DNA of 64,000 nucleotides from contig CM044966.1 of NCBI GenBank assembly GCA_024516035.1, forward strand, positions 16,349,377 to 16,413,376. Direction: 5' to 3'. The position numbers were made by a program, and so were the translations under genes. The stretch is from Bactericera cockerelli. Its lineage: Eukaryota; Arthropoda; Insecta; Hemiptera; Triozidae. Below are positions 1 through 64,000 of the stretch, piece after piece. Under the pieces are notes generated by a model, which was given only the letters and a program-made list of their open reading frames with translations, had not been told where the DNA came from and did not search any database. Within the stretch, counting starts at the first letter, position 1. Each line of letters starts with the position of its first letter.

Positions 1-32
1 GGTATTCAACTTGCTTGAACCAAATCATAACA
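1..32 (-). repeat. 3' LTR, first 32 bases only
   Basis: These bases match the outer end of the complete LTR (3633-3664). The rest of the LTR is beyond position 1. Confidence 0.85.
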
Positions 33-48
33 CTATCCCCTCCTTAAA
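33..48 (-). other. Polypurine tract of the LTR element
   Basis: On the minus strand this reads AAGGAGGGGATAG directly before the 3' LTR, the position where second-strand synthesis is primed in LTR elements. Confidence 0.75.
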
Positions 49-74
49 AATTGTTCGTCCCGAACAGTAACTTG

Positions 75-2936
75 CTAATCTTGGGACAACTCAGGTTCTA
101 AATAGGGAGCTAATCTATCTAGATGAATAACTTTAAACTTGCCTCTAATTCCTTTCTGAATCCTATAAACTACATCATTTATCCTAGTTATTACATGATA
201 AGGGCCTTCCCAATTTTGCTGTAACTTGGGGCAACGACCCTTTCGTCGTTTGGGATTATACAACCATACGAGATCTCCTACCTGAAAACCTACAGAATTA
301 CATAATTGGTCATATCGAGTTTTCATTCTGTTGCTTGATAAATTCAATCTGTCACGGGTCCGGGCGTGGATCTCCTTGAAGTCTTGACGAAGGTCCGCCA
401 CATAGTCATTGGTCTCGATTCTGTCCTCGCTGGGTGAAGTTCCAAATCCAAGTTCACTGGGCAAACGAATCTCCTTGCCAAAGATGACCAGTGCAGGTGA
501 TTGGCCAGTGCTATTGTGCGTCGCAGAACGGTAGGCCATCAGGAACAGCGGTATATGCTTGTCCCACTCTCGTTGATGATCATCAACCACTTTTCGCAGG
601 TGTTCAAGGAGCGTGCGATTAAACCGCTCGACCATTCCGTCTGACTGTGGGTGAAGAGGGGTTGTCCTAGTTTTCTTGATTCCAAGTGTGGAGCAGACTT
701 GCTGGAAAATTTGGGATTCGAAATTTCTCCTTTGGTCTGAATGAAGTTCAAGGGGAACTCCAAATCTGCTAATCCAATGGTTGACAAGGCAGTCTGCTAC
801 AGTGGTTGCTTCTTGGTTGGGTATAGCAAATGCTTCGGGCCATTTGCTGAAATAGTCCATCACTACAAGAATGTAGCGGTTCCCATTGTTAGTTACAGGA
901 AACGGTCCAGCAACATCTATGGCTACACGTTCAAATGGGGCCCCAACGACATACTTCTGTAATTCACCACGGCTTCGGGTACGCGGACCTTTAGATCCTG
1001 CACAACAAGAACATCGGCGAATCCAGTCTTCAACATCTTGTCTCATATGTAGCCAGTAAAATCTTTCTCGTAGCTTATCGAGAGTCTTATTTACGCCGAG
1101 GTGACCTCCGGATGCTACTCCATGTAACTCTTCGAGCACTTCCTTAACACGGGACTGGGGTAATATTATCTGCAGTCGACAGGATCTTCCATTGATTGAC
1201 TCCCACTTCCTCTTGAGAATCCCTGACTCAAGGACTAAAGAGTCCCACTGTGTCAGATAGCTCTTGGTTACTACACTCTTGTCGGATATGTCTTTCCATT
1301 GGAGCTTCACCTCTCGCTCCTTCCAAGTGATGACGGGAGAGATATCGCTGTCTTCAAGTTGATCTTTCCGCAACTCCTCAGTGGTCCAGCCAGGGTGCGG
1401 ACTAACAGTAATACGTCGCACTTGGGTGACAATCTGCTTCTCTTCCATACATGTACAGTTTTTACAGTGCCGCGCCTCTGGTGACTTAGATCGCCAGTTG
1501 AATTTTTCTTGTTCTCCCCTCGTGTAGGGGAACCGTGAGCGTGTTCTTTCAGATCGGCGGCGCTTAGTGCAATCACTTTGTAAATGACCTTTCTCGCCAC
1601 AGGACCAGCACTCTAATGAATTTGAGGCTCGTTTCCTCTTCTTACAATCCCGTTGAATGTGTCCTGGAGTATTACAATTCCAACAACGGATCTCGGTGTT
1701 CACGCGTCGCTGGGTAGATGAAGAATAGTGGTCAATCTCGTCAGCTACTGTCACTTGACGGATCCGCAAGGCGTTACGGGATGCTTGCTTCGCTGATTCA
1801 AAGGCGAGAGCATAAGCTAGGGCCTCCGCTGTAGTTTTCTTTCCCGCTAGGCGAACAGCTTGCTGTATCTCACGATCGGCGATGGCGTTGACGAAAGCCT
1901 CAGTAGCCACCTCACTGAGAAACTCGGGATTTCCATTAGAATAGGACAGATGAGCTAGCCTCTCAACATCTGATTGAAGTTCTTGTAGAGTCTCGCCGCT
2001 TTTCTGCATTCGGTTCCGTAGCTGGATTCGGTAGACTTGGTGCATGTGTTCATCACCAAACCGGAGCTCTATGGCACGAACCAACTCGTCATAGGTAACT
2101 TGGCTATCGGCTGGAAGCGTCTGGATGAGGTCAGCCGCGGGTCCCCGGAGCGCCAACATGAGAGCAGTCGCTTTTTCGCTCGCACCCCATAAGTTGCTTG
2201 CACACGCCGCCTCGAACTGTCTCTTAAAAATAGACCACGCCATCTTGCCATCAAATACGGGAGGTTTCATCTTAATCGGGTTAGCTCGCTCAACAGGATG
2301 GGCAGGTGACACCGTGGGGACACAGGAAACAGCCGGAACAGATGAAACAGGGAAAGCGGCAGGGGTACACGACGAAGCGACAGGGCCGGACGAAACAGGT
2401 AGGGTTATGATGCTCCTCACCTCGGCTAATTTTCTTTCGAACTCTTTGTCCCGATCTTCAATTCGATCTTCAATTCTCCTTTCCATCTCGACCACGCTGT
2501 TGCCTAATTGAGAGACATCCTGCTTGATTTTGTCCACTTCCGACTGAAACAAATCCATCTTAGACTCTAAGCTGGTCTGTAAATCAAGAACACGGCTATT
2601 AGTCTTTTCGTTAGCAGCCTCAATTTGCTCAGTTACCGAATTTATTTGCTGAGCGGTCTGTATATTTAGAGTCTTAATGGTCTGGGTCAGACTAGCAAAC
2701 ATCATGGCTAAATTATTACTGTCTGAATTTTCGTTAATTTCGTCTTCAGGCTTACCTTCATCTGTGCCATCCGGCACATCAAATGTTACCTCTGATATGT
2801 CTATGGCCTCTTGACTTAAGGCCGCAGCTAACCGTGAACTGAGGTCTGACTTGTTTCCAGAAGTCGATAGCCCTCGGCTCCTTAGCTGGGCTGAAAGCTC
2901 TTTGCAGGTCAACTCGCTGAAATTCTTTACTGGCAT
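75..2936 (-). CDS. Gag-integrase fusion polyprotein (LTR retrotransposon)
   Basis: The 953-residue ORF has no internal stop. It begins with a SAP-like DNA-binding motif (about residues 8-40), followed by a coiled-coil segment (about 75-175), a retrotransposon Gag/capsid region (about 220-385) and two CCHC zinc knuckles (CWNCNTPGHIQRDC near 418 and CWSCGEKGHLQSDC near 443). It then passes straight into the segment that normally follows RNase H, an H2C2 integrase zinc domain (about 603-650), and a DD35E integrase core with D near 674, D734 and E770. The C-terminal integrase domain ends in the HLDRLAPY motif. Protease, reverse transcriptase and RNase H are missing and the frame is kept across the gap. 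One core position is unusual: R follows SDQ where family members usually have G. Gag would assemble particles and integrase would insert cDNA, but no cDNA can be made without an outside polymerase. Confidence 0.9.
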   Translation of the reverse strand: MPVKNFSELTCKELSAQLRSRGLSTSGNKSDLSSRLAAALSQEAIDISEVTFDVPDGTDEGKPEDEINENSDSNNLAMMFASLTQTIKTLNIQTAQQINSVTEQIEAANEKTNSRVLDLQTSLESKMDLFQSEVDKIKQDVSQLGNSVVEMERRIEDRIEDRDKEFERKLAEVRSIITLPVSSGPVASSCTPAAFPVSSVPAVSCVPTVSPAHPVERANPIKMKPPVFDGKMAWSIFKRQFEAACASNLWGASEKATALMLALRGPAADLIQTLPADSQVTYDELVRAIELRFGDEHMHQVYRIQLRNRMQKSGETLQELQSDVERLAHLSYSNGNPEFLSEVATEAFVNAIADREIQQAVRLAGKKTTAEALAYALAFESAKQASRNALRIRQVTVADEIDHYSSSTQRRVNTEIRCWNCNTPGHIQRDCKKRKRASNSLECWSCGEKGHLQSDCTKRRRSERTRSRFPYTRGEQEKFNWRSKSPEARHCKNCTCMEEKQIVTQVRRITVSPHPGWTTEELRKDQLEDSDISPVITWKEREVKLQWKDISDKSVVTKSYLTQWDSLVLESGILKRKWESINGRSCRLQIILPQSRVKEVLEELHGVASGGHLGVNKTLDKLRERFYWLHMRQDVEDWIRRCSCCAGSKGPRTRSRGELQKYVVGAPFERVAIDVAGPFPVTNNGNRYILVVMDYFSKWPEAFAIPNQEATTVADCLVNHWISRFGVPLELHSDQRRNFESQIFQQVCSTLGIKKTRTTPLHPQSDGMVERFNRTLLEHLRKVVDDHQREWDKHIPLFLMAYRSATHNSTGQSPALVIFGKEIRLPSELGFGTSPSEDRIETNDYVADLRQDFKEIHARTRDRLNLSSNRMKTRYDQLCNSVGFQVGDLVWLYNPKRRKGRCPKLQQNWEGPYHVITRINDVVYRIQKGIRGKFKVIHLDRLAPYLEPELSQD

Positions 2937-3080
2937 TGCGAAAGAAACACTTCACACGCAAAATAACGATGTAAAAATAAATGAAATAAAATAACCGATA
3001 CGAACGCGCGGAAAACCGGAAAGTAGAACTTAAATAAATAATAATAATTATAATAACACTGATAAAATAAAACTTTAATC

Positions 3081-3096
3081 GTCACTTCTGACACCA
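3081..3096 (-). other. Primer-binding site of the LTR element
   Basis: Directly inside the 5' LTR after one spacer base, the minus strand reads TGGTGTCAGAAGTGAC. TGG is the usual start of a site complementary to a tRNA 3' end. I do not assign the tRNA. Confidence 0.7.
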
Positions 3097-3097
3097 C

Positions 3098-3664
3098 TGT
3101 TACGCGCTACGGGTTCGGGGGATTAAAGTTTAAAACGCACTTGAATTTACTATTAAATAATTAAAATAAAAAGTAAGTTTATTATGAAAAATTATAAATC
3201 TCGAAAAGTACAATATGTCTTATAACAGTTCTACTATCACGTAACACAAAGTCTAATGCTTAAACTGACTCTTAACGCACGCTTAACTGTCTCTTATCAC
3301 TTACGAATACACTCTGGAAAAACTACTGTACTATCCGCGGAAACTACTATCGCACTACTAATCACTAATATCGCGATATCGCACTATCTCGAATTCACAT
3401 AACTCGCACAACTCAGTATTTCAACTCACTCCCACAACCACCGTGCTACCATTATATATCTCACATAAAAGAGCGAGAACACTCCAGCACATTCCGCTCA
3501 GAAAATTCGAGAGAAATCGAGATTCGATACCTGTAGCTCACTCTATGATTAAAAACACCGAACTAATTTCCCCTCTCAACAGCTGATTGCTCACACATTT
3601 CACAGGGGTTTTCAACTTGCTTGAAGCAAAGGGGTATTCAACTTGCTTGAACCAAATCATAACA
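3098..3664 (-). repeat. 5' LTR (567 bp, complete)
   Basis: The LTR has TG...CA borders. It contains a short internal duplication near its outer end, where CAACTTGCTTGAA occurs twice (3613-3660). It should hold the promoter of the element and could also act on the host P450 gene. Confidence 0.85.
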
Positions 3665-3682
3665 TTATTATTATAAACTCAC

Positions 3683-3879
3683 CTTATTGGTGAACCCATG
3701 CAGGACCTTCAGGCATTGGTTGTAGCGGCGCCCATACTTGGTGAGTCCGAATATGAAGGGGTGCCACAGCCAAGGGCGCACAGACCGCACGATGGTCAAC
3801 TCGGATATCTCGTAAACGGCGCGAACGTAATCGGATTTGGTGTCGCTTTGGGCGTTGATTTCGATGCCCATCGCGGTTT
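3683..3879 (-). CDS. P450 exon 4
   Basis: This exon follows TTTTTCAG and ends AATAAG|GTGAGT. It encodes [11 protein letters not shown] through [12 protein letters not shown] to HGFTNK, typical of CYP4 helices D-F. The split glutamate codon (G|AA) joins it to exon 3. Confidence 0.9.
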
Positions 3880-6800
3880 CTGAAAAACGATATGATGGAA
3901 AATATAAATTAGTGAATGTTATTATTAATAAATTCTTAATTAAATAAGTAAATGTGTTTCTTTGTTTTATTAAATCACAGTTTTTAGTGGGTAGCGCAGA
4001 ATTATAGGACTTTTCCATATCTTTTAATATCCTAGTATCTTTAATATCTAATGATGGAAATTATGAACAGTATACCTCTATACCTAAACAAGAAAAATAA
4101 TAATGAATAACATAGATAAAATATGCACAGATGCAGTCCTAACTAAAGGGCGGGATTATTGCCTATGGCAATCTCTTCCACCCAACCCTTTTGTAAAGCA
4201 ATATTGGCACTCAAATTAATGGGCTAGGGCTTTCTTTGAAAGGGTTTATTATATATTTAATTACCTATCTGTTAGCATGAATATAAATAAGTTAAAAGTT
4301 ATCATATTTGTGTTAATCACTTTTGTTATCATATTTGTGTTAATCACTTTTGCGATGTCACAACTACTCAAAGTCGTTTTACTAAATTTTTGCTGAACTT
4401 GAGACTCGAAGTCCGCCGCCTTATCTATCAAGCTCGGTAATTTTTTTGTGAATGTTATTTTTTTTAAATTCTTTATAAATACGTAATTACATATATATAA
4501 TGAGGAAAAATTAAAATATAAAATTGGAAATAATTGTAATTATTGTTCATGCTACTCGCATATGATTATCTCATTAATTTCGCGAAGAAATTTCCCAGGC
4601 CAATTTAAAACGTGGCTAAAGAAGCATAGTTTTTAAAATAAATTACGGATATGATTTTTTTTACAAGCTACTTCCTTGTTACGCAAACCAGAGAAAACTG
4701 CTCACTGGATGCATACTTGCATAGGTACCTTGTTGTTTCCTAGTTACACCCGTATATATGAAAAAAAGTCAGGAGAGTCTAATTCGTCCAAAAATGGTAT
4801 CAGCTCGATGTCGAAAAAACCGACCGAAAACATTACTTTCTATCTTTATAGGTAATAGAAAGTAAAAAAAATCAAGACAAAATCGAGTCACACTTGACGA
4901 AGAACAAATTCAAGCTAAAGCCCCCCCCCCCCCCCCCCCACCAAAAAAAAAACTTACCGCAAATGATGTCCATGGCACAGCGCGTGATGAACGGATACAC
5001 ATCGAAAGCCTCGCCTTCGCTCTGATCCGCTAGTTTGTCTCCCAGTTTGTCCGTCCTGTCCGCTAACTTGTCCACTTGTCCGTTCAGTTTGTCCGCTTGT
5101 CCGTTCATTCGTTTGTCCGCAACTCCCTTCGACAGCGTGTCTGCTAGCTTGTCCACTTGTCCGTTCAGTTTGTCCCTCTTGTCCTGCTCGAGTTTGTCCG
5201 CCAGTTTGTCCACCAGAATCTGGCACTTCTCCACGAACACATCGACAAACATGTCTAGGATCTTGAAGTGAAATGTGGGGGTGATCATCTTACGGTGGGA
5301 ATGCCATTTGGCCCCTGGAACCAGAGGAAACTATTGTTAAGTGCCACATTATCAAATAGGTTTAAAGTTATAAGATAAGCCAAACTCGGTGGTCTCAAGT
5401 CGGAGTTTCAACCAATCTAAGGGTCAGCTGATAAAATCTAAGGGTCGGCTTGGATTTACTAATCCTGTTTCATAATAGGGTAAGGTTGCTATATTTGGGG
5501 AGGTTTCCTAATTTGGGGAGGCGGTGTTTCTCCTCAAGCAGATGCTGCTGCTTGTGGTTAATGTCAGAATTATAAATGTAAACAACTTCCATGTGATTCA
5601 CGATCATAATCTAGTTTAAATTAATTGCTCGAGAGAAAATATTTACAAAAATGTGATTTGTGCTCCTTCAAATTTTTTTTAAAAGTTAAAACTAGTGAAG
5701 TTTGGTCAACAAAAAGGTAAGAAAATTATATTTTTGCTTTAATAATCCATGTAAAAATAGTTTGTTCTTTCATATCTCAGCTCTGAAGTTTTCTTTTAAT
5801 TCTGTGTAAAAATAGAAAATTATTTTTGTTCTTGCATATCACTTTGCCCAATTTGGGGACCCAATTTGGCGGTTTCTTTTTCACTATGAATTTTTTGTAG
5901 AATCTAGAATCGTGGTTCCCAATTGGCCGTCCCTGTTCTAGGACCGATAGCTACAGGTATAACTCACCTGTGGATGTGAGAAGTCCAGTCCCGAGCCACG
6001 GATGCAGGAACTTATAGACGAGGCTCTTGGTGATGTGCTTGCTGCTGTTCAGGATGAGCTCCACGTGCTCCGGCCTCGTCAGATGGATGACAGCCACCGG
6101 GCCTCCCCACTCCCGGTAGATGGGCGAGTACTTGCTGGAGCGGGCCATCCAGGTCTTCATCAGCTCTGCGAGAGAATAGAATAGAATAGAAATAGTATAG
6201 AATAGAATAGAATATAGATGGGCGAGTACTTGCTGGAGCGCGCCATCCAGGTCTTCATTAGCTCTGCGAGAGAATAGAATAGAATAGAATAGAAGAGAAG
6301 AGAAGAGAAGAGAAGAGAAGAGAAGAGAAGAGAAGAGAAGAGAAGAGAAGAGAATAGAATAGAATATAGATGGGCGAGTACTTGCTGGAGCGGGCCATCC
6401 AGGTCTTCATCAGCTCTGCGAGAGAATAGAATAGAAGAGAAGAGAAGAGAAGAGAAGAGAAGAGAAGAGAAGAGAAGAGAAGAGAAGAGAAGAGAAGAGA
6501 AGAGAGAGAAGAGAAGAGAATAGAATAGAATATAGATGGGCGAGTACTTGCTGGAGCGGGCCATCCAGGTCTTCATCAGCTCTGCGAGAGAATAGAATAG
6601 AATAGAACAGAATATGAATAGAATAGAAAAATAGAATAGAATAGAATAGAATAGAATAGAATAGAATAGAAATAGTATAGAATAGAATAGAAATAGAATA
6701 GAATATAGATGGGCCTCCCCACTCCCGGTAGATGGGCGAGTACTTGCTGGAGCGCGCCATCCAGGTCTTCATCAGCTCTGCGAGAGAATAGAATAGAATA

Positions 6801-7561
6801 GAAATAGTATAGAATAGAATAGAATATAGATGGGCGAGTACTTGCTGGAGCGGGCCATCCAGGTCTTCATGAGCTCTGCGAGACAGGAGGGCACCAACAA
6901 TTAGGGGGGGTGTGTTAGGGGGGTTTGTGGGGGCAAGAATTAGGGGAGGTCGGTTAGGGGGGGGGGCAACAATAAAGGGGAGCTAGGTTGGGGGAGGGGC
7001 ACCAACAATCAGGGAAGGTAAGTGAGAAGCTCACTCCAGTGAGTATCCTGTCATAAAAAAAAATATGGTCGCCATTTTCACTCACGAATAATTGGTACAA
7101 ACAAGTAGATACCCTTATAGTGATAGAACAATACATGGTTATTAAAACTAGTTATGCCGACTTCCGTGGCTCAGTGGTTAAGAGCATTCGTTGCTGTCCC
7201 GGAGGTTGCGGGTTCGAATCCCGGCCGGAACAGAAAATTCTGACCGAGTTTTTCGTTTCCAGAATGGCATGGATGAAAATAGCATGAAAAGGTAAACTGC
7301 CCTGAAGTAATGCGAAAGCTGTTCCGGGGAACAACTACCTTCAAAAAAAAATAACTATAGTTCTTTTTTTTTACTATAGTTATACTCACGGTTTCTAGGC
7401 ACGGCATTGTCCAAGGCATTGCCGAGCAGAGGCAGGGCCGGAGGTCCGGGCAGCTTGTTGATGAGTTGAATAAACTGGAAGCGTCGCTTGAGGAACTTGA
7501 AGAGATATGAAGAGGTGATGAAGAGGAGGACGCAAGTGAGAAGAAGCGTGACCAGGTCCAT
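3683..7561 (-). CDS. CYP4-like cytochrome P450, N-terminal 308 codons, gene continues left
   Basis: The exons are 7390-7561, 5968-6165, 4958-5314 and 3683-3879; all introns are GT-AG. Junction phases agree (phase 1 at the first three; the last exon ends in phase 0), giving 924 coding bases. The protein starts with a hydrophobic ER anchor, then a proline-rich hinge ([14 protein letters not shown]) as in microsomal P450s. It also has the insect CYP4 features [18 protein letters not shown] and [12 protein letters not shown]. The product should be a heme monooxygenase at the ER membrane, but the oxygen-binding helix, ExxR and heme-cysteine loop are outside the window, so activity cannot be judged. 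An LTR element sits in the next intron. Oddities are the expanded repeat in exon 3 and the copies of the exon 2 edge. Confidence 0.9.
4060..4200 (-). mobile_element. SINE/LINE-tail family J
   Basis: The conserved block reads, on the minus strand, GGGTTGGGTGGAAGAGATTG then CAATAATCCCGCCCTTTAGT. The same block recurs at 14030, 25248, 41720, 48615, 50260 and 54786. Complete copies end in AATAAAG-type tails with AAT repeats. Confidence 0.6.
4300..4432 (-). mobile_element. tRNA-derived SINE, family F (degraded)
   Basis: The body (TTATCATATTTGTGTTAATC on the plus strand) and a decayed tRNA-like head match other family F copies at 13829, 15972, 35139 and 42750. The first part of the body is locally duplicated. 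Confidence 0.6.
4958..5314 (-). CDS. P450 exon 3 with expanded DKL repeat
   Basis: The exon runs from TTCCAG| to TTTGCG|GTAAGT. It begins [20 protein letters not shown] and ends [16 protein letters not shown]. Between these conserved blocks lie roughly 60 residues rich in degenerate DKLxxQ and DKLAD repeats, where CYP4 proteins normally have only a short linker. A 20-base poly-C run lies just after the donor at 4920-4939. Confidence 0.88.
5476..5864 (+). mobile_element. TIR element, truncated copy
   Basis: It is nearly identical to the left part of the element at 29040-29852, starting TAGGGTAAGGTTGCTATATT and breaking off after CCAATTTGGGGA. It lies in the intron between P450 exons 2 and 3. 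Confidence 0.75.
5968..6165 (-). CDS. P450 exon 2
   Basis: The exon runs from CTCGCAG|AGCTGATG to TCCACAG|GTGAGT. It encodes [20 protein letters not shown] and then [20 protein letters not shown]. This is the only complete copy; five further copies of its first 50-75 bases lie at 6216-6883. Confidence 0.9.
6178..6890 (-). repeat. Array of P450 exon 2 edge copies with GAATA/GAGAA microsatellite
   Basis: Five copies of the first bases of exon 2, each keeping the CTCGCAG-type acceptor (the outermost slightly changed), lie at 6216-6272, 6366-6422, 6533-6589, 6711-6786 and 6828-6883. They are separated by runs of AGAATA or AGAGA. On the gene strand those runs are pyrimidine tracts (TCTAT/TCTCT) just before the acceptor. 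The copy at 6711 is longer and includes bases coding PIYREWG. Confidence 0.92.
7158..7345 (+). mobile_element. tRNA-derived SINE, family C
   Basis: The tRNA-like head has a box A-like GTGGCTCAGTGGTTAAGAGC and box B-like GGTTCGAATCCCGGCC. The body ends GCTGTTCCGGGGAACAACTA. Other copies are at 28655, 30922 and 52567. Confidence 0.8.
7390..7561 (-). CDS. P450 exon 1 (start codon, membrane anchor)
   Basis: ATG at 7559-7561 is followed by a hydrophobic stretch ([18 protein letters not shown]), basic residues and the LPGPP hinge. The exon ends at AACC|GTGAGT in phase 1, and joining to exon 2 restores a Gln codon. Confidence 0.9.
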
Positions 7562-8585
7562 CGTGACTGAAGAGGCAGACTTCTTTGAGAAGATAGCGTC
7601 CTTTTAGAGATTAAAAAAGAAATAACGAAAAAATGTTCTGAACATGAAAAGTACGAAAACGTTCAGGAAACAAAAAAAACTTGTGAAGAACCGTGGTTAA
7701 AACAAAACGTACGGGTATAATTGTATAATTGAAACCAGCAGAAGTCTTTTTTAAAGTTCAATAGTACCACAGAAAATAGGAAAAGTGACGGAAATATTTA
7801 AATTTAGCAATGTAAAACAAGGTAAGTTTCAGAATTTAAATTCTAGACATTTTTCAAAGAAGTTTTTGATAAAATTAAACAGGAACTTTTGATCAGGTAC
7901 TTGATGATAATGTAAAAATGAAAGAAATTTTAACGAAGTTGAATAATATATTAATGATACTAAAAATAGAAACGTTGGTTGTTGGTTATAGTATTAAACA
8001 CGAAAAGTTTGTCGCAAAATCGTTTGATTAAGTTAAAAATTAAGTATGACTTGTATTAAATAATCTTTGTTTAAAACAATGACAAGTTAAATTTAAACAC
8101 GTTTAAGTTGAAAATTAAAAGAGTTTTTTTTTTTTTGGATTTTTCGAAAGACTTTGATAGTTCACAACAACAACTAAAAATGACATTAATTTACAATGAA
8201 TTAATTTATTTTATTGTACAATTAGTGGTGATGTGTTCTCGGGTAGAGTGGAATTGTTTCTGAGGGGCTTTCGGAAATTTCAGTTGTAGATATAGGGTGG
8301 TGTGCCCCAAAGGTCGGTTCTCTGTCCATAGGATTTTTACCCAGCAGAACCTTTGTACCTGGGGTTATGGAAAATTATATTAATGATGGAAAATTATAGA
8401 AATTAATAGAAATATGAAAGTTGTGATAGTGTTTGAATGAGATTAGAAGCAGTGTCGAATCGCGAATAATATTTTGTTTGAGGGCCGAATTGTAAATAGT
8501 ATTAAATTTAATATAAGCCAGACTGTTCCTCAATTCAGAGTTTCAACCAATCACAACGCACTAGAGCCGAACTTCAGAGAGAGTC
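7562..8585. other. Intergenic, AT-rich, no gene recognised
   Basis: This stretch is upstream of the P450 start codon and should hold its promoter and 5' UTR. I see no clear TATA box that I would defend, and no recognisable repeat. Confidence 0.4.
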
Positions 8586-8860
8586 TTGAATTTAATCCTG
8601 ATTTTTAATTCAGCCCTTACATGTATAGAAATTAAAGCATTATCGTTGGTGGAAGTGGTCAAGGCGGTAAGTATGAACAGAATAACTAATAAACAGAAAA
8701 TTTCTCAAATAAATAGGTACTCTGGGAAAATAAATAATGCTCGAGACCTTATCAAAGCGAAATTATCTGGTTATAATACAGCTGTTAGAACGCTAATAAA
8801 GGAAATGTTTTTTCTCCATTGAATAAATAAATTTGAATTGAATGAATAATTTAAAAAATT
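8586..8860 (+). other. Possible LINE 3' remnant
   Basis: A 78-codon basic ORF (to 8822) is followed by AATAAATAAATTTG. This resembles the end of a degraded retroelement, but no family motif is visible. Confidence 0.25.
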
Positions 8861-8934
8861 GATGCTCCACGGATTCCACACGAATGATCTAATCTAATAA
8901 GTTGTACCCTTCTTTAGTTTTAATACATAGGTAT

Positions 8935-9290
8935 AATATTTTCTAAAAACCTCTTATTATTTGCCTTGTTTTAGTTTAAGTTGAGCCTGGATACTGGATG
9001 TATGAATTGGTTGGTTCGAATCCTACCCAGTGCATGAATTTTTCCTCATAAATTTGAGTTTGTGACCACATAATAATAAGACTCAGGTGGTAGAATATTT
9101 TCTAAAGACCTCTTATTACTTGGCTTGTTTTAGTTTAATTTGAGACTGGATACTGGATGTATGAATTGGTTGGTTCGAATTCCACCCAGTGCATGAATTT
9201 TTCCTCATGAGTTTTAGTTTGTGACCACATAATAATAAGACTCAGGTGGTAGAAAATGCTATGAGCATTAACGTTATCTTCCACTTAAGA
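8935..9290 (+). mobile_element. SINE family A, two head-truncated tandem copies
   Basis: Two units of about 170 bp share GGTTGGTTCGAATCC, CACCCAGTGCATGAATTTTT and the body with GTGACCACATAATAATAAGA. The tRNA 5' half is missing in both. Confidence 0.65.
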
Positions 9291-9570
9291 GTATTAGAGT
9301 ATTATTTTCTGGTATACTTTCCAGGTTTTTTCTTATGGGCGGTTGTTTCCCTTTTTTCCTTATTATTTTTTCCTATATTATAAATTTTGACAGTTTCGAC
9401 AACTGCAGGTTTAAATAACCTCAAGTCATTTTCGGTCAGTCTAAAAATAAGTTCTGTCAACCTTATTAATTTTAGCTGGTAAAAAATGGGTAGTTTTATT
9501 AAAAAGTCCTTTTAATAAAACTACTCATTCAAATTGTTTCTTTTTAAGTCAAACTATGATTATTTGGGAT

Positions 9571-9895
9571 GCCAGCAACCGTGGTGTAACGGTTGTGACT
9601 ACTGCCCGTAGTCCAAAGATCCTGAGTTCGATTCCCGGTTGGAGCAGACTTTTCGCACAGAAAATTCTGTTCCCTCCGAACATATGAGGCTGGGAATTCC
9701 GGCCCTACCCAGGCTGGTTTCCCAGGGAATGGAGGGTTAAACCCCCGTCCTGTCTACCTTAAGTCAGGACGTTAAAACCAAATAGAATCAATGGGCATGA
9801 AAGGAGCCTATAGAAATCGGATCTGGGCGTCCATATAATCCTCTCACCACCGTGATTTAGGTATCAATACCTACCTCACGGACACGGAATTATTA
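9571..9895 (+). mobile_element. tRNA-derived SINE, family D (full)
   Basis: The head reads CCGTGGTGTAACGGTTGTGA with box B GAGTTCGATTCCCGGTTGG. The body contains CCCTACCCAGGCTGG and AATGGAGGGTTAAACCCC, and the tail ends in ATT repeats. The same body follows a 5S rRNA-like head in family G. Confidence 0.8.
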
Positions 9896-10474
9896 TTATT
9901 ATTTGTTATGAAAATACATAATTATCTACGTATAAAGAGAGAAAAAAAGAAGTATTTTTACGGAAAAGAAAATGACCAAATCGGAAATCCACCACTGCCG
10001 TCGAAATGGACGGCGGAAAAAATCACTAGGTGCAAACTGCAACCCAGACAAGGCTCGTCGGTGTGTTTTTTGAACGGGAGATAATCAGATGTTCAACTAT
10101 TTATCTATTATAGTTGTTAGTCGTCATCACAATAATCACAATAACCTTGGTAGATGTACCGATTATTCGCCAGTCGCCAGTGAAAAAAAGCGACCATAAT
10201 TTTCGACACTTTGTTTTGCAACCCCCATGAAAAAAATTACACTAAGAAAATACCAACACAAGCTCTGATCTCTGAGGCGATAGTATTGCTTTGTGCCTTT
10301 CTTTTCATATGAACAAGAATTCTGAAATGTCTCCCTGTAAAATTTTGTGAGGGTTAAAAAATAAGTGTCCAGAATTATGCTGGCTATATCTCACTGTCCA
10401 ATAATTGGTGTATATACCCGATTATTTTAACAATATAAAAGCCTATTCATTTTATTTCCATAATGATTATTATA
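9896..10474. other. Intergenic, nothing recognised
   Basis: AT-rich sequence with no coding potential and no repeat that recurs elsewhere in the window. Confidence 0.3.
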
Positions 10475-10849
10475 CGGGGTGTCCCATTATAAATGAAACA
10501 TTCAAATATCTCGAAAACTACTGACGATAGAAAATAAATGTTCAGGCCATTTTCATAGCTCTAAATTGGACATTTAAGTGACTTTTATAAGTTTATTGGA
10601 TGACCTCTTGGTTATTTCAAGGTCAACTTTGAAATTTTAAAAGACATTCCCTTTTTTATGACAGTTTTGAAATTTACACAAAATTTTGAGGTAAATATTC
10701 TTACCTTTGTCACACCCCATTTCACACCCTTCATTGAGTGTGAGATTTTTCCCATCTTAGACTATGAGTGCGGCATATCAAATCAGTCTAATTTTAGGTG
10801 CTGAACATGAAAGTTATATTGGTTAGGTGGTAGAAAAGAGGGTTAGGTG

Positions 10850-10912
10850 GTAGAAAATGCTTTGAGCATTAACCTCGCCTGGTGGTTACCACTAAAAAGT
10901 ATTATTATTATT
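10850..10912 (+). mobile_element. SINE family A, 3' tail only
   Basis: GGTGGTAGAAAATGCTTTGA and GCATTAACCTCGCCTGGTGG match the 3' part of family A, followed by ATT repeats. It is nested in the foldback element. Confidence 0.65.
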
Positions 10913-11394
10913 ATTGGTTTTTCATTTCATTTTACTTAATTTTTTCGATCTCAAGTAAAAGTTAAGTAAAATGAAAAAACCAATACTACTTTCGTGTTCA
11001 GCACGTAAAATTAGAGTGATTTGATATGCCGCACTCATAGTCTAAGACGGGAAATATATCACACTCCCAAAAGGGTCTGAAAAAGGGTGTAGATCTGACA
11101 GAAATTATAACCAAGAATTTTTTTGATCCTTCAATTTTATATAGATTTCAAAAAATTCATATAAATAGGAGATGTCATTTTAATTCTAAAGTTGACCTTG
11201 AAATAACCTTGAAGGGATCATCTAAGAAAATTCTCAAGGTCACCACCGTTAAGGGCGGAATTAATACCTAGAGGTTTTTGTAATACCTCTGTGGCACAAG
11301 TCACGGATTGCGTACTGTGTAAGATGGGGAAACCCGACGCTTAGCAATGACTTGTGATATAGAATTTATCTATTCATTTCACCCGAAGTGTTAA

Positions 11395-11575
11395 TTTAAT
11401 TATTTACACTTTATTTTTTTATACAAAACAATCAACAATAAATTATTAACAGAGATAAAAAAAATTACCAATATTTACATAATAAAATATAGAAAAATAA
11501 ATAAATTTACAGTTGTCTTGTAATCCGGGGCGAAGTTAATGCCTTAGGCATTCTCTGCCACTTAACCGCGGTCTC
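11395..11575 (-). mobile_element. Family J-like LINE/SINE tail
   Basis: It matches the copy at 36835-37010 (ACAATAAATTATTAACAGAG and CTTGTAATCC) and sits inside the right arm of the foldback element. Confidence 0.6.
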
Positions 11576-11983
11576 CTTTAGAGCTGTGAAAACGATCTCT
11601 GGACAGATTTTTTATATCGTCAGTTAGTTCTCGAGATATTTGAATGTCTCGTTTATAATGGGACACCCTGTAGATTATTGCTTTATTTATGAATATTATT
11701 ATTGTTTTATTAATTATTATTGTTTATTTTACTTGTAAATAAACAACTTATGTGTTTTTCCTCCTGACGAAGTTCATGGACAGTTCTTGCTATCAGCAAC
11801 TTAACTCTCTATCAGCAACTTAGCTCTCTATCAGCAACTTCGCTTGCTATCAAGGGGCTCGCCTCGCGGGGAGTAAAGTGCACTCTGCATGAGTGGCTTA
11901 GCTTTTCTAGAGCTTGGTGCCAGGTCTCGTGTTGCTTGAGGAAAAAGTTTTGCTGTTGTTGGTGGTGTTGGTAGTCTGATGCA

Positions 11984-12293
11984 CTGATAATAATAATATC
12001 GCCTTATTTATACTGCCCGATTAGGACTAGTAAAGTCCCATTATTCCAGCAGTCAGCCAAAGACATATTTATATGTGGTGAAAAGGTGAATTCTTAGAAT
12101 ATTTTATCATTTAGCTTAGGAAAAGAACCTTTGTAAAAATCCAATATTGTTTAAATAAAATGTTTAAAAATAAAAAATAAAAAAAATCCCAATTGGGGGA
12201 TATCTTGTCATGTCCCGGCTGGGTTTCGAACCCACGACCTCTGGAATCTGTGGATTCACAGAGTGCCGCCTTTACCACTGAGCTACCGGGACA
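11984..12293 (-). mobile_element. tRNA-derived SINE, family B
   Basis: The minus-strand head reads TGTCCCGGTAGCTCAGTGGT with box B GTGGGTTCGAAACCCAGCC. The body carries GGAATAATGGGACTTTACTA and the tail GGCGATATTATTATTA. The copy is longer than usual because extra bases interrupt the body. Confidence 0.8.
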
Positions 12294-12324
12294 GTGTTGT
12301 GCAAGTGCATCAACATTTCAACAA

Positions 12325-12545
12325 TGCACTGGTAGACAAGTGGTTAAGGCGCTAGTCTGGTAATCCAGGTAGCGCAGGGATCCGTTGGTTCGAGTCCCAC
12401 CCAGTGCATGAATAATTCCTCATTGATTTGAGTTTCTGACCACATAATAAGACCACAACACTCAGAGTCGGGTTAGGTGGTAGAAAATGCTTTAAGCATT
12501 AACCTCGTCTGGTGGTTACCTTCCACTAAAGAGTGTTATTATAAT
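12325..12545 (+). mobile_element. tRNA-derived SINE, family A (full)
   Basis: The head reads TGCACTGGTAGACAAGTGGT and box B reads GGTTCGAGTCCCACCC. The body has GACCACATAATAAGAC and GGTTAGGTGGTAGAAAATGC, and the tail ends GAGTGTTATTATA. Confidence 0.8.
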
Positions 12546-12796
12546 TTTTGTTGTTGGTTAACCGAACTGAGGATCTGTTTAAACGTGGTTACTGGAAAGG
12601 CAAAATTAATAGACATTTTTGTAATACTTCTCGGATTGCGTACTGTCTTGGATGGGGAAAACCAATGATAAACAATGACTTAAACTATCGATTTTGTCTA
12701 TTCATTTCGGCCTTTATCAAGCAAAACGCCAAGGAAAACGAAAAGAGCGTGCTAGACTTATGCTAAACACAGGTTAGGTCATAATAATATAGCTAC

Positions 12797-12925
12797 AAAT
12801 AATAATAATATCGTCTTATTTATAATGCCCGACTTGGACTTATGAGTCCCATTATTCCAGTAGTAAGCCCAAGACGTGTTATTATGTGATAAAAATCCTC
12901 CCAATTGGTAGGATAACTTGTCATC
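12797..12925 (-). mobile_element. SINE family B, head missing
   Basis: It has the body and tail of family B (AATAATAATATCGTCTTATT at its 3' end) and stops before the tRNA-like head. Confidence 0.7.
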
Positions 12926-13323
12926 CGACCTCTTACGGGAAACATAGGTCGGAACCCATTTTAACAAAAGACGGAAATTATTTTGACCTTTCAACCGAAA
13001 CCTCTCTTCAATCCGGTAGGTACTTTAACCAAAACCTAAAAACTTTCCATGGTAGATAAAATTACATGAATCCAAGAGAGAGATATTGGAACAATAGAAT
13101 GGAATTTTACTTTCCGTTGTAAGAAATAGAAAGAATTAATTGTAATCCGGCTATTCTAAAAGCCCTGTCTTCGATTTTTGGGACTCAAAATATTCCATGG
13201 TACAGAAAACCCACTCCGTCTATGATAAAAAAAACAAACAAAGCAAAATATTTATCTAAATCTATTTCTACCTATTATAAAAATCTTAATAAATATTTTT
13301 TCCTCACGAATAATAAAATTCTG

Positions 13324-13402
13324 AGGGTTAGGTGGTAGAAAAGGCTTTGAGCATTAACCTCTCCTGGTGGTTACCATCCACTAAAGAGTGTTATTATTAT
13401 TA
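13324..13402 (+). mobile_element. SINE family A, 3' tail only
   Basis: GGGTTAGGTGGTAGAAAAGG through CACTAAAGAGTGTTATTATT matches the 3' end of family A. Confidence 0.65.
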
Positions 13403-13578
13403 CCATTACGGGCATGTCTTAGTTGATTTGAATTCCGTTGCGAAGTAAGGGGTAGCGGCTAGTTAGGAATAAGTGTCACCAGTCACGTATGCAGATAAAA
13501 TATCCCAGGTAAACAGTAATAATATGTGTGCGTAACTGATAATACATTTTGACACGTAAATAATTTGGTCTACGTAAA

Positions 13579-13793
13579 ATAATAATAATATCGCCTTATT
13601 TATGCTGCCCGATTAGGACTATTAAAGTTCCATTATTCCAGCAGTAAGCCCAAGACGCATTAGTATGTGGTAAAAATCTCAAATGGGAAGATAACATGTC
13701 ATGTCCCGGCTGGATTTCGAACCCACGACCTCTGGAATATATGGATTCACAATTTCACAGATTGCCGCCTTTACCACTGAGCTACCGGGACAG
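13579..13793 (-). mobile_element. tRNA-derived SINE, family B (full)
   Basis: The minus strand carries the full head with the GTAGCTCAGTGG box and TTCGAAATCC, plus the body and ATT-rich tail. Confidence 0.8.
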
Positions 13794-13828
13794 ACGTAAA
13801 TAATTTGGTCTGCATAAAATAAACCGTC

Positions 13829-13990
13829 CTCTCAGTAGCTGAATCGATAAGGCGGCAAACTTGTAACCTGGAGGTCGGTGGTTCGAGTCCCAAGCATGGC
13901 AATTTTTGTCAAGGCTGGTTTGAGTGACTGTGACATATGACTCCTGAGATTCGCACAGGATTCAAGCAATACAATACTTGTACTGAATGT
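13829..13990 (+). mobile_element. tRNA-derived SINE, family F
   Basis: The head CAGTAGCTGAATCGATAAGG and box B GGTGGTTCGAGTCCC are clear, and the body has drifted from other copies. Confidence 0.7.
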
Positions 13991-14029
13991 TGGTACCTAC
14001 TTTTTTTAGCTAGGGGACGTTATTGTTAT

Positions 14030-14215
14030 TATTTTATTCTTTATTAATAAGGACATTATAATATATACAAACAGGAAATGAATGTATGTACAATATAAGA
14101 AGAATAATAAAAAAAAAACAAAACAAAAACGGAGAAAATATAAATAAATATATACTACACATGTCGTAACTAAAGGGCGGGGTTATTGTCTTTGGCAATC
14201 TCTTCCACCCAACGT
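14030..14215 (-). mobile_element. SINE/LINE-tail family J
   Basis: The plus strand reads TTTATTCTTTATTAATAAGG and then AAAGGGCGGGGTTATTGTCT with TCTCTTCCACCCAAC, the family J block in reverse. Confidence 0.65.
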
Positions 14216-14717
14216 TTGGGGATGTTAAACAGGAAGAAGACGTGTGTCTCGCCAGAGGACTATTAACAGAGAAGGGACTTGCCAACCCTAAAAAGCCAGG
14301 CTAGCTTGTAGTTTCCTAAAGGTTTAATGGCTTATAAAGAAAAAGTTCAAGTTTTCACGATAGCTGATCGCACATAGAAATAATATGTAGTTCAGAACAA
14401 GCCAACTTTTCTCTTGAGTTTGGCTGGAGACCATCAATCACCCTTCCAGTCATCCTGTTCTCGTATCTCGTAGTAGAATTTTTCCGTCCGAAAATTCCTC
14501 CACTGCCGGTAGTCGAACCCACGACCTCCGGGTGAAAAAACTGAGTAACTCTTATCACGCAGAGCGTGTTGCACATACCTTATTAGGTCCGTCAAGCTTC
14601 GAAGGGATTGTCCACTGCACTTGTCAAATCGTCTTCCGTAAAAAGGTGCTATACCTATTAAACTATTAGCGTCATGAGACACCCTGTCTCGAGCCGACAG
14701 CCTACAGAAAGCACTAC

Positions 14718-14908
14718 TATAATAATAATAATAATAATACTCTTTAGTGGAAGGTAACCACCAGGCGAGGTTAATGCTCAAAGCATTTTCTACCACCTAA
14801 CCCTCAGAGTCTTATTATTATGTGGTCACAAACTCAAATTAATGAGGAAAAATTCATGCACTGGGTGGGATTCGAACCAACGGATCCCTACGCTACCTGG
14901 GTAACCCT
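14718..14908 (-). mobile_element. SINE family A, 5' truncated
   Basis: Tail and body are complete. The tRNA-like head stops after TACGCTACCTGGGTAACC. Confidence 0.75.
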
Positions 14909-15358
14909 TTGTAGAAATAATTAAATATTAATTATTTAATTAAAGAAATGCTTTGTTTTAAAGTGTTGGTATAACGGAACTACCTCTCTTGCGCTGACAG
15001 CCTAAAGAACTTTAACACTTAGTTAAACTTTCTACACTTCACTCTAGTGAGGACTCGGATCCGACTGATGATGTGAAAACTCACAAAAAGACTCGAAAAC
15101 TTAAAAAAAAAAAACGAAAAACCAGACACTTGAACTTGTTTGGAAAATTCGCGAAAAAACTTGTAAGAAAAAAAAAATATGTGAAGTTTCTTCTTTAATT
15201 TGAAGAGAAAAATTCAGCGCTTATACTGGGACACAATACTTCCTCAATTTTTCTTCATGTATCCACAATTTAAATTCCGAACTCCCCTTTCTCAACACAG
15301 TTTTTTCTTAACTTTCAGAAAGGGTACCATCCTATACTTTTAAATCTGTAACACTATC

Positions 15359-15530
15359 ATCATCAAAGTGTAGTGTAGCGTCATCGTGAACGATGGTAGC
15401 CAGACAGTGGAGAAATGACTCAGCACGTCTACCACTGTCGTTACAAGCAGGCTAATAATTGACAAGGGCCCCCAGAACCAAGCCAATGCTGGTCTACTCC
15501 CTGTTTATAGTCCCCCAGCCAGACCCCAGT
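15359..15530 (+). mobile_element. Family H element (38-bp repeat carrier), one repeat unit
   Basis: The flank GAACGATGGTAGCCAGACAG and GGGCCCCCAGAACCAAGCCA is followed by about one copy of the 38-bp unit TGGTCTACTCCCTGTTTATA... Confidence 0.75.
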
Positions 15531-15621
15531 AACACTATTATAGGTTATTGTAATAAATAAATGGAAAATTAAAAAAAAAAAAAATCGTGCATGGTTCACA
15601 TTCACATCCTACACATTTGTC

Positions 15622-15832
15622 TGTCCCGGTAGCTCAGTGGTAAAGGCGGCACTCTGTGAATCCAGAGATTCCAGTGGTCGTGGGTTCGAAACCCAGCCGG
15701 GACATGACAAGTTATCCTCCCTTTTGGGATTTTTACCACATAACAATATGTCCTGAGCTTACTACTGGAATAATGGGACTTTAATAGTCTTAATCGGGCA
15801 GCATAAAAAAGGCGATATTATTATTATTATTA
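15622..15832 (+). mobile_element. tRNA-derived SINE, family B (full)
   Basis: The head TGTCCCGGTAGCTCAGTGGT, box B GGGTTCGAAACCCAGCC and tail GGCGATATTATTATTATT are intact. Confidence 0.85.
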
Positions 15833-15971
15833 TTTGCCGATTAAAATGTATCCTAATTTTCAATTATCATTTATTTATCCACATGATTAAAGTTAAGATA
15901 AGCCAGACACGCCCTCAAGTCGGAGTTTCAACCAATCACAGCGCACAATAGCCCGAGTTAAGGGATAGTTA

Positions 15972-16122
15972 TCATATTTGTGTTAATCACTTTCGTGATA
16001 TCACAACTATTCAAACTCGCTTTACAAAAGCTAAGCTGAAACCGGGACTTGAACCACCGACCTCCGGGTTACAAGTCCGCCGCCTTATCGATCAAGCTAC
16101 TGAGGTCGGTGAGTTAAGGAAT
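15972..16122 (-). mobile_element. tRNA-derived SINE, family F
   Basis: The minus-strand head reads ACCGACCTCAGTAGCTTGAT, with a tRNA-like anticodon arm and box B GGTTCAAGTCCCGG. The body ends AACACAAATATGATAACT. Confidence 0.8.
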
Positions 16123-16424
16123 AGTGTACACTACCCTAGCTTAATTCTAAGCTAAGGTCCGAATTATGAAACAGGATTATACCTAGTCACCTAATCTATA
16201 ATATGCTGGATACTATTACTTAACTCAGGTTATAATCCCGCAGTGATTGGTTGAAATTTTCACGAGAGGACTTGTTAATGGATAATATTGTCCACTTAGA
16301 TTAAGAAATCCTGTTTCATAATTCGGCCCTAATTATGTTTTATAAGTTGGCCCTTCTCCAAAAATTCAACCAGTTATTCTTAAAATTGGTTTTTACTTTA
16401 TGTCTATCGATAGAATATGGTCTT

Positions 16425-16560
16425 TTTTTTTAAGTGGGGTTTAACGTCGCTTTCAACTGCCATGGTCATATCACGACGGGGGTTTTACCCTCCATTCGCA
16501 GGAAACTCACAAACCTGCTACTCACATTGACCTCACCCAGCCTGGGTCTCCTTCCACGTA
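16425..16560 (-). mobile_element. SINE family G (5S-derived), body only
   Basis: It matches the body of the full copy at 16880-17150 (TTTAACGTCGCTTTCAACTG, CGACGGGGGTTTTACCC) and lacks the 5S-like head. Confidence 0.7.
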
Positions 16561-16639
16561 ATTACAAAAGTTCTGTACCAGCTATAATTATTGGGAAAAA
16601 TTAATTTACATTACCTATTGAGATTGTTTTTTTTAAATT

Positions 16640-16772
16640 TTTAAGTCGATGCCACACCTACTCAAACTCACCCTGCTAAATTTTTACCGAAATTGGGACT
16701 CGAACCATCGACCCTCAAGATACAAGTCCACCGTCTTATCGATCAAGCTAATAATGAGGTCAGTGCGGTCGA
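16640..16772 (-). mobile_element. tRNA-derived SINE, family F (degraded)
   Basis: The head remains recognisable on the minus strand (TAGCTTGATCGATAAGACGG), with box B-like GGTTCGAGTCCC. Confidence 0.65.
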
Positions 16773-16879
16773 TCAGATTCAAAAATACTCGCAATGTTTT
16801 CACTGTCTATCGATACTCTCGGAAGTAAATGAGACAACAAAGAAATTGCAGTAATTTATGCATTGAATTAAATATTCTT

Positions 16880-17150
16880 CATTTTTTTTTTTTTTTTTTA
16901 AGTGGGGTTTAACGTCGCTTTCAACTGCCATGGTCATATCACGACGGGGGTTTTACCCTCCATTCGCAGGAAACTCACAAACCTGCTACTCACATTGACC
17001 TCACCCAGCCTGAGTGGGGCCGGGAAAAGCCAGCGTCACGAGAATTAGAATTTGAATGGTCACCCATCCAAGTCTTAACCTCGCTGGATGTCGCTTAACT
17101 TCGGTGTTCTGAAGGGAACCGGTGTATTCAACATGCCATCGACGCTGGCT
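16880..17150 (-). mobile_element. 5S rRNA-derived SINE (SINE3-like), family G, full
   Basis: The minus-strand head reads GTCGATGGCATGTTGAATAC, CACCGGTTCCCTTCAGAACA, CCGAAGTTAAGCGACATCCA and TTGGATGGGTGACCATTC. It follows metazoan 5S rRNA (TACACCGGTTCTC..., CCGAAGTTAAGC..., TTGGATGGGTGACC) through the internal promoter region. The body is shared with tRNA-headed family D. Confidence 0.85.
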
Positions 17151-17159
17151 ATTTTATTT

Positions 17160-18010
17160 TTATTACATAACTATATTTATATTTGAAAATAGATAGCTAT
17201 AGATAGGTAACTATTGATTAACTGATTATGATAGCATTATACAGGATAGCAGTATGTATTAAGATAGCAATTAAGTCCCGGTGAAAATGTAAAGGTAAAT
17301 AAAACATCTTTGAAAAATTTTAGAGCCGATTTCATTTTATTCCAAATTAACAATCCACCAGTCATATATAGGAACACCTTGTAGGTATGTACCTAGTTAA
17401 ATTTAGTTATCAAATTAATATACTTAATATCGTCGAATAAGGCATTAATTTATTAAAGTATGTAGATAATAATAGGTAGTTATTGTTAATATTTTGGCAG
17501 GTTGCAAAAAACAACCCGTAGGCATACAGCCATGTGAACCATGTATCTATTATTATTTAAATTTAGATAATTATGAAAACAGTGATATCAACAAAACAAA
17601 AAATATACAAAAAAATTACAAAAAATGGTGATAATAAACAGTGATATCAACATAAAACAAAAATTAATAATAATGGTGAGAAATTGTCCCGTATGTGGTG
17701 GATATTCCCAATTTCATGTTCCCATCTAGACACTAGAAACTAGTTACTAGACACTAGTGACTAGACAGTACACTGGTTGTGCAATTGTGCACCTCATAAA
17801 ACTCGGACTGTGAAACATTCTTTGTGTCGTGCTAATCTGCAAAAATTACACTTCGTGTAGAATAAAAAAGAGAGAACGCAGAATGTTTCCCGAAAAGTAG
17901 TGATAACATGAGCAATAAACACCTAAATTGGCTCTTGTTTCATTGCTATAAAATGAACAAGTTTATAAAACTCTTATCATAAATATGATAAAAAAGAAAT
18001 AAAATTTAAG
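17160..18010. other. Intergenic, AT-rich, nothing recognised
   Basis: No open frame of interest. There are short local repeats only (AGTGATATCAACA occurs twice near 17581-17655). Confidence 0.3.
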
Positions 18011-18017
18011 GCACACC

Positions 18018-18250
18018 TCATTCGTTCGATCCCCCGTGCCGACAAAAAATTGTATTATTAATTTCGTTACAATTGTTTGTAAGGAATACCTTCCGGTGCG
18101 CTCGTCTTGATCCAGCACCTAATTGGTAAGTATTGTGTCACTTCTCGCCCATCAGAGGGGAGGCATACTACGGGTTGGGTAGGCCCGGTAGGCTACAACA
18201 CAGACCACAAGCGTCTACAGTAGCTCTTGTTTCATGGCTAAGAAACAAAA
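18018..18250 (+). mobile_element. SINE family E, 5' truncated (tail side)
   Basis: It shares GGTGCGCTCGTCTTGATCCA, TGTGTCACTTCTCGCCCATC and CGTCTACAGTAGCTCTTGTT with the minus-strand copies at 51612, 56855 and 59688, and so is in the opposite orientation. Most of the tRNA-like part is lost. Confidence 0.7.
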
Positions 18251-18281
18251 AGCAAAGTGAATAAGTTCAGATCAAATATTT

Positions 18282-18335
18282 GCGGGATCTCTGGACTACG
18301 GGCAGTAGTCTCAACCATTACGCCACGGAGGCTGG
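18282..18335 (-). mobile_element. SINE family D, head fragment
   Basis: The minus strand reads GCCAGCCTCCGTGGCGTAAT, followed by ACTGCCCGTAGTCCAGAG. Only the tRNA-like 5' part is present. Confidence 0.7.
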
Positions 18336-18939
18336 CACACACAATACCTAGTAAGTGCAAAGTGAAAAAATTCAGACCAAATATTTGCTGATGATTGTGG
18401 GAGAATACCTAGTAATAATAATAATAAGATATGAAACAGACAGAAATCTAATAATAGTAATTGTGCATCTCACGTACAGAATACAGGGTCGACCATAGAG
18501 ATAAAAAAATCTTTTTGCTAGAACTTTCTTCTTCTTCTTTCACTCACTTTTTCCCAATTTTATTCGGGGTCGGCGTTCCCTTCTCTAATTCTACCCCGCC
18601 ACAGCTTCCTGTCTAATTCTTCCTCTTGCCTTTTGCTTTTGCTAGAACTTTCTGATTATTATTATTATTTAATTCATTTTTTTCTTTTAAGCGCTTTAAC
18701 CTTGTCGACAGACAGGTCGTTCGCGCCGATTCCCTAATTTTAAATCATGTTGTAGAGTTTAAGAGCTCTCAGGTATTAGAGCATAGAATCGACGCTCTCG
18801 GTACTGTCTGTCAGTGCCGGGGGAGCAGGGAGAGAGGCGCGGATGTTGGTGTGTAAGACACAGGATAGTATAATATGGAGTACCGTTAATGTTTGGCCAC
18901 ATTGACAGGAGGGTGGTGGAGATCTTTTGAATTGGCTTC

Positions 18940-19050
18940 GTCGCGAGGTATGAGTGGACCCCGAACAGCTAAGAATAGAGCCGAAAAAATCCTGCCCCTC
19001 TGAGGATCGAACCCAGGTAGTCTGGTAATCCATTTACCACTTGACTACCA
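18940..19050 (-). mobile_element. tRNA-derived SINE, family I
   Basis: The minus-strand head ends TGGGTTCGATCCTCAGAGGG and is followed by CAGGATTTTTTCGGCTCTAT, as in the copies at 24585, 26210 and 45955. Confidence 0.65.
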
Positions 19051-19116
19051 GTATAAGAAGGAACCTTTTTTTTTCTCTGAACACTAACCAATTTTTTTAT
19101 TTATTATTTTTGGGTA

Positions 19117-19356
19117 GGGATCCGTTGGTTCAAATCCCACCCAGTGCATGAATTATTCCTCATTAATTGAGTTTGTGACCACATAATAATAAGACTCTGA
19201 GGGTTAGGTGATAGAAAATGCGTTGAGCATTAACCTCGCCTGGTGGTTACCTGCCACTAAAGAGTGTTATTATTATAATAATAAGACTCTGAGGGTTAGG
19301 TGGTAGAAAATGCTTTGAGCATTAACCTCACCTGGTGGTTACCTTCCACTAAAGAG
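19117..19356 (+). mobile_element. SINE family A, tail duplicated and fused to a family B copy
   Basis: A 5'-truncated copy (GGGATCCGTTGGTTCAAATC) is followed by a second copy of its tail (19276-19356). This joins directly, without the usual ATT run, to a family B head at 19357. Confidence 0.7.
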
Positions 19357-19570
19357 TCTGTCCCGGTAGCTCAGTGGAAAAGGCGGCACTCTGTGAATCC
19401 AGCAGAGATTTCAGAGGTCGTGGGTTCGAAACCCAGCCGGGACAAGACAAGTTATCCTCCCATTTGGGATTTTTACCATATATAATAATACGTCTTGGGC
19501 TTACTGCTGGAATAATAGGACTTAATAGTCCTAATCGGGCAGTATAAATAAGGCGATATTATTATTATTC
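19357..19570 (+). mobile_element. tRNA-derived SINE, family B (full)
   Basis: The head TGTCCCGGTAGCTCAGTGGA, box B GGGTTCGAAACCCAGCC and tail AGGCGATATTATTATTATT are intact. Confidence 0.85.
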
Positions 19571-19762
19571 TTTCTGTCCGACCCTGTTCGAGAGCTAACA
19601 AAGGTTACAGCACGTTAGGATCACGGATTAGCAGTCTAAACTTCAAAGATTATCAAAACAAACTTCCAAGATCAACATGAACTTAAGAAAACATTAGATC
19701 AAACAATACATTATTATATCAACACTGTCGGACTTTCAACTTTAAAGTGTGGAGGCTCGACT

Positions 19763-19804
19763 ATGTCTCTCTCTCTCTCCTCTCTCTCTCTCTTCTCTCC
19801 TCTC

Positions 19805-19838
<34 letters not shown>

Positions 19839-19842
19839 GTCC

Positions 19843-19873
<31 letters not shown>

Positions 19874-19908
19874 ATCTCTCTCTTCTCTCTCTCTCTCTCT
19901 CTCTGTCC

Positions 19909-19966
<58 letters not shown>

Positions 19967-20002
19967 GTCCCTCTCTCTCTCTCCACACTCTTTCTCTCTC
20001 CC

Positions 20003-20033
<31 letters not shown>

Positions 20034-20075
20034 CCTCTCTCTCCCTCTCTCTCTCTCGCTCTCTTTCTCTCTCCC

Positions 20076-20106
<31 letters not shown>

Positions 20107-20142
20107 CTCTCTCTCTCCCTCTCTCTCTCTCGCTCTCTCTGA
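19763..20142 (+). repeat. (CT)n microsatellite, about 380 bp
   Basis: Almost pure CT dinucleotides with CCT, GT and AT interruptions. Long open frames on both strands here are artefacts of the repeat. Confidence 0.97.
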
Positions 20143-20454
20143 TTGCAAAGGCTATCAGTGGATTGCAAAGGTTTCGCGATAAGAGAATGATAAACATTAG
20201 CTGTTCTGATAATAATAAAAAAGTATTTACACTACCCGGGACTGGGACTATTGGACTAATAAGTCCCGGGACTGTGACTATTGGACTAATAAGTCCCAGG
20301 TTTTTAGCATCGCAAGCTGTTCAGCTAGCCGAGCAGCATGCTACCTCTAGGATAAGGGGACAATACTATTGCAAATAATTCTGTGAAATTAACAAGTAAG
20401 TTAAAACAATAACAAACAGATAATTAAAAGAATATTCACATATTAATAAATTGT

Positions 20455-20630
20455 TTGTAAGGGATACCTTCTGGTGCGCTCGTGTTGACCCAGCACCTAA
20501 ATGGGAAATATTGTGTCACTTCTCGCCCATCAGAGGGGAGGTATACTACGGGATGGGCAGGCAACAACACAGACCAAAAGCGTCTACAGTAGCTCCTGTT
20601 TCATGACTACGAAATAAAAACGGCTGTGAA
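20455..20630 (+). mobile_element. SINE family E, truncated
   Basis: GGATACCTTCTGGTGCGCTC, AATATTGTGTCACTTCTCGC and CAGTAGCTCCTGTTTCATGA match other family E bodies. The tRNA-like head is absent. Confidence 0.7.
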
Positions 20631-20649
20631 ACACTCATTTTTTTTTTTT

Positions 20650-20965
20650 TTTTTTTTTAATTAATTTTGGACCTCCACAAAGTCAGCTGAGGGAATATTG
20701 TCGAAATAATCCTGCCGCATCACCCCTCAGCACCGCGAGGCTGAGACGCTATCCTCTCTTTCAAAGTTGCTTTCAATCTGTGCAAATGCGTTCACTTCAC
20801 GACTAACATTTATCCCTCCATTCGCTGGAAATTTAGAAACCGTATACTAAAATTGCCCTAACCCAGCCTGAGTAGGGCCGGGAATAGCCCAGCATCACGA
20901 GGATTCGAATTTGAAGGGTTGCCTATCCAAGTCGTAACCTTGCTGGACGTTTCTTAACTTCGATG
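20650..20965 (-). mobile_element. 5S-derived SINE, family G (degraded)
   Basis: The body CCCTCCATTCGCTGGAAATT and the 5S-like TATCCAAGTCGTAACCTTGC are present. The 5S start is lost. A T-run of about 20 bases precedes it. Confidence 0.65.
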
Positions 20966-21417
20966 ACAGCTATCTTTGAAAAATGAAAATATGGCTTGAA
21001 AAAAAAAATGTAACAGCCTTTTACTTGCCTTATCTTATAGGTAATATACATAAATTATTATAAAATGATTCGTTTGTGTGTGTGTTTATGTTTAGTCGCG
21101 TGAAACTCGAGAACCAAAAGTCGGATTGAGCTGAAATTTTGAATGGTTACCAATAACAGGGTCACTAGCGCTTTGGCGTAAAAAAATGTCAAATTTCCAA
21201 AAGTTGAGCTTTTTCAAATACTAGCATATCCAAGCATATCTCGTAAAGTAGGTCCGATTGAGCTTGAAATTTAGTATGGTTCCCAATGACATTGTATAAA
21301 AGCTATTGTGATTTTAAAAATGTCCATTTTTTAAAAGTTGATCTTTTTCAGTCTCCATACTGGCCGTGCCAATAGATTTCTGGAATGATAATTCCTAGAA
21401 CTGATCCTAAAAAAGTT

Positions 21418-21645
21418 TTTTTTTTTTTTTTTTGATTTAACGTCGCTTTCAACTGCATTGGTCATATCACGACGGGGGTGTTACCCTCCATTCGCAGGAA
21501 ACTCACAAACCTGCTACCCACATTAAACTCACCCAGCCTGGGTTGGGCCGGAATGCCAGCATCACGAAGTCTTCACCTCGCTGGACGTTGCTTAACTTCG
21601 GTGATCCAACGAGAACCGGTGCATTCAACGCGCCATCGACGCTGG
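21418..21645 (-). mobile_element. 5S-derived SINE, family G
   Basis: The minus-strand head reads CCAGCGTCGATGGCGCGTTG, AATGCACCGGTTCTCGTTGG and ATCACCGAAGTTAAGCAACG, close to 5S rRNA. The body is shorter than in the copy at 16880. Confidence 0.82.
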
Positions 21646-22048
21646 CCTAAAAAAGTTTTATCTGCAGTGCGTTTTCATTGCTAAGGAACGCCTTGAAAAA
21701 AGATTAATGCTTTATGCAGTGTTTTTGATACTTGGAAATGCCTTCAATTTTCTATGCCATACGCAGTACGTTTTGTTTGTTAGGGAGGGAAATTTTGAAA
21801 TTACTTTTCTTATCAATTGTTGAAAATTCTCATTACTTTTGAAACTTTTATAATATTTTCTAGACGAAAATTACTGTAATAAGAAATATTATTTCAAATT
21901 TTAACTCGTATAAATACTTAACAGGCATTAAAGAAGAAAGAATTTCCTTTTTAATTACCATATTGAGATCAGTGTTTTTTTACAGTTAATAATTTTGTTT
22001 CACCAAGATAAATTAAAGCTGTGGTTAAACAATTGATAAGAACTCACG

Positions 22049-22117
22049 ATGTCTAACCCCTGTGTAGTGCCTGTCAAAAATAAAGACTCAGTTGGTGACA
22101 ACAGGTGGCTTAACCAG
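22049..22117 (+). CDS. Paf-AHalpha: PAFAH exon 1
   Basis: The ATG follows AACTCACG. The exon encodes 23 residues ending VGDNRWLNQ and stops at CAG|GTAAAT. The family has a GDGRWMSQH block at this point, and exon 2 begins with the matching His, so the junction is well supported. Confidence 0.9.
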
Positions 22118-25100
22118 GTAAATTATCTAATGACATCTTAGCTGGGATCCATTGTGATCTTGCCAAACAGCTGTTTCTTGACGGATTTTTATGAAACTTT
22201 CACTCAATACTTAGAATCTCATAAGAAAATGATTTCACACCGGAAAAAACCCCACAAGTTTACACTTTGGGGTTTCCCCCCCCCCCCCCCCCCCCCCTAT
22301 GCCACTGGTGTCATTGTGAACGATAGAAGCAAGACAGTAGAGGAATGATTCAGCACTTCTACCACTGTCTTTACAAGGAGGTTCCCTGTTTATAGTCCCC
22401 CAACCAGACATTTAATAATATACCTATCTTGTTAGATTATTCTGTGTGGTACTAGGGCTACCTTAGGGCTCCGTTGTGTTTACACACAAAGTGCACAAAC
22501 AAAACAGAGGCGTCTATACCCTGAACCCTGCAGTAGAGCCAGTAATTTGTAAAAAAATCTAACCAATAATCTAAAAATTTATATCAATCTTTGGTAAGAT
22601 CTGTCTTAGAATACGGTGCAATAATTTGGCTGCCATATACAAAGGTGGGGAAAAGGGCAATTGAACGAATCCAGGTAAGATTTGTACAAGGTATGTTTTT
22701 TTAAAACATTTAATTTCTATCCTCTTTATCCTGAGTACATTGAATATAACTTGTTGACTGAAAATCTTGACCTAGATACCCTAGCAGACCGAAGGGAAAA
22801 ACAACAAAAATGACATTTTTAATTAATGTTCTAAACTATAATCTTAACTGCCCCTACATTCTAGAGAAAATACACCTAAGAGTCCCTAATAACAGACTAA
22901 AAAACTCAGGAAATTTGACCTTCCACCTGCCAAACAAGAAAGAAACATGTCTCTTTAAATCTCCCATTATTTCCATCATGTCAACTTTTAACACCCTGGA
23001 AAACCAACCGGAAATTTTCCAGTAAGGAAGAGACCAGCAACAGTTATTGCCCTCATAGATGTCATCCTTTAACTTTATATCTGTGTTGGTGTAGTTGCTT
23101 AAAAAAATAAAAAAATAATAACCATAATATTGAATGTAAGTGGCCACAATGGAGTCCTAAAAATTTTCAATCAAGCTGTAGGTACCAGGGTATGAGGTTG
23201 GGGGTATAGGCCAGGGTCCTCATTGTGGTCACCTACTAACAGTCAAGCCTGGGGATGTTAAACAAGGAAATTACCAGTGTCTTCCCAGAGCTAGGGGACT
23301 ATAAATTGAGCAAATTAAACTTAAGGGTTCCAGGGAGAACGACAAGATCTAAAGATACTTTTCTGCTCCAGAGATGCAAAATTAATATCTGTGAACATTC
23401 TCCAATACAACGTATGGAGAAAATAGGTAATCTCACCAGCGGGGCGGGCTTAGATCTATTCCTTTGTAAAAGATCGGATATTGATCTACTTTTTAATTAG
23501 GGAGGTAACTTTTGGTTATAAAATGATATCTAATGCGTTTGTTTTTATTTTTATTTATTTTTTGCTCTTATTTTTATTTTTACTTGTGTTTTTATTTTGT
23601 AATATTTGTTTCTTTTTGTAATAAATGGGGTCAAACCCCGTAGATTCATTCAAAAAAAAAAAAAAAAAAACAGACTGCTAACCCTAACAAGCCTTCCGAA
23701 GAGTTTAATGTCTCATTAATAAAAAGCCCAAGTTCTCAGAATAATGGAATAATAATTACACCACATTCAGGGGGTCAACCCAAAAATTGAAATTTTTGGG
23801 TACCTACCTAATGTTTTTTTTTTTTTTTTTTTTTTTTCCTCGTGGTATTTAACGTTCCCCAGGCAGACTTTAGTTTTTATTGTAAATTGAAAATGTCACA
23901 TAAAACAAATTTTTCTTCTGATAAGTTTTAATATTAGAAATTGGAAAAATTGTGTTTGTTTTTTTTTTTTTTTTAATAAATGTTTTTTGCTCCACTTTCA
24001 AATTTATTATTCTCAAATCCTTTACAGCATGAGCTTCAACTCCAGTTGGCAAAAGAGAGTGAGCCCGAGGTTGCCTTCATCGGGGATTCACTCATTAATT
24101 TTCTCACGCAGACTCAGCTGTGGCATGATCTGTTTGAGCCACTGCACTGTTTGAACTTTGGCATCGGAGGAGACAAAGTGGAACACTGCCTGTGGAGAGT
24201 TCAGGACGGCATTCTTGATAGTATTAAGCCCAAGGTAAATCTGACTTTACCTACAAGAAGTAGACCAGTAGTCTGGCTGGGGGACTATAAACAGGGAGTA
24301 GACCAGCAGTCTGGCTGGGGGACTATAAACAGGGAGTAGACCAGCATTGGCTTGGTTCTGGGGGCCCTTGTTAATTATTAGCCTCCTTGTAAAGACAGTG
24401 GTAGAAGAGCAGAGTCATTCCTCCACTGTCTGGCTACCATCGTTCACAATGATGCCACCCTATGATGATGAAATCTGACTTATTATGTTTTGTCTCATGT
24501 CAATGGTTCACTAGATATTTTAATCTTGAAATTAGGAACTCTAAGAAAATTAGTAACTTCTATTTAATAAAGACAAAAAATCCAATCAGAGGCATGGTGA
24601 CCTGGGTTCAATTCCCAGCGGGGCAGGAATTTTTCTGCTCTGTACTTGGTTGTTCGGGGTCCACTCATATCTCGTGAGGAAAAATGAGTAGTTACTTGTA
24701 TGAGTAACGACCAGTGGCGGCATTACCAGAGTAAAAAGAAATCAATGTAATAGAATAATTCGAAATGTGAAGGAGGCTCTTAGTAATGCTGCGCTACCCA
24801 CAAAAATTGTGAGGAGGCCTTGTGCTTCACCTCAAATAAAATCATACAAATCATACCTAGCTATTATTTCGTTTTTCTAGAAATATAAGATTTTTTTTAC
24901 ATTTCAGGTTGTTGTGATTCTGGTAGGAACAAACAATGAAGACGACTCCCCGGAGAATATTGCTGATGGAATAGTTGAACTCATCAAGCTGATCCAAACC
25001 AAACTGCCCAATGCTGATATTGTTGTTCTTGTAAGTGTATCTTTCTTTTATTACTTTCCTTATCCTATAATAAGAAAAGTATTGTATTTCACCTTCAATG

Positions 25101-26845
25101 AGACTGGGTGAGTTTAATTTTAGTAGCTGGTTTTTAAGTTTCAACCAAATGGAGTCTAAAGCCTTCATCATGATATGAACATGTTCTTGAGAGCAAATTA
25201 AAAAAAAACTCTTTTTTGTATAACTGTAATAAAAATTATCTTTTTTTTAAGGGTTGGGTGGAAAAGATCGCCGCAGGCAATAACCATGTCCTTAAGTTGG
25301 GACATTAGTATTATTTTCTGCTTTATTATTTTTTTTCAAACTATTCTATCATTTATTAATTTTCGAACTATTTTATACTGTAAATATTGTATACGTTTTC
25401 CTTCTAATAAAAGCTTGGTATAATAATAATAATAATTATAACAGACTTTGCGAGTGAATCTACCAAGTCTCATTTCAGTCCCAGTCCTGTAAATCAATTT
25501 TACTTCCGATAAATTTCTATTATTAGAAATGGGATGTATGTATTTAATTTAATTTATTTGACGGGTCGAGCCCAATATGTACAAATACAAATAAGAAAAC
25601 AAAATAAGAAAATTTAAGAAGACAAGTAAAATATCACAGTTAAAACGTAGAGAATCAACATAAGAAAACAAAATAAGAAAATTTAAGAAGACAAGTAAAA
25701 TATCACAGTTAAAACGTAGAGAATCAACATAAGAAAACAAAATAAGAAAATTTAAGAAGACAAGTAAAATATCACAGTTAAAACGTAGAGAATCAACATA
25801 AGAAAACAAAATAAGAAAATTTAAGAAGACAAGTAAAATATCACAGTTAAAACCTAGGAAATCAACATAAGAAAACAAAATAAGAAAATTTAAGAAGACA
25901 AGTAAAATATCACAGTTAAAACCTAGGAAATCAACGTTTAAACAACGTTTTAATTGTGTTCGTTTTTGTAAAGGTAATGCTACCTGCATGTTAGGTACAT
26001 TGCCTCATGCAAGTGGGATGGATCAAGTCTATCACCTGTGATTTTAATTGCCTTGTAAATATGAATCTTAAATACAACATTCTAATAATAATAATAATGA
26101 TTTTTCTTTGTGTTATTATGTCACAATTTTAGTGGGTAGCTCAGAATCATAGGACTTTACCACTTTAATTTACAATATCTTGTATTGTTTTTTTTTTTGC
26201 CTAAGATTCTGCCACTGGTCGCTGCTTCACATTAAAGCAGCTACTCATTTTTCCTCACGAGGTATGAGTAGACCCCGAACATCCAAGTACAGAGCAGAAA
26301 AAATCCTCCCCCGCTGGGAATCGAACCCAGGTCACCATGTGTGCAATGCCTAGCGCGCTAACTCGCTCTGCCACAGTGACTACAACATTCTATATGCTCA
26401 GTTTTTGTAAAAAAAAAAAAAATATTTTTTGCTCCAATTTAATTTTTTTTTTTTTTTAATTAATCTTCTTTCTACTCAAGAGTTACTTCCCCGAGGCAAA
26501 ACCCTCAACCCTCAATATTTTTTTGCTCCAATTTCATTTTTATTTATTTAAATTTTTAATCTTCTTTCTACTCAGGAGTTACTGCCCCGAGGCAAAACCC
26601 TCAACCCACTGTGGAAGAAAAACATGGACACAAATCAAGCCCTCGCCGGCAAACTTTCCGGCCATGCCTTGGGGACCAAAGTGCATCTTCTCTGCCACCA
26701 CCAGCCTGATTTCGTTCTGAACGGGAGTCAAATTTCCCACGGGGACTTTTTCGATTTTATTCACCTGACCGAGAGTGGCTATCGGAAGGTTTTCACTCCT
26801 GTGTATGAAAAGGTGAGGACCATTCTGGACGGCTTGGGCAAGTGA
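22049..26845 (+). CDS. Paf-AHalpha: PAF acetylhydrolase 1b catalytic (alpha) subunit, complete
   Basis: The exons are 22049-22117, 24028-24234, 24908-25030 and 26576-26845, all phase 0 with GT-AG introns, giving 222 residues (PAFAH1B2/3 are about 230). The fold is a GDSL/SGNH-like hydrolase. GDS carries nucleophile Ser44, GIGGD (68-72) and GTNN (99-102) supply oxyanion-hole residues, and DFIH gives Asp193 and His196. The family removes the acetyl group of platelet-activating factor in the cytosol as a dimer bound to LIS1, which also links it to dynein control. The symbol follows the fly homologue. One small oddity is Glu134 (ELLPRG), where vertebrates have Gly. The first 30 bases of exon 4 and its acceptor are duplicated just upstream. 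Confidence 0.95.
22269..22297 (+). repeat. Poly-C run
   Basis: Nearly 30 consecutive C. The exact length is likely uncertain in any assembly. Confidence 0.9.
22306..22412 (+). mobile_element. Family H element, fragment
   Basis: It reads GTGTCATTGTGAACGATAGA, then CTTCTACCACTGTCTTTACA, then a partial 38-bp unit. It lies in PAFAH intron 1. Confidence 0.65.
22570..23230 (+). pseudogene. Decayed non-LTR retrotransposon, RT C-terminal end
   Basis: The plus strand encodes SLVRSVLEYGAIIWLPYTKV and then GKRAIERIQVRFVQ, the conserved end of Jockey/CR1-type reverse transcriptases. After a frame break come YPEYIEYNLL and LDTLADRREK. The rest (to about 23025) is open but degraded. It lies in PAFAH intron 1. 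Confidence 0.75.
23231..23670 (+). pseudogene. Second LINE 3' end with poly(A)
   Basis: It encodes a second version of the same C-terminal domain (KLNLRVPGRTTRSKDTFLLQ, HSPIQRMEKIGNL) with a stop at about 23500. A 3' UTR follows, ending GGGGTCAAACCCCGTAGATT, with poly(A) at 23652-23670. A related 3' end lies at 34555-34857. Confidence 0.75.
24028..24234 (+). CDS. Paf-AHalpha: PAFAH exon 2 (nucleophile Ser)
   Basis: From TTTACAG|CAT to AAG|GTAAAT, 69 codons. It contains VAFIGDS and LHCLNFGIGGD. Confidence 0.95.
24262..24462 (-). mobile_element. Family H element, about two repeat units
   Basis: The 38-bp units (GTCTGGCTGGGGGACTATAA) are followed by the reverse flank GGGGGCCCTTG and CATCGTTCACAATGATGCCA. 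It starts about 25 bases after the PAFAH exon 2 donor. Confidence 0.8.
24585..24735 (+). mobile_element. tRNA-derived SINE, family I
   Basis: It reads ATGGTGACCTGGGTTCAATT and CCCAGCGGGGCAGGAATTTT, then the body with GTTCGGGGTCCACTCATATC and CGACCAGTGGCGGCATTACC. The first half of the head is missing. Confidence 0.65.
24908..25030 (+). CDS. Paf-AHalpha: PAFAH exon 3
   Basis: From TTTCAG|GTT to CTT|GTAAGT, 41 codons. It contains VVVILVGTNN and ends ADIVVL, as in the family. Confidence 0.95.
25248..25445 (+). mobile_element. SINE/LINE-tail family J
   Basis: It starts AAGGGTTGGGTGGAAAAGAT and ends CTTCTAATAAAAGCTTGGTA with AAT repeats. It lies in PAFAH intron 3. Confidence 0.7.
25589..25935 (+). 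repeat. Tandem array, 68-bp unit, five copies
   Basis: Each unit contains ATAAGAAAACAAAATAAGAA, AATTTAAGAAGACAAGTAAA and ATATCACAGTTAAAACGTAG. The last two units differ (CCTAGG for CGTAGA). It lies in PAFAH intron 3 and produces a spurious minus-strand ORF. Confidence 0.95.
26210..26388 (-). mobile_element. tRNA-derived SINE, family I (full head)
   Basis: The minus-strand head reads GTCACTGTGGCAGAGCGAGT, TAGCGCGCTAGGCATTGCAC and GGGTTCGATTCCCAGCGG. The body matches 24585-24735 in reverse. Confidence 0.75.
26421..26610 (+). repeat. Tandem duplication across the PAFAH intron 3/exon 4 junction
   Basis: Two units of about 95 bp (26421-26515 and 26516-26610) both contain TTTTTTTGCTCCAATTT, CTTCTTTCTACTCA and about 30 bases of exon 4 (CCCCGAGGCAAAACCCTCAA). 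Only the second continues into the exon. The first has ACTCAAG in place of ACTCAG and a T for G in the exon part. Confidence 0.9.
26576..26845 (+). CDS. Paf-AHalpha: PAFAH exon 4 (Asp-His and stop)
   Basis: From ACTCAG|GAG to the TGA at 26843-26845, 89 codons plus stop. It contains LLPRGKTLNPLW and the catalytic DFFDFIHLTESGY. Confidence 0.95.
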   Translation, partial: ELLPRGKTLNPLWKKNMDTNQALAGKLSGHALGTKVHLLCHHQPDFVLNGSQISHGDFFDFIHLTESGYRKVFTPVYEKVRTILDGLGK

Positions 26846-26919
26846 GATGAATGCCTTTTTTGAGAGATCAATTTTTTTGTGAGAAAATGAGATTAATTGG
26901 CATTGTGCATTATAAAGTA

Positions 26920-27523
26920 CAGTAGAACCCCGTTATTATGAACTGATTGGGACCAGGGGTAGTTCATAATAGCGGGTTTCAATGTAAAAGTTCATAATAT
27001 CGGGGTTCCATATACTCATAGGTAAAAGAAAGGGAAATGAGGCAAATCTATACTTATAAAAGAGAGTTTCACTCACTGACTGACTGACTCACTGATTCAT
27101 CACTGTTGCTCCGAACTGGTAAGTCCTAGGAAGCTGAAATTTGGTAGGTAGCTTTTTCTTATAGTCTAGATGTGCAATAAGACGGGATTTTTCGAAATTC
27201 CCACTACAACACCTGCCATTGGCGAAAAAGGATTTTTTTGCTTTGAGGGCCATGCCTCTGTCCGCAAAGCGGGCGACAGCCCGCTAGTTTTAGACATATG
27301 AACGGGCGTACTGTTAATTTGAATGTTAATTTAAGTACAGATTAGGTATATAAATGCAAAATATGTATGTAAATTGTACATAGACCTATTGTGAGGATCT
27401 AAAGAAGTCAGTAATTCTTGAGAAATTAGAGAAAATATATCCATTTAAAAAAAAATTGCGAAAAAAAAGTTCATTTTATCTGAGGTTCATAATATCGGGG
27501 TTCATAATAACGGGTTTCTACTG
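26920..27523. mobile_element. MITE with CAGTAGAA inverted termini, TA flanks
   Basis: The left end CAGTAGAACCCCGTTATTAT and the right end AATAACGGGTTTCTACTG are inverted repeats flanked by TA. Further inner inverted stretches contain TTCATAATATCGGGGTT. No transposase is encoded. Ends of this type are known from pogo/Tc1-like MITEs (family memory). A Helitron-like element is nested inside. Confidence 0.8.
27047..27287 (+). mobile_element. Non-autonomous Helitron-like element
   Basis: It starts TCTATACTTATAAAAGAG after an A and ends GCGGGCGACAGCCCGCTAG before a T. The 3' end forms the subterminal hairpin typical of Helitrons, and insertion between A and T fits the family. Confidence 0.85.
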
Positions 27524-27624
27524 TACGAGATTCATGCGTTCATGCTCAATCACATTATTGCTTATGACCTTATGAGTGTCATTTGATGGTTGAGTATTTC
27601 AATTTGTCGGCCAATAGGCACACT

Positions 27625-27815
27625 GGTAATCAAGTGATTAACGCGCTAGTCTGTTAATCCAGGTAGCGTGGGGATCCGTTGGTTCGAATCCCACCCAGTG
27701 CATAAATTTTCCCTCATTAATTTGAGCTTGTGACCACATAATAATAAGACTCTGAGAGGGTTAGGTGGTAGAAAATGATTTGAGCATTACCCTCGCCTGG
27801 TGGTGGTGACCTTCC

Positions 27816-27850
<35 letters not shown>
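27625..27850 (+). mobile_element. tRNA-derived SINE, family A, with poly-T
   Basis: The head CACTGGTAATCAAGTGATTA and box B GGTTCGAATCCCACCC are present. The tail runs into a poly-T run of over 30 bases (27819-27850) instead of ATT repeats. Confidence 0.75.
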
Positions 27851-27853
<3 letters not shown>

Positions 27854-28133
27854 GGAAGGCAGGAAAAAATCTTTCAAAGACACCCAGATCCTGGGGTGTG
27901 GGATTTCCACCCACTAAAAACCCACCTTCTCTAAAAGCTAACCGCACTTGGAACCGAAAAATATCATTACTTCAAGTATTATTATTAATAAGTGTTATTA
28001 TTAATAAGGTCTATCTTCATCGTCTTTCACTTTGCCTTCGCCCAAACCTACGCTTTGATTTAAAGGGGTTGGAGTTGCACAAGAGAAGCCCTAATCATCA
28101 CACCGACCTACATTAGATCTATTGTGACCAAGG

Positions 28134-28320
28134 GCCGGCATTCTGTACCTTCCAAACACGTGAGGCTGGCATTTCCGGCACTACCCAGGCTGGGTGAGGT
28201 TAATGTCGGTTTTACCCTCCAGCGAATGGAGGGTAAAACCCCCGCCCTGACTCTCTATCTCAATAAGGACGTTAAAACCAAATAGAATCAACTGGTCACA
28301 ATAGATCTAATGAGGTCGCA
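28134..28320 (+). mobile_element. SINE family D body, head missing
   Basis: It runs from GGCCGGCATTCTGTACCTTC to GACGTTAAAACCAAATAGAA, the shared family D/G body. Confidence 0.75.
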
Positions 28321-28654
28321 GTGTTAATTGTTAGGGTTTCACTGAAAACCCTGAAACCAGGTCAGATAATAATAATAAATAAAGGGCCGCCATTTTTTTA
28401 CCTCTTCCTCATACTTAAGGTTCATTCCCCATTTTACAGCTGGATGGCTTTCCTAACGCCAGCACTGTTAAGGGCTCCACTGATTTGTGTTTTATTGTCT
28501 CTTGGCCTTTCAAGCTTTGTCAACCATAAGTTCTAAAGGTAGATAACAATAAAAATAATAGATAGGTATAATGATGAACAAAAATTTTTACACAGAATCA
28601 AATGGTCCATGACCAAACAAATTCACAATTAAATTAGTCCATTAGTGATACAAT

Positions 28655-28810
28655 TAAGCATTGGTTGCTGACTCGGAGGTTGCGGGTTCGAATCCCGGCC
28701 GGAGTGGAAAATTCTGACCGAGTTTTTCGTCTCCGGAATGGCATGGATATAAAGGTGAAGTGCCCTGAAGTAATGCGAAAGCGGTTCCAGGGCACAATTA
28801 CGTTTTTTTT
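28655..28810 (+). mobile_element. tRNA-derived SINE, family C, 5' truncated
   Basis: It starts within the head (AAGCATTGGTTGCTGACTCG), has box B GGGTTCGAATCCCGGCC and ends GCGGTTCCAGGGCACAATTA. Confidence 0.75.
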
Positions 28811-29039
28811 TAATGTTTGTGAAGAGTTCCCATCATGCTCGTGCAATTTCCTCTTTGAATGGAAAGAAAAATCCATTCAACAAGTCTGATTATGCGATTG
28901 AGGTTTTATATTTTTATTTTATTATAGTCAAGTCATATTCGCTATACAAACAGCACTGCTACTTTATTTATTTGTTACAAATGTGAATTTCTAACAAATA
29001 AAAATTTCTTTTTGATTGACATGTAGGATTTTAAATTTA

Positions 29040-29852
29040 GGGTAAGGTTGCTATATTTGGGGAGGTTTCCTAATTTGGGGAGGCGGTGTTTCTCCTCAAG
29101 GAGATGCTGCTGCCTGCGGTTAATGTCAGAATTATAAATGTAAACAACTTCCATGTGATTCCCGATCATAATCTAGTTTAAATTAATTGCTCGAGAGAAA
29201 ATATTTACAAAAATGTGATTTGGCATCCTTAAAACTTTTTTTAAAAAGTTAAAACTAGTGAAGTTTGGTCAACAAAAAGGTAAGAAAATTATATTTATTC
29301 TTTAATAATGCATATAAAAATAGTTTGTTCTTTCATATCTCAGCTCTAAAGTTTTCTTTTAATTCTGTGTAAAAATAGAAAATTATTTTTGTTCTTGCAT
29401 ATCACTTTGCCCAATTTGGGGATGACCTTAAACATTGTATTCTGAAGACTGTCCTGCAAGAAATGGTGAGCGCTGGATCATGTGTCTCATTTGTGAAAGG
29501 TGGGCAGTGGGCACACTCACTATGTGGAGGAAAAGATGAGAAATTCATTTGTGAATATTGCAGTTAAGGAATGTTGGCCAAAAGTATTAAAAAATTATTG
29601 AAAAAATCCTAAATTTTCAAAAAATTAGAACCTCCCCAAATTAGGATCACAAATCTTTGACTGTCATTTTTGAAGTGTTTTGTTTATGTTAATATTTTAA
29701 TTACTTTTTTCTTTTTCATTGTTCTGTAACTCTGAGGTATAATAAAAAACATTATTCTGTGTAATTTGAACTTTATTTCGTTAAAAAAGACTTTACCGTT
29801 TTCATTTTATAGGCGCTCAAAAGTTACCTCCCCAAATATGGCAAACTTACCC
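29040..29852. mobile_element. TIR element, 0.8 kb, complete
   Basis: The left end AGGGTAAGGTTGCTATATTT is inverted at the right end (AAATATGGCAAACTTACCCT), with TA flanks. No transposase is visible. A truncated copy lies at 5476-5864. Confidence 0.8.
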
Positions 29853-29859
29853 TATATTG

Positions 29860-30640
29860 TTGTTGTTGTTGTAGGCAGCTTGGCTACAGCTGGATGGAGG
29901 AGGGAATGATGGTCTCCAGCCAACTTGAATTTATATTAATAAGGCTTTGTTTAATTTTAAAGATTTTTATATATTTATTTTTGTAAAAGTTTCTCATTTC
30001 AGTTATACCTACATGAACTTATTTATTTTGGAAGCACAGCTAAAACACAGGAGGTTGTCGAAATTGAATTATTATTTTTTATAGTTTAGTATTATTATTA
30101 TGATTATATTATATAATAAAAAAGATTTATATAACAACAATAATAATAATACTAAACTGGAAAACAAATTGCATATATTTGTTACACAAATACACACCGT
30201 GCATTATTTCAAATTGTAATTTCCTATGTGATTCAAACAAAACGACCATTTTTCACTGTTTTCATTTAAATAAATATATATTTTACATTTTTTGAAAATT
30301 GTAGAAAACAAAAAATTATCAATGACTAAATTTTTTTTGTTAGATTTTTGGCATAGTTAAAAGTAGGTAAATAGGTATCGAAACTTAAAATACATTATTT
30401 TAAATACATGTTCTATGCAAAGTGGTTTGCTCATGACATCTCTGTTGATTGAGATGTGGAAATAATTTAAATGTTAAAAAAAAATATCCCTGTAAAATTG
30501 GATTCAACAAAAATATATCAGACCGCCCTTAACTTTCTCAAGTCGGAGATTGAACCAATCAAAGTAGATAATAGTCCGACTTTAGGGACTAGTATTTTAT
30601 TATTCTGCCTTTACGAGACCGAAATTCGGTAATATTAATC
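29860..30640. other. Intergenic, AT-rich
   Basis: A short (GTT)n tract lies at its start. Near 30040-30150, AATAATAATACTAAACTGGA forms an imperfect inverted pair with TAGTTTAGTATTATTATTAT. No gene is seen. Confidence 0.4.
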
Positions 30641-30649
30641 CATACCCCA

Positions 30650-30778
30650 GAACCAACCCAATTCTGGTCTACTCCTTGTTTATAGTCCCCCAGCCAGACT
30701 GCTGGTCTAATCCCTGTTTATAGTCCCCCAGCCAGACTGCTGGTCTACCCCCTGTTTATAGTCCCCCAGTCAGATTCT
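30650..30778 (+). repeat. Family H 38-bp array, three units
   Basis: Three units of TGGTCTACTCCCTGTTTATA followed by GTCCCCCAGCCAGACTGC. Most of the flank of the element is absent. Confidence 0.85.
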
Positions 30779-30779
30779 T

Positions 30780-30915
30780 ATAGGAAATAGAAAGTAAAAA
30801 TCGTGATGGGGTTAAAAAAAACTCGCTGTGAAACAAACGGTGTGTAACAAAATCGTCGACAGAAAGACGCCCGATTTTGTTTAACGCCCCCCTAAAAATC
30901 GTGTCAGTACCTAGT
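30780..30915 (+). repeat. Repeat family K, copy 1
   Basis: It shares AAAAATCGTGATGGGGTTAA, CTCGCTGTG, CAAACGG and AAAATCGTGTCAGT with the copy at 31902-32030. Its class is unknown. Confidence 0.6.
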
Positions 30916-30921
30916 TTTTTT

Positions 30922-31088
30922 TAAGGTAAGTGTGCCCCGGAACCGCTTTCGCATTACTTCAGGGCACTTTACCTTTTACATCCATGCCATTCCGGGATCG
31001 GAAAATTTCGGTCAGAAATTTCCGCTCCGGCCGGGATTCGAACCCGTCAGCAACCAATGCTCTTAACCACTGAGCCACGGAGGTCGGC
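30922..31088 (-). mobile_element. tRNA-derived SINE, family C (full)
   Basis: The minus-strand head reads CCGACCTCCGTGGCTCAGTG and box B GGGTTCGAATCCCGGCC. The tail contains GCGGTTCCGGGGCACACTTA. Confidence 0.8.
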
Positions 31089-31265
31089 AATTTGGGAACC
31101 ACTCAGAGGATATAGTGCGTACTGGTCCCCAGTTTGGGAACCACTCAGAGGATATAGTGCGTACTGGTCCCCAGTTTGGGAACCACTCAGAGAATATAGT
31201 GCGTACTGATCACATCGGTCTCGTCCCCAGTTTGGGAACCACTCAGAGGATATAGTGCGTACTGA

Positions 31266-31473
31266 TCACATAATAATATCGCCTTATTTATACTGCCCGA
31301 TTAGGACTATTAAGTCCCATTATTCCAGGAGTAAGCCCAAGACATATTATTATACGTGGTAAAACTCCCAAATGGGAGGATAACTTGTCATGTCCCGCCT
31401 GGGTTTCGAACCCGTGACCTCTGGTATCTCTGGATTCAGAGAGTGTCGCCTTTACCACTGAGCTACCGGGACA
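31266..31473 (-). mobile_element. tRNA-derived SINE, family B, inserted in the array
   Basis: A full family B copy (minus-strand head TGTCCCGGTAGCTCAGTGGT) splits an array unit, so it is younger than that part of the array. Confidence 0.82.
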
Positions 31474-31901
31474 GACATCAGTCTCGTCCCCAGTTTGGGA
31501 AACACTCAGAGGATGTAGTGCGTGCTGATCACATCAGTCTCGTCCCCAGTTTGGAAACCACTCTGAGGATATAGTGTGTACTGATCACATCCGAAGTACT
31601 GGGCGTGCGCACACCGGACTTGTAGAAGGCGCGCGAGTAGTCAGAGGATATAGTGCGTACTGATCACATCAGTCTCGTCCCCAGTTTGGGAACCACTCAG
31701 AGGATATAGTGCGTACTGATCACATCAGTCTCGTCCCCAGTTTGGGAACCACTCAGAGGATATAGTGCGTGCTGATCACATCCGAAGTACTGGGCGTGCG
31801 CACACCGGACTTGTAGAAGGCGCGCGAGTAGTCAGAGGATATAGTGCGTACTGATCACATCAGTCTCGTCCCCAGTTTAGGAACCACTCAGAGGATATAG
31901 T

Positions 31902-32030
31902 GGTAATAGAAACTAAAAATCGTGATGGGGTTTAAAAAAAACTCGCTGTGTAACAAACGGGGTGTAAAAAAATCGTCGACAGTAAGACGCCCCATTTTAT
32001 TTATCGCCCCCCCTAAAAATCGTGTCAGTC
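31902..32030 (+). repeat. Repeat family K, copy 2, inside the array
   Basis: It matches 30780-30915 closely and is bounded by array units on both sides. Confidence 0.6.
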
Positions 32031-32982
32031 CCCAGTTTAGGAACCACTCAGAGGATATAGTGCGTACTGATCACATCCGAAGTACTGGGCGTGCGCACAC
32101 CGGACTTGTAGAAGGCGCGCGAGTAGTCAGAGGATATAGTGCGTACTGATCACATCAGTCTCGTCCCCAGTTTGGGAACCACTCAGAGGATATAGTGCGT
32201 ACTGATCACATCCGAAGTACTGGGCGTGCGCACACCGGACTTGTAGAAGGCACGCGAGTAGTCAGAGGATATAGTGCGTACTGATCACATCAGTCTCGTC
32301 CCCAGTTTGGGAACCACTCAGAGGATATAGTGCGTACTGATCACATCCGAAGTACTGGGCGTGCGCACACCGGACTTGTAGAAGGCGCGCGAGTAGTCAG
32401 AGGATATAGTGCGTACTGATCACATCAGTCTCGTCCCCAGTTTGGGAACCACTCAGAGGATATAGTGCGTACTGATCACATCGGTCTCGTCCCCAGTTTG
32501 GGAACCACTCAGAGGATATAGTGCGTACTGATCACATCCGAAGTACTGGGCGTGCGCACACCGGACTTGTAGAAGGCGCGCGAGTAGTCAGAGGATATAG
32601 TGCGTACTACTACTGATCACATCAGCCTCATCCCCAAATTCAAATCATGGATAAAATCTCGGGAAGAGATAGGTGCCATAGTTTATTATATTTCTGACGC
32701 GGGATGAAAGTATCCCTTTAAAAATCAGTACATTACCTAGTTAAAAAAAAAAAATCAGCCTCATCCCCAGTTTGGGAACCATTCAGAGGATATAGTGCGT
32801 ACTGATCACATCCGAAGTACTGGGCGTGCGCACACCGGACTTGTAGAAGGCGCGCGAGTAGTCAGAGGATATAGTGCGTACTGATCACATCGGAAGTACT
32901 GGGCGTGCGCACACCGGACTTGTAGAAGGCACGCGAGTAGTCAGAGGATATAGTGCGTTCTGGTCCCCAGTTTGGGAACCAC

Positions 32983-33283
32983 TCAGAGGATATAGTGCGT
33001 GCTGATCACATCCGAAGTACTGGGCGTGCGCACACCGGACTTGTAGAAGGCGCGCGAGTAGTGCACGTTGGGACAGATGGGCGGGGCCGAGGCGCGGCGA
33101 CGCGCGCACAGGATCAAGTTGATGAGGAGGGGGAGGGCGAGGAGGGAGAAGAGGAGGACGAGAATGAGGAGGAGACTGTCGGTCTCCGGGCGGTGGTTGT
33201 AGAGGTCGAGGCAGCGCAACCGGTAGCCCTTGTGGTCGAGGTCGAGAAGGTTGAGGTTGGCCATCTCGACCGGGTCACGACAC
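32983..33283 (-). CDS. LRR gene exon 11: end of LRRCT, TM helix, tail, stop
   Basis: It starts after CCACCAG. It encodes CRDPVEMANLNLLDL, a conserved Cys before the membrane, the TM helix, CARRRASAPPICPN and ends STHYIL with TGA at 32983-32985. It is much richer in GC than its surroundings. Confidence 0.9.
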
Positions 33284-36200
33284 CTGGTGGGAGGAAACAA
33301 TAGTTTGTTTATTTTTTTAATTTTTTTTTTCTTAATGAAACCAAACCATTTAACATCTGTAAAGGAGAAGGAGAAAAGTGAAGTATGTATATGTGAAATT
33401 TAAATATTCTATTATATTAAAGTGATGTTTTTCAACTTTATAGTTATATACACCACTCTGGTAGAAAATGTTTTGAGCATTAACCTTGCCTGGTGGTTGC
33501 CTTCCACTAAAGAGTGTTATTAATGTTATTATTAAGTATTATGGGAGTGTTTCTCATTTATTTAAATGGTACAAAGTATTTTATCGATGGGCTTAACAGC
33601 AAACATAGATAAATATCAGGTTGAGGTTGGAAAGTCCAGCGTTATTATTATTAGAACTTACTTGAGGTTGTTGATGTACTAGGGATGGTTAGCTTCTAGT
33701 AGGGGCAGCAGGGAAGACACCAGCCACTGGTTGTCACAGTCAATGGGTCATAGGCTATTTCTACGTCAAAGGACTATTGATCTTTTTTGGGAGCCATTAA
33801 ATTGTTAGTAGGTTCTAACAACCTAAAGTTCTAACAACTCACTTGAGGTTGTTGATGTACTGGGGATGATTGGCTTCCAGCAGGGGCAGCAGGGAAGACA
33901 CCAGCCACTGGTTGTCGCAGTCACACATCCACGGGTTGTGCCTAATGTCCAGGACCTTCAGCTTATCCCAGCGAGCTACCAGGGTGCCTTCTAGCCTTTG
34001 CAGAGCGTTGTTGCTTAGTACAAGCTGGGGGGAATTGTAATCAATTGAACAAGTTAATCATAAAATAAAATAAGGGTTGGGTGGAAGAGATGGCCACAGA
34101 CACACATCCACGGGTTGTACCTAATGTCCAGGACCTTCAGCTTATCCCAGCGAGCTACCAGGGTGCCTTCTAGCCTTTGCAGAGCGTTGTTGCTTAGTAC
34201 AAGCTGGGGGAAATTGTAATCAATTGAACAATATAAAATCCCAAGATATAAAATCACTTGAACATCGAAGAAATATGCAAGACCTAACATTCCTACACAA
34301 GATCATCTTAATATATAAATATCAAAGTCACTGACTGACCACTGAGTGACCACTTACTGATCATCGCTCTACAGCCCAAACCGTAAGTCCTAGGAAGCTG
34401 AAATTTGGTAGGTAGCTCTGTCTTATAGTCTAGATGTGCAATAAGACGAGATTTTTCGAAATTCCCACTACAACACCTGCCATTGGCGAAAAAGGATTTT
34501 TTGCTTTCACGGCCATGCCTCGGCCCGCAAAGCGGGCGACAGCCTGCTTGTTATTAATAAAATAGATCCTCCAGACTTACTTTATCAACTCGATTTTCAT
34601 CTAAAACAATTTAACTCCAGGAATAAAAATACTTTCAAACTTTGTAGGAATAGAACAAACATAGGCGAATTCTCCCCACTCCAGCGAATGCAAAAACTAG
34701 GGAACAATATAGCTGAAAAAGTTGATATATTTTTTTGTTGTCAAAAAATGAACTGTGCATATGATTTTTGTTTGTATTTTAATATTGTAATGATTTTTGT
34801 ATTTTAATATTGTAATAAATGGGAATACATCCCGTCAATTCTTAAAAAAAACCAAGGTAATCATAAGAGGGGATACAGAGGGATGAACCTGGGAGGAGCG
34901 AATTCAGAGAGGAGTGCAGAGAGGTGGAAAGAGAGGGGGTGAAGGTGTTCTTGATATCATTTAATTTTGGTTGGTTATACTCATTCTATTGAGTGAGGCG
35001 TTCTTCCTTTTGTGGCCGCGAGGTGGTGTTTTTGTGGGGGATATCAGTTTTTTTTTGTACGAAAATATAGATTCATACACTACTAAAACATTATGAAGTT
35101 AATCATAAAATAAAAGTAAGTAAATTAATAGTTTAAAGTTATCATATTTGTATTAATCACTTTCGTGATATCACAACCACTCAAACTCGCTGTACTAAAT
35201 CTACGCTGAAACCTGGACTTGAACCACCGACCTCCAGGTTACAAGTCCGCCTCCTTATTTATGGATCAAGCTACTCAGATCGGTAAGTAAATTAATAGTA
35301 GGTTATCTCTAGCATTTTTTTTTTTTTGTTTAATGTCTAGAAAAAGCCAAAATAAACTAGCATAAGTTCAGATAAAAAAACACTGCCAATTATGGACACA
35401 ATACTTCCTCGTGATTGCTTCACATTGTAAACACGTGCCAATTTTGAGATTTTATAGAAAATTACTTGTATCTCCGAAACGGCTGAACCGATTTTCTTCA
35501 AATTTGTTTTATATGGTAGAAAACCGTTTTTTCTACATTCTAGATTCTACAAAAAATTCTGTATCGGCAAGTCGTGATCCTTATTTTTTTACTTTTTTGT
35601 CCAAAATTTCGGATTTTCTTAAATATCAGAACCAAATTATAATTTATTTAAAAATAAATATAAATAACTTAAGTAAAACAGTAATATGCATATTCTTACA
35701 AATTTTTATCAAAATCGGGTGTACCGTTCACGAGATATAAGCGTTTAAGTAAAAAGTTAGTGGTCAGGCGCATGGTCTCTTTCACCCAGAACCGCTGGTA
35801 TGAATTCGATGAATTTAAAATGGGACCATCTACAGAATGTCTCCTAGATGTGTGCAAAATTTCATTAAAATCGGTCGAGTAGTTTCCGAGATTTGCGCGT
35901 TACAAGGAATCGTTTTAACAGACAGACAGACAGACAGACGGACAGACAGACCGACAGACCAACAGACCGACAGACGGACACAAAACCAAATTTGCTCAGG
36001 AGGTCATGAAACGTCCAGAAATATGAAAAAAATTGAAATCGGAGCAAAAAAATATTTTTTTTTACAAAAACGAACACAATACTTCCGATTTCTAATATTA
36101 GAAATTTCTCGGAAGTAATATTATGTAAACTGTCATTGTTATACATATATTTGAACCATTTACTTGTCATGTATTTTTTTAAAAATGTCGTTTTCAAATG

Positions 36201-37336
36201 TTGGTCAAATCACGATTGCGTTTTAACCCTTTATTTCCTGGAAACTGACAAACTAGCTACTCAAATTAAGCTCACCCAGCCTGAGTGGGGCCGGGAATAG
36301 GCAGCACCACGAACCTTTATCATAAATGAGAGATAAAAACCTATCGATCAGATGAATCGAATATCGAAGACTAGCCACCCAGCCTTTGCGGGGCATTTCT
36401 ACTGTACACAATCCGAAGAATAATGGTTAATAATAATAATAAGTAACTATATTTGTTTTCATTTACATTTCAATTCCTATTACATCTCCATGAAGTACTG
36501 TTGTACTTTTCGGGAGATGTAAGTAATTTTCTCATATATCAGTTCTTTTTTATAATTATTTTATTTTCATTGTTTCTTCTTATTTTTTATTTCTATTTTA
36601 CCCAATTATATTTCATTATTTGTAGTAATAAGGTGTTAATTTGTCAGATTAATTATTTTGATCTCCTATATTAATAATAATAATAATAATAATAATTCCG
36701 TGTACGTGAGATAGGTATTGATACAAATCGCGGTGGTGAGAGAATTATATGTACGCCTAGATCCAATGTCTAGGCTCCTTGCTGGCGGAGGCTGGCGTGT
36801 TATCCTATTTTGAGGTTTCTTTTTATTTATTTATTTATTTACACTTTATTTTTTATGCAAGGCAAAGAACAATAAATTATTAACAGAGATAATATTTTTT
36901 TTACAATATTTACAAAATAAGGTGTAAAAAAATATTTAAATTTAAATATGCAACTGTCTTGTAATCCAGGGCGAAGTTTTAGGCATTCTCTGCCACTTAA
37001 ACCCGGATCTCTTATATCCAGGTTCGAATTTCTCCTTAATTTATCACCTTTTCCAGTGGTGGCCAAACAGTGGTCCATGTCTGACCATCCTCGGACACCT
37101 GAGTCCGACTGAACGCGGCCGAATGGATCAAGGTCAGCCTCGAGTTGTTGGCGGCCGAGAAGGACTGAAGGGCCCCCAGGTTGGACAAACTGTTGGCCTG
37201 CAGGGAGACCAGCTCCGGCATGTAGCTGAGGGACAGGGTGTGCAGTTTGGGAAGCGCTGGGAACGATCTGAGAAAGAAAAGTGCGTTTAATTTTTATCAT
37301 TTTTTTTATTATTATTATTTGTGAAATCTGTTTTTT

Positions 37337-37375
<39 letters not shown>

Positions 37376-40300
37376 CTCCTTCCAAATATAGAGAGAGAAA
37401 AAGAGAATAGGATAGAATAGATTAAAAACAGAAGGAAAAGAGAACAAAACAGTAGAGGATAAAATAGAATAGAAAATGAAACAGAATAGAATTGAAGAGA
37501 ATAGACTCACTTTGTTTACCCGCTAGAATATGAAATGATTTGTTTACCCGCTAGACTAGGAGGACTAGGAATTGTTGATCCTACAGCAAATGTAGTTCAA
37601 TCATTTGAAACTTCATTAAAAGCTAATGAAAAACTTATTACTGCTATCCAGACTGGTAACAATGTTCAGAATGATGCTCACTACAACCATGCTACGAAAA
37701 TAATTCATGAAGAAAGAGATAAAAGAAAAGAACATGAAAAAATCAAATCAGTGGAGATTCTAGAAAAATTGTCTGATAAATCAAAAAGAAGTATCCAAAG
37801 AAGCATACAATACAAAACTTCTCAATGGTTAACAATACTACCAACGTATGCGGATAAAACTGATTTAACTGCAATGCAGTTCAGAGATGCCATTTCCATC
37901 AGATATGGACACGAACCTCAGAACATGCCAGAATATTGTGATGGATGTGGTGCTGGTGATTTCAATCTAAACCATGCCCTCAACGGTAAGAAGGGAGGAC
38001 TCATCAAGCAGGGCCACGACCAGCATCGAGATGATGTGAGAGACTGGGCTGAATTAGCATGGGGTCCAGCAATTATTGAACCTGTGATGAGAGAGGCCTC
38101 ATTGAATGAACCAGCCCTGATAGGTGACGTGATGTTGACCGGTGTATGGGAGTCAGCACGAAAGGCGTTCTTTGATACTCGCATCACCAATGCTGACGCT
38201 GTATCGTATGGTTCCCGTCCCTGGTCTTCAATTTCACAGTCACAATCACATGAAAAACATATGAAATACGATCGTGCTGCTGAAGATCTGAGGGCTTCTT
38301 TTGTGCCTCTAGTTGTGTCATGTGATGGTGCTGTAGGTAGAGAATATGAAAGTTTTATCAAGAAAACAGCAGAAAAATTAAGCCACAAGTGGAACAGAAC
38401 ATATGGAAAAATTCTTCAATGGCTCAGAGTTAAAATAGAAATTTCAATTATTAATGCTACGAGTATGAGGATCAGAGGAACTCGGAGAAGAATTCGTGGT
38501 GTTGGTTGTGAAGATGGGGCGGGAGTGTTTGATGTTGCCGAGATATGATTGTAAAGAGTATTTTTATGTAATAATCTCAATATATTGGTTTGAGTAGTTG
38601 TTATACCTCAAAAAAAAAAAAAAAAAAATCAAAATACCTAATAATTATAATTATAAAAATGAGGCCAGAGTTATACAGTTAACTATTGATTGATACATAG
38701 ACTCACTTAATAACAGGTATGGGGTTTCCATTCAAGTTGAGAACTTGAAGATCATGCGACTGCGCCAGTTGTTCTGGTACAGAGTGGAACTGGTTGAATG
38801 AGAGGTCGAGGGTGTGGAGGTAGAATATAATAGAATTGAAGAAGAGACAAAAAAGAAGACGAAGAGAGAATAAAATAGAAGAAAGAAGAAAAGAAAGGAA
38901 TATAAAAAAGTGAAGGGAAAAAAAAAGAGAAGAGAATGGAAGATGAGAAAAAAAATAAAATAGATTGGAAACAAAGGGAATAGAATAGAGTATAGAAAGA
39001 AAAGTGAACCTAATAGAATAGCATGGGGTCTATCCCCGACGACAACAAAATGGACGAAGTTTTCTATTTGTAAAAACTAAATAAAGCATTGGTATAGAAT
39101 AGGATAAAATAGATTAGAAAAAGAAGGGGATAAAATGGAATAGAATAAGATCAAAAAGAGAACATAATAGCCAGACTAGAAGAAAATAGACTCACTTAAT
39201 AACAGGTATGGGGTTTCCATTCAAGTTGAGAACTTGAAGATCGTGCGACTGCGCCAATTGTTCAGGTACAGAGTGGAACTGGTTGAATGAGAGGTCGAGG
39301 GTGTGGAGGTAGAATATAATAGAATTGAAGAAGAGATAAGGAAAATAATACGAAGAGAGAATAAAATAGAAGAAAGAAGAAAAGAAAGGAATATAAAAAA
39401 GTGAAGAGAAAAAAGAAAAGAGAATGGAATGGAAGAAAAGAAACGAATATAAATGTATGGAGAGAAAAAAGAGAAGAGAATGGAAGAAAAGAAAAGAATA
39501 TAAAATGGATTGGAAAAAAAAGAAAAGAGAATAGGATAGAATAGATTAGAAAACGGAGGGGGAAAATGGAATAGAAAAAGAAAGAAAAGAGAACATAGAA
39601 ATAAAATAAAAGGAAAGAGAACAAAATAGAATAGGATAAAATAGAAAAGAAACAGAATAAAAGAGAAGGATGGTAGCCAGAGTGGAGGAATGACTCAGCA
39701 CTTCTACCACTGTTTTACAAGGAATCTAATAATTGACAAGTGCCCCCAAACCAATCCAATGCTTAAAGAAAATAGACTCACTTAATAACAGGTATGGGGT
39801 TTCCATTCAAGTTGAGAACTTGAAGATCATGCGACTGCGCCAGTTGTTCAGGTACAGAGTGGAACTGGTTGAATGAGAGGTCGAGGGTGTGGAGGTAGCG
39901 GGGGGTGTGGAGGAGGTGATTGGGGAGCGAAGTGAGGCCGGTGCCGCTCAGGTCTAGGATCTGGGGAAGTAACAAAGTCCATGGTGGGCGAGTTTTAATT
40001 TGGACTCGCACGATCTAATTTACAAAGAATTTACAGAGTTGAGAGAGAGAGGGTTGGTCGTGTATTCTATTTCTAAGTGTGACTTTTTGATTTCATCAGA
40101 GGAGAGTGTGTTATTTTCTTTTTTACTTATTTATTTTGTCATTTGTTTGTTTCTTAATTATATACTGTTAACATTGTACTTTGTCCTCCTAATAAAGCAT
40201 ACTATAATAATAATATAAATAAGGCGATATTATTTTTATGAATTATTATAAAAGGTTCACCTTGAGGTAAGGTATGGAGGAGAGAGCTATGGAGGTGGGC

Positions 40301-43300
40301 ATGTCTATATAATTATTATTATAAAAGGTTCACCTTGAGGTAGGGTATGGAGGAGAGAGCTATGGAGGTGGGCATGTCTATAACACCCAGGGGATTGTTG
40401 CCTACGTGAAGTTCCTCCAGGCTGGGCAGATGCTCAAACAGATCGGCGTTGAGGCTGTGAAAGTCGTTGTAGCTCAGGTTGAGAATCTTCAGACTCTTGA
40501 GGGGCTCGTAGGAGTCCGGTGCATAGTTGCCCTGTGGAGGATAGAAGAGAATAGAATAGAATAGAAAAAAAAAGAATAGAATACAATAGAATAAAATAAT
40601 TTTATTGTAAATAAAGCCCGAGGGCATCTTACAAAGTCAATACTTAAAATTAATCTAATACTAAGGGAATAAAACAAAAAGTAAATTACAATGTTATGAC
40701 ATTGAAAATAGAGTTAGGGTGCGTAGTTGCCCTGTGGAGGATAGAAGAGAAGAGTTAGGGTGTGTAGTTGCCTTGTGGAGGATAGAAGAGAAGAGTTAGG
40801 GTGCGTAGTTTCCCTATGGAGGATAGAAGAGAAGAGTTAGGGTGTAGCTCAGGTTGAGAATCTTCAGACTCTTGAGGGGCTCGTAGGAGTCCGGTGCGTA
40901 GTTGCCCTGTGGAGAATAGAAGAGAAGAGTTAGGGTGCGTAGTTGTCCTGTGGAGAATAGAAGAGAAGAGTTAGGGTGCGTAGTTGTCCTGTGGAGAATA
41001 GAAGAGAAGAGTTAGGGTGCGTAGTTGTCCTGTGGAGGATAGAAGAGAAGAGTTAGGGTGCGTAGTTGTCCTGTGGAGAATAGAAGAGAAGAGTTAGGGT
41101 GCGTAGTTGCCCTGTGGAGGATAGAAGAGAAGAGTTAGGGTGCGTAGTTGCCCTGTGGAGGATAGAAGAGAAGAGTTAGGGTGCGTAGTTTTCCTGTGGG
41201 GAATAGAAGAGAAGAGTTAGGGTGCGTAGTTGCCCTGTGGAGGATAATAAGCCAATAAACCCTAGGGAAACTTCAAGCCAGCCTGGTTTTTTAGGGATGG
41301 CTAGATTGGCTAGGTCTCCTTTTCAATTTATCCTGGGACCTAATTAGATCTATTAGATCATTTTTATGAGCGCCTTTTATTTAGCTGGTTATGCAATGTG
41401 AAATACAGATGAGTAAATGTAGAATATTATATTTATTTAACAATAATTATGATTTGCTTAGAAATAGTTCATTTAGTTCCCTATAACAATTCATATGATC
41501 TGGTATGAATAGTTTATTTCGTTCAGTAAAATTCACCTGTAGTCCGTTCCAAAAACCAAAAACACTCTCTACTATTCAAATCTCACTTTCAACAGTCACA
41601 CAAGACACTCTGATTGGTTACTTTGAACGCAATAAGCAATCAGAGTGCGTTCTGTGACTGTTGAAACTGAGATTCGGGAATTTGGAGAGTGGAGAGTGTT
41701 TCTAGAATGGGCTACTGATTATTATTATAGTATGCTTTATTAGAAGACAAAAATATATACAGTAAAATACAATGAAATTATAAAGAAAAAAATTAATAAA
41801 TTTAGCAAAGAAACAAGAACAAAAAAGAGAATGAAGTTTATGTCCTACCTAAAGGGCGGGGTTATTGCCTGAATCTCTTCCACCGTACCCAACTGTAACT
41901 AACTGATGTGTTAGCTACAGTTCATCTAGTTCAGTAGAACAGTTCAGTATAGTTCATCTAGTTCAGTGGAACAGTTCAGTACAGTTCATCTAGTTCAGCG
42001 AAACAGTCCAGTACAGTTCATCTAGTTCAGTGGAACAGTTCAGTACAGTTCATCTAGTTCAGTGGAACATTTCAGTACAGTTCATCTACTTCAGTGAAAC
42101 AGTTCAGTACAGTTCATCTAGTTCAGTGGAACAGTTCAGTACAGTTCATCTAGTTCAATGGAACAGTTCAGTACAGTTCATATAGTTCAGTGCAACAGTT
42201 CAGTACAGTTCATCTAGTTCAGTGCAACAGTTCAGTACAGTTCATCTAGTTCAGTGGAACAGTTCAGTACAGTTCATCTAGTTCAGTGGAACAGTTCAGT
42301 ACAGTTCATCTAGTTCAATGGAACAGTTCAGTACAGTTCATATAGTTCAGTGCAACAGTTCAGTACAGTTCATCTAGTTCAGTGCAACAGTTCAGTACAG
42401 TTCATCTAGTTCAATGGAACAGTTCAGTACAGTTCATCTAGTTCAGTGGAACAGTTCAGCTCACCTGGAAGACATTGGGAGTCAGCACAAAGCTGTTCAG
42501 CTTCGTGTGACTCAGATCTAGCGTCAGCAAGTTAGTCAGCAGCTTGAAGACGCCATCTTCAATGACCTTGATCGGGTTGTTACTGAGACAGAGCCTGGTG
42601 ATCTGCTCCAACCTGGAATAGATTCAGCATTATTATTATTTACTGAACTCAGTAGCTTGATCGATAAGGCAATCTATGTTACAAATTTTATTTACAAAAA
42701 CAATAAATGTTACAAATTTTGGAAATCGGTTTTACTTGAAAATAATAACCGACCTCAGTAGCTTGATCGATAAGGCGGCAGACTTGTAACCTGGAGGTCG
42801 CTGGTTCAAGTTCCAGTTTCAGCGTGAATTTAGTAAAACGAGTTTGAGTAGTTGTGATATCCCGAAAGTGATTAATACGAATATGATAATTAAAAAATAT
42901 ACATATTTGGTTTGGTTCGACATTGTTGCTACTACTAAATATAATATGGTTTTTAAAAATTGAAGATTGAATTGAAAAAAAAACTTTTTTTTTAAATTTG
43001 GTTTTAACGTCGCTTTCAACTGCATGTTCGGGTATAAAATAAATAAAATAAAATAAATGTAAAATGGCAAAAAAAAATCTTCCTCAACTCACCGAGGAAA
43101 CTGGGTGACCTTCTCAATGTCATTGTTGGACAAGCACACGGTGGTGTACTTATAGGACAAGAGAGGGCTGGACAGCAGGGTTGTGTAGTTGTGCTGGAGG
43201 GCCTTGCGGTTGCAACTCAGCAGACTTGTGGCCTCCTTGCAGTCGCAGACCAGGCAGGGATCCACCGCGTCCTTTCTGGAGGACACCGCGTCCTTTGTAG

Positions 43301-46300
43301 AGGTCACCGCGTCCTTTATAGAGGTCACAGCGTTCTGGGACCCAGTGATCTGCCTTGATGTATCCTTGTCTGAAATGAATTATTATAGAAATTAGAAATG
43401 ACTATGTGCTATTACTTGGAGACACTGCGTCCTTTGTAGAGGTCACAGCGTCCTTCATAGAGGTCACAGCGTTCTGGGACCCAACGCTCAACGCTTTACC
43501 AACGCTTAACAAATTTATGCGTCCAACTTTGAACAGCTGATGGCCCCTCTTTCAACAAATCCCGGCTTCTGATTGGTTCAATTTATTTGAATTTTTTGTT
43601 TACCTCATGCAGTGGCGGGTATCTAAACATCCTTAATTTTTACATCAGATACCATCTTATATTTCTACATAAAGAGTAGAAAATAAGGAAAGTAAAAGTG
43701 GAAGCAAAGAAAAAATTAACTGATAGGTAAGTATGAATAAAGTAAAAATATTATTTTGGAAGAATGAGGTAGTTTAGGTACCCAGTCTTTCGCGAGAGAA
43801 AAATTACTACACTTCGGCGCAGGTTTTGAAATTAGCTGATGGTCCCTCTAGTATAAACAGTATCAGTATAAACAGAAAAGTGAGAAGTTGTATTAGATGT
43901 ACATGAATATCAGAACATACCTGGACAGTTATTTCGAGCTTATTTTCTCTCATCAAAATATTATTTTACAGATACCTCTTGGACGCAAATCTTGATACAT
44001 CGGGTTCCCTCTATGTTCTATGATCTCAGTGCAAAAACGTCTATGAATTCCGCCCTAATTCACTTTGAATATACGTTTTTGTAATACCTCTGTGGCGCTA
44101 AGTCATGGATTGCGTACCGTGTAAGATATCGAAAACCGACGCTTAGCAATGACTTGTGATATAGAATTCTGATTCATCTACAATACTGATTCATGCACTG
44201 TTGGTCAAGTGGTTAAGGCGATAGTCTGTTGATCCAGGTAGCGTTGGGATCCGTCGGTTCTAATTTCACCCAGTGCATGCATTTTTTCCTCATTCATATG
44301 AGTTTGCGACCACACAATAATACTCCTCTGAGGGTTAGGTGGTAGAAAAAGCTTTGAACATTTACCTAGCTTGTTGTTTAGCTTGAAAAAAAGATTTTTT
44401 TTTATTATCAATTATTGTTATTTGAAAAATTGACCACATGATAATGGCATCAACGCGAATGGCAATATAATGGGAATCTTTAGTCCAGCTTGTGTACCTA
44501 ACCCCCCAAAAACACCACTTCGTCGTTAAAAAAAGAAGAACGCCCCACTCAATAGAATGATTATAATTAGCTAAAAATAAATGATATCAAATTGAGAACA
44601 CCTTTACCTCCTTTCATTCTATTTCTCTGCACTCCTCTCTGAATTTATTCCTCTTATGTTTATCTTCCTTTATCCTTTCTAGGGGTCATCCCAAACATGA
44701 TTTCTCTTTAAATTTACTTGTTGAACGGCAATAAAAAATGGCGGTCGGAGTATGATTTTTCTGAACTTATTTGATTTGAATCGAGAAAAATACACCGCGA
44801 CCGCCATTTTTTATTGCCGTTCAACAAGTAAATTTAAAGAGAAATCATGTTTGGGATGACCCCTAGAAAGGATAAAGGAAGATAAACATAAGAGGAATAA
44901 ATTCAGAGAGGAGTGCAGAGAAATAGAATGAAAGGAGGTAAAGGTGTTCTCAATTTGATATCATTTATTTTTAGCTAATTATAATCATTCTATTGAGTGG
45001 GGCGTTCTTCTTTTTTTAACCACGAAGTGGTGTTTTTGGGGGGATATCAGTTCTTTTTGTACGAAAATATAGGTTCATACACTACTGAAACTTTATAAAT
45101 AACAAAAGTAAATAAGCTGGGAAAATGTGAATGTACCAAGTTGTCTTATATTCCAATTTTTTTAAAGATATAGTTCTAGCAGTAGGTATTTAATTTTTCT
45201 AAGGTCAATATATATTTGGATCCCCGATTCGGCCCCCTGAGTCCCCAAAGTGAGTGAATAATATATAAATTTGCAATCAGCCTATCAAGACCTTTTCATT
45301 CTATACTCCACATGATTAGGTTTATCTTAGGAGGGACACTAAAACACCTGAATTTACAAATGTCAAAGACATTAATTTGTTATCACCTTATCAAGGTGAG
45401 GTAATGAGTTCTCTCCCGTTGACCTATTCTTACCCGAATTCTCTCCGGCTTGTTGCAGGGGTCACCACGAGTATCTCTCCCGGAAATAAGACCATGCTTT
45501 TTACATTAGGTATTTAAGAAAATGAAAACCGTAAAATTATCATTTTTATATAAGAATCGGCTTTTTATAAGGAAATCTTTAAAATCTCTAACTAATGAAA
45601 GACAATGCCTTAAGTGTATAGTAGAGTTAGGTAAGATACATAGAAGGCCATGCCTCAGGAATATATATAGTAGGGTTAGGGATAATACATAGAAGGCAAT
45701 GCCTCGAGTTTATAGTAGGGTTAGGTAAATACATAGAAGGCCATGCCTTAAGTCTTTATCAATGATGCCTATTAGGTGTTTTTATTATAAAATTTATGCA
45801 AGGCCTAAACTATGTAGGTATAAACTCAGGTAAAAATACAAGCGACGGGAGACAATTCGGTGTTGATAAAACCATGAGCGGGAGAGAGCTCGCGATACCT
45901 ACCTGACCAAAATTTGGGTCGGGAGAGAACTCGTTGGTGACGTCCCTTATCAATACCTCACGAGGTATGAGTGTACCCCGGGCATAATGGACAGATAAAA
46001 AAACTGGCTTCATGGGGATCGAACCCAAGTCATCGTACGTGCAAGCCTAGTATGGTACCCACTTGGCTAAGGTCACTACTTTGTCACAACTTTTAGTGAC
46101 TACCATCGACATTATGAGAGCTAATTCATCATATTTTATCTCCATCCAACCATGATTGTCCAAAATCAATCTCGTAATGCCACCACAGGTCATTGTCCAA
46201 TTCTACAACTACTACAATTTTCCTCGTGAGGGTAGTCATCAAATATAAAGAGGGTAGTCATGAAATATAAAGAGCGGAAAAACAGAACAACGTTAAGCCC

Positions 46301-49300
46301 AAATTGAAAAAAATAAAGCTAAAACTTTCGTCCCCGCCAGGATTCGAACCCGTGCTAACTGGGTGGCAGGTCGGGCACGCTACCAATAGACAAAGTTGTC
46401 TTCTTAAGAATTGGACAGAAAATGAACTAACTAATACTTGGAAACATTAAAATTTTGCAGAGAGAAGCGAGGTCATCTCGAATAATACATACTGGCCAAT
46501 ATCTGACCACTAAGCTAAGGATTCGAAGGTACCTACACGCCAAAGAAAATGAAAAGGCCACCAGGTGCCACCCAGTGGACCGGTTGAAGGAATAAAATCA
46601 ATAAATTTGGTATCTGCTCATCAAGATCTTTCATTTGATACCACTTAAGATTACTATTATCCTTCAATTCCCGATTTGGGCTCCCAAAACCCGGGCCGCC
46701 CAAATGGGCCGCCCGCTTATAATTTAGAATTTTTTTTTGGTCCGGGCTCATCTCCATTATATCTTGATCACTTTAGACACCTCACTTAATCTTCAGTGCC
46801 AAGTTAAAGACACGAAGTCGGGTCTCAAAGGATCCGTATGAAAAAAAAAAAAAACAGAAAAAAAAAAAAAAACAAAATTATGAATCTTTTCATGTCTTTC
46901 ACGATTGTTGGGGGGTCTCGAAAATAGGGTTCCCGTTGGCCTAGGAAGTCAAACAAAAAGTCAAATCAATTTATTTTTCAGCGTAGAGTCCATTTCCGCA
47001 ATAAAAATTGCAATTTTTGAAATTCATGTTGCACTTTTCGCTGGCTGAAAGTACATGAAATGCATGGGAACTATGTTTTGCGTAACCTTACACTCTGCCG
47101 GGCTGTCTCTTTCTTTGTATAGGCGTTCTTCACACCTCGGCCGAGGTGTTTGATGTAAATAAAATTTCTATGACTATCTACTAGCTGTCTCACCCGTGCT
47201 TCGCTACGGTTATTTCGGACCAGAAAATTCCGATATCTTGAAAATGGTAATAGATATGTATTTTAATTTTGATAATTTCTTGACTGTGTTCTGTCTATGG
47301 TTTAAAGGGGGTCAACTCACATGAAAATTTCAATATCTGTAACCGTTTGTATTTTATTATTGATAATTTCTTGACTGTGGTTTGACGGTGGTTTAGGGGG
47401 CGTCAACTCTCATGAAAAATGCCATATCTGTTATCGTTCGGGCTGTGGTATTGTAAACAGACAACCCCTAAGAGGACATAGTCAGCCAATCAGACATGCA
47501 CAGATTTGAGTTTTATAGATATAGATAATAAGGCCTGTCATAAATAAAAATACTGCACTTCAAAACGCAATGAACAAATATACAAAATCTAAAATATTTA
47601 ATAAATTATACCTATTTTTTACACAAAATAAAACTTGCTTTTGAACTGCTCAACAAAGAATTGACAACAGACATGATTCAAACAGTCTAGTCTTTTGGAG
47701 TAAAAAAATATACATTAAAAATGCATGTTACATGTTAATGTATAAATAATTATGAAGTTAATCGAACTCATGGTGCCACAATTATTCAAATTTACTTTAC
47801 TAAATCTTTACAAAACACTATCTTGAAAACATTTTCCCGACGAAAAATGGAAGCTATGTATTATATACCCCCCTCAGATCATTTTATTCAAGTAAAGCTC
47901 ATTTCCAAAATTTGTAACACACTCGTAGAAGGATGGTTTTTAGAGACACGCATTCAAATATTTCCAAAGCAAAGGAGAACCCAATATGTCACAATTTTAT
48001 TATTAAATGAAAATACAGAGGGTGAGGTAAAATACGATTAATATACAATTAATTGAAGATACAATGTTTTTTCTGGATAACCCACCACCAGAAGACTCTA
48101 AACTATTCTTACTGGAAGCCGCATCATTGTCCTTCCTATAGGACACCCCGGATCCGACATTGTTGCCACCACTGGACAGACCAGTGTCCTTGACAGCGGA
48201 TGAGCTCCTGTCCTTCCCAGATGGCGAACCAACGTCTTTGCTCGAAGACAAGTCACCTTGAGCGGACGACCCATCACTGATGCCGTTCCCAGAAAGACTG
48301 ATGGTCTTGCCTCCACTGTCCTTCAGTCCAGCGTCCGCGATCATTGAAGGATCGTTCACACCCGAACTCACACGATCGTCTTCGATCATGTTCGTCGGTT
48401 TTCGCGACGCTCCAGTGGCGTCGCTGAGTCTGACGGCGGGATCGAGAACAGTGTCGGCGCTCTTGACGGGGCGGGGGATCATCAGATCGCTCACCACCAG
48501 TTTGGGGTGGGGGGCGCCGCCGCCGCCCAATGAGGAGGGGGCGAGGAGTTCCGCGTCTGTGGGAGAAAGGCGATAAGTTAGGTATATGTAATTTTATATA
48601 AAACTAGGTATAAAACTAGGTATTATTTATTTAGAAACTCTTTATTAGCAGAACATAATATATACAGACAAACAATGGTAAAATTGAAATATAAATTTGA
48701 CAGTATTCATAATATAAACAAGAAAGAAATAAATAAAATATATACATATGTCCTAACTAAAGGGCGGGGTTATTGCCTATGGCAATCTCTTCCACCCAAC
48801 CCTTTACATACCTAACATTACCACATATACCTAACATTACTTTGGATTTCTAATATGAACCTAATAACGAAGGAGACGAGGATGATTGGATGGCATTAAA
48901 GTACAGCTGGCTGTTTCCGGACCAGCTCATGCTCGATGAGGTTAATTTGAGTAGCTGGTTTCCAGCGAATGGAGGGTAAACCCCCCTGTCAATATGACCT
49001 TAGCAGTTAAAAGAGAGACGTTAGTTACAGTTCTTCAAATATTTAATGTTAAAATTAGCTGGTTCAACATATGTATTATTTATAAGGCTGCAGCCAAGTT
49101 ACGGCCCAATGCATGGCCCTATAATTTATTTTTCTATTATTATTATTATCATTATTATTTAATACTTTTGTGACAAACTACATAATACATACTGCAATAC
49201 AGGACATGAAATGAAAATAACTCAATAGAATATGTGCACTGGTAGTTAAGTGGTTAACGCCCTAGTCTGTAATCCAGGAAGCGTAGGGATCCGATGGTTC

Positions 49301-52300
49301 GAATCCAATTCATGAATTTTTCCTCATTCATTTGAGTTTGTGACCACATAATAAGAAGATTCTGAGGCTTAGGTGGTAGAAAATGCTTTGAGCATTAACC
49401 TCGACTGGTGGTTACCTTCCACTAAAGAGTGTTATTATTATATTCTTTTAATTATCTTTTTGTTATTGTTCTAACTTACGTGTTAATTTCACAGAATTAG
49501 TTTCCAATATGTTAATTTCCAATAGTCCCAGTCCCGGGTGGTGTGAATAATCTTTTTATTTTTTATATCAGATACTTTCTGTTGGATACTTTCCACTAAA
49601 GAGTATTATTAAATATGTAAAGACGCAAGGGGCGAGGTTAAAGCCTGTGGCTTTCTCTTCCTAATCCTACTCTACACAATGAGGCATGGCATTATGATTA
49701 TTTTTCCTAACCCTACTCTACACAATGGGCATGGCCTTATGATTATTTTCCCTAACCCTACTCTACACAATGAGGCATGGCCTTATAATTATTTTTCCTA
49801 ACCCTACTCTACACAATGAGGCATTGCCGTCCATACCAGGGTTCCTGTCCACCTTGGTGAGTGTGAGCAGTGGAGGTGAGTGCTCCTCCTCCACCTCCTT
49901 CATTGAATGGAGGCGGAGCTGCGCCAGCTTGGCCAACTCGGGTTTGTACTTGTCTGAAATCCAAACAAATGGAGTGCACGATTAGTCTTTTCATTTCATC
50001 ATAGGGTGGCGTCATCGTGAATGATGGTAGCCAGACAGTGGAGGAATGACTCAGCACTTCTACCACTGTCTTTACAAGGAGGCTAATAATTGACAAGGAC
50101 CCCCAGAACCAAGAAAATGCTGGTCTACTCCCTGTTTATAGTCCCCCTGTTTAAGACTGTTAGTCTTTTATGATTATTAAATTCTCTCTTCTTTCTTTTT
50201 TTTAACATATAAAATCGGGTTTTGTATAAATGGACACGAAGTCCGTAAAATTAAAAAAAAAATCTTTATTATCAGGACATAAATATTTACAAACATAATG
50301 ATGAATATTAAAATACAAAATTAACAACAATATAAACAAGAAAAAGATAAACAACATTTATATTAATTTATACAGATGCACCAACTAAAAGGCATCTGTA
50401 TATATTTTATACAACCTGTGGGCGATCGGCCGTTGGGGGCAATTTGAGGGGGACAATAAAGCACCTCCACCACATATTTATTATGCTTCATTAGGTAAGA
50501 CAAAGAAAATAAAAATAAATAGATTGAAAAATGAAACAAGAACAAAAAGGAGAATAAAGCTAATGTCCTACCTAAAGGGCGAAGTTGTTGCCTGTGGCAA
50601 TCTCTTCCACCCAACCCTTAGAGAGAAAAGAAGAAAAAAACCAACATTGAGGAAGTTTATATCTTTTTGATTCATATGATTTTTCTTTACTTAGCAATCT
50701 ACCAAAGTTTAAATGTTTAAATCTACCAAAAAAATTATTTCTCTCAGTGAGCACCTGGATTGGTAATCCAAGTCCTCACCACGCTGGACTTTGCTTAACA
50801 TTAGTGATTTGATATCAGGTGAAAAGTGGTGTATGCCATCTCTGCTAGGTAATCTCTGATTATCTGGATGCAATATTATAGTTTTCCAGATTTTCTACCT
50901 TGGCTCAACGAGGGGTTGTTTTTAGTGGGTTCGCCAAATCCCATTCTCCCGATCTCATAGTTGGTAAGGTAAGGCCTTTCTCGATAGCTGGGACTTGGGG
51001 GTGTAGATACATAAATATCACTACCTATGTGTTTATACTCCGTGGTCCTTGTTCTTGGGTTCGGTTTTGTCTGCTATTTGCTTGGAAATTTTTTCCCCTC
51101 GTTAAAAAAAGGTAATCTCTGATATTTTTTTTATGTCGTAACTGTCGTATTAACATCTCTGATCTCTGACGGTAATAGGATAGGTCTTGTATTTCATAAT
51201 CGATTACCCTCACATCTAAAAAACGTCTAGCCAGACAACTGATAGACATACCACTTGTCACACACTTTGATGTTCTCAGAGACATTGATAACATAATTTT
51301 AATATTAGTTTTGAATACTCGTAATAATAATTGTAGGTAATTATAATCAGTATAATAGTCAAAAGATGCTCAGTTCAAAAGTTTGTCCCGGTAGCTCAGT
51401 GGTAAAGGCGGCACTCTGTGAATCCACAGATTCCAGAGGTCTTGGGTTCAAAACCCAGCCGGGACATGACAAGTTATTGTCCCATTTGGAATTTTTACCA
51501 CATAATTATATGTGTTGGGCTTGCTGCTGGAATAATGGGACTTTAATAGTTCTAATCGGGCAGTAATAATAAGCCGATATTATTCTTATTTAATTTTTTT
51601 TTTTGTGTCAAAAAGATGAGTGTTTCACAGCCGTTTTCATTTCGTAGCCATGAAACAGGAGCTACTGTAGACGCTTGTGGACTGTGTTGTAGTCTGCCCA
51701 TCCCGTAGTGTGCCTCCCCTGGTGAGAAGTGACACAATACTTCCCAATTAGGTGCTGGGTCAACACGAGCGCACCGGAAGGTATCCCTTACAAACAATAG
51801 TAACCAAATTAAGATTACAAATTTTTGTCGGCACGGGGGATCGAACCCGGGACCTTCCGCATGGCAAGCGAGTGCTTAACCACTGAGCTAATCGCGCGCT
51901 ATTAGCTAATAATAATTATTATTATAATTTCAAGATTAAATACCTACCTTTATGGTCCCCATGTCAAAAACCCCTGAGATAATCCTCGTATTCATGTCAA
52001 ACTGATTTCCAGTGACAGCTTTATCTTTACTTTTTAACACCAAGTTGATCGATAAAAAAAACCTCATCTATTACAGTATATTAAATTAGGCTGATAGTAC
52101 CTAGATGTCACCTGTTGTCAGTACCTGCGTTCTCAGTCAGTTCAAGAACCTTGAGAAAATAGATTATCAATCCGTCCCGGTAGCTCAGTGGTCAAGGCGA
52201 CTGACTGGTAATCCAGAGGTCGTGGATTCGAAACCCAGCTGGGACATGACAAGTTATCTTCCTATTTGAGATTGACCACATACTAATATGTATTGTATTG

Positions 52301-55300
52301 TATATTATTTGTATTGTATAATCATGATTTATAACAGGGCACTGTTCTCAATATTGTGACACTTTACACAGTAATATTCTGCTCATAAAAACTGTTGTCA
52401 AGCATCAGTTCTCAAATCACAACTACTCAAACTCGCTTTACTAAATCTTCGCTGAAACCGGGACTTGAACCACCGACCTCCAGGTTACCAGTCCGCCGTC
52501 TTATCAATCAAGCTACTGGGGTCCATTGAAGCTCAAATAAACTACACAGGTGTGAAACTAAGCAGCCGACCTCCGTGGCTCAGTGGTTAAGAACATTGGT
52601 TACTGACCCAGAGGTTGCGGGTTCGAATCCCGGCCGGAGCGGAAATTTCTGACCGAAATTTTCCGTTTCCGGAATGGCATGGATATAAAGGTAAAGTGCC
52701 CTGAAGTACTGCGAAAGCGGTTCCGGGGCACACTTACCTTTAAAAGAAAAAAAAAAGTGTGAAACAGGCTTCACAGGCCAGACCAAGACTGAAAACGTAG
52801 CTCAAATAAACTGTACAGGTGTGAAACAGGCCTCACTTAAACCAGACCAAGACTAGAAGCTAAGCTGAAATAAACTGTACAGGTGTGAAACAGGCCTCAC
52901 TTAAACCAGACTAAGACTGAAAACGTAGCTCAAATAAACTGCACAGGTGTGAAACAGGCCTCACTTAAACCAGACTAAGACTAGAAGCTAAGCTCAAATA
53001 AACTGTACAGGTGTGAAACAGGCCTCACTTAAACCAGACCAAGACTAGAAGCTAAGCTGAAATAAACTGTACAGGTGTGAAACAGGCCTCACTTAAACCA
53101 GACCAAGACTAGAAGCTAAGCTGAAATAACTGTACAGGTGTGAAACAGGCCTCACTTAAACCGGACCAAGACTAGAAACGTAGCTCAAATAAACTGTACA
53201 GGTGTGAAACAGGCCTCACTTAAACCAGACCAAGACTAGAAGCTAAGCTGAAATAACTGTACAGGTGTGAAACAGGCCTCACTTAAACCAGACTAAGACT
53301 AGAAGCTAAGCTGAAATAAACTGTACAGGTGTGAAACAGGCCTCACTTAAACCAGATCAAGGACACAGGTAAGTCTTGCGTCTGTCAGTAATTTACTAAT
53401 TTATACAATAGGTAAGGTGCAGTAGACTGTCTAGTTACTTTTACCTGTATAAAGTTACTATAGGTATAGATACTATAGATATTAGACTGTACTACTATGT
53501 AGAGAGGGAGAAACACTTAAATTTTATTATTTTAACGAACTGCTACAAATTGTAGTTGCCTTTCGGACACAGAATTAAAATCAATCATCCTAAGAGATTG
53601 TAATAAGTACTTGACGTTAAGAGATCCAAATGATCTACTACCTTGCTTAACTGAAAATGAAAGCGCAATCTTCACTTTTCTGACTAAAACTGGATTGATA
53701 ATGTTTTTTTTTTTTTTTTTAAGTGTATATAACATCACAATAAAAAATTCCGGAAATACCAGCCTCACGTGTTTGGAGGGAACACAATTTCTTTCGAAAA
53801 GTCTGCCGCAACCGGGGATCGAACCCGAGATCTCTGGACTACGGGCAGGAGTCTCAACCGTCATGCCACGGAGGCTCCCGACTACTATATTACATATACT
53901 CTTGTAAGGTGTTAGGTTGTTGTTGGCTTCATCTGGGGGGAGTGATGGTCTTCAGCCAAACTCAAGAGAAAAGTTGGATCGTTCTGAACCACATATTTTT
54001 ATGTGCGATCAACGATAAGATGTAAGGTCTGAGTCACCTGCTAATAATTAAGTAACACCGACAAGTCAAACCTTAATTTTGTGACAGATGATTTCAAGTT
54101 GAGGATATCCTGAATCTCAAGGTGATAGTCGAATTGTAAACCAAGTCATTTTTCAGTTTCGTTACAGAGTTGTCTGCAAAAATATGTACCTCAGTGGTCA
54201 ATGCGTCTGACTGGTTATTCAGAGGTTACGGGTTCAAAACCCAATCGGGACGTGACAAGTTATCCTCCCATTTGGGATTTTAACCACATATATACGTCTT
54301 GGGCTTAAAGGAGGACTCAAAAGTCCTCCTAATCGGGCAGTATAAATAAGGCGATATTATTATATTATATTAATATTAGATATCAAACACCTGTGCTGAG
54401 GAATGCAGAACTACCACTGAACTACCGGGTTGAATGGTTCTCTTAAATTTTGGGTATACGTGGTTCTCTTTGTGTAACTTAATTTCAGAAAGCCCTTTAA
54501 CTCTCAAATTCAATATCAGAAAACCCTCTCTCTCAAATTCCCCAAATATCTCTTTCAACTGCACTCTGATTGGGTTATTTGATCGAAATGGACAGTTTGA
54601 AGGGAGAATTTGGGATTTTGAGAGTGAGAGGGCTTTCTGGAGCGAGAGCCAGATCCTTATTCCAGAAACACTCTCCATCCTCATAATCTCCAAATCTCCC
54701 TTTCAACTGTCTCACAACGTACTCTGATTGGTTAATTTGAACGCAATAACCAATCAGAGTGCGATATGTGTGACGGTTGAAAGGAAGATTATGGTTGGGT
54801 GGAAGAGCTCAAGCAATTTGAGAATCCTGCCATTAAAGCCTTAAAAAAAAGTTTTGGGGATTATGAGAATGAGATTGCCTAAAGAGTTGGATGGAAAAGA
54901 TTGCCATAGGCAATAACCCCGCCTTTTAGTTAGGACATATGTTTTTATTTTCTATTCTTTTTCATTTTTATTGTATATTAAATTGTTTCCATTGTTAAAA
55001 TAACTATTTCTAAGTACATAATGTCCATTTATATCTAATAAAGTGTTGTATAATAATAATAATAGTGAGGGTGGTTTCTGGAATGAGGGCTGATAAACGG
55101 GAAGATCGGTTCTCTTACCCAGAAGCGTCTGTTCATTCTTGCGGGCGGCCATCTTGCCATGCGAGTCTGCGTCTCCCGTCTCAATGGAGTTACCGTCCAG
55201 CTCCTGTAGACTCCGCCCACTCAAGTCCAACCCCCCGGACGAGGCCCCGCCCCTCACCAGTTTCAACCGGATGGAGGGGGCGGCGGCGAAGGAATCATCG

Positions 55301-56377
55301 ATCGTGTGAACGGAGCTTGGAGAGAGCGCCGCGAGCAGAGACGACACGAGGACGATGTGAACGGGGCTTGGCCTGGAACAGAGGAAGAGAGGATGGTTAT
55401 GAAGTGGATAAAATGATGGCAGGGATAAAAGATGGCACTCTTACACTAAAAATCCCCAAATCTCGGTTTCAACCGTGAAATTTTGTTCAAACAACCGTAA
55501 GGCGCTCTCCAAGGGCTAAGTTATGAAAAAGGATTGGGTCGGGTTCTACGAAAAACACCTAACCTAAAAAACACCTGAAAAACACGAAAAACGTTAGTTC
55601 CAAAGGATTCGTCAAGATAGCGCCAGTAGAGTTTTTGCTTTCGCGAGAGCAAAACTCTACTGGCGCTATCTTGACGAATCCTTTGGAACTAACGTTTTTC
55701 GTGTTTCTCAGGTGTTTTTTAGGTTAGGTGTTTTTCGTAGAACCCGACCTTAAAGATAAGACAGACACGCCATTAAATTGGACTTTGAACCAATCACAGT
55801 GCAGTATAGCCTGAGTTGAGATTATCTGGCTTATCTTAATTTTAATTTTATTTTATAACGCGGACCTTACACTCAGAATTGAGAAATCAGCCTTTGAATC
55901 GTGATGTTCCATTAGAATAACCGATATTTGAGCAAAAATTTCATACAAGCACCTGTATGGTACTGTATACTTAGAAGAAGCATCACTGAATTCAGCAATG
56001 GTTGAAACTTGGAGCAGCAAACTTACCGGGTCATCTCGAATGTAGAGTTTGAAGAAAATTGTTCCACGTGGTGTCACCTACCTACCTTGTGTATGCAACC
56101 ATCGTGAAACACCCTGTAGATTAAGCATCACTGGATTCAACAAGATGGTTGAAACTTGGATCAGCAAGATGATTCAAACTTGGATCAGCAAACTTACCGG
56201 GTCATCTCGGATGTGGAGTTGTGAAGAACATTGTTCCACGTGGTGTCACCTACCTACCTCATGTATGCGACTATCGTGAAACATCCTGTAGATAAAGCAT
56301 CACTGGATTCAGCAAGATGGTTGAAACTTGGATCAGCAAGATGATTCAAACTTGGATCAGCAAACTTACCGGGTCAT
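32983..56377 (-). CDS. Type I membrane leucine-rich repeat protein, 784 aa, 11 exons
   Basis: Coding exons from the start: 56370-56377 (or its copies at 56198-56205 or 56027-56034), 55119-55372, 49837-49953, 48086-48556, 43093-43369, 42465-42612, 40334-40531, 39782-39960, 37048-37267, 33843-34024, 32983-33283. All junction phases match, giving 2,355 bases. The order is: signal peptide (core VHIVLVSSLLAAL); linker and Ser/Gly/Asp-rich region to about 283; KDAV repeats; LRRNT (CLVCDCKEATSLLSC); about 11 LRRs; LRRCT (NPWMCDCDNQWL...C...C); transmembrane helix (LLLILVLLFSLLALPLLI); and a 40-residue cytoplasmic tail without a TIR domain. The layout suggests a cell-surface adhesion or recognition receptor. 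I cannot name an orthologue. The end of exon 4 is uncertain by 3 bases (48086 or 48089). Confidence 0.88.
33460..33525 (+). mobile_element. SINE family A, 3' tail only
   Basis: GGTAGAAAATGTTTTGAGCA to CACTAAAGAGTGTTATTA, in LRR intron 10. Confidence 0.6.
33656..33746 (-). pseudogene. Partial copy of LRR exon 10 (3' part plus donor)
   Basis: It repeats the last about 85 bases of exon 10 and its donor, with several substitutions, and breaks off at the CDC codons. Confidence 0.85.
33843..34024 (-). CDS. LRR gene exon 10: last LRR and LRRCT
   Basis: It runs from CCCCAG|CTTGTA to CTCAA|GTGAGT. It encodes LVLSNNALQRLEG and DIRHNPWMCDCDNQWLVSSL. Two partial copies flank it. Confidence 0.92.
34099..34217 (-). 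pseudogene. Partial copy of LRR exon 10 (acceptor plus 5' part)
   Basis: It repeats the acceptor and first about 110 bases of exon 10 nearly exactly, ending in the NPWM codons. It keeps an AG acceptor, so it is a possible alternative splice target. Confidence 0.88.
34306..34550 (+). mobile_element. Helitron-like element, second copy
   Basis: It starts TCTTAATATATAAAT after an A. It shares CTGAAATTTGGTAGGTAGCT and CCATTGGCGAAAAAGGATTT with 27047-27287 and ends with the AGCGGGCGACAGCCTGC hairpin. The last bases have drifted (CTTG). Confidence 0.75.
34555..34857 (+). mobile_element. LINE 3' end (5' truncated)
   Basis: The plus strand encodes LLYQLDFHLKQFNSR and GEFSPLQRMQKLGNN, related to the LINE end at 23231-23670. 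It ends AAATGGGAATACATCCCGTC with a short A-run. Confidence 0.7.
34864..35095 (+). mobile_element. Single arm of a foldback element
   Basis: It matches the right arm and right flank of the palindrome at 44502-45043 (GAGGAGTGCAGAGA, GGTGTTCTTGATATCA, GTACGAAAATATAG) without the left arm. Confidence 0.7.
35139..35285 (-). mobile_element. tRNA-derived SINE, family F
   Basis: The minus-strand head has TAGCTTGATCCATAAATAAG and box B GGTTCAAGTCCAGG. The body ends AATACAAATATGATAA. Confidence 0.75.
35386..36117 (+). repeat. Interspersed repeat family L, copy 1
   Basis: About 730 bp. It shares long segments with 62625-63240 (ATTTTGAGATTTTATA, TCGGATTTTCTTAAATATCA, AGTTAGTGG with CAGGCGCATGGTCT). 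It has a (CAGA)n tract and ends in the near-palindrome ACTTCCGATTTCTAATATTA...GGAAGTAA. There is no coding capacity. Confidence 0.7.
36170..36390 (-). mobile_element. 5S-derived SINE, family G (degraded)
   Basis: Body fragments CAAACTAGCTACTCAAATTA and CAGCCTGAGTGGGGCCGGGA remain, and the head is decayed. Confidence 0.5.
36835..37012 (-). mobile_element. Family J-like LINE/SINE tail
   Basis: It matches 11395-11575 (ACAATAAATTATTAACAGAG). It begins about 35 bases after the exon 9 donor. Confidence 0.6.
37048..37267 (-). CDS. LRR gene exon 9
   Basis: It runs from TTTCTCAG|ATCG to GGAAAAG|GTGATA. It encodes LRRs with LHTLSLSYMPELVSL and ends WPPLEK, which joins exon 10 as LEKLVLSNNAL, a good LRR. 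An earlier possible donor (CAG|GTGTCC) would break the repeat, so I prefer this one. Confidence 0.85.
37517..38629 (+). mobile_element. 5'-truncated non-LTR retrotransposon with 337-codon ORF and poly(A)
   Basis: The ORF 37535-38548 begins CLPARLGGLGI, the end of a reverse transcriptase. It continues with a zinc-finger-like CDGCGAGDFNLNHAL, then [20 protein letters not shown] and a region around ARKAFFDTRITNADA and FVPLVVSCDG. I recall this C-terminal domain from metazoan RT proteins where it resembles a restriction-like endonuclease. A poly(A) run follows (38611-38629). There are no stops, so insertion may be recent. It landed in LRR intron 8 among the exon 8 edge copies. Confidence 0.8.
38704..38826 (-). 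pseudogene. Partial copy of LRR exon 8 (3' part plus donor), copy 1
   Basis: It repeats the last about 115 bases of exon 8 (LDLSFNQFHSVPEQLAQS... to PVIK) and the GTGAGTCTA donor, then switches to a GAATA-type repeat. Confidence 0.92.
39194..39313 (-). pseudogene. Partial copy of LRR exon 8 (3' part plus donor), copy 2
   Basis: It is the same segment as copy 1 and breaks off at the same exon base (GTGTGGAGGTAG on the plus strand). About 350 bp of purine-rich AGAATA/AAAGAA repeat follows, and between the copies the repeat is similar. Confidence 0.92.
39314..39665 (+). repeat. Purine-rich GAATA/GAAAA microsatellite
   Basis: Irregular AGAATA, AAAGAAAAG and GGAAGAAAAG units, also at 37380-37500 and 38827-38995. 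They are pyrimidine-rich on the LRR gene strand. Confidence 0.85.
39671..39768 (+). mobile_element. Family H element, flank only
   Basis: GGTAGCCAGAGTGGAGGAAT through CAAGTGCCCCCAAACCAATC, without the 38-bp units. Confidence 0.65.
39782..39960 (-). CDS. LRR gene exon 8
   Basis: It runs from TTCCCCAG|ATCCTA to ATTAA|GTGAGT. It encodes two to three LRRs (ILDLSGTGLTSLPNHLL, LHTLDLSFNQFHSVPEQL, LQVLNLNGNPIPVI). Confidence 0.93.
40040..40215 (+). mobile_element. Family J-like LINE/SINE tail
   Basis: It ends TGTCCTCCTAATAAAGCATA followed by ATAATAATAATA, as in other family J copies. Confidence 0.5.
40246..40312 (-). pseudogene. Copy of LRR exon 7 3' edge plus donor
   Basis: It repeats the last about 50 bases of exon 7 (CCCACCTCCATAGCTCTCTC on the gene strand) and the AAG|GTGAACC donor region, 74 bases further downstream. 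Confidence 0.88.
40334..40531 (-). CDS. LRR gene exon 7
   Basis: It runs from CCTCCACAG|GGCAAC to CTCAAG|GTGAAC. It encodes 66 residues with LKILNLSYNDFHSLNADL and LEELHVGNNPLGVID. Confidence 0.93.
40718..41245 (-). repeat. Array of LRR exon 7 acceptor copies, about 12 units of 41 bp
   Basis: Each unit reads on the gene strand GGCAACTACGCACC, then CTAACTCTTCTCTTCTATCC and TCCACAG, that is, exon start, pyrimidine tract and acceptor AG. One copy at 40845-40918 is longer and includes exon bases coding YEPLKSLKILNL. Confidence 0.92.
41570..41705. mobile_element. Short imperfect palindromic MITE
   Basis: AAACACTCTCTACTATTCAA pairs with the right end (GGAGAGTGGAGAGTGTTT), and CACTCTGATTGGTTACTTTG pairs across the centre with AAGCAATCAGAGTG. 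It is related to 54434-54790. Confidence 0.7.
41720..41895 (-). mobile_element. SINE/LINE-tail family J
   Basis: The plus strand reads TAGTATGCTTTATTAGAAGA and ends CTAAAGGGCGGGGTTATTGC, the family block in reverse. Confidence 0.65.
41925..42460 (+). repeat. Tandem array, about 32-bp unit, about 17 copies
   Basis: The unit GTTCATCTAGTTCAGTGGAA plus CAGTTCAGTACA recurs to within 5 bases of the exon 6 donor. Variants (CAATGG, GTGCAA, CATATAG) are shared by distant units, pointing to block duplication. Confidence 0.95.
42465..42612 (-). CDS. LRR gene exon 6
   Basis: It runs from TATTCCAG|GTTGG to TTCCAG|GTGAGC. It encodes LEQITRLCLSNNPIKVIED and LLTLDLSHTKLNSFVL. Confidence 0.93.
42750..42895 (+). 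mobile_element. tRNA-derived SINE, family F
   Basis: The head CCGACCTCAGTAGCTTGATC and box B GGTTCAAGTTCCAG are intact. The body ends ATTAATACGAATATGATAA. Confidence 0.8.
43093..43369 (-). CDS. LRR gene exon 5: KDAV repeats, LRRNT, first LRR
   Basis: It runs from TTTCAG|ACAAG to CCTCG|GTGAGT. Three KDAV-type heptads (SIKDAVT, STKDAVS, SRKDAVD) precede the cysteine cluster CLVCDCKEATSLLSC. The first LRR contains VCLSNNDIEKV. Confidence 0.92.
43412..43488 (-). pseudogene. Intronic copy of the exon 5 KDAV repeat
   Basis: GCGTCCTTTGTAGAGGTCAC and GCGTCCTTCATAGAGGTCAC repeat the exon 5 coding units upstream of the acceptor, followed by GTTCTGGGACCCA as in the exon. No acceptor is obvious directly next to the copy. 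Confidence 0.88.
44190..44385 (+). mobile_element. tRNA-derived SINE, family A (degraded)
   Basis: The head TGCACTGTTGGTCAAGTGGT is present and box B has drifted (GGTTCTAATTTCACCC). The body and tail are recognisable to about 44385. Confidence 0.75.
44502..45043. mobile_element. Near-perfect palindromic foldback element, 540 bp
   Basis: Arms of about 250 bp read inward from CCCCCCAAAAACACCACTTC and outward to GAAGTGGTGTTTTTGGGGGG. They meet at a spacer of about 45 bases containing GATTTGAATCGAG, and there is little divergence between arms. One arm recurs alone at 34864-35095. Confidence 0.92.
45590..45765 (+). repeat. Tandem repeat, about 52-bp unit, three copies
   Basis: Units contain TAGTAGGGTTAGG, ATACATAGAAGG and CCATGCCT. 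They are roughly the reverse complement of the 45-bp units at 49670-49826. Confidence 0.85.
45955..46085 (-). mobile_element. tRNA-derived SINE, family I (degraded)
   Basis: The minus strand has a box B-like TGGGTTCGATCCCCATG and the body GGTACACTCATACCTCGTGA. Confidence 0.6.
47181..47525 (-). mobile_element. Non-autonomous Helitron-like element
   Basis: On the minus strand it starts TCTATATCTATAAAACTC after an A and ends GGTGAGACAGCTAG before a T. That is the Helitron pattern of TC start, CTAG end and A/T insertion. The 3' segment CCGTAGCGAAGCACGGGTGA can form a hairpin. Confidence 0.8.
48086..48556 (-). CDS. LRR gene exon 4: low-complexity ectodomain
   Basis: It starts after CTCCCACAG. 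About 157 residues begin with a GGGG run and then repeats rich in S, G, K and D (LKDSGGK, SSSKDVGSPSGKDRSSS, SSGGNNVGSG). The donor is ambiguous between GGTG|GTGGGT (48086) and TCTG|GTGGTG (48089), which differ by one Gly codon. It is phase 1 at both ends, so it can be skipped without a frameshift. Confidence 0.82.
48615..48815 (-). mobile_element. SINE/LINE-tail family J
   Basis: The plus strand reads AAACTCTTTATTAGCAGAAC and then AAAGGGCGGGGTTATTGCCT. Confidence 0.7.
49233..49442 (+). mobile_element. tRNA-derived SINE, family A
   Basis: The head TGCACTGGTAGTTAAGTGGT and box B GGTTCGAATCCAATTC are present. The tail is complete. Confidence 0.78.
49670..49826 (+). repeat. Tandem repeat, about 45-bp unit, four copies, next to exon 3 donor
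   Basis: The unit CTAACCCTACTCTACACAAT plus GAGGCATGGCCTTATGATTA ends about 10 bases from the exon 3 donor. It is inverted relative to the related array in intron 4 (45590-45765). Confidence 0.9.
49837..49953 (-). CDS. LRR gene exon 3
   Basis: It runs from GATTTCAG|ACAAG to AACCCTG|GTATGG, phase 1 at both ends. It encodes KYKPELAKLAQLRLHSMKEV and a Glu-rich segment. It has no recognised domain and is supported by splice sites and phase only. Confidence 0.75.
49997..50152 (+). mobile_element. Family H element, about one repeat unit
   Basis: CATAGGGTGGCGTCATCGTG through GGACCCCCAGAACCAAGAAA, then one 38-bp unit. It begins about 44 bases upstream of the exon 3 acceptor on the gene strand. Confidence 0.8.
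50260..50622 (-). mobile_element. SINE/LINE-tail family J, two nested copies
   Basis: Two stretches with TTTATTATCAGGACATAAAT or TTTATTATGCTTCATTAGGT start points occur. The second ends AAAGGGCGAAGTTGTTGCCT. Confidence 0.55.
50745..50852 (-). mobile_element. 5S-derived SINE, family G (head only, degraded)
   Basis: The minus strand reads AGCAGAGATGGCATACACCA and GCAAAGTCCAGCGTGGTGAG, a decayed 5S-like head. Confidence 0.55.
51384..51585 (+). mobile_element. tRNA-derived SINE, family B
   Basis: The head TGTCCCGGTAGCTCAGTGGT, box B GGTTCAAAACCCAGCC and the complete tail are present. Confidence 0.82.
51612..51900 (-). mobile_element. tRNA-Gly-like SINE, family E (full)
   Basis: The minus-strand head reads GCGCGATTAGCTCAGTGGTT, AAGCACTCGCTTGCCATGCG (GCC anticodon position) and CCGGGTTCGATCCCCCGTGC. 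The body contains CACTTCTCACCAGGGGAGGC and CAGTAGCTCCTGTTTCATGG. Confidence 0.82.
52172..52300 (+). mobile_element. tRNA-derived SINE, family B variant
   Basis: The head TCCCGGTAGCTCAGTGGTCA differs in the anticodon arm (GACTGGTAATCC) from other family B copies. The body is truncated. Confidence 0.75.
52415..52525 (-). mobile_element. tRNA-derived SINE, family F
   Basis: The minus-strand head reads CCCCAGTAGCTTGATTGATA with box B GGTTCAAGTCCCGG. Confidence 0.75.
52567..52748 (+). mobile_element. tRNA-derived SINE, family C (full)
   Basis: The head CCGACCTCCGTGGCTCAGTG and box B GGGTTCGAATCCCGGCC are intact. The tail ends GGGGCACACTTACC. Confidence 0.83.
52750..53362 (+). repeat. Tandem array, about 62-bp unit, about ten copies
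   Basis: The unit AGGTGTGAAACAGGCCTCAC, TTAAACCAGACCAAGACTAG, AAGCTAAGCTGAAATAAACT occurs in two variants (GAAACGTAGCTC versus AGAAGCTAAGCTG) in mixed order. It lies in LRR intron 2. Confidence 0.95.
53745..53878 (-). mobile_element. tRNA-derived SINE, family D, head and start of body
   Basis: The minus strand reads AGCCTCCGTGGCATGACGGT, GATCTCGGGTTCGATCCCCG and CAAACACGTGAGGCTGG. Confidence 0.78.
54190..54368 (+). mobile_element. tRNA-derived SINE, family B variant, 5' truncated
   Basis: TCAGTGGTCAATGCGTCTGA, GGGTTCAAAACCCAATCGGG and tail GGCGATATTATTA. Confidence 0.75.
54434..54790. mobile_element. Imperfect inverted-repeat MITE
   Basis: CACTCTGATTGGGTTATTTG, CTCTGATTGGTTAATTTGAA and CAATAACCAATCAGAG recur in opposed orientations with pyrimidine-rich CTCTCAAATTC arms. 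Related to 41570-41705. Confidence 0.6.
54786..55062 (+). mobile_element. SINE/LINE-tail family J, with a duplicated start
   Basis: GGTTGGGTGGAAGAGCTCAA, then GTTGGATGGAAAAGATTGCC and CAATAACCCCGCCTTTTAGT. It ends ATCTAATAAAGTGTTGTATA with AAT repeats, close to the exon 2 donor. Confidence 0.65.
55119..55372 (-). CDS. LRR gene exon 2: rest of signal peptide and N-terminal linker
   Basis: It runs from GTTCCAG|GCCAAG to CTTCTGG|GTAAGA. It encodes PSPVHIVLVSSLLAALSPSS and then SIRLKLVRGGASSGGLDLSG, ending NEQTLL. It needs the MTR supplied by exon 1. Confidence 0.85.
55537..55750. mobile_element. Near-perfect palindrome, 210 bp
   Basis: Arms of about 100 bp (GGTTCTACGAAAAACACCTA versus TAGGTGTTTTTCGTAGAACC) meet at the hairpin tip GCTTTCGCGAGAGC. 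It lies in LRR intron 1. It looks like a small foldback MITE. Confidence 0.9.
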
Positions 56378-56400
56378 CTCGGATGTAGAGTGGTGGAGAG
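55985..56400 (-). repeat. Tandem repeat of about 170 bp containing LRR exon 1
   Basis: Units share CATCACTGGATTCA, GGTTGAAACTTGGATCAGCA and AACTTACCGGGTCATCTCGG on the plus strand, and two also share TTCCACGTGGTGTCACCTAC. A nested duplication of AGATGATTCAAACTTGGATC is present in two units. Confidence 0.92.
56027..56377 (-). CDS. LRR gene exon 1 (ATGACCCG), three tandem candidates
   Basis: The short coding start ATGACCCG|GTAAGT, preceded by TACATCCGAG or close variants, occurs at 56370-56377, 56198-56205 and 56027-56034. Each would supply M-T-R to exon 2 in frame. Which is used cannot be decided from sequence. Confidence 0.7.
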
Positions 56401-56711
56401 TTCCAGCTTCATAGTAGATACAATTCTTACATGAAGATCATCACAACTTCTCACTTTTATGTTTTAACTTAACACTTTAAAATCTCATGGAAAGCTCAAA
56501 AGTACAGAGCATTTGATGTTTTAGCACCCAAGTCACTAATGAGCAGATTAAATCGATCAGCTTTATACACAATGAAATGGCTAATGGCCGCACCTAATCA
56601 GTCTGTTAGTGAATATGCACTCTTTCATTCAAAGGTTGGTTTTTAAATTGTTAACATTCTAATGTAGAAATTACTTAAAATGTTCAGTTAGGTATCTAGG
56701 ATAATTCTCAA

Positions 56712-56832
56712 CTTATCCTCCCATTTGGAATTTTTATCACATAAGAATAGGTATGTCTTGGGCTTACTGCTAGAATAATGGGACTTTAGTAGTCTTAATT
56801 GGGCAGTATAAATAAGGCGATATTATTATTAT
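56712..56832 (+). mobile_element. SINE family B, head missing
   Basis: CTCAACTTATCCTCCCATTT to AAGGCGATATTATTATTATT. Confidence 0.7.
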
Positions 56833-56854
56833 TATTATTGTTTTACATAGAAAA

Positions 56855-57130
56855 ATGAATAGCCTTTTTATTTTGTAGCCATGGAACAGCAGCCACTGTA
56901 TACGCTTGTGGTCTGTGTTGTAGCCTGCCCATCCCGCAGTATGCCTCCCCTCTGATGGGCGAGAAGTGACACAATACTTCCCATATAGGTGCTGAGACAA
57001 CACGAGCGCACCTGAAGGTATCCCTTACAAATAAATGTAACCAAATTTTTAATACAATTTTTTTATCAGTTCTGAGAGTCAAACCCGCGACCTTCCGAAT
57101 GGTAAGCGAGTATCCTACGCACATTGTATA
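56855..57130 (-). mobile_element. tRNA-Gly-like SINE, family E (degraded head)
   Basis: The body CACTTCTCGCCCATCAGAGG is intact on the minus strand. The head keeps GCTTACCATTCGGAAGGTCG. Confidence 0.78.
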
Positions 57131-57478
57131 GAATGTAGAGAACAACACTTTTTTGCTGTATAACAGGCGAGAGAAAAGATAGTTGTAGGTACGGAGGCGT
57201 TGACATCACAGTCCAGAGGTCAAGGGTTCAAGTCCGATTTGGGTCAGACAAATTAACAACTGGCCCAGCATCGTATACACAATATTATGTACATAGTTAA
57301 CATACATTGTTGACAACAATACGGTTTGTATAATAATTCAGAATGGTACGAGATAGGTATATTGTGTAGTTAATAAAAATGAAACATCATTTCGTAGGCG
57401 TAAAAATTTCTCGGAAGTAAAAATGATCCCCTCAGAGGGTAACGGACTGTCGAAGTTTTCTGTCGTTTTTAATAATAA

Positions 57479-57570
57479 TAATATTACTCTTTAGTGGTAG
57501 GTAACCACCAGGCGAGGTTAATGCTCAAAGCATTTTCTACCACCTAACCCTCAGAGTCTTATTATTATGA
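57479..57570 (-). mobile_element. SINE family A, 3' tail only
   Basis: TACTCTTTAGTGGTAGGTAA to CAGAGTCTTATTATTATGA, reverse orientation. Confidence 0.65.
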
Positions 57571-57633
57571 GGTTTATGGTCAGTATGGTCACATATACAA
57601 ATAAATGGTTAGAACTAAGTTTTTATTTCATCA

Positions 57634-58138
57634 TCATAGGGTGGCGTCATCGTGAACGATGGTAGCCAGACAGTGGAGGAATGACACAGCACTTCTACCA
57701 CTGTCTTTACAAGGAGGCTAATAATTGACAAGGGCCCCCAGAACCAAGCCAATGCTGGTCTATAGTCTCTGTTTATAGTCCACTAGCCAGACTGCTGGTC
57801 TACTCCCTCTTTATAGTCCCCCAACCAGACTGCTGGTCTACTCCCTGTTTATAGTCCCCCAGCCAGACTTCTGGTCTACTCCCTGCTTATAGTCCCCCAG
57901 CCAGACTGCTGGTCTACTCCCTGTTTATAGTCCCCCAGCCAGACTTCTGGTCTACTCCCTCTTTATAGTCCCCCAACCAGACTGCTGGTCTACTCCCTGT
58001 TTATAGTCCCCCAGCCTGACTGCTGGTCTACTCCCTGTTTATAGTCCCCCAGCCAGACTTCTGGTCTACTCCCTGTTTATAGTCCCCCAGCCAGACTGCT
58101 GGTCTACTCCCTGTTTATAGTCCCCCAGCCAGACTGCA
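57634..58138 (+). mobile_element. Family H element with about ten 38-bp units
   Basis: The full flank CATCATCATAGGGTGGCGTC to AACCAAGCCAATGC (about 115 bp) is followed by a tandem array of TGGTCTACTCCCTGTTTATA + GTCCCCCAGCCAGACTGC, with variants (ATAGTCTC, CTCTTT, CTGCTT). No ORF is present. Confidence 0.9.
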
Positions 58139-58436
58139 ATTTTTTTTTTTTTTACAATGATAATAATAATTGAAATTCTTAGAGTTTATGCTGATGAAAT
58201 TGCAATAAGCGGAAATACTAACTCCGCATAGGTATTAAAATATGTATCTTAAGGCATCATCTTTATCCTTACTGACCTTGTAATAATGAGTCAGATATTA
58301 GTTAATTGTAATAAAATTAATATTTCTTTGTTATTGGGTACTATTTACTATTTTACTTATAAATATCCGTACCATTACAATGAACAATGAAGTAGAAGGA
58401 TAGCTAATTAGTTTGTAGAATAGTGAGTAATTAGTA

Positions 58437-58620
58437 TATCGCCTTATGAACAGGTATACTGCCCTATTAGGACTAATGAGTCCAGCAGTAAGCCCAAAAA
58501 ATATTATTAGGTGGTCAAAATCACAAATGGAAGGATAACTTCTCATGTCCCGGATGGGTTTCGAACCCGGCGACCTCTGGATTACCAGACACACATTGAC
58601 TACTGAGCAACAGGGTTAGA
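58437..58620 (-). mobile_element. SINE family B, degraded
   Basis: The body and box B-like GGGTTTCGAACCCGG region are readable. The 5' head is altered (CAACAGGG). Confidence 0.7.
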
Positions 58621-58730
58621 CGTAGTTTGGGTGGCATTTTTTATCTGGTTTTTTTTTGTCAAGTTTTTTAAGGTTTGATCTTGTAATTCGAAGTCCACTT
58701 TTACTGAGGTAGATTTTTGGACTTCTTATA

Positions 58731-59613
58731 CAGGGTGAGCATAAAGTCTCACCCCACCCCTCGTATCTCGAGAATGGCTAAAAATACAAGAAAACGCAAA
58801 AACCCATATTCCTTAGTTTTTAGGAGGATTAATTTTCAGCCAATTTTTTTTGCCTACATGGCCCCAGTCAGGCTGGGCATGGACCAACTTTAAAATCTTA
58901 AATAGAATAGTATGTCTTGTGGCATATTGTTTTAAAGGTCTCACAGAGAAAATTTCATTACCACAAATTTCAGTGAGCTACGACTTACCGTTCTTGAGAT
59001 ACAGGGTCGGACGTCTTGCGTAATATCCATATATTTCTACCTATAACTCGTTGACCGTAAATTCCAGAAAAATGAAATTTGTTGATAATAACTCCTTATG
59101 GCAAGAACTTTCGAAAAAATTAAAACTTGATTTGTTTTTTCGTTAAAATTTTTCGGACTGTTCGTCCGGCTAGCTGACGAAACCGACCAGAAACTAATAT
59201 CAACAGAGTATGTCGAGTTATACCTTTTTCGACAGGGCTTGTCATAAGGAGTTATTATCAACAAATTTCATTTTTCTATAATTTACGGTTAACGAGTTAT
59301 AGGTCAAAAGATATGGATAATACGCATTACGTTCGACCCTGTATCTCGAGAACGGTAAGTTGTATCTCACTGAAATTTGTTGTAATGAACTTCTCTCTAT
59401 GAGACCTTTAAAAAATTATGCCACAAGACATACCATTCTATTTAAGATTTTAAAGTTGGTCTATGCCCAGCCTGACTGGGGCCATGTAGGCAAAAAAAAT
59501 TTGGCTGAAAATTAATGTTCCTAAAAATTAAGTAATACGGGTTTTTGCGTTTTCTTGTATTTTCAGCCATTCTCGAGATACGGGGGGTGGGGTGAGACTT
59601 TATGCTCACCCTG
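58731..59613. mobile_element. Foldback DNA transposon, 883 bp, long TIRs
   Basis: The left end CAGGGTGAGCATAAAGTCTC and the right end GAGACTTTATGCTCACCCTG are exact inverses, flanked by TA. Arms of roughly 385 bp pair along nearly their whole length around a spacer of about 115 bases. No transposase is encoded. Confidence 0.92.
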
Positions 59614-59687
59614 TATATTATGTATATATCATAATTATAGGTATTGAAGGTAGAGGTACTTGTTATTATTTATTTTTTAAAGATGAG

Positions 59688-59962
59688 TGTTTCACAGTCT
59701 TTTTTATTTCATAGCTTACAAGAGCTACTGTCGACGCTTGTGGTCTGTGTTGTAGCCTGCCCATCCCGTAGTATGCCTACCCTCTGATGGGCAAGAAGTG
59801 ACATAATACTTCCCATTTAGGTGCTGGGTCTAGCACCAGAAGGTATCCCTCACAATCAACTGTAACCAATTTTTTAATACAATTTTTTGTCGGCGCGGGG
59901 GTTCGAACCCGGGACCTTCCGCATGGCAAGCGAGTGCTTAACCACTGAGCTAATCGGGCGCT
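59688..59962 (-). mobile_element. tRNA-Gly-like SINE, family E (full)
   Basis: The minus-strand head GCGCCCGATTAGCTCAGTGG and CCCGGGTTCGAACCCCCGCG are intact. The body has a small deletion (GGTCTAGCACCAGAAGG). Confidence 0.83.
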
Positions 59963-60328
59963 TAATATAGGTATACTTCTTTCTATATGTTATCATCATG
60001 TAGAATTGTAGATACTTCAGGTAGGTATACTTGTTAATCGGCGCGGGTATTGGGAACAATATAATTATTTGGCATGTAGTCAGTCCAACCAAGCTACAAG
60101 TAAGAAATGTACATAGAAGTACATAGTACATACATATTAATTATGTACATTGTACACTATGTACAGGTATCTTGTAAATATCTTGGTCCACTCTGTACAA
60201 AGCGAATAATGTGTGTCACAGTTTTCAGTTATACTAATAGGTCTCCTCTACAGGGTGAATCTGCGAGACCAATATTCTAGGGCTGATAGAATTTGTGCTT
60301 TGAAATCGAAAATGTTCTTTTGTCTGTC

Positions 60329-60540
60329 TGTCCCGGTAGCTCAGTGGTAAAGGCGGCACTCTGTGAACCAAGAGAATCCAGATGTCGTGGGTTCGAAACC
60401 CAGCCGGGACATGACAAGTTATTCTCCCATTTGAGATTTTTACCACATAATAATATGTCTTGACCTTACTGCTGGAATAATGGGACTTTAATAGTCTTAA
60501 TCGGCCAGTATAAATAAGGCGATATTATTATTATTATTAT
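60329..60540 (+). mobile_element. tRNA-derived SINE, family B (full)
   Basis: The head TGTCCCGGTAGCTCAGTGGT, box B GGGTTCGAAACCCAGCC and ATT-repeat tail are intact. Confidence 0.85.
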
Positions 60541-60867
60541 TTTGTGATTTTATGTAAAGGCCTCATTTCCAAAATGGCGGACCTTTTCTGATTTTCCGAG
60601 GACCTGTGTAGATGTATGTGGAGGAGTGGTGCTAGATGTGATGTTTGTACTAAATAGAGCTGTGCTAGATGTATCTGTACTTGTACTAGATCCTAACCAT
60701 TAAATCACAGAATGAAATAACTCAGCATGGAAAATTACGCATGATTTTCCTGTGGTTATGATCATGAGGTACCTACCTACATTATACATACCTATATATT
60801 TATTACCTATGTATGTACTGTACAATGAACATACATAGTAAATAACTACCCGAGGAACATTCCTCTG

Positions 60868-61130
60868 TGGCGTAATGGTTGTGATTACTGCCCTTAGTCC
60901 AGAGTTCCCGAGTTCGACTCCCGGTTGGGGCAGATTTTTCAACGAAAATTCTGGTCCATCCAACCACGTGAGGCTGGCATTTCCGGCCCTACCCAGGCTA
61001 GGTGAGGTCAATGTGGCTAGCTGGTACGACTCCCAGCGAATGGAGGGTATAAAACCCCGTCCTGACTACCTCAATTATGCAAATCAGGACGTACATCAGA
61101 ACTAGAATCAACTGGTCACAATAGATTTGA
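60868..61130 (+). mobile_element. tRNA-derived SINE, family D (full)
   Basis: The head CCTCTGTGGCGTAATGGTTG and box B GAGTTCGACTCCCGGTTGG are present. The body has CCCTACCCAGGCTAGGTGAG and CAGCGAATGGAGGGTATAAA, and the tail GACGTACATCAGAACTAGAA. Confidence 0.82.
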
Positions 61131-61234
61131 AAGAGGTGTTTTTTTAGCGAGAAAAAAGTCACGGAAAGAGATTCACTTGTTACATTCAAGAGATACACTT
61201 TAAGTCACCAGTACCAGGCGTTCTGTTTTCACAC

Positions 61235-61430
61235 ACAACGTCGATGGCATGTTGAACACGCCAACGTCCAGCGAGGTTAAGACTTGGATTGGTGACCATT
61301 GAAATCCTTCACCTCATGATACTCACTATTCCCGGCCTAGCAAGGTTGGGTGAGGTTAATGTGAGTTTCCATTGAATGGAGGGTAAAACTCCCGTTTCGA
61401 ACGACCTAGATTTGTTAAACCATCAAAAAT
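61235..61430 (+). mobile_element. 5S-derived SINE, family G
   Basis: The head CAACGTCGATGGCATGTTGA then CAGCGAGGTTAAGACTTGGA and TTGGTGACCATTGAAAT. The middle of the 5S part is deleted. The body is shared with family D (GCAAGGTTGGGTGAGGTTAA). Confidence 0.75.
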
Positions 61431-61439
61431 AATCATAAA

Positions 61440-62420
61440 AAAAGTAAAAAGACAATAGATAAATCGTCTCGCTTCTTAAATCAACATTCTTATCACTAAA
61501 GAGATGACACAAGTGTGCAAGTATCATCTCGTAGGTACCTACATATTTCACTAACAATATTGTTTACTATGATAAGATAACAATAAATTTTATTTCTAAT
61601 GTCATTAATATTATTATTATTTTATGATAGGTAATATTATTTTTGATTATTGTTATAATCGGATCGTATTTATTCGTATAATAGATATTTATTTATTAAA
61701 TAATAATAATAACACAAAAATAATAATAATAATCACCACCAAAAAAAATATTATTATTACCAACTCAAACCAATAAATGATAGTAAGTTGTTAATATTTT
61801 TTAGAAAAAAATATTATTATTATTTTTATCACTTTAGATAACAAGAAATTACACCACAGATTTTTTAAAACACGCCCGTATCATTAACCGATAGAAAATC
61901 CGAACCCGTATGGAAATGTTCGGTATGATTCACCAATCGTTATCTAATTTATTATTATTTTTTAACTATCATTTGTCATGATAGTTATGATAAAAAAATA
62001 GGTACAGAATATAAAATATTATTACTTATAATATGTCATCTTAGGAACAATAATTTTATTTTACGTTTGAAAAGATACATACAGAAGTCGATTTTTTCAA
62101 AATTAATATTCATGTATTTATTTAATGTTTATACATAATGTCTGGTTCCTATTCCTTGGGATATAACCCGGCAGTTAAAAAAACAGAAGTGGAAAAATCA
62201 TTGTATTGAACATGTACGTAAAAAAAATATATTGTCATTAAATATTTTAATGAGAAGTTCTACCGCAAAAAAAAGAATGACCGAGTTACGTATCGTCGAG
62301 ATAGGGCTGAACTACAGAGACTGAAATTGGTTTTCGCTTATCAGGTGAGTTTGGTCTGTGAGGCACTGAATAGCGAACTGGGTATCTATGCCTATCTACC
62401 TATATGTATTATGTATAATC
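61440..62420. other. Intergenic, very AT-rich
   Basis: Long ATT/AAT tracts (61600-61860) and no gene recognised. Confidence 0.4.
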
Positions 62421-62439
62421 ATGGTAGAAGAGAACTCAA

Positions 62440-62605
62440 TGAGTCATCTAGGTGTGCAGGAGAGGTATATGGTCGAGTTTGAGAACTCACCAATTCTCCA
62501 TCGGTGACTATATGTACAATTGTACATGCATGGTAGGAGAAACTCAATGAGTTATCTAGTCGTATGGTCGTGTTTGAGAACTCACCAATTCCATCGGTTA
62601 GATAG
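62440..62605. repeat. Imperfect tandem duplication, about 95-bp unit
   Basis: AGAACTCAATGAGTCATCTA and TTTGAGAACTCACCAATT recur at 62520-62600. On the minus strand both copies read AATTGGTGAGTTCTCA, a donor-like sequence, but no coding exon could be tied to it. Confidence 0.7.
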
Positions 62606-62624
62606 ATATAAAAAAGAAAATACA

Positions 62625-63240
62625 CTGCCAGTTGTATATACTCGAAAATTTTGAGATTTTATAATAAACCACTTGTATCTCCAAAACCGCTTAACCAATT
62701 TTCTTAAAATTTTCTAAATCCTACAAAAAATCAGGATCGGCAAATCTTGGACCTTATTTTTTGATTTTTTGTTTAAAATTTCGGATTTTCTTAAATATCA
62801 AAGCTAAATCATATTTTATTAAATGATAATTACAAATTCATTATGTCAAACACTACTACACATATACATACAAAATTTCATCAAAATAACCGTTTACGAG
62901 ATACAAGCTATGTAAAAAGTTAGTGGACAGGCGCATGGTCTGTATCACCAAGAACCGCAACATGAATTTAATATGAGACCATTTACAATACGTTTCCTAG
63001 GTATATGTGTACAAAATTTCGTCGAAATCTGTTTTGTAGTTTCTGAGATTTGAGCGTTACAAGGAATGTATTAATTAACAGATCGACAGACAGACACAAA
63101 ACCAAAGTTGCTCAGGAGGATATGAAACGTCCAGAAATATAAAAAAAAAATTGAAATAGGAGAAAAAATATATTTTTTTTTTTTACAAAAGCGAACACAA
63201 TACTTCCGATTCCTAATATCAGAAATTTGTTGAAGGTAAT
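62625..63240 (+). repeat. Interspersed repeat family L, copy 2
   Basis: It matches 35386-36117 over most of its length, with a shorter (CAGA)n tract, and ends ACTTCCGATTCCTAATATCA. A further copy of the 3' end lies at 63320-63382. Confidence 0.7.
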
Positions 63241-63604
63241 AAAATGAGTTTTAGAACTACAAGTACCTACGTATTATGTAAAAAATAAGTAAGAAGAAAA
63301 AAAAAGAACAATAATAATATTTTTTTACAAAAACAAACACGATACTTCCGATTTCTAATATTAGAAAATTGTCGGAAGTAAAATAAATGACTCAGCTGTT
63401 TCTGTTTTATACGAATTAAATACCACCAGGTCCACCGGTGTGTTTCCAGATGAGCAATAAACCGCAAAAACTTCTAAATCGTACTTTCATACAAACCACA
63501 AACATGTGTCATACATCATACATACATGGTAAAGGATTCATAAGAGGAAGTGGTCAAGTGGCTACAACGAATGTTTCGTATGTGAACAGTTATTATTATT
63601 ATTA

Positions 63605-63962
63605 GTCTGGCTGGGGGACTTTAAGCAGGGAGGAGACCAGCAGTCTGGCTGGGGGACTATAAACAGGGAGTAGACCAGCAGTCTGGCTGGGGGACTATAA
63701 ACAGGGAGTAGACCAGCAGTCTGGCTGGGGGACTATAAAAAGGGAGTAGACCAGCAGTCTGGCTGGGGGACTATAAAAAGGGAGTAGACCAGCAGTCTGG
63801 CTGGGGGACTATAAACATAAACAGGGAGTACACCAACATTGGCTTGGTTCTGGGGGCCCTTGTCAATTATTAGCCTCCTTCTAAAGACAGTGGTAGAAGT
63901 GCTGAGTCATTCCTCCACTGTCTGGCTACCATCGTTCACGATGACGCCACCCTATGATGATT
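63605..63962 (-). mobile_element. Family H element with about six 38-bp units
   Basis: The units GTCTGGCTGGGGGACTATAA are followed by the reverse flank GGGGGCCCTTGTCAATTATT and CATCGTTCACGATGACGCCA. Confidence 0.9.
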
Positions 63963-64000
63963 ATTATTAAACACTTTATTAGATATAAAAAGACATAATT

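Follow-up and report, generated by a model that had tools for sequence, protein, structure and literature searches.

Extra copies of exon edges, strung out beside the exons themselves, raise the question of how such arrays arise and which of the copies are used for splicing. We analyzed a window of 64,000 nucleotides from Bactericera cockerelli, i.e., the whole stretch from 16,349,377 to 16,413,376 on the forward strand of contig CM044966.1 (GCA_024516035.1). We modeled three genes in the window, namely a CYP4-like P450 (partial), PAFAH1B alpha, and an 11-exon LRR membrane protein, and their in-frame models provide 33 splice borders (16 acceptors and 17 donors). For each of the three proteins, the best named relatives come from psyllids. 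As the sequence-only reading of this DNA had stated, the genes are unrelated and reside on both strands. The gene models using the exon-joined copy of each border have an open frame and agree with the orthologues for P450, PAFAH, and LRR alike.

Gene models and arrays

The exons listed below rest on in-frame models, with further evidence given in brackets. The P450 locus comprises the following features.

7390..7561, minus strand: exon 1, from ATG to donor (Pfam p450, orthologues)
5968..6165, minus strand: exon 2, with its copied acceptor junction at 6165 (copy search)
6107..6878, minus strand: array of the exon 2 acceptor (Tandem Repeats Finder, sequence reading, copy search)
4958..5314, minus strand: exon 3 (orthologues)
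3683..3879, minus strand: exon 4, the last exon seen, where the gene continues or is cut off

The exon 2 acceptor has five extra junction copies, with the first exon base at 6875, 6777, 6581, 6415, and 6263, set apart by TTCTA/TTCTC pyrimidine filler. A coding minisatellite that keeps the frame lies within exon 3 (about 5066-5199), an insertion of 57 residues that all five aligned relatives lack.

The PAFAH locus is simpler, with a single decoy at 26480, in which AG has become AA.

22049..22117, plus strand: exon 1 (orthologues)
24028..24234, plus strand: exon 2
24908..25030, plus strand: exon 3
26576..26845, plus strand: exon 4, with the stop codon
26421..26607, plus strand: duplication of the exon 4 acceptor, 96-bp unit, one extra copy (copy search)

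The LRR locus is the most extensively duplicated, with six of the eight copied borders.

56370..56377, minus strand: exon 1, coding part ATGACCCG, with copied donor (copy search)
55998..56399, minus strand: array of the exon 1 donor, 172-bp unit, two extra copies, decoy donors at 56198 and 56027 (copy search)
55119..55372, minus strand: exon 2
49837..49953, minus strand: exon 3
49658-49828, minus strand: 46-bp array starting ~8 bp past the exon 3 donor (Tandem Repeats Finder)
48113..48556, minus strand: exon 4 (donor placed from frame and orthologues)
43093..43369, minus strand: exon 5, with a 21-bp in-frame coding repeat (Tandem Repeats Finder)
43423..43472, minus strand: intronic copy of the exon 5 coding repeat, upstream of the exon and not a junction copy (sequence reading)
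42465..42612, minus strand: exon 6
41916..42459, minus strand: 32-bp array adjoining the exon 6 donor, with the junction outside it (Tandem Repeats Finder)
40334..40531, minus strand: exon 7, with acceptor and donor each copied (copy search)
40710..41246, minus strand: array of the exon 7 acceptor, 41-bp unit, 12 decoy acceptors (copy search); the copy at 40906 is longer and includes more exon sequence
40242..40382, minus strand: duplication of the exon 7 donor, 73-bp unit, one decoy donor at 40261 (copy search)
39782..39960, minus strand: exon 8, with copied donor (copy search)
39186..39312, minus strand: first copy of the exon 8 donor, 117 exonic bases plus the donor, decoy donor at 39196
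38697..38823, minus strand: second copy of the exon 8 donor, decoy donor at 38707 (copy search)
37048..37267, minus strand: exon 9
33843..34024, minus strand: exon 10, with acceptor and donor copied in two separate events (copy search)
34098..34229 (approximate limits), minus strand: copy of the exon 10 acceptor, decoy acceptor at 34203 (copy search)
33654..33742 (approximate limits), minus strand: copy of the exon 10 donor, decoy donor at 33662 (copy search)
32983..33283, minus strand: exon 11, stop codon included
31091..33056, minus strand: last codons of exon 11, stop codon, and first 3' bases, in many copies downstream (sequence reading)

If its donor is not used, LRR exon 4 reads on openly to a stop at 48003, and in our first model it was a terminal exon, used alternatively and ending in a tail that resembles a lipid anchor. 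We dropped that model because exon 4 is internal in Diaphorina and Cacopsylla. The frame and the orthologues point to TCCA|GTAAGA as the probable donor, and the psyllid orthologues support the 11-exon numbering of the sequence-only reading.

Junction copies and their splice signals

The junction is copied at 8 of the 33 splice borders, with 25 extra copies in total and 1 to 12 per border. Both border types are affected equally (4/16 acceptors, 4/17 donors), including the acceptors of P450 exon 2, PAFAH exon 4, and LRR exons 7 and 10 as well as the donors of LRR exons 1, 7, 8, and 10. Sequence reading and copy location confirmed copies at every exon border that had been named from the sequence. 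The repeat units also lie across the junction and mostly carry usable-looking splice sites, as had been claimed, with AG or GT present in 23 of the 25 copies. The decoys score similarly to the true site in a matrix derived from the window's own true sites. Each examined copy carries one junction, and none has an acceptor together with a donor, as an internal exon would.

The expectation that the copies would make good alternative splice sites did not hold, as using a decoy leads to a premature stop for all 24 decoys tested. Selection must therefore rely on the true copy. The copies differ at 5.2% of sites overall (63/1222), and AG or GT was lost in two of the 25 decoys versus 3.1 expected under neutral decay at this divergence. 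Because the loss proceeds at the neutral rate, there is no sign of splice-signal retention. The psyllid relatives of the PAFAH protein, a few of which are shortened, gave no clear indication of any sequence derived from decoys.

By eye, the P450 exon 2 and LRR exon 7 arrays have unrelated intron to the left of the first copy and pyrimidine filler (TTCTA or CTAACTCTTCTCTTCTA) to the left of the later ones, as expected with filler born at the duplication joint. Filler lengths vary, and transposons have inserted within arrays. All five period-5 (AGAAT/TTCTA) rows reported by Tandem Repeats Finder lie in or beside these two arrays. We considered TTCTA tracts as a general cause and rejected them: the tracts occur at P450 exon 2 and LRR exons 7 and 8 and are absent at PAFAH exon 4 and LRR exons 1 and 10. 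A 19-base dispersed-repeat pattern had no match in viral_contigs and matched a single stretch, located in a Saprospiraceae MAG (L001). Inside exons, the coding repeats of P450 exon 3 and LRR exon 5 stay in frame, and two Diaphorina citri proteins (P0001, P0002) differ by a 47-residue repeat.

Origin of the arrays

As a per-base control, we slid 32 borders across all bases of the window. The 7-8 matches were not significantly more than the about 4-5 expected (P = 0.06-0.16). Because arrays are common in the window, where a local copy exists for about 14% of positions, the eight copied borders are unremarkable per base. We judged this test too conservative, since an array's additional copies are unable to act as functional borders. 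In the per-event control, every duplicated family was counted once, and the 32 borders gave 7-8 matches versus 1.2-1.5 expected (P = 0.00009-0.0009). With 33 borders at six identity settings, 8, 8, 7, 7, 5, and 3 matches were observed versus 1.55, 1.38, 1.35, 0.99, 0.79, and 0.76 expected, with P values of 0.0007, 0.0002, 0.0008, 0 of the shifts, 0.0009, and 0.04 in the same order. The excess of copied borders per event is ~4-7 fold, with P < 0.001 in five of the six settings and 0.04 at exact match. The LRR gene is the main carrier of this signal; P450 and PAFAH alone have 1-2 of 13 borders copied, which is not significant per event (P 0.06-0.27). With dispersed repeats masked and the family member closest to the exon used, duplicated sequence occupies 23.7% of the exonic and 18.8% of the intronic side within 20 bases of exon edges, 6.0% at 60-150, 2.7% at 150-300, and 1.0% beyond 2.5 kb. 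With a random family member and no masking, the contrast falls to 6-10% near edges versus about 4-5% elsewhere.

We consider it probable that the arrays are mirage-type minisatellites, i.e., tandem duplications on a local scale in which the unit spans an exon edge by accident and which are tolerated as neutral by-products. A template-switching or end-joining error would copy 25-130 bases from the end of the intron and of the exon, in many cases with a short filler left behind, and unequal exchange or slippage may then multiply the unit. The duplication would be tolerated because the exon-joined copy retains the splice site and the other copies are intronic. The spliceosome would normally choose the exon-joined copy because this copy is nearest to the partner site on the other side of the exon (exon definition), and we infer that this is the copy in use. 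Within exons, the same process would survive only if the frame is kept. Afterwards, the copies presumably drift neutrally. We read the arrays as by-products that may cost occasional mis-splicing, neither a regulatory device nor nascent introns.

We consider it unlikely that the exon edges of this genome are mutational hot spots in their own right, where a feature of the edge (polypyrimidine or triplex-forming tracts, splicing-coupled R-loops, or exon-bound chromatin marks) promotes breaks or template switches. The per-event excess, the drop of the gradient within 60-150 bp of the edge, and the confinement of the period-5 rows to the surroundings of two arrays would fit such a feature, as would the further arrays that adjoin the LRR exon 3 and exon 6 donors without including the junction. 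However, selection on one partner can keep a copy recognizable for as much as twice the lifetime of a neutral pair; this effect and the dilution of the background by young unmasked transposons could together account for most of the excess. Moreover, a single gene has six of the eight events, and the PAFAH exon 4 and LRR exon 1 and 10 arrays lack the TTCTA tract. Chance, in a minisatellite-rich genome whose arrays fall on some exon edges and are noticed by an edge-focused reader, appears quite improbable. The window was indeed picked by a reader, and both the per-base result and the frequency of local copies agree with chance, but the per-base background includes all array copies, though one alone can be a functional border, and the per-event P stays below 0.001 in most settings.

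The AG or GT present in 23 of the 25 copies, the true-like scores, and the premature stops reminiscent of poison sites would also suit a role of the decoys in tuning the expression of these genes, as alternative or poison splice sites under regulation. An LRR protein of Cacopsylla melanoneura (P0007, 430 aa) has, at its C-terminal end, 27 codons of exon 8 for a second time and in a shifted frame (26 residues jointly encodable versus nine in the best of 100 shuffles), suggesting that copies of this kind enter the mRNA of this other psyllid. Nevertheless, we regard functional arrays as very unlikely: dinucleotides are lost at the neutral rate, one array sits at a stop codon, a place where splicing plays no part, and P0007, known from a protein record, may be an assembly product. 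Near-identical units are difficult to assemble, and an amphioxus mirage was misassembled in the draft genome, according to PMC3087553. Arrays created or inflated by haplotype misassembly are nonetheless scarcely credible here, given the divergence among copies, the variable fillers, the transposons within arrays, and events at eight separate places across three genes. Intron gain under way by tandem duplication, of the Rogers or potato RdRp type, is extremely improbable as well. The acceptor arrays share the geometry of the potato case (PMC4974935), but the gene models require no new intron, every array can sit inside an existing intron, and none of the decoys tested yields an open frame.

Relation to amphioxus mirages and meaning for psyllids

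Mirages are minisatellites across exon-intron boundaries, known from amphioxus (lancelet), where they include the globin genes BflGb6 and BflGb9 and have units of 10-160 bp, as described in PMC3087553, which cites Canestro et al. 2002 on them. Mirages are further characterized by length instability between haplotypes, by somatic instability, and by mRNA splicing that proceeds as usual. Judged from the DNA sequence of one haplotype, the psyllid arrays match mirages. Compared with the amphioxus cases (PMC3087553), the psyllid units likewise cross an acceptor or donor boundary, at 8 of 33 borders and at either the 5' or 3' side, and are of similar length; AG or GT occurs in many but not all repeats (23/25), several unrelated genes are affected, and the normal gene model is unchanged. 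The psyllid arrays differ in their insect host, in occupying eight boundaries in three neighboring genes plus a stop-codon end, and in the pyrimidine filler separating copies.

The sequence-only reading had placed the arrays close to intron gain by tandem duplication, and this was not borne out. The Rogers model covers Drosophila cases (PMC2891723), and a duplication across an acceptor gives rise to a new intron in potato RdRp (PMC4974935). As in these, a segment with splice signals is duplicated in the psyllid, and as in potato, the duplication crosses an intron-exon boundary. Unlike in Rogers-model gain as described there, the window's gene models have no new intron at a duplicated segment and no purely exonic AGGT-bearing unit made into an intron; the units span existing junctions. 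Tandem exon duplication with mutually exclusive exons likewise copies exon sequence locally beside the exon, but the psyllid copies examined are partial, with one junction each, and all 24 decoys tested lead to a stop. We found no report of boundary-spanning minisatellites in insects in the open-licence literature, which is weak evidence of absence.

Mirage-type arrays, known from amphioxus, are thus seen here in an insect, where about a quarter of the exon-intron junctions in three ordinary psyllid genes have extra copies. We think it doubtful, and rather unlikely, that psyllid genomes have a genome-wide mutational bias duplicating exon edges well above the local intron rate. If they did, a large share of splice sites would lie beside near-perfect decoys. 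Nature would have run a saturation experiment on the spliceosome's choice of the correct copy, and both new introns and alternative splice sites would have a standing source of raw material. If the density of 8/33 holds elsewhere, splice sites that are nearly identical and compete with each other would stand at known distances in thousands of psyllid genes. Exon ends would then often be misplaced by gene predictors and in short-read assemblies of psyllids, which are crop pests and vectors. Psyllids would also be an insect system in which ordinary RNA-seq and long reads show how splice sites are chosen (exon definition versus scanning) and how intron gain driven by duplication begins.

Gene models and copied exon borders

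The window consists of animal DNA. Models of three genes were drawn by eye from the sequence and then checked by script; all three are in-frame with GT-AG introns.

Gene models in the window
P450 gene, minus strand: four exons seen, partial
PAFAH gene, plus strand: four exons, complete
LRR gene, minus strand: 11 exons, complete, 775 residues

P450, GDSL lipase, and LRR domains were detected in the three products (Pfam). The closest named relatives are psyllids (Diaphorina citri, Cacopsylla melanoneura, and Cyamophila willieti for the LRR and PAFAH proteins; Diaphorina and Cacopsylla for P450), at identities of 66–75%, which places the window in another psyllid species. LRR exon 4 is an internal exon in the psyllid orthologues, and the sequence-only reading therefore counted the LRR exons correctly. 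Should its donor be skipped, the frame stays open past this exon (48003-48113, minus strand) as far as a stop codon and adds a hydrophobic tail; the product would be a short protein form lacking the LRR part.

The same reading had reported tandemly copied exon edges in all three genes, which we confirmed at 8 of the 33 splice borders, with 25 extra junction copies in total, as well as at the LRR stop-codon end, where a long copy array lies downstream.

Splice borders with copied junctions
P450 exon 2: acceptor
PAFAH exon 4: acceptor
LRR exon 1: donor
LRR exon 7: acceptor and donor
LRR exon 8: donor
LRR exon 10: acceptor and donor

The exonic part of the copies ranges from 14–15 bases (LRR exon 7 acceptor) to more than 100 (exon 8 donor, exon 10 acceptor). 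Further arrays begin within about 10 bp of the LRR exon 3 and exon 6 donors, the donors themselves being excluded. Within exons, only in-frame repeats were found. An in-frame minisatellite in P450 exon 3 (5066-5199, minus strand) lengthens an otherwise conserved region of the protein by 57 residues that all five aligned relatives lack. LRR exon 5 carries a coding repeat of 21-bp units, with a further copy in the intron. Two D. citri proteins differ by a 47-residue repeat, being otherwise identical at 669 of 685 aligned residues.

Tests for enrichment of duplications at exon edges

About 14% of window positions have a local copy, so that sliding the border set along the sequence yielded P = 0.06–0.16. 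However, an array of 13 copies offers no more than one functional border. With each copy family counted once, the duplicated units made up 3.7–4.7% of the window, and 7–8 of 32 borders were matched versus 1.2–1.5 expected (P = 0.00009–0.0009). With 33 borders, six settings gave 8, 8, 7, 7, 5, and 3 matches versus 0.76–1.55 expected (P < 0.001 in five settings, 0.04 in the strictest). The LRR gene alone had 2–6 of 20 borders matched (P 0.0003–0.08), and P450 and PAFAH together 1–2 of 13 (P 0.06–0.27). Among 42 local duplication families, eight touch an exon border (one merely abuts, one is the stop), all belonging to the 23 families with less than half their length in dispersed repeats.

After masking the dispersed repeats detected within the window (35% of it) and assigning each family to the member nearest an exon, the duplicated fraction was 23.7% inside and 18.8% outside in the 20 bases at the exon edge, 6.0% at 60–150 bases, 2.7–3.3% at 150–2500, and 1.0% beyond. 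With a random family member and no masking, the contrast was much weaker (6–10% near edges versus about 4–5% elsewhere).

Four sites in the window carry arrays of a 38-bp unit, CTGGTCTACTCCCTGTTTATAGTCCCCCAGCCAGACTG with its complement, each array having 2 to 10 copies and adjoining the same dispersed repeat.

Other repeats and elements
24259-24346, 30664-30774, 57753-58137, 63604-63817: arrays of the 38-bp unit
44480-45060, 55540-55760: foldback elements (long, almost perfect inverted repeats) in LRR introns
75-2951, minus strand: long open frame, by eye a retroelement gag (SAP-like start, zinc knuckles) fused directly to integrase without reverse transcriptase between them
23988, 26429, 26522, plus strand: TTTTTTGCTCCA(A/C)TTT, perhaps a dispersed repeat, upstream of two PAFAH acceptors, those of exon 2 and of exon 4, of which exon 4 alone is duplicated

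Decoy splice sites and array anatomy

The extra copies, or decoys, retained AG or GT in 23 of 25 cases, AG having changed to AA in the PAFAH decoy and in one LRR exon 7 decoy. Scored with a matrix derived from splice sites of this same window, which are few and not independent, they resemble the true copy, the one attached to the exon body. Swapping decoys for the true site in silico introduced a premature stop in all 24 of the 25 that were run. Decoys diverge from true copies by 5.2% (63/1222 sites), which predicts 3.1 dinucleotide losses versus the two seen; the decoys thus show no sign of selective keeping or silencing.

By eye, the P450 exon 2 and LRR exon 7 arrays have unrelated intron to the left of the first copy, a last copy joined to the exon body, and pyrimidine filler between later copies that is absent from the first copy's flank. 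At LRR exons 8 and 10, the filler contains transposon pieces. The junctions have a few bases in common, e.g., ATCTA/TTCTA (P450 exon 2) and TGACTG (exon 10 donor copy). This anatomy suggests that the arrays began with template switching or with end joining at microhomologies and then grew by unequal exchange. Because the exon-joined copy always keeps its splice site and the remaining copies are intronic, this geometry would allow the copies to be tolerated. Between LRR exons 8 and 9, a 347-codon open frame resembling a retroelement end (37505-38548, plus strand) adjoins another stretch similar to the exon 8 donor with a TTCTA tract, at about 37512.

Known systems and other psyllids

Intron gains from exonic tandem duplications are described in Drosophila (PMC2891723), and a potato gene gained an intron via duplication across an acceptor (PMC4974935). 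In a C. melanoneura LRR protein of 430 residues (P0007), reading 27 codons of the protein's own exon 8 one frame off can account for 26 residues of the tail; among 100 shuffled tails the highest value was 9 residues. This suggests that, in another genus, a transcript or a gene model contains a second, frame-shifted part-copy of exon 8. The structures in the window span exon-intron boundaries, occur on both sides of exons, and carry splice signals, as do mirages, the boundary-spanning minisatellites described in amphioxus (PMC3087553). The sequence-only interpretation is partly supported; a true targeting of exon edges, and a habit of the whole genome, are possibilities. By their sequence features, we classify the structures as putative mirages in an insect, unusually dense within the window.
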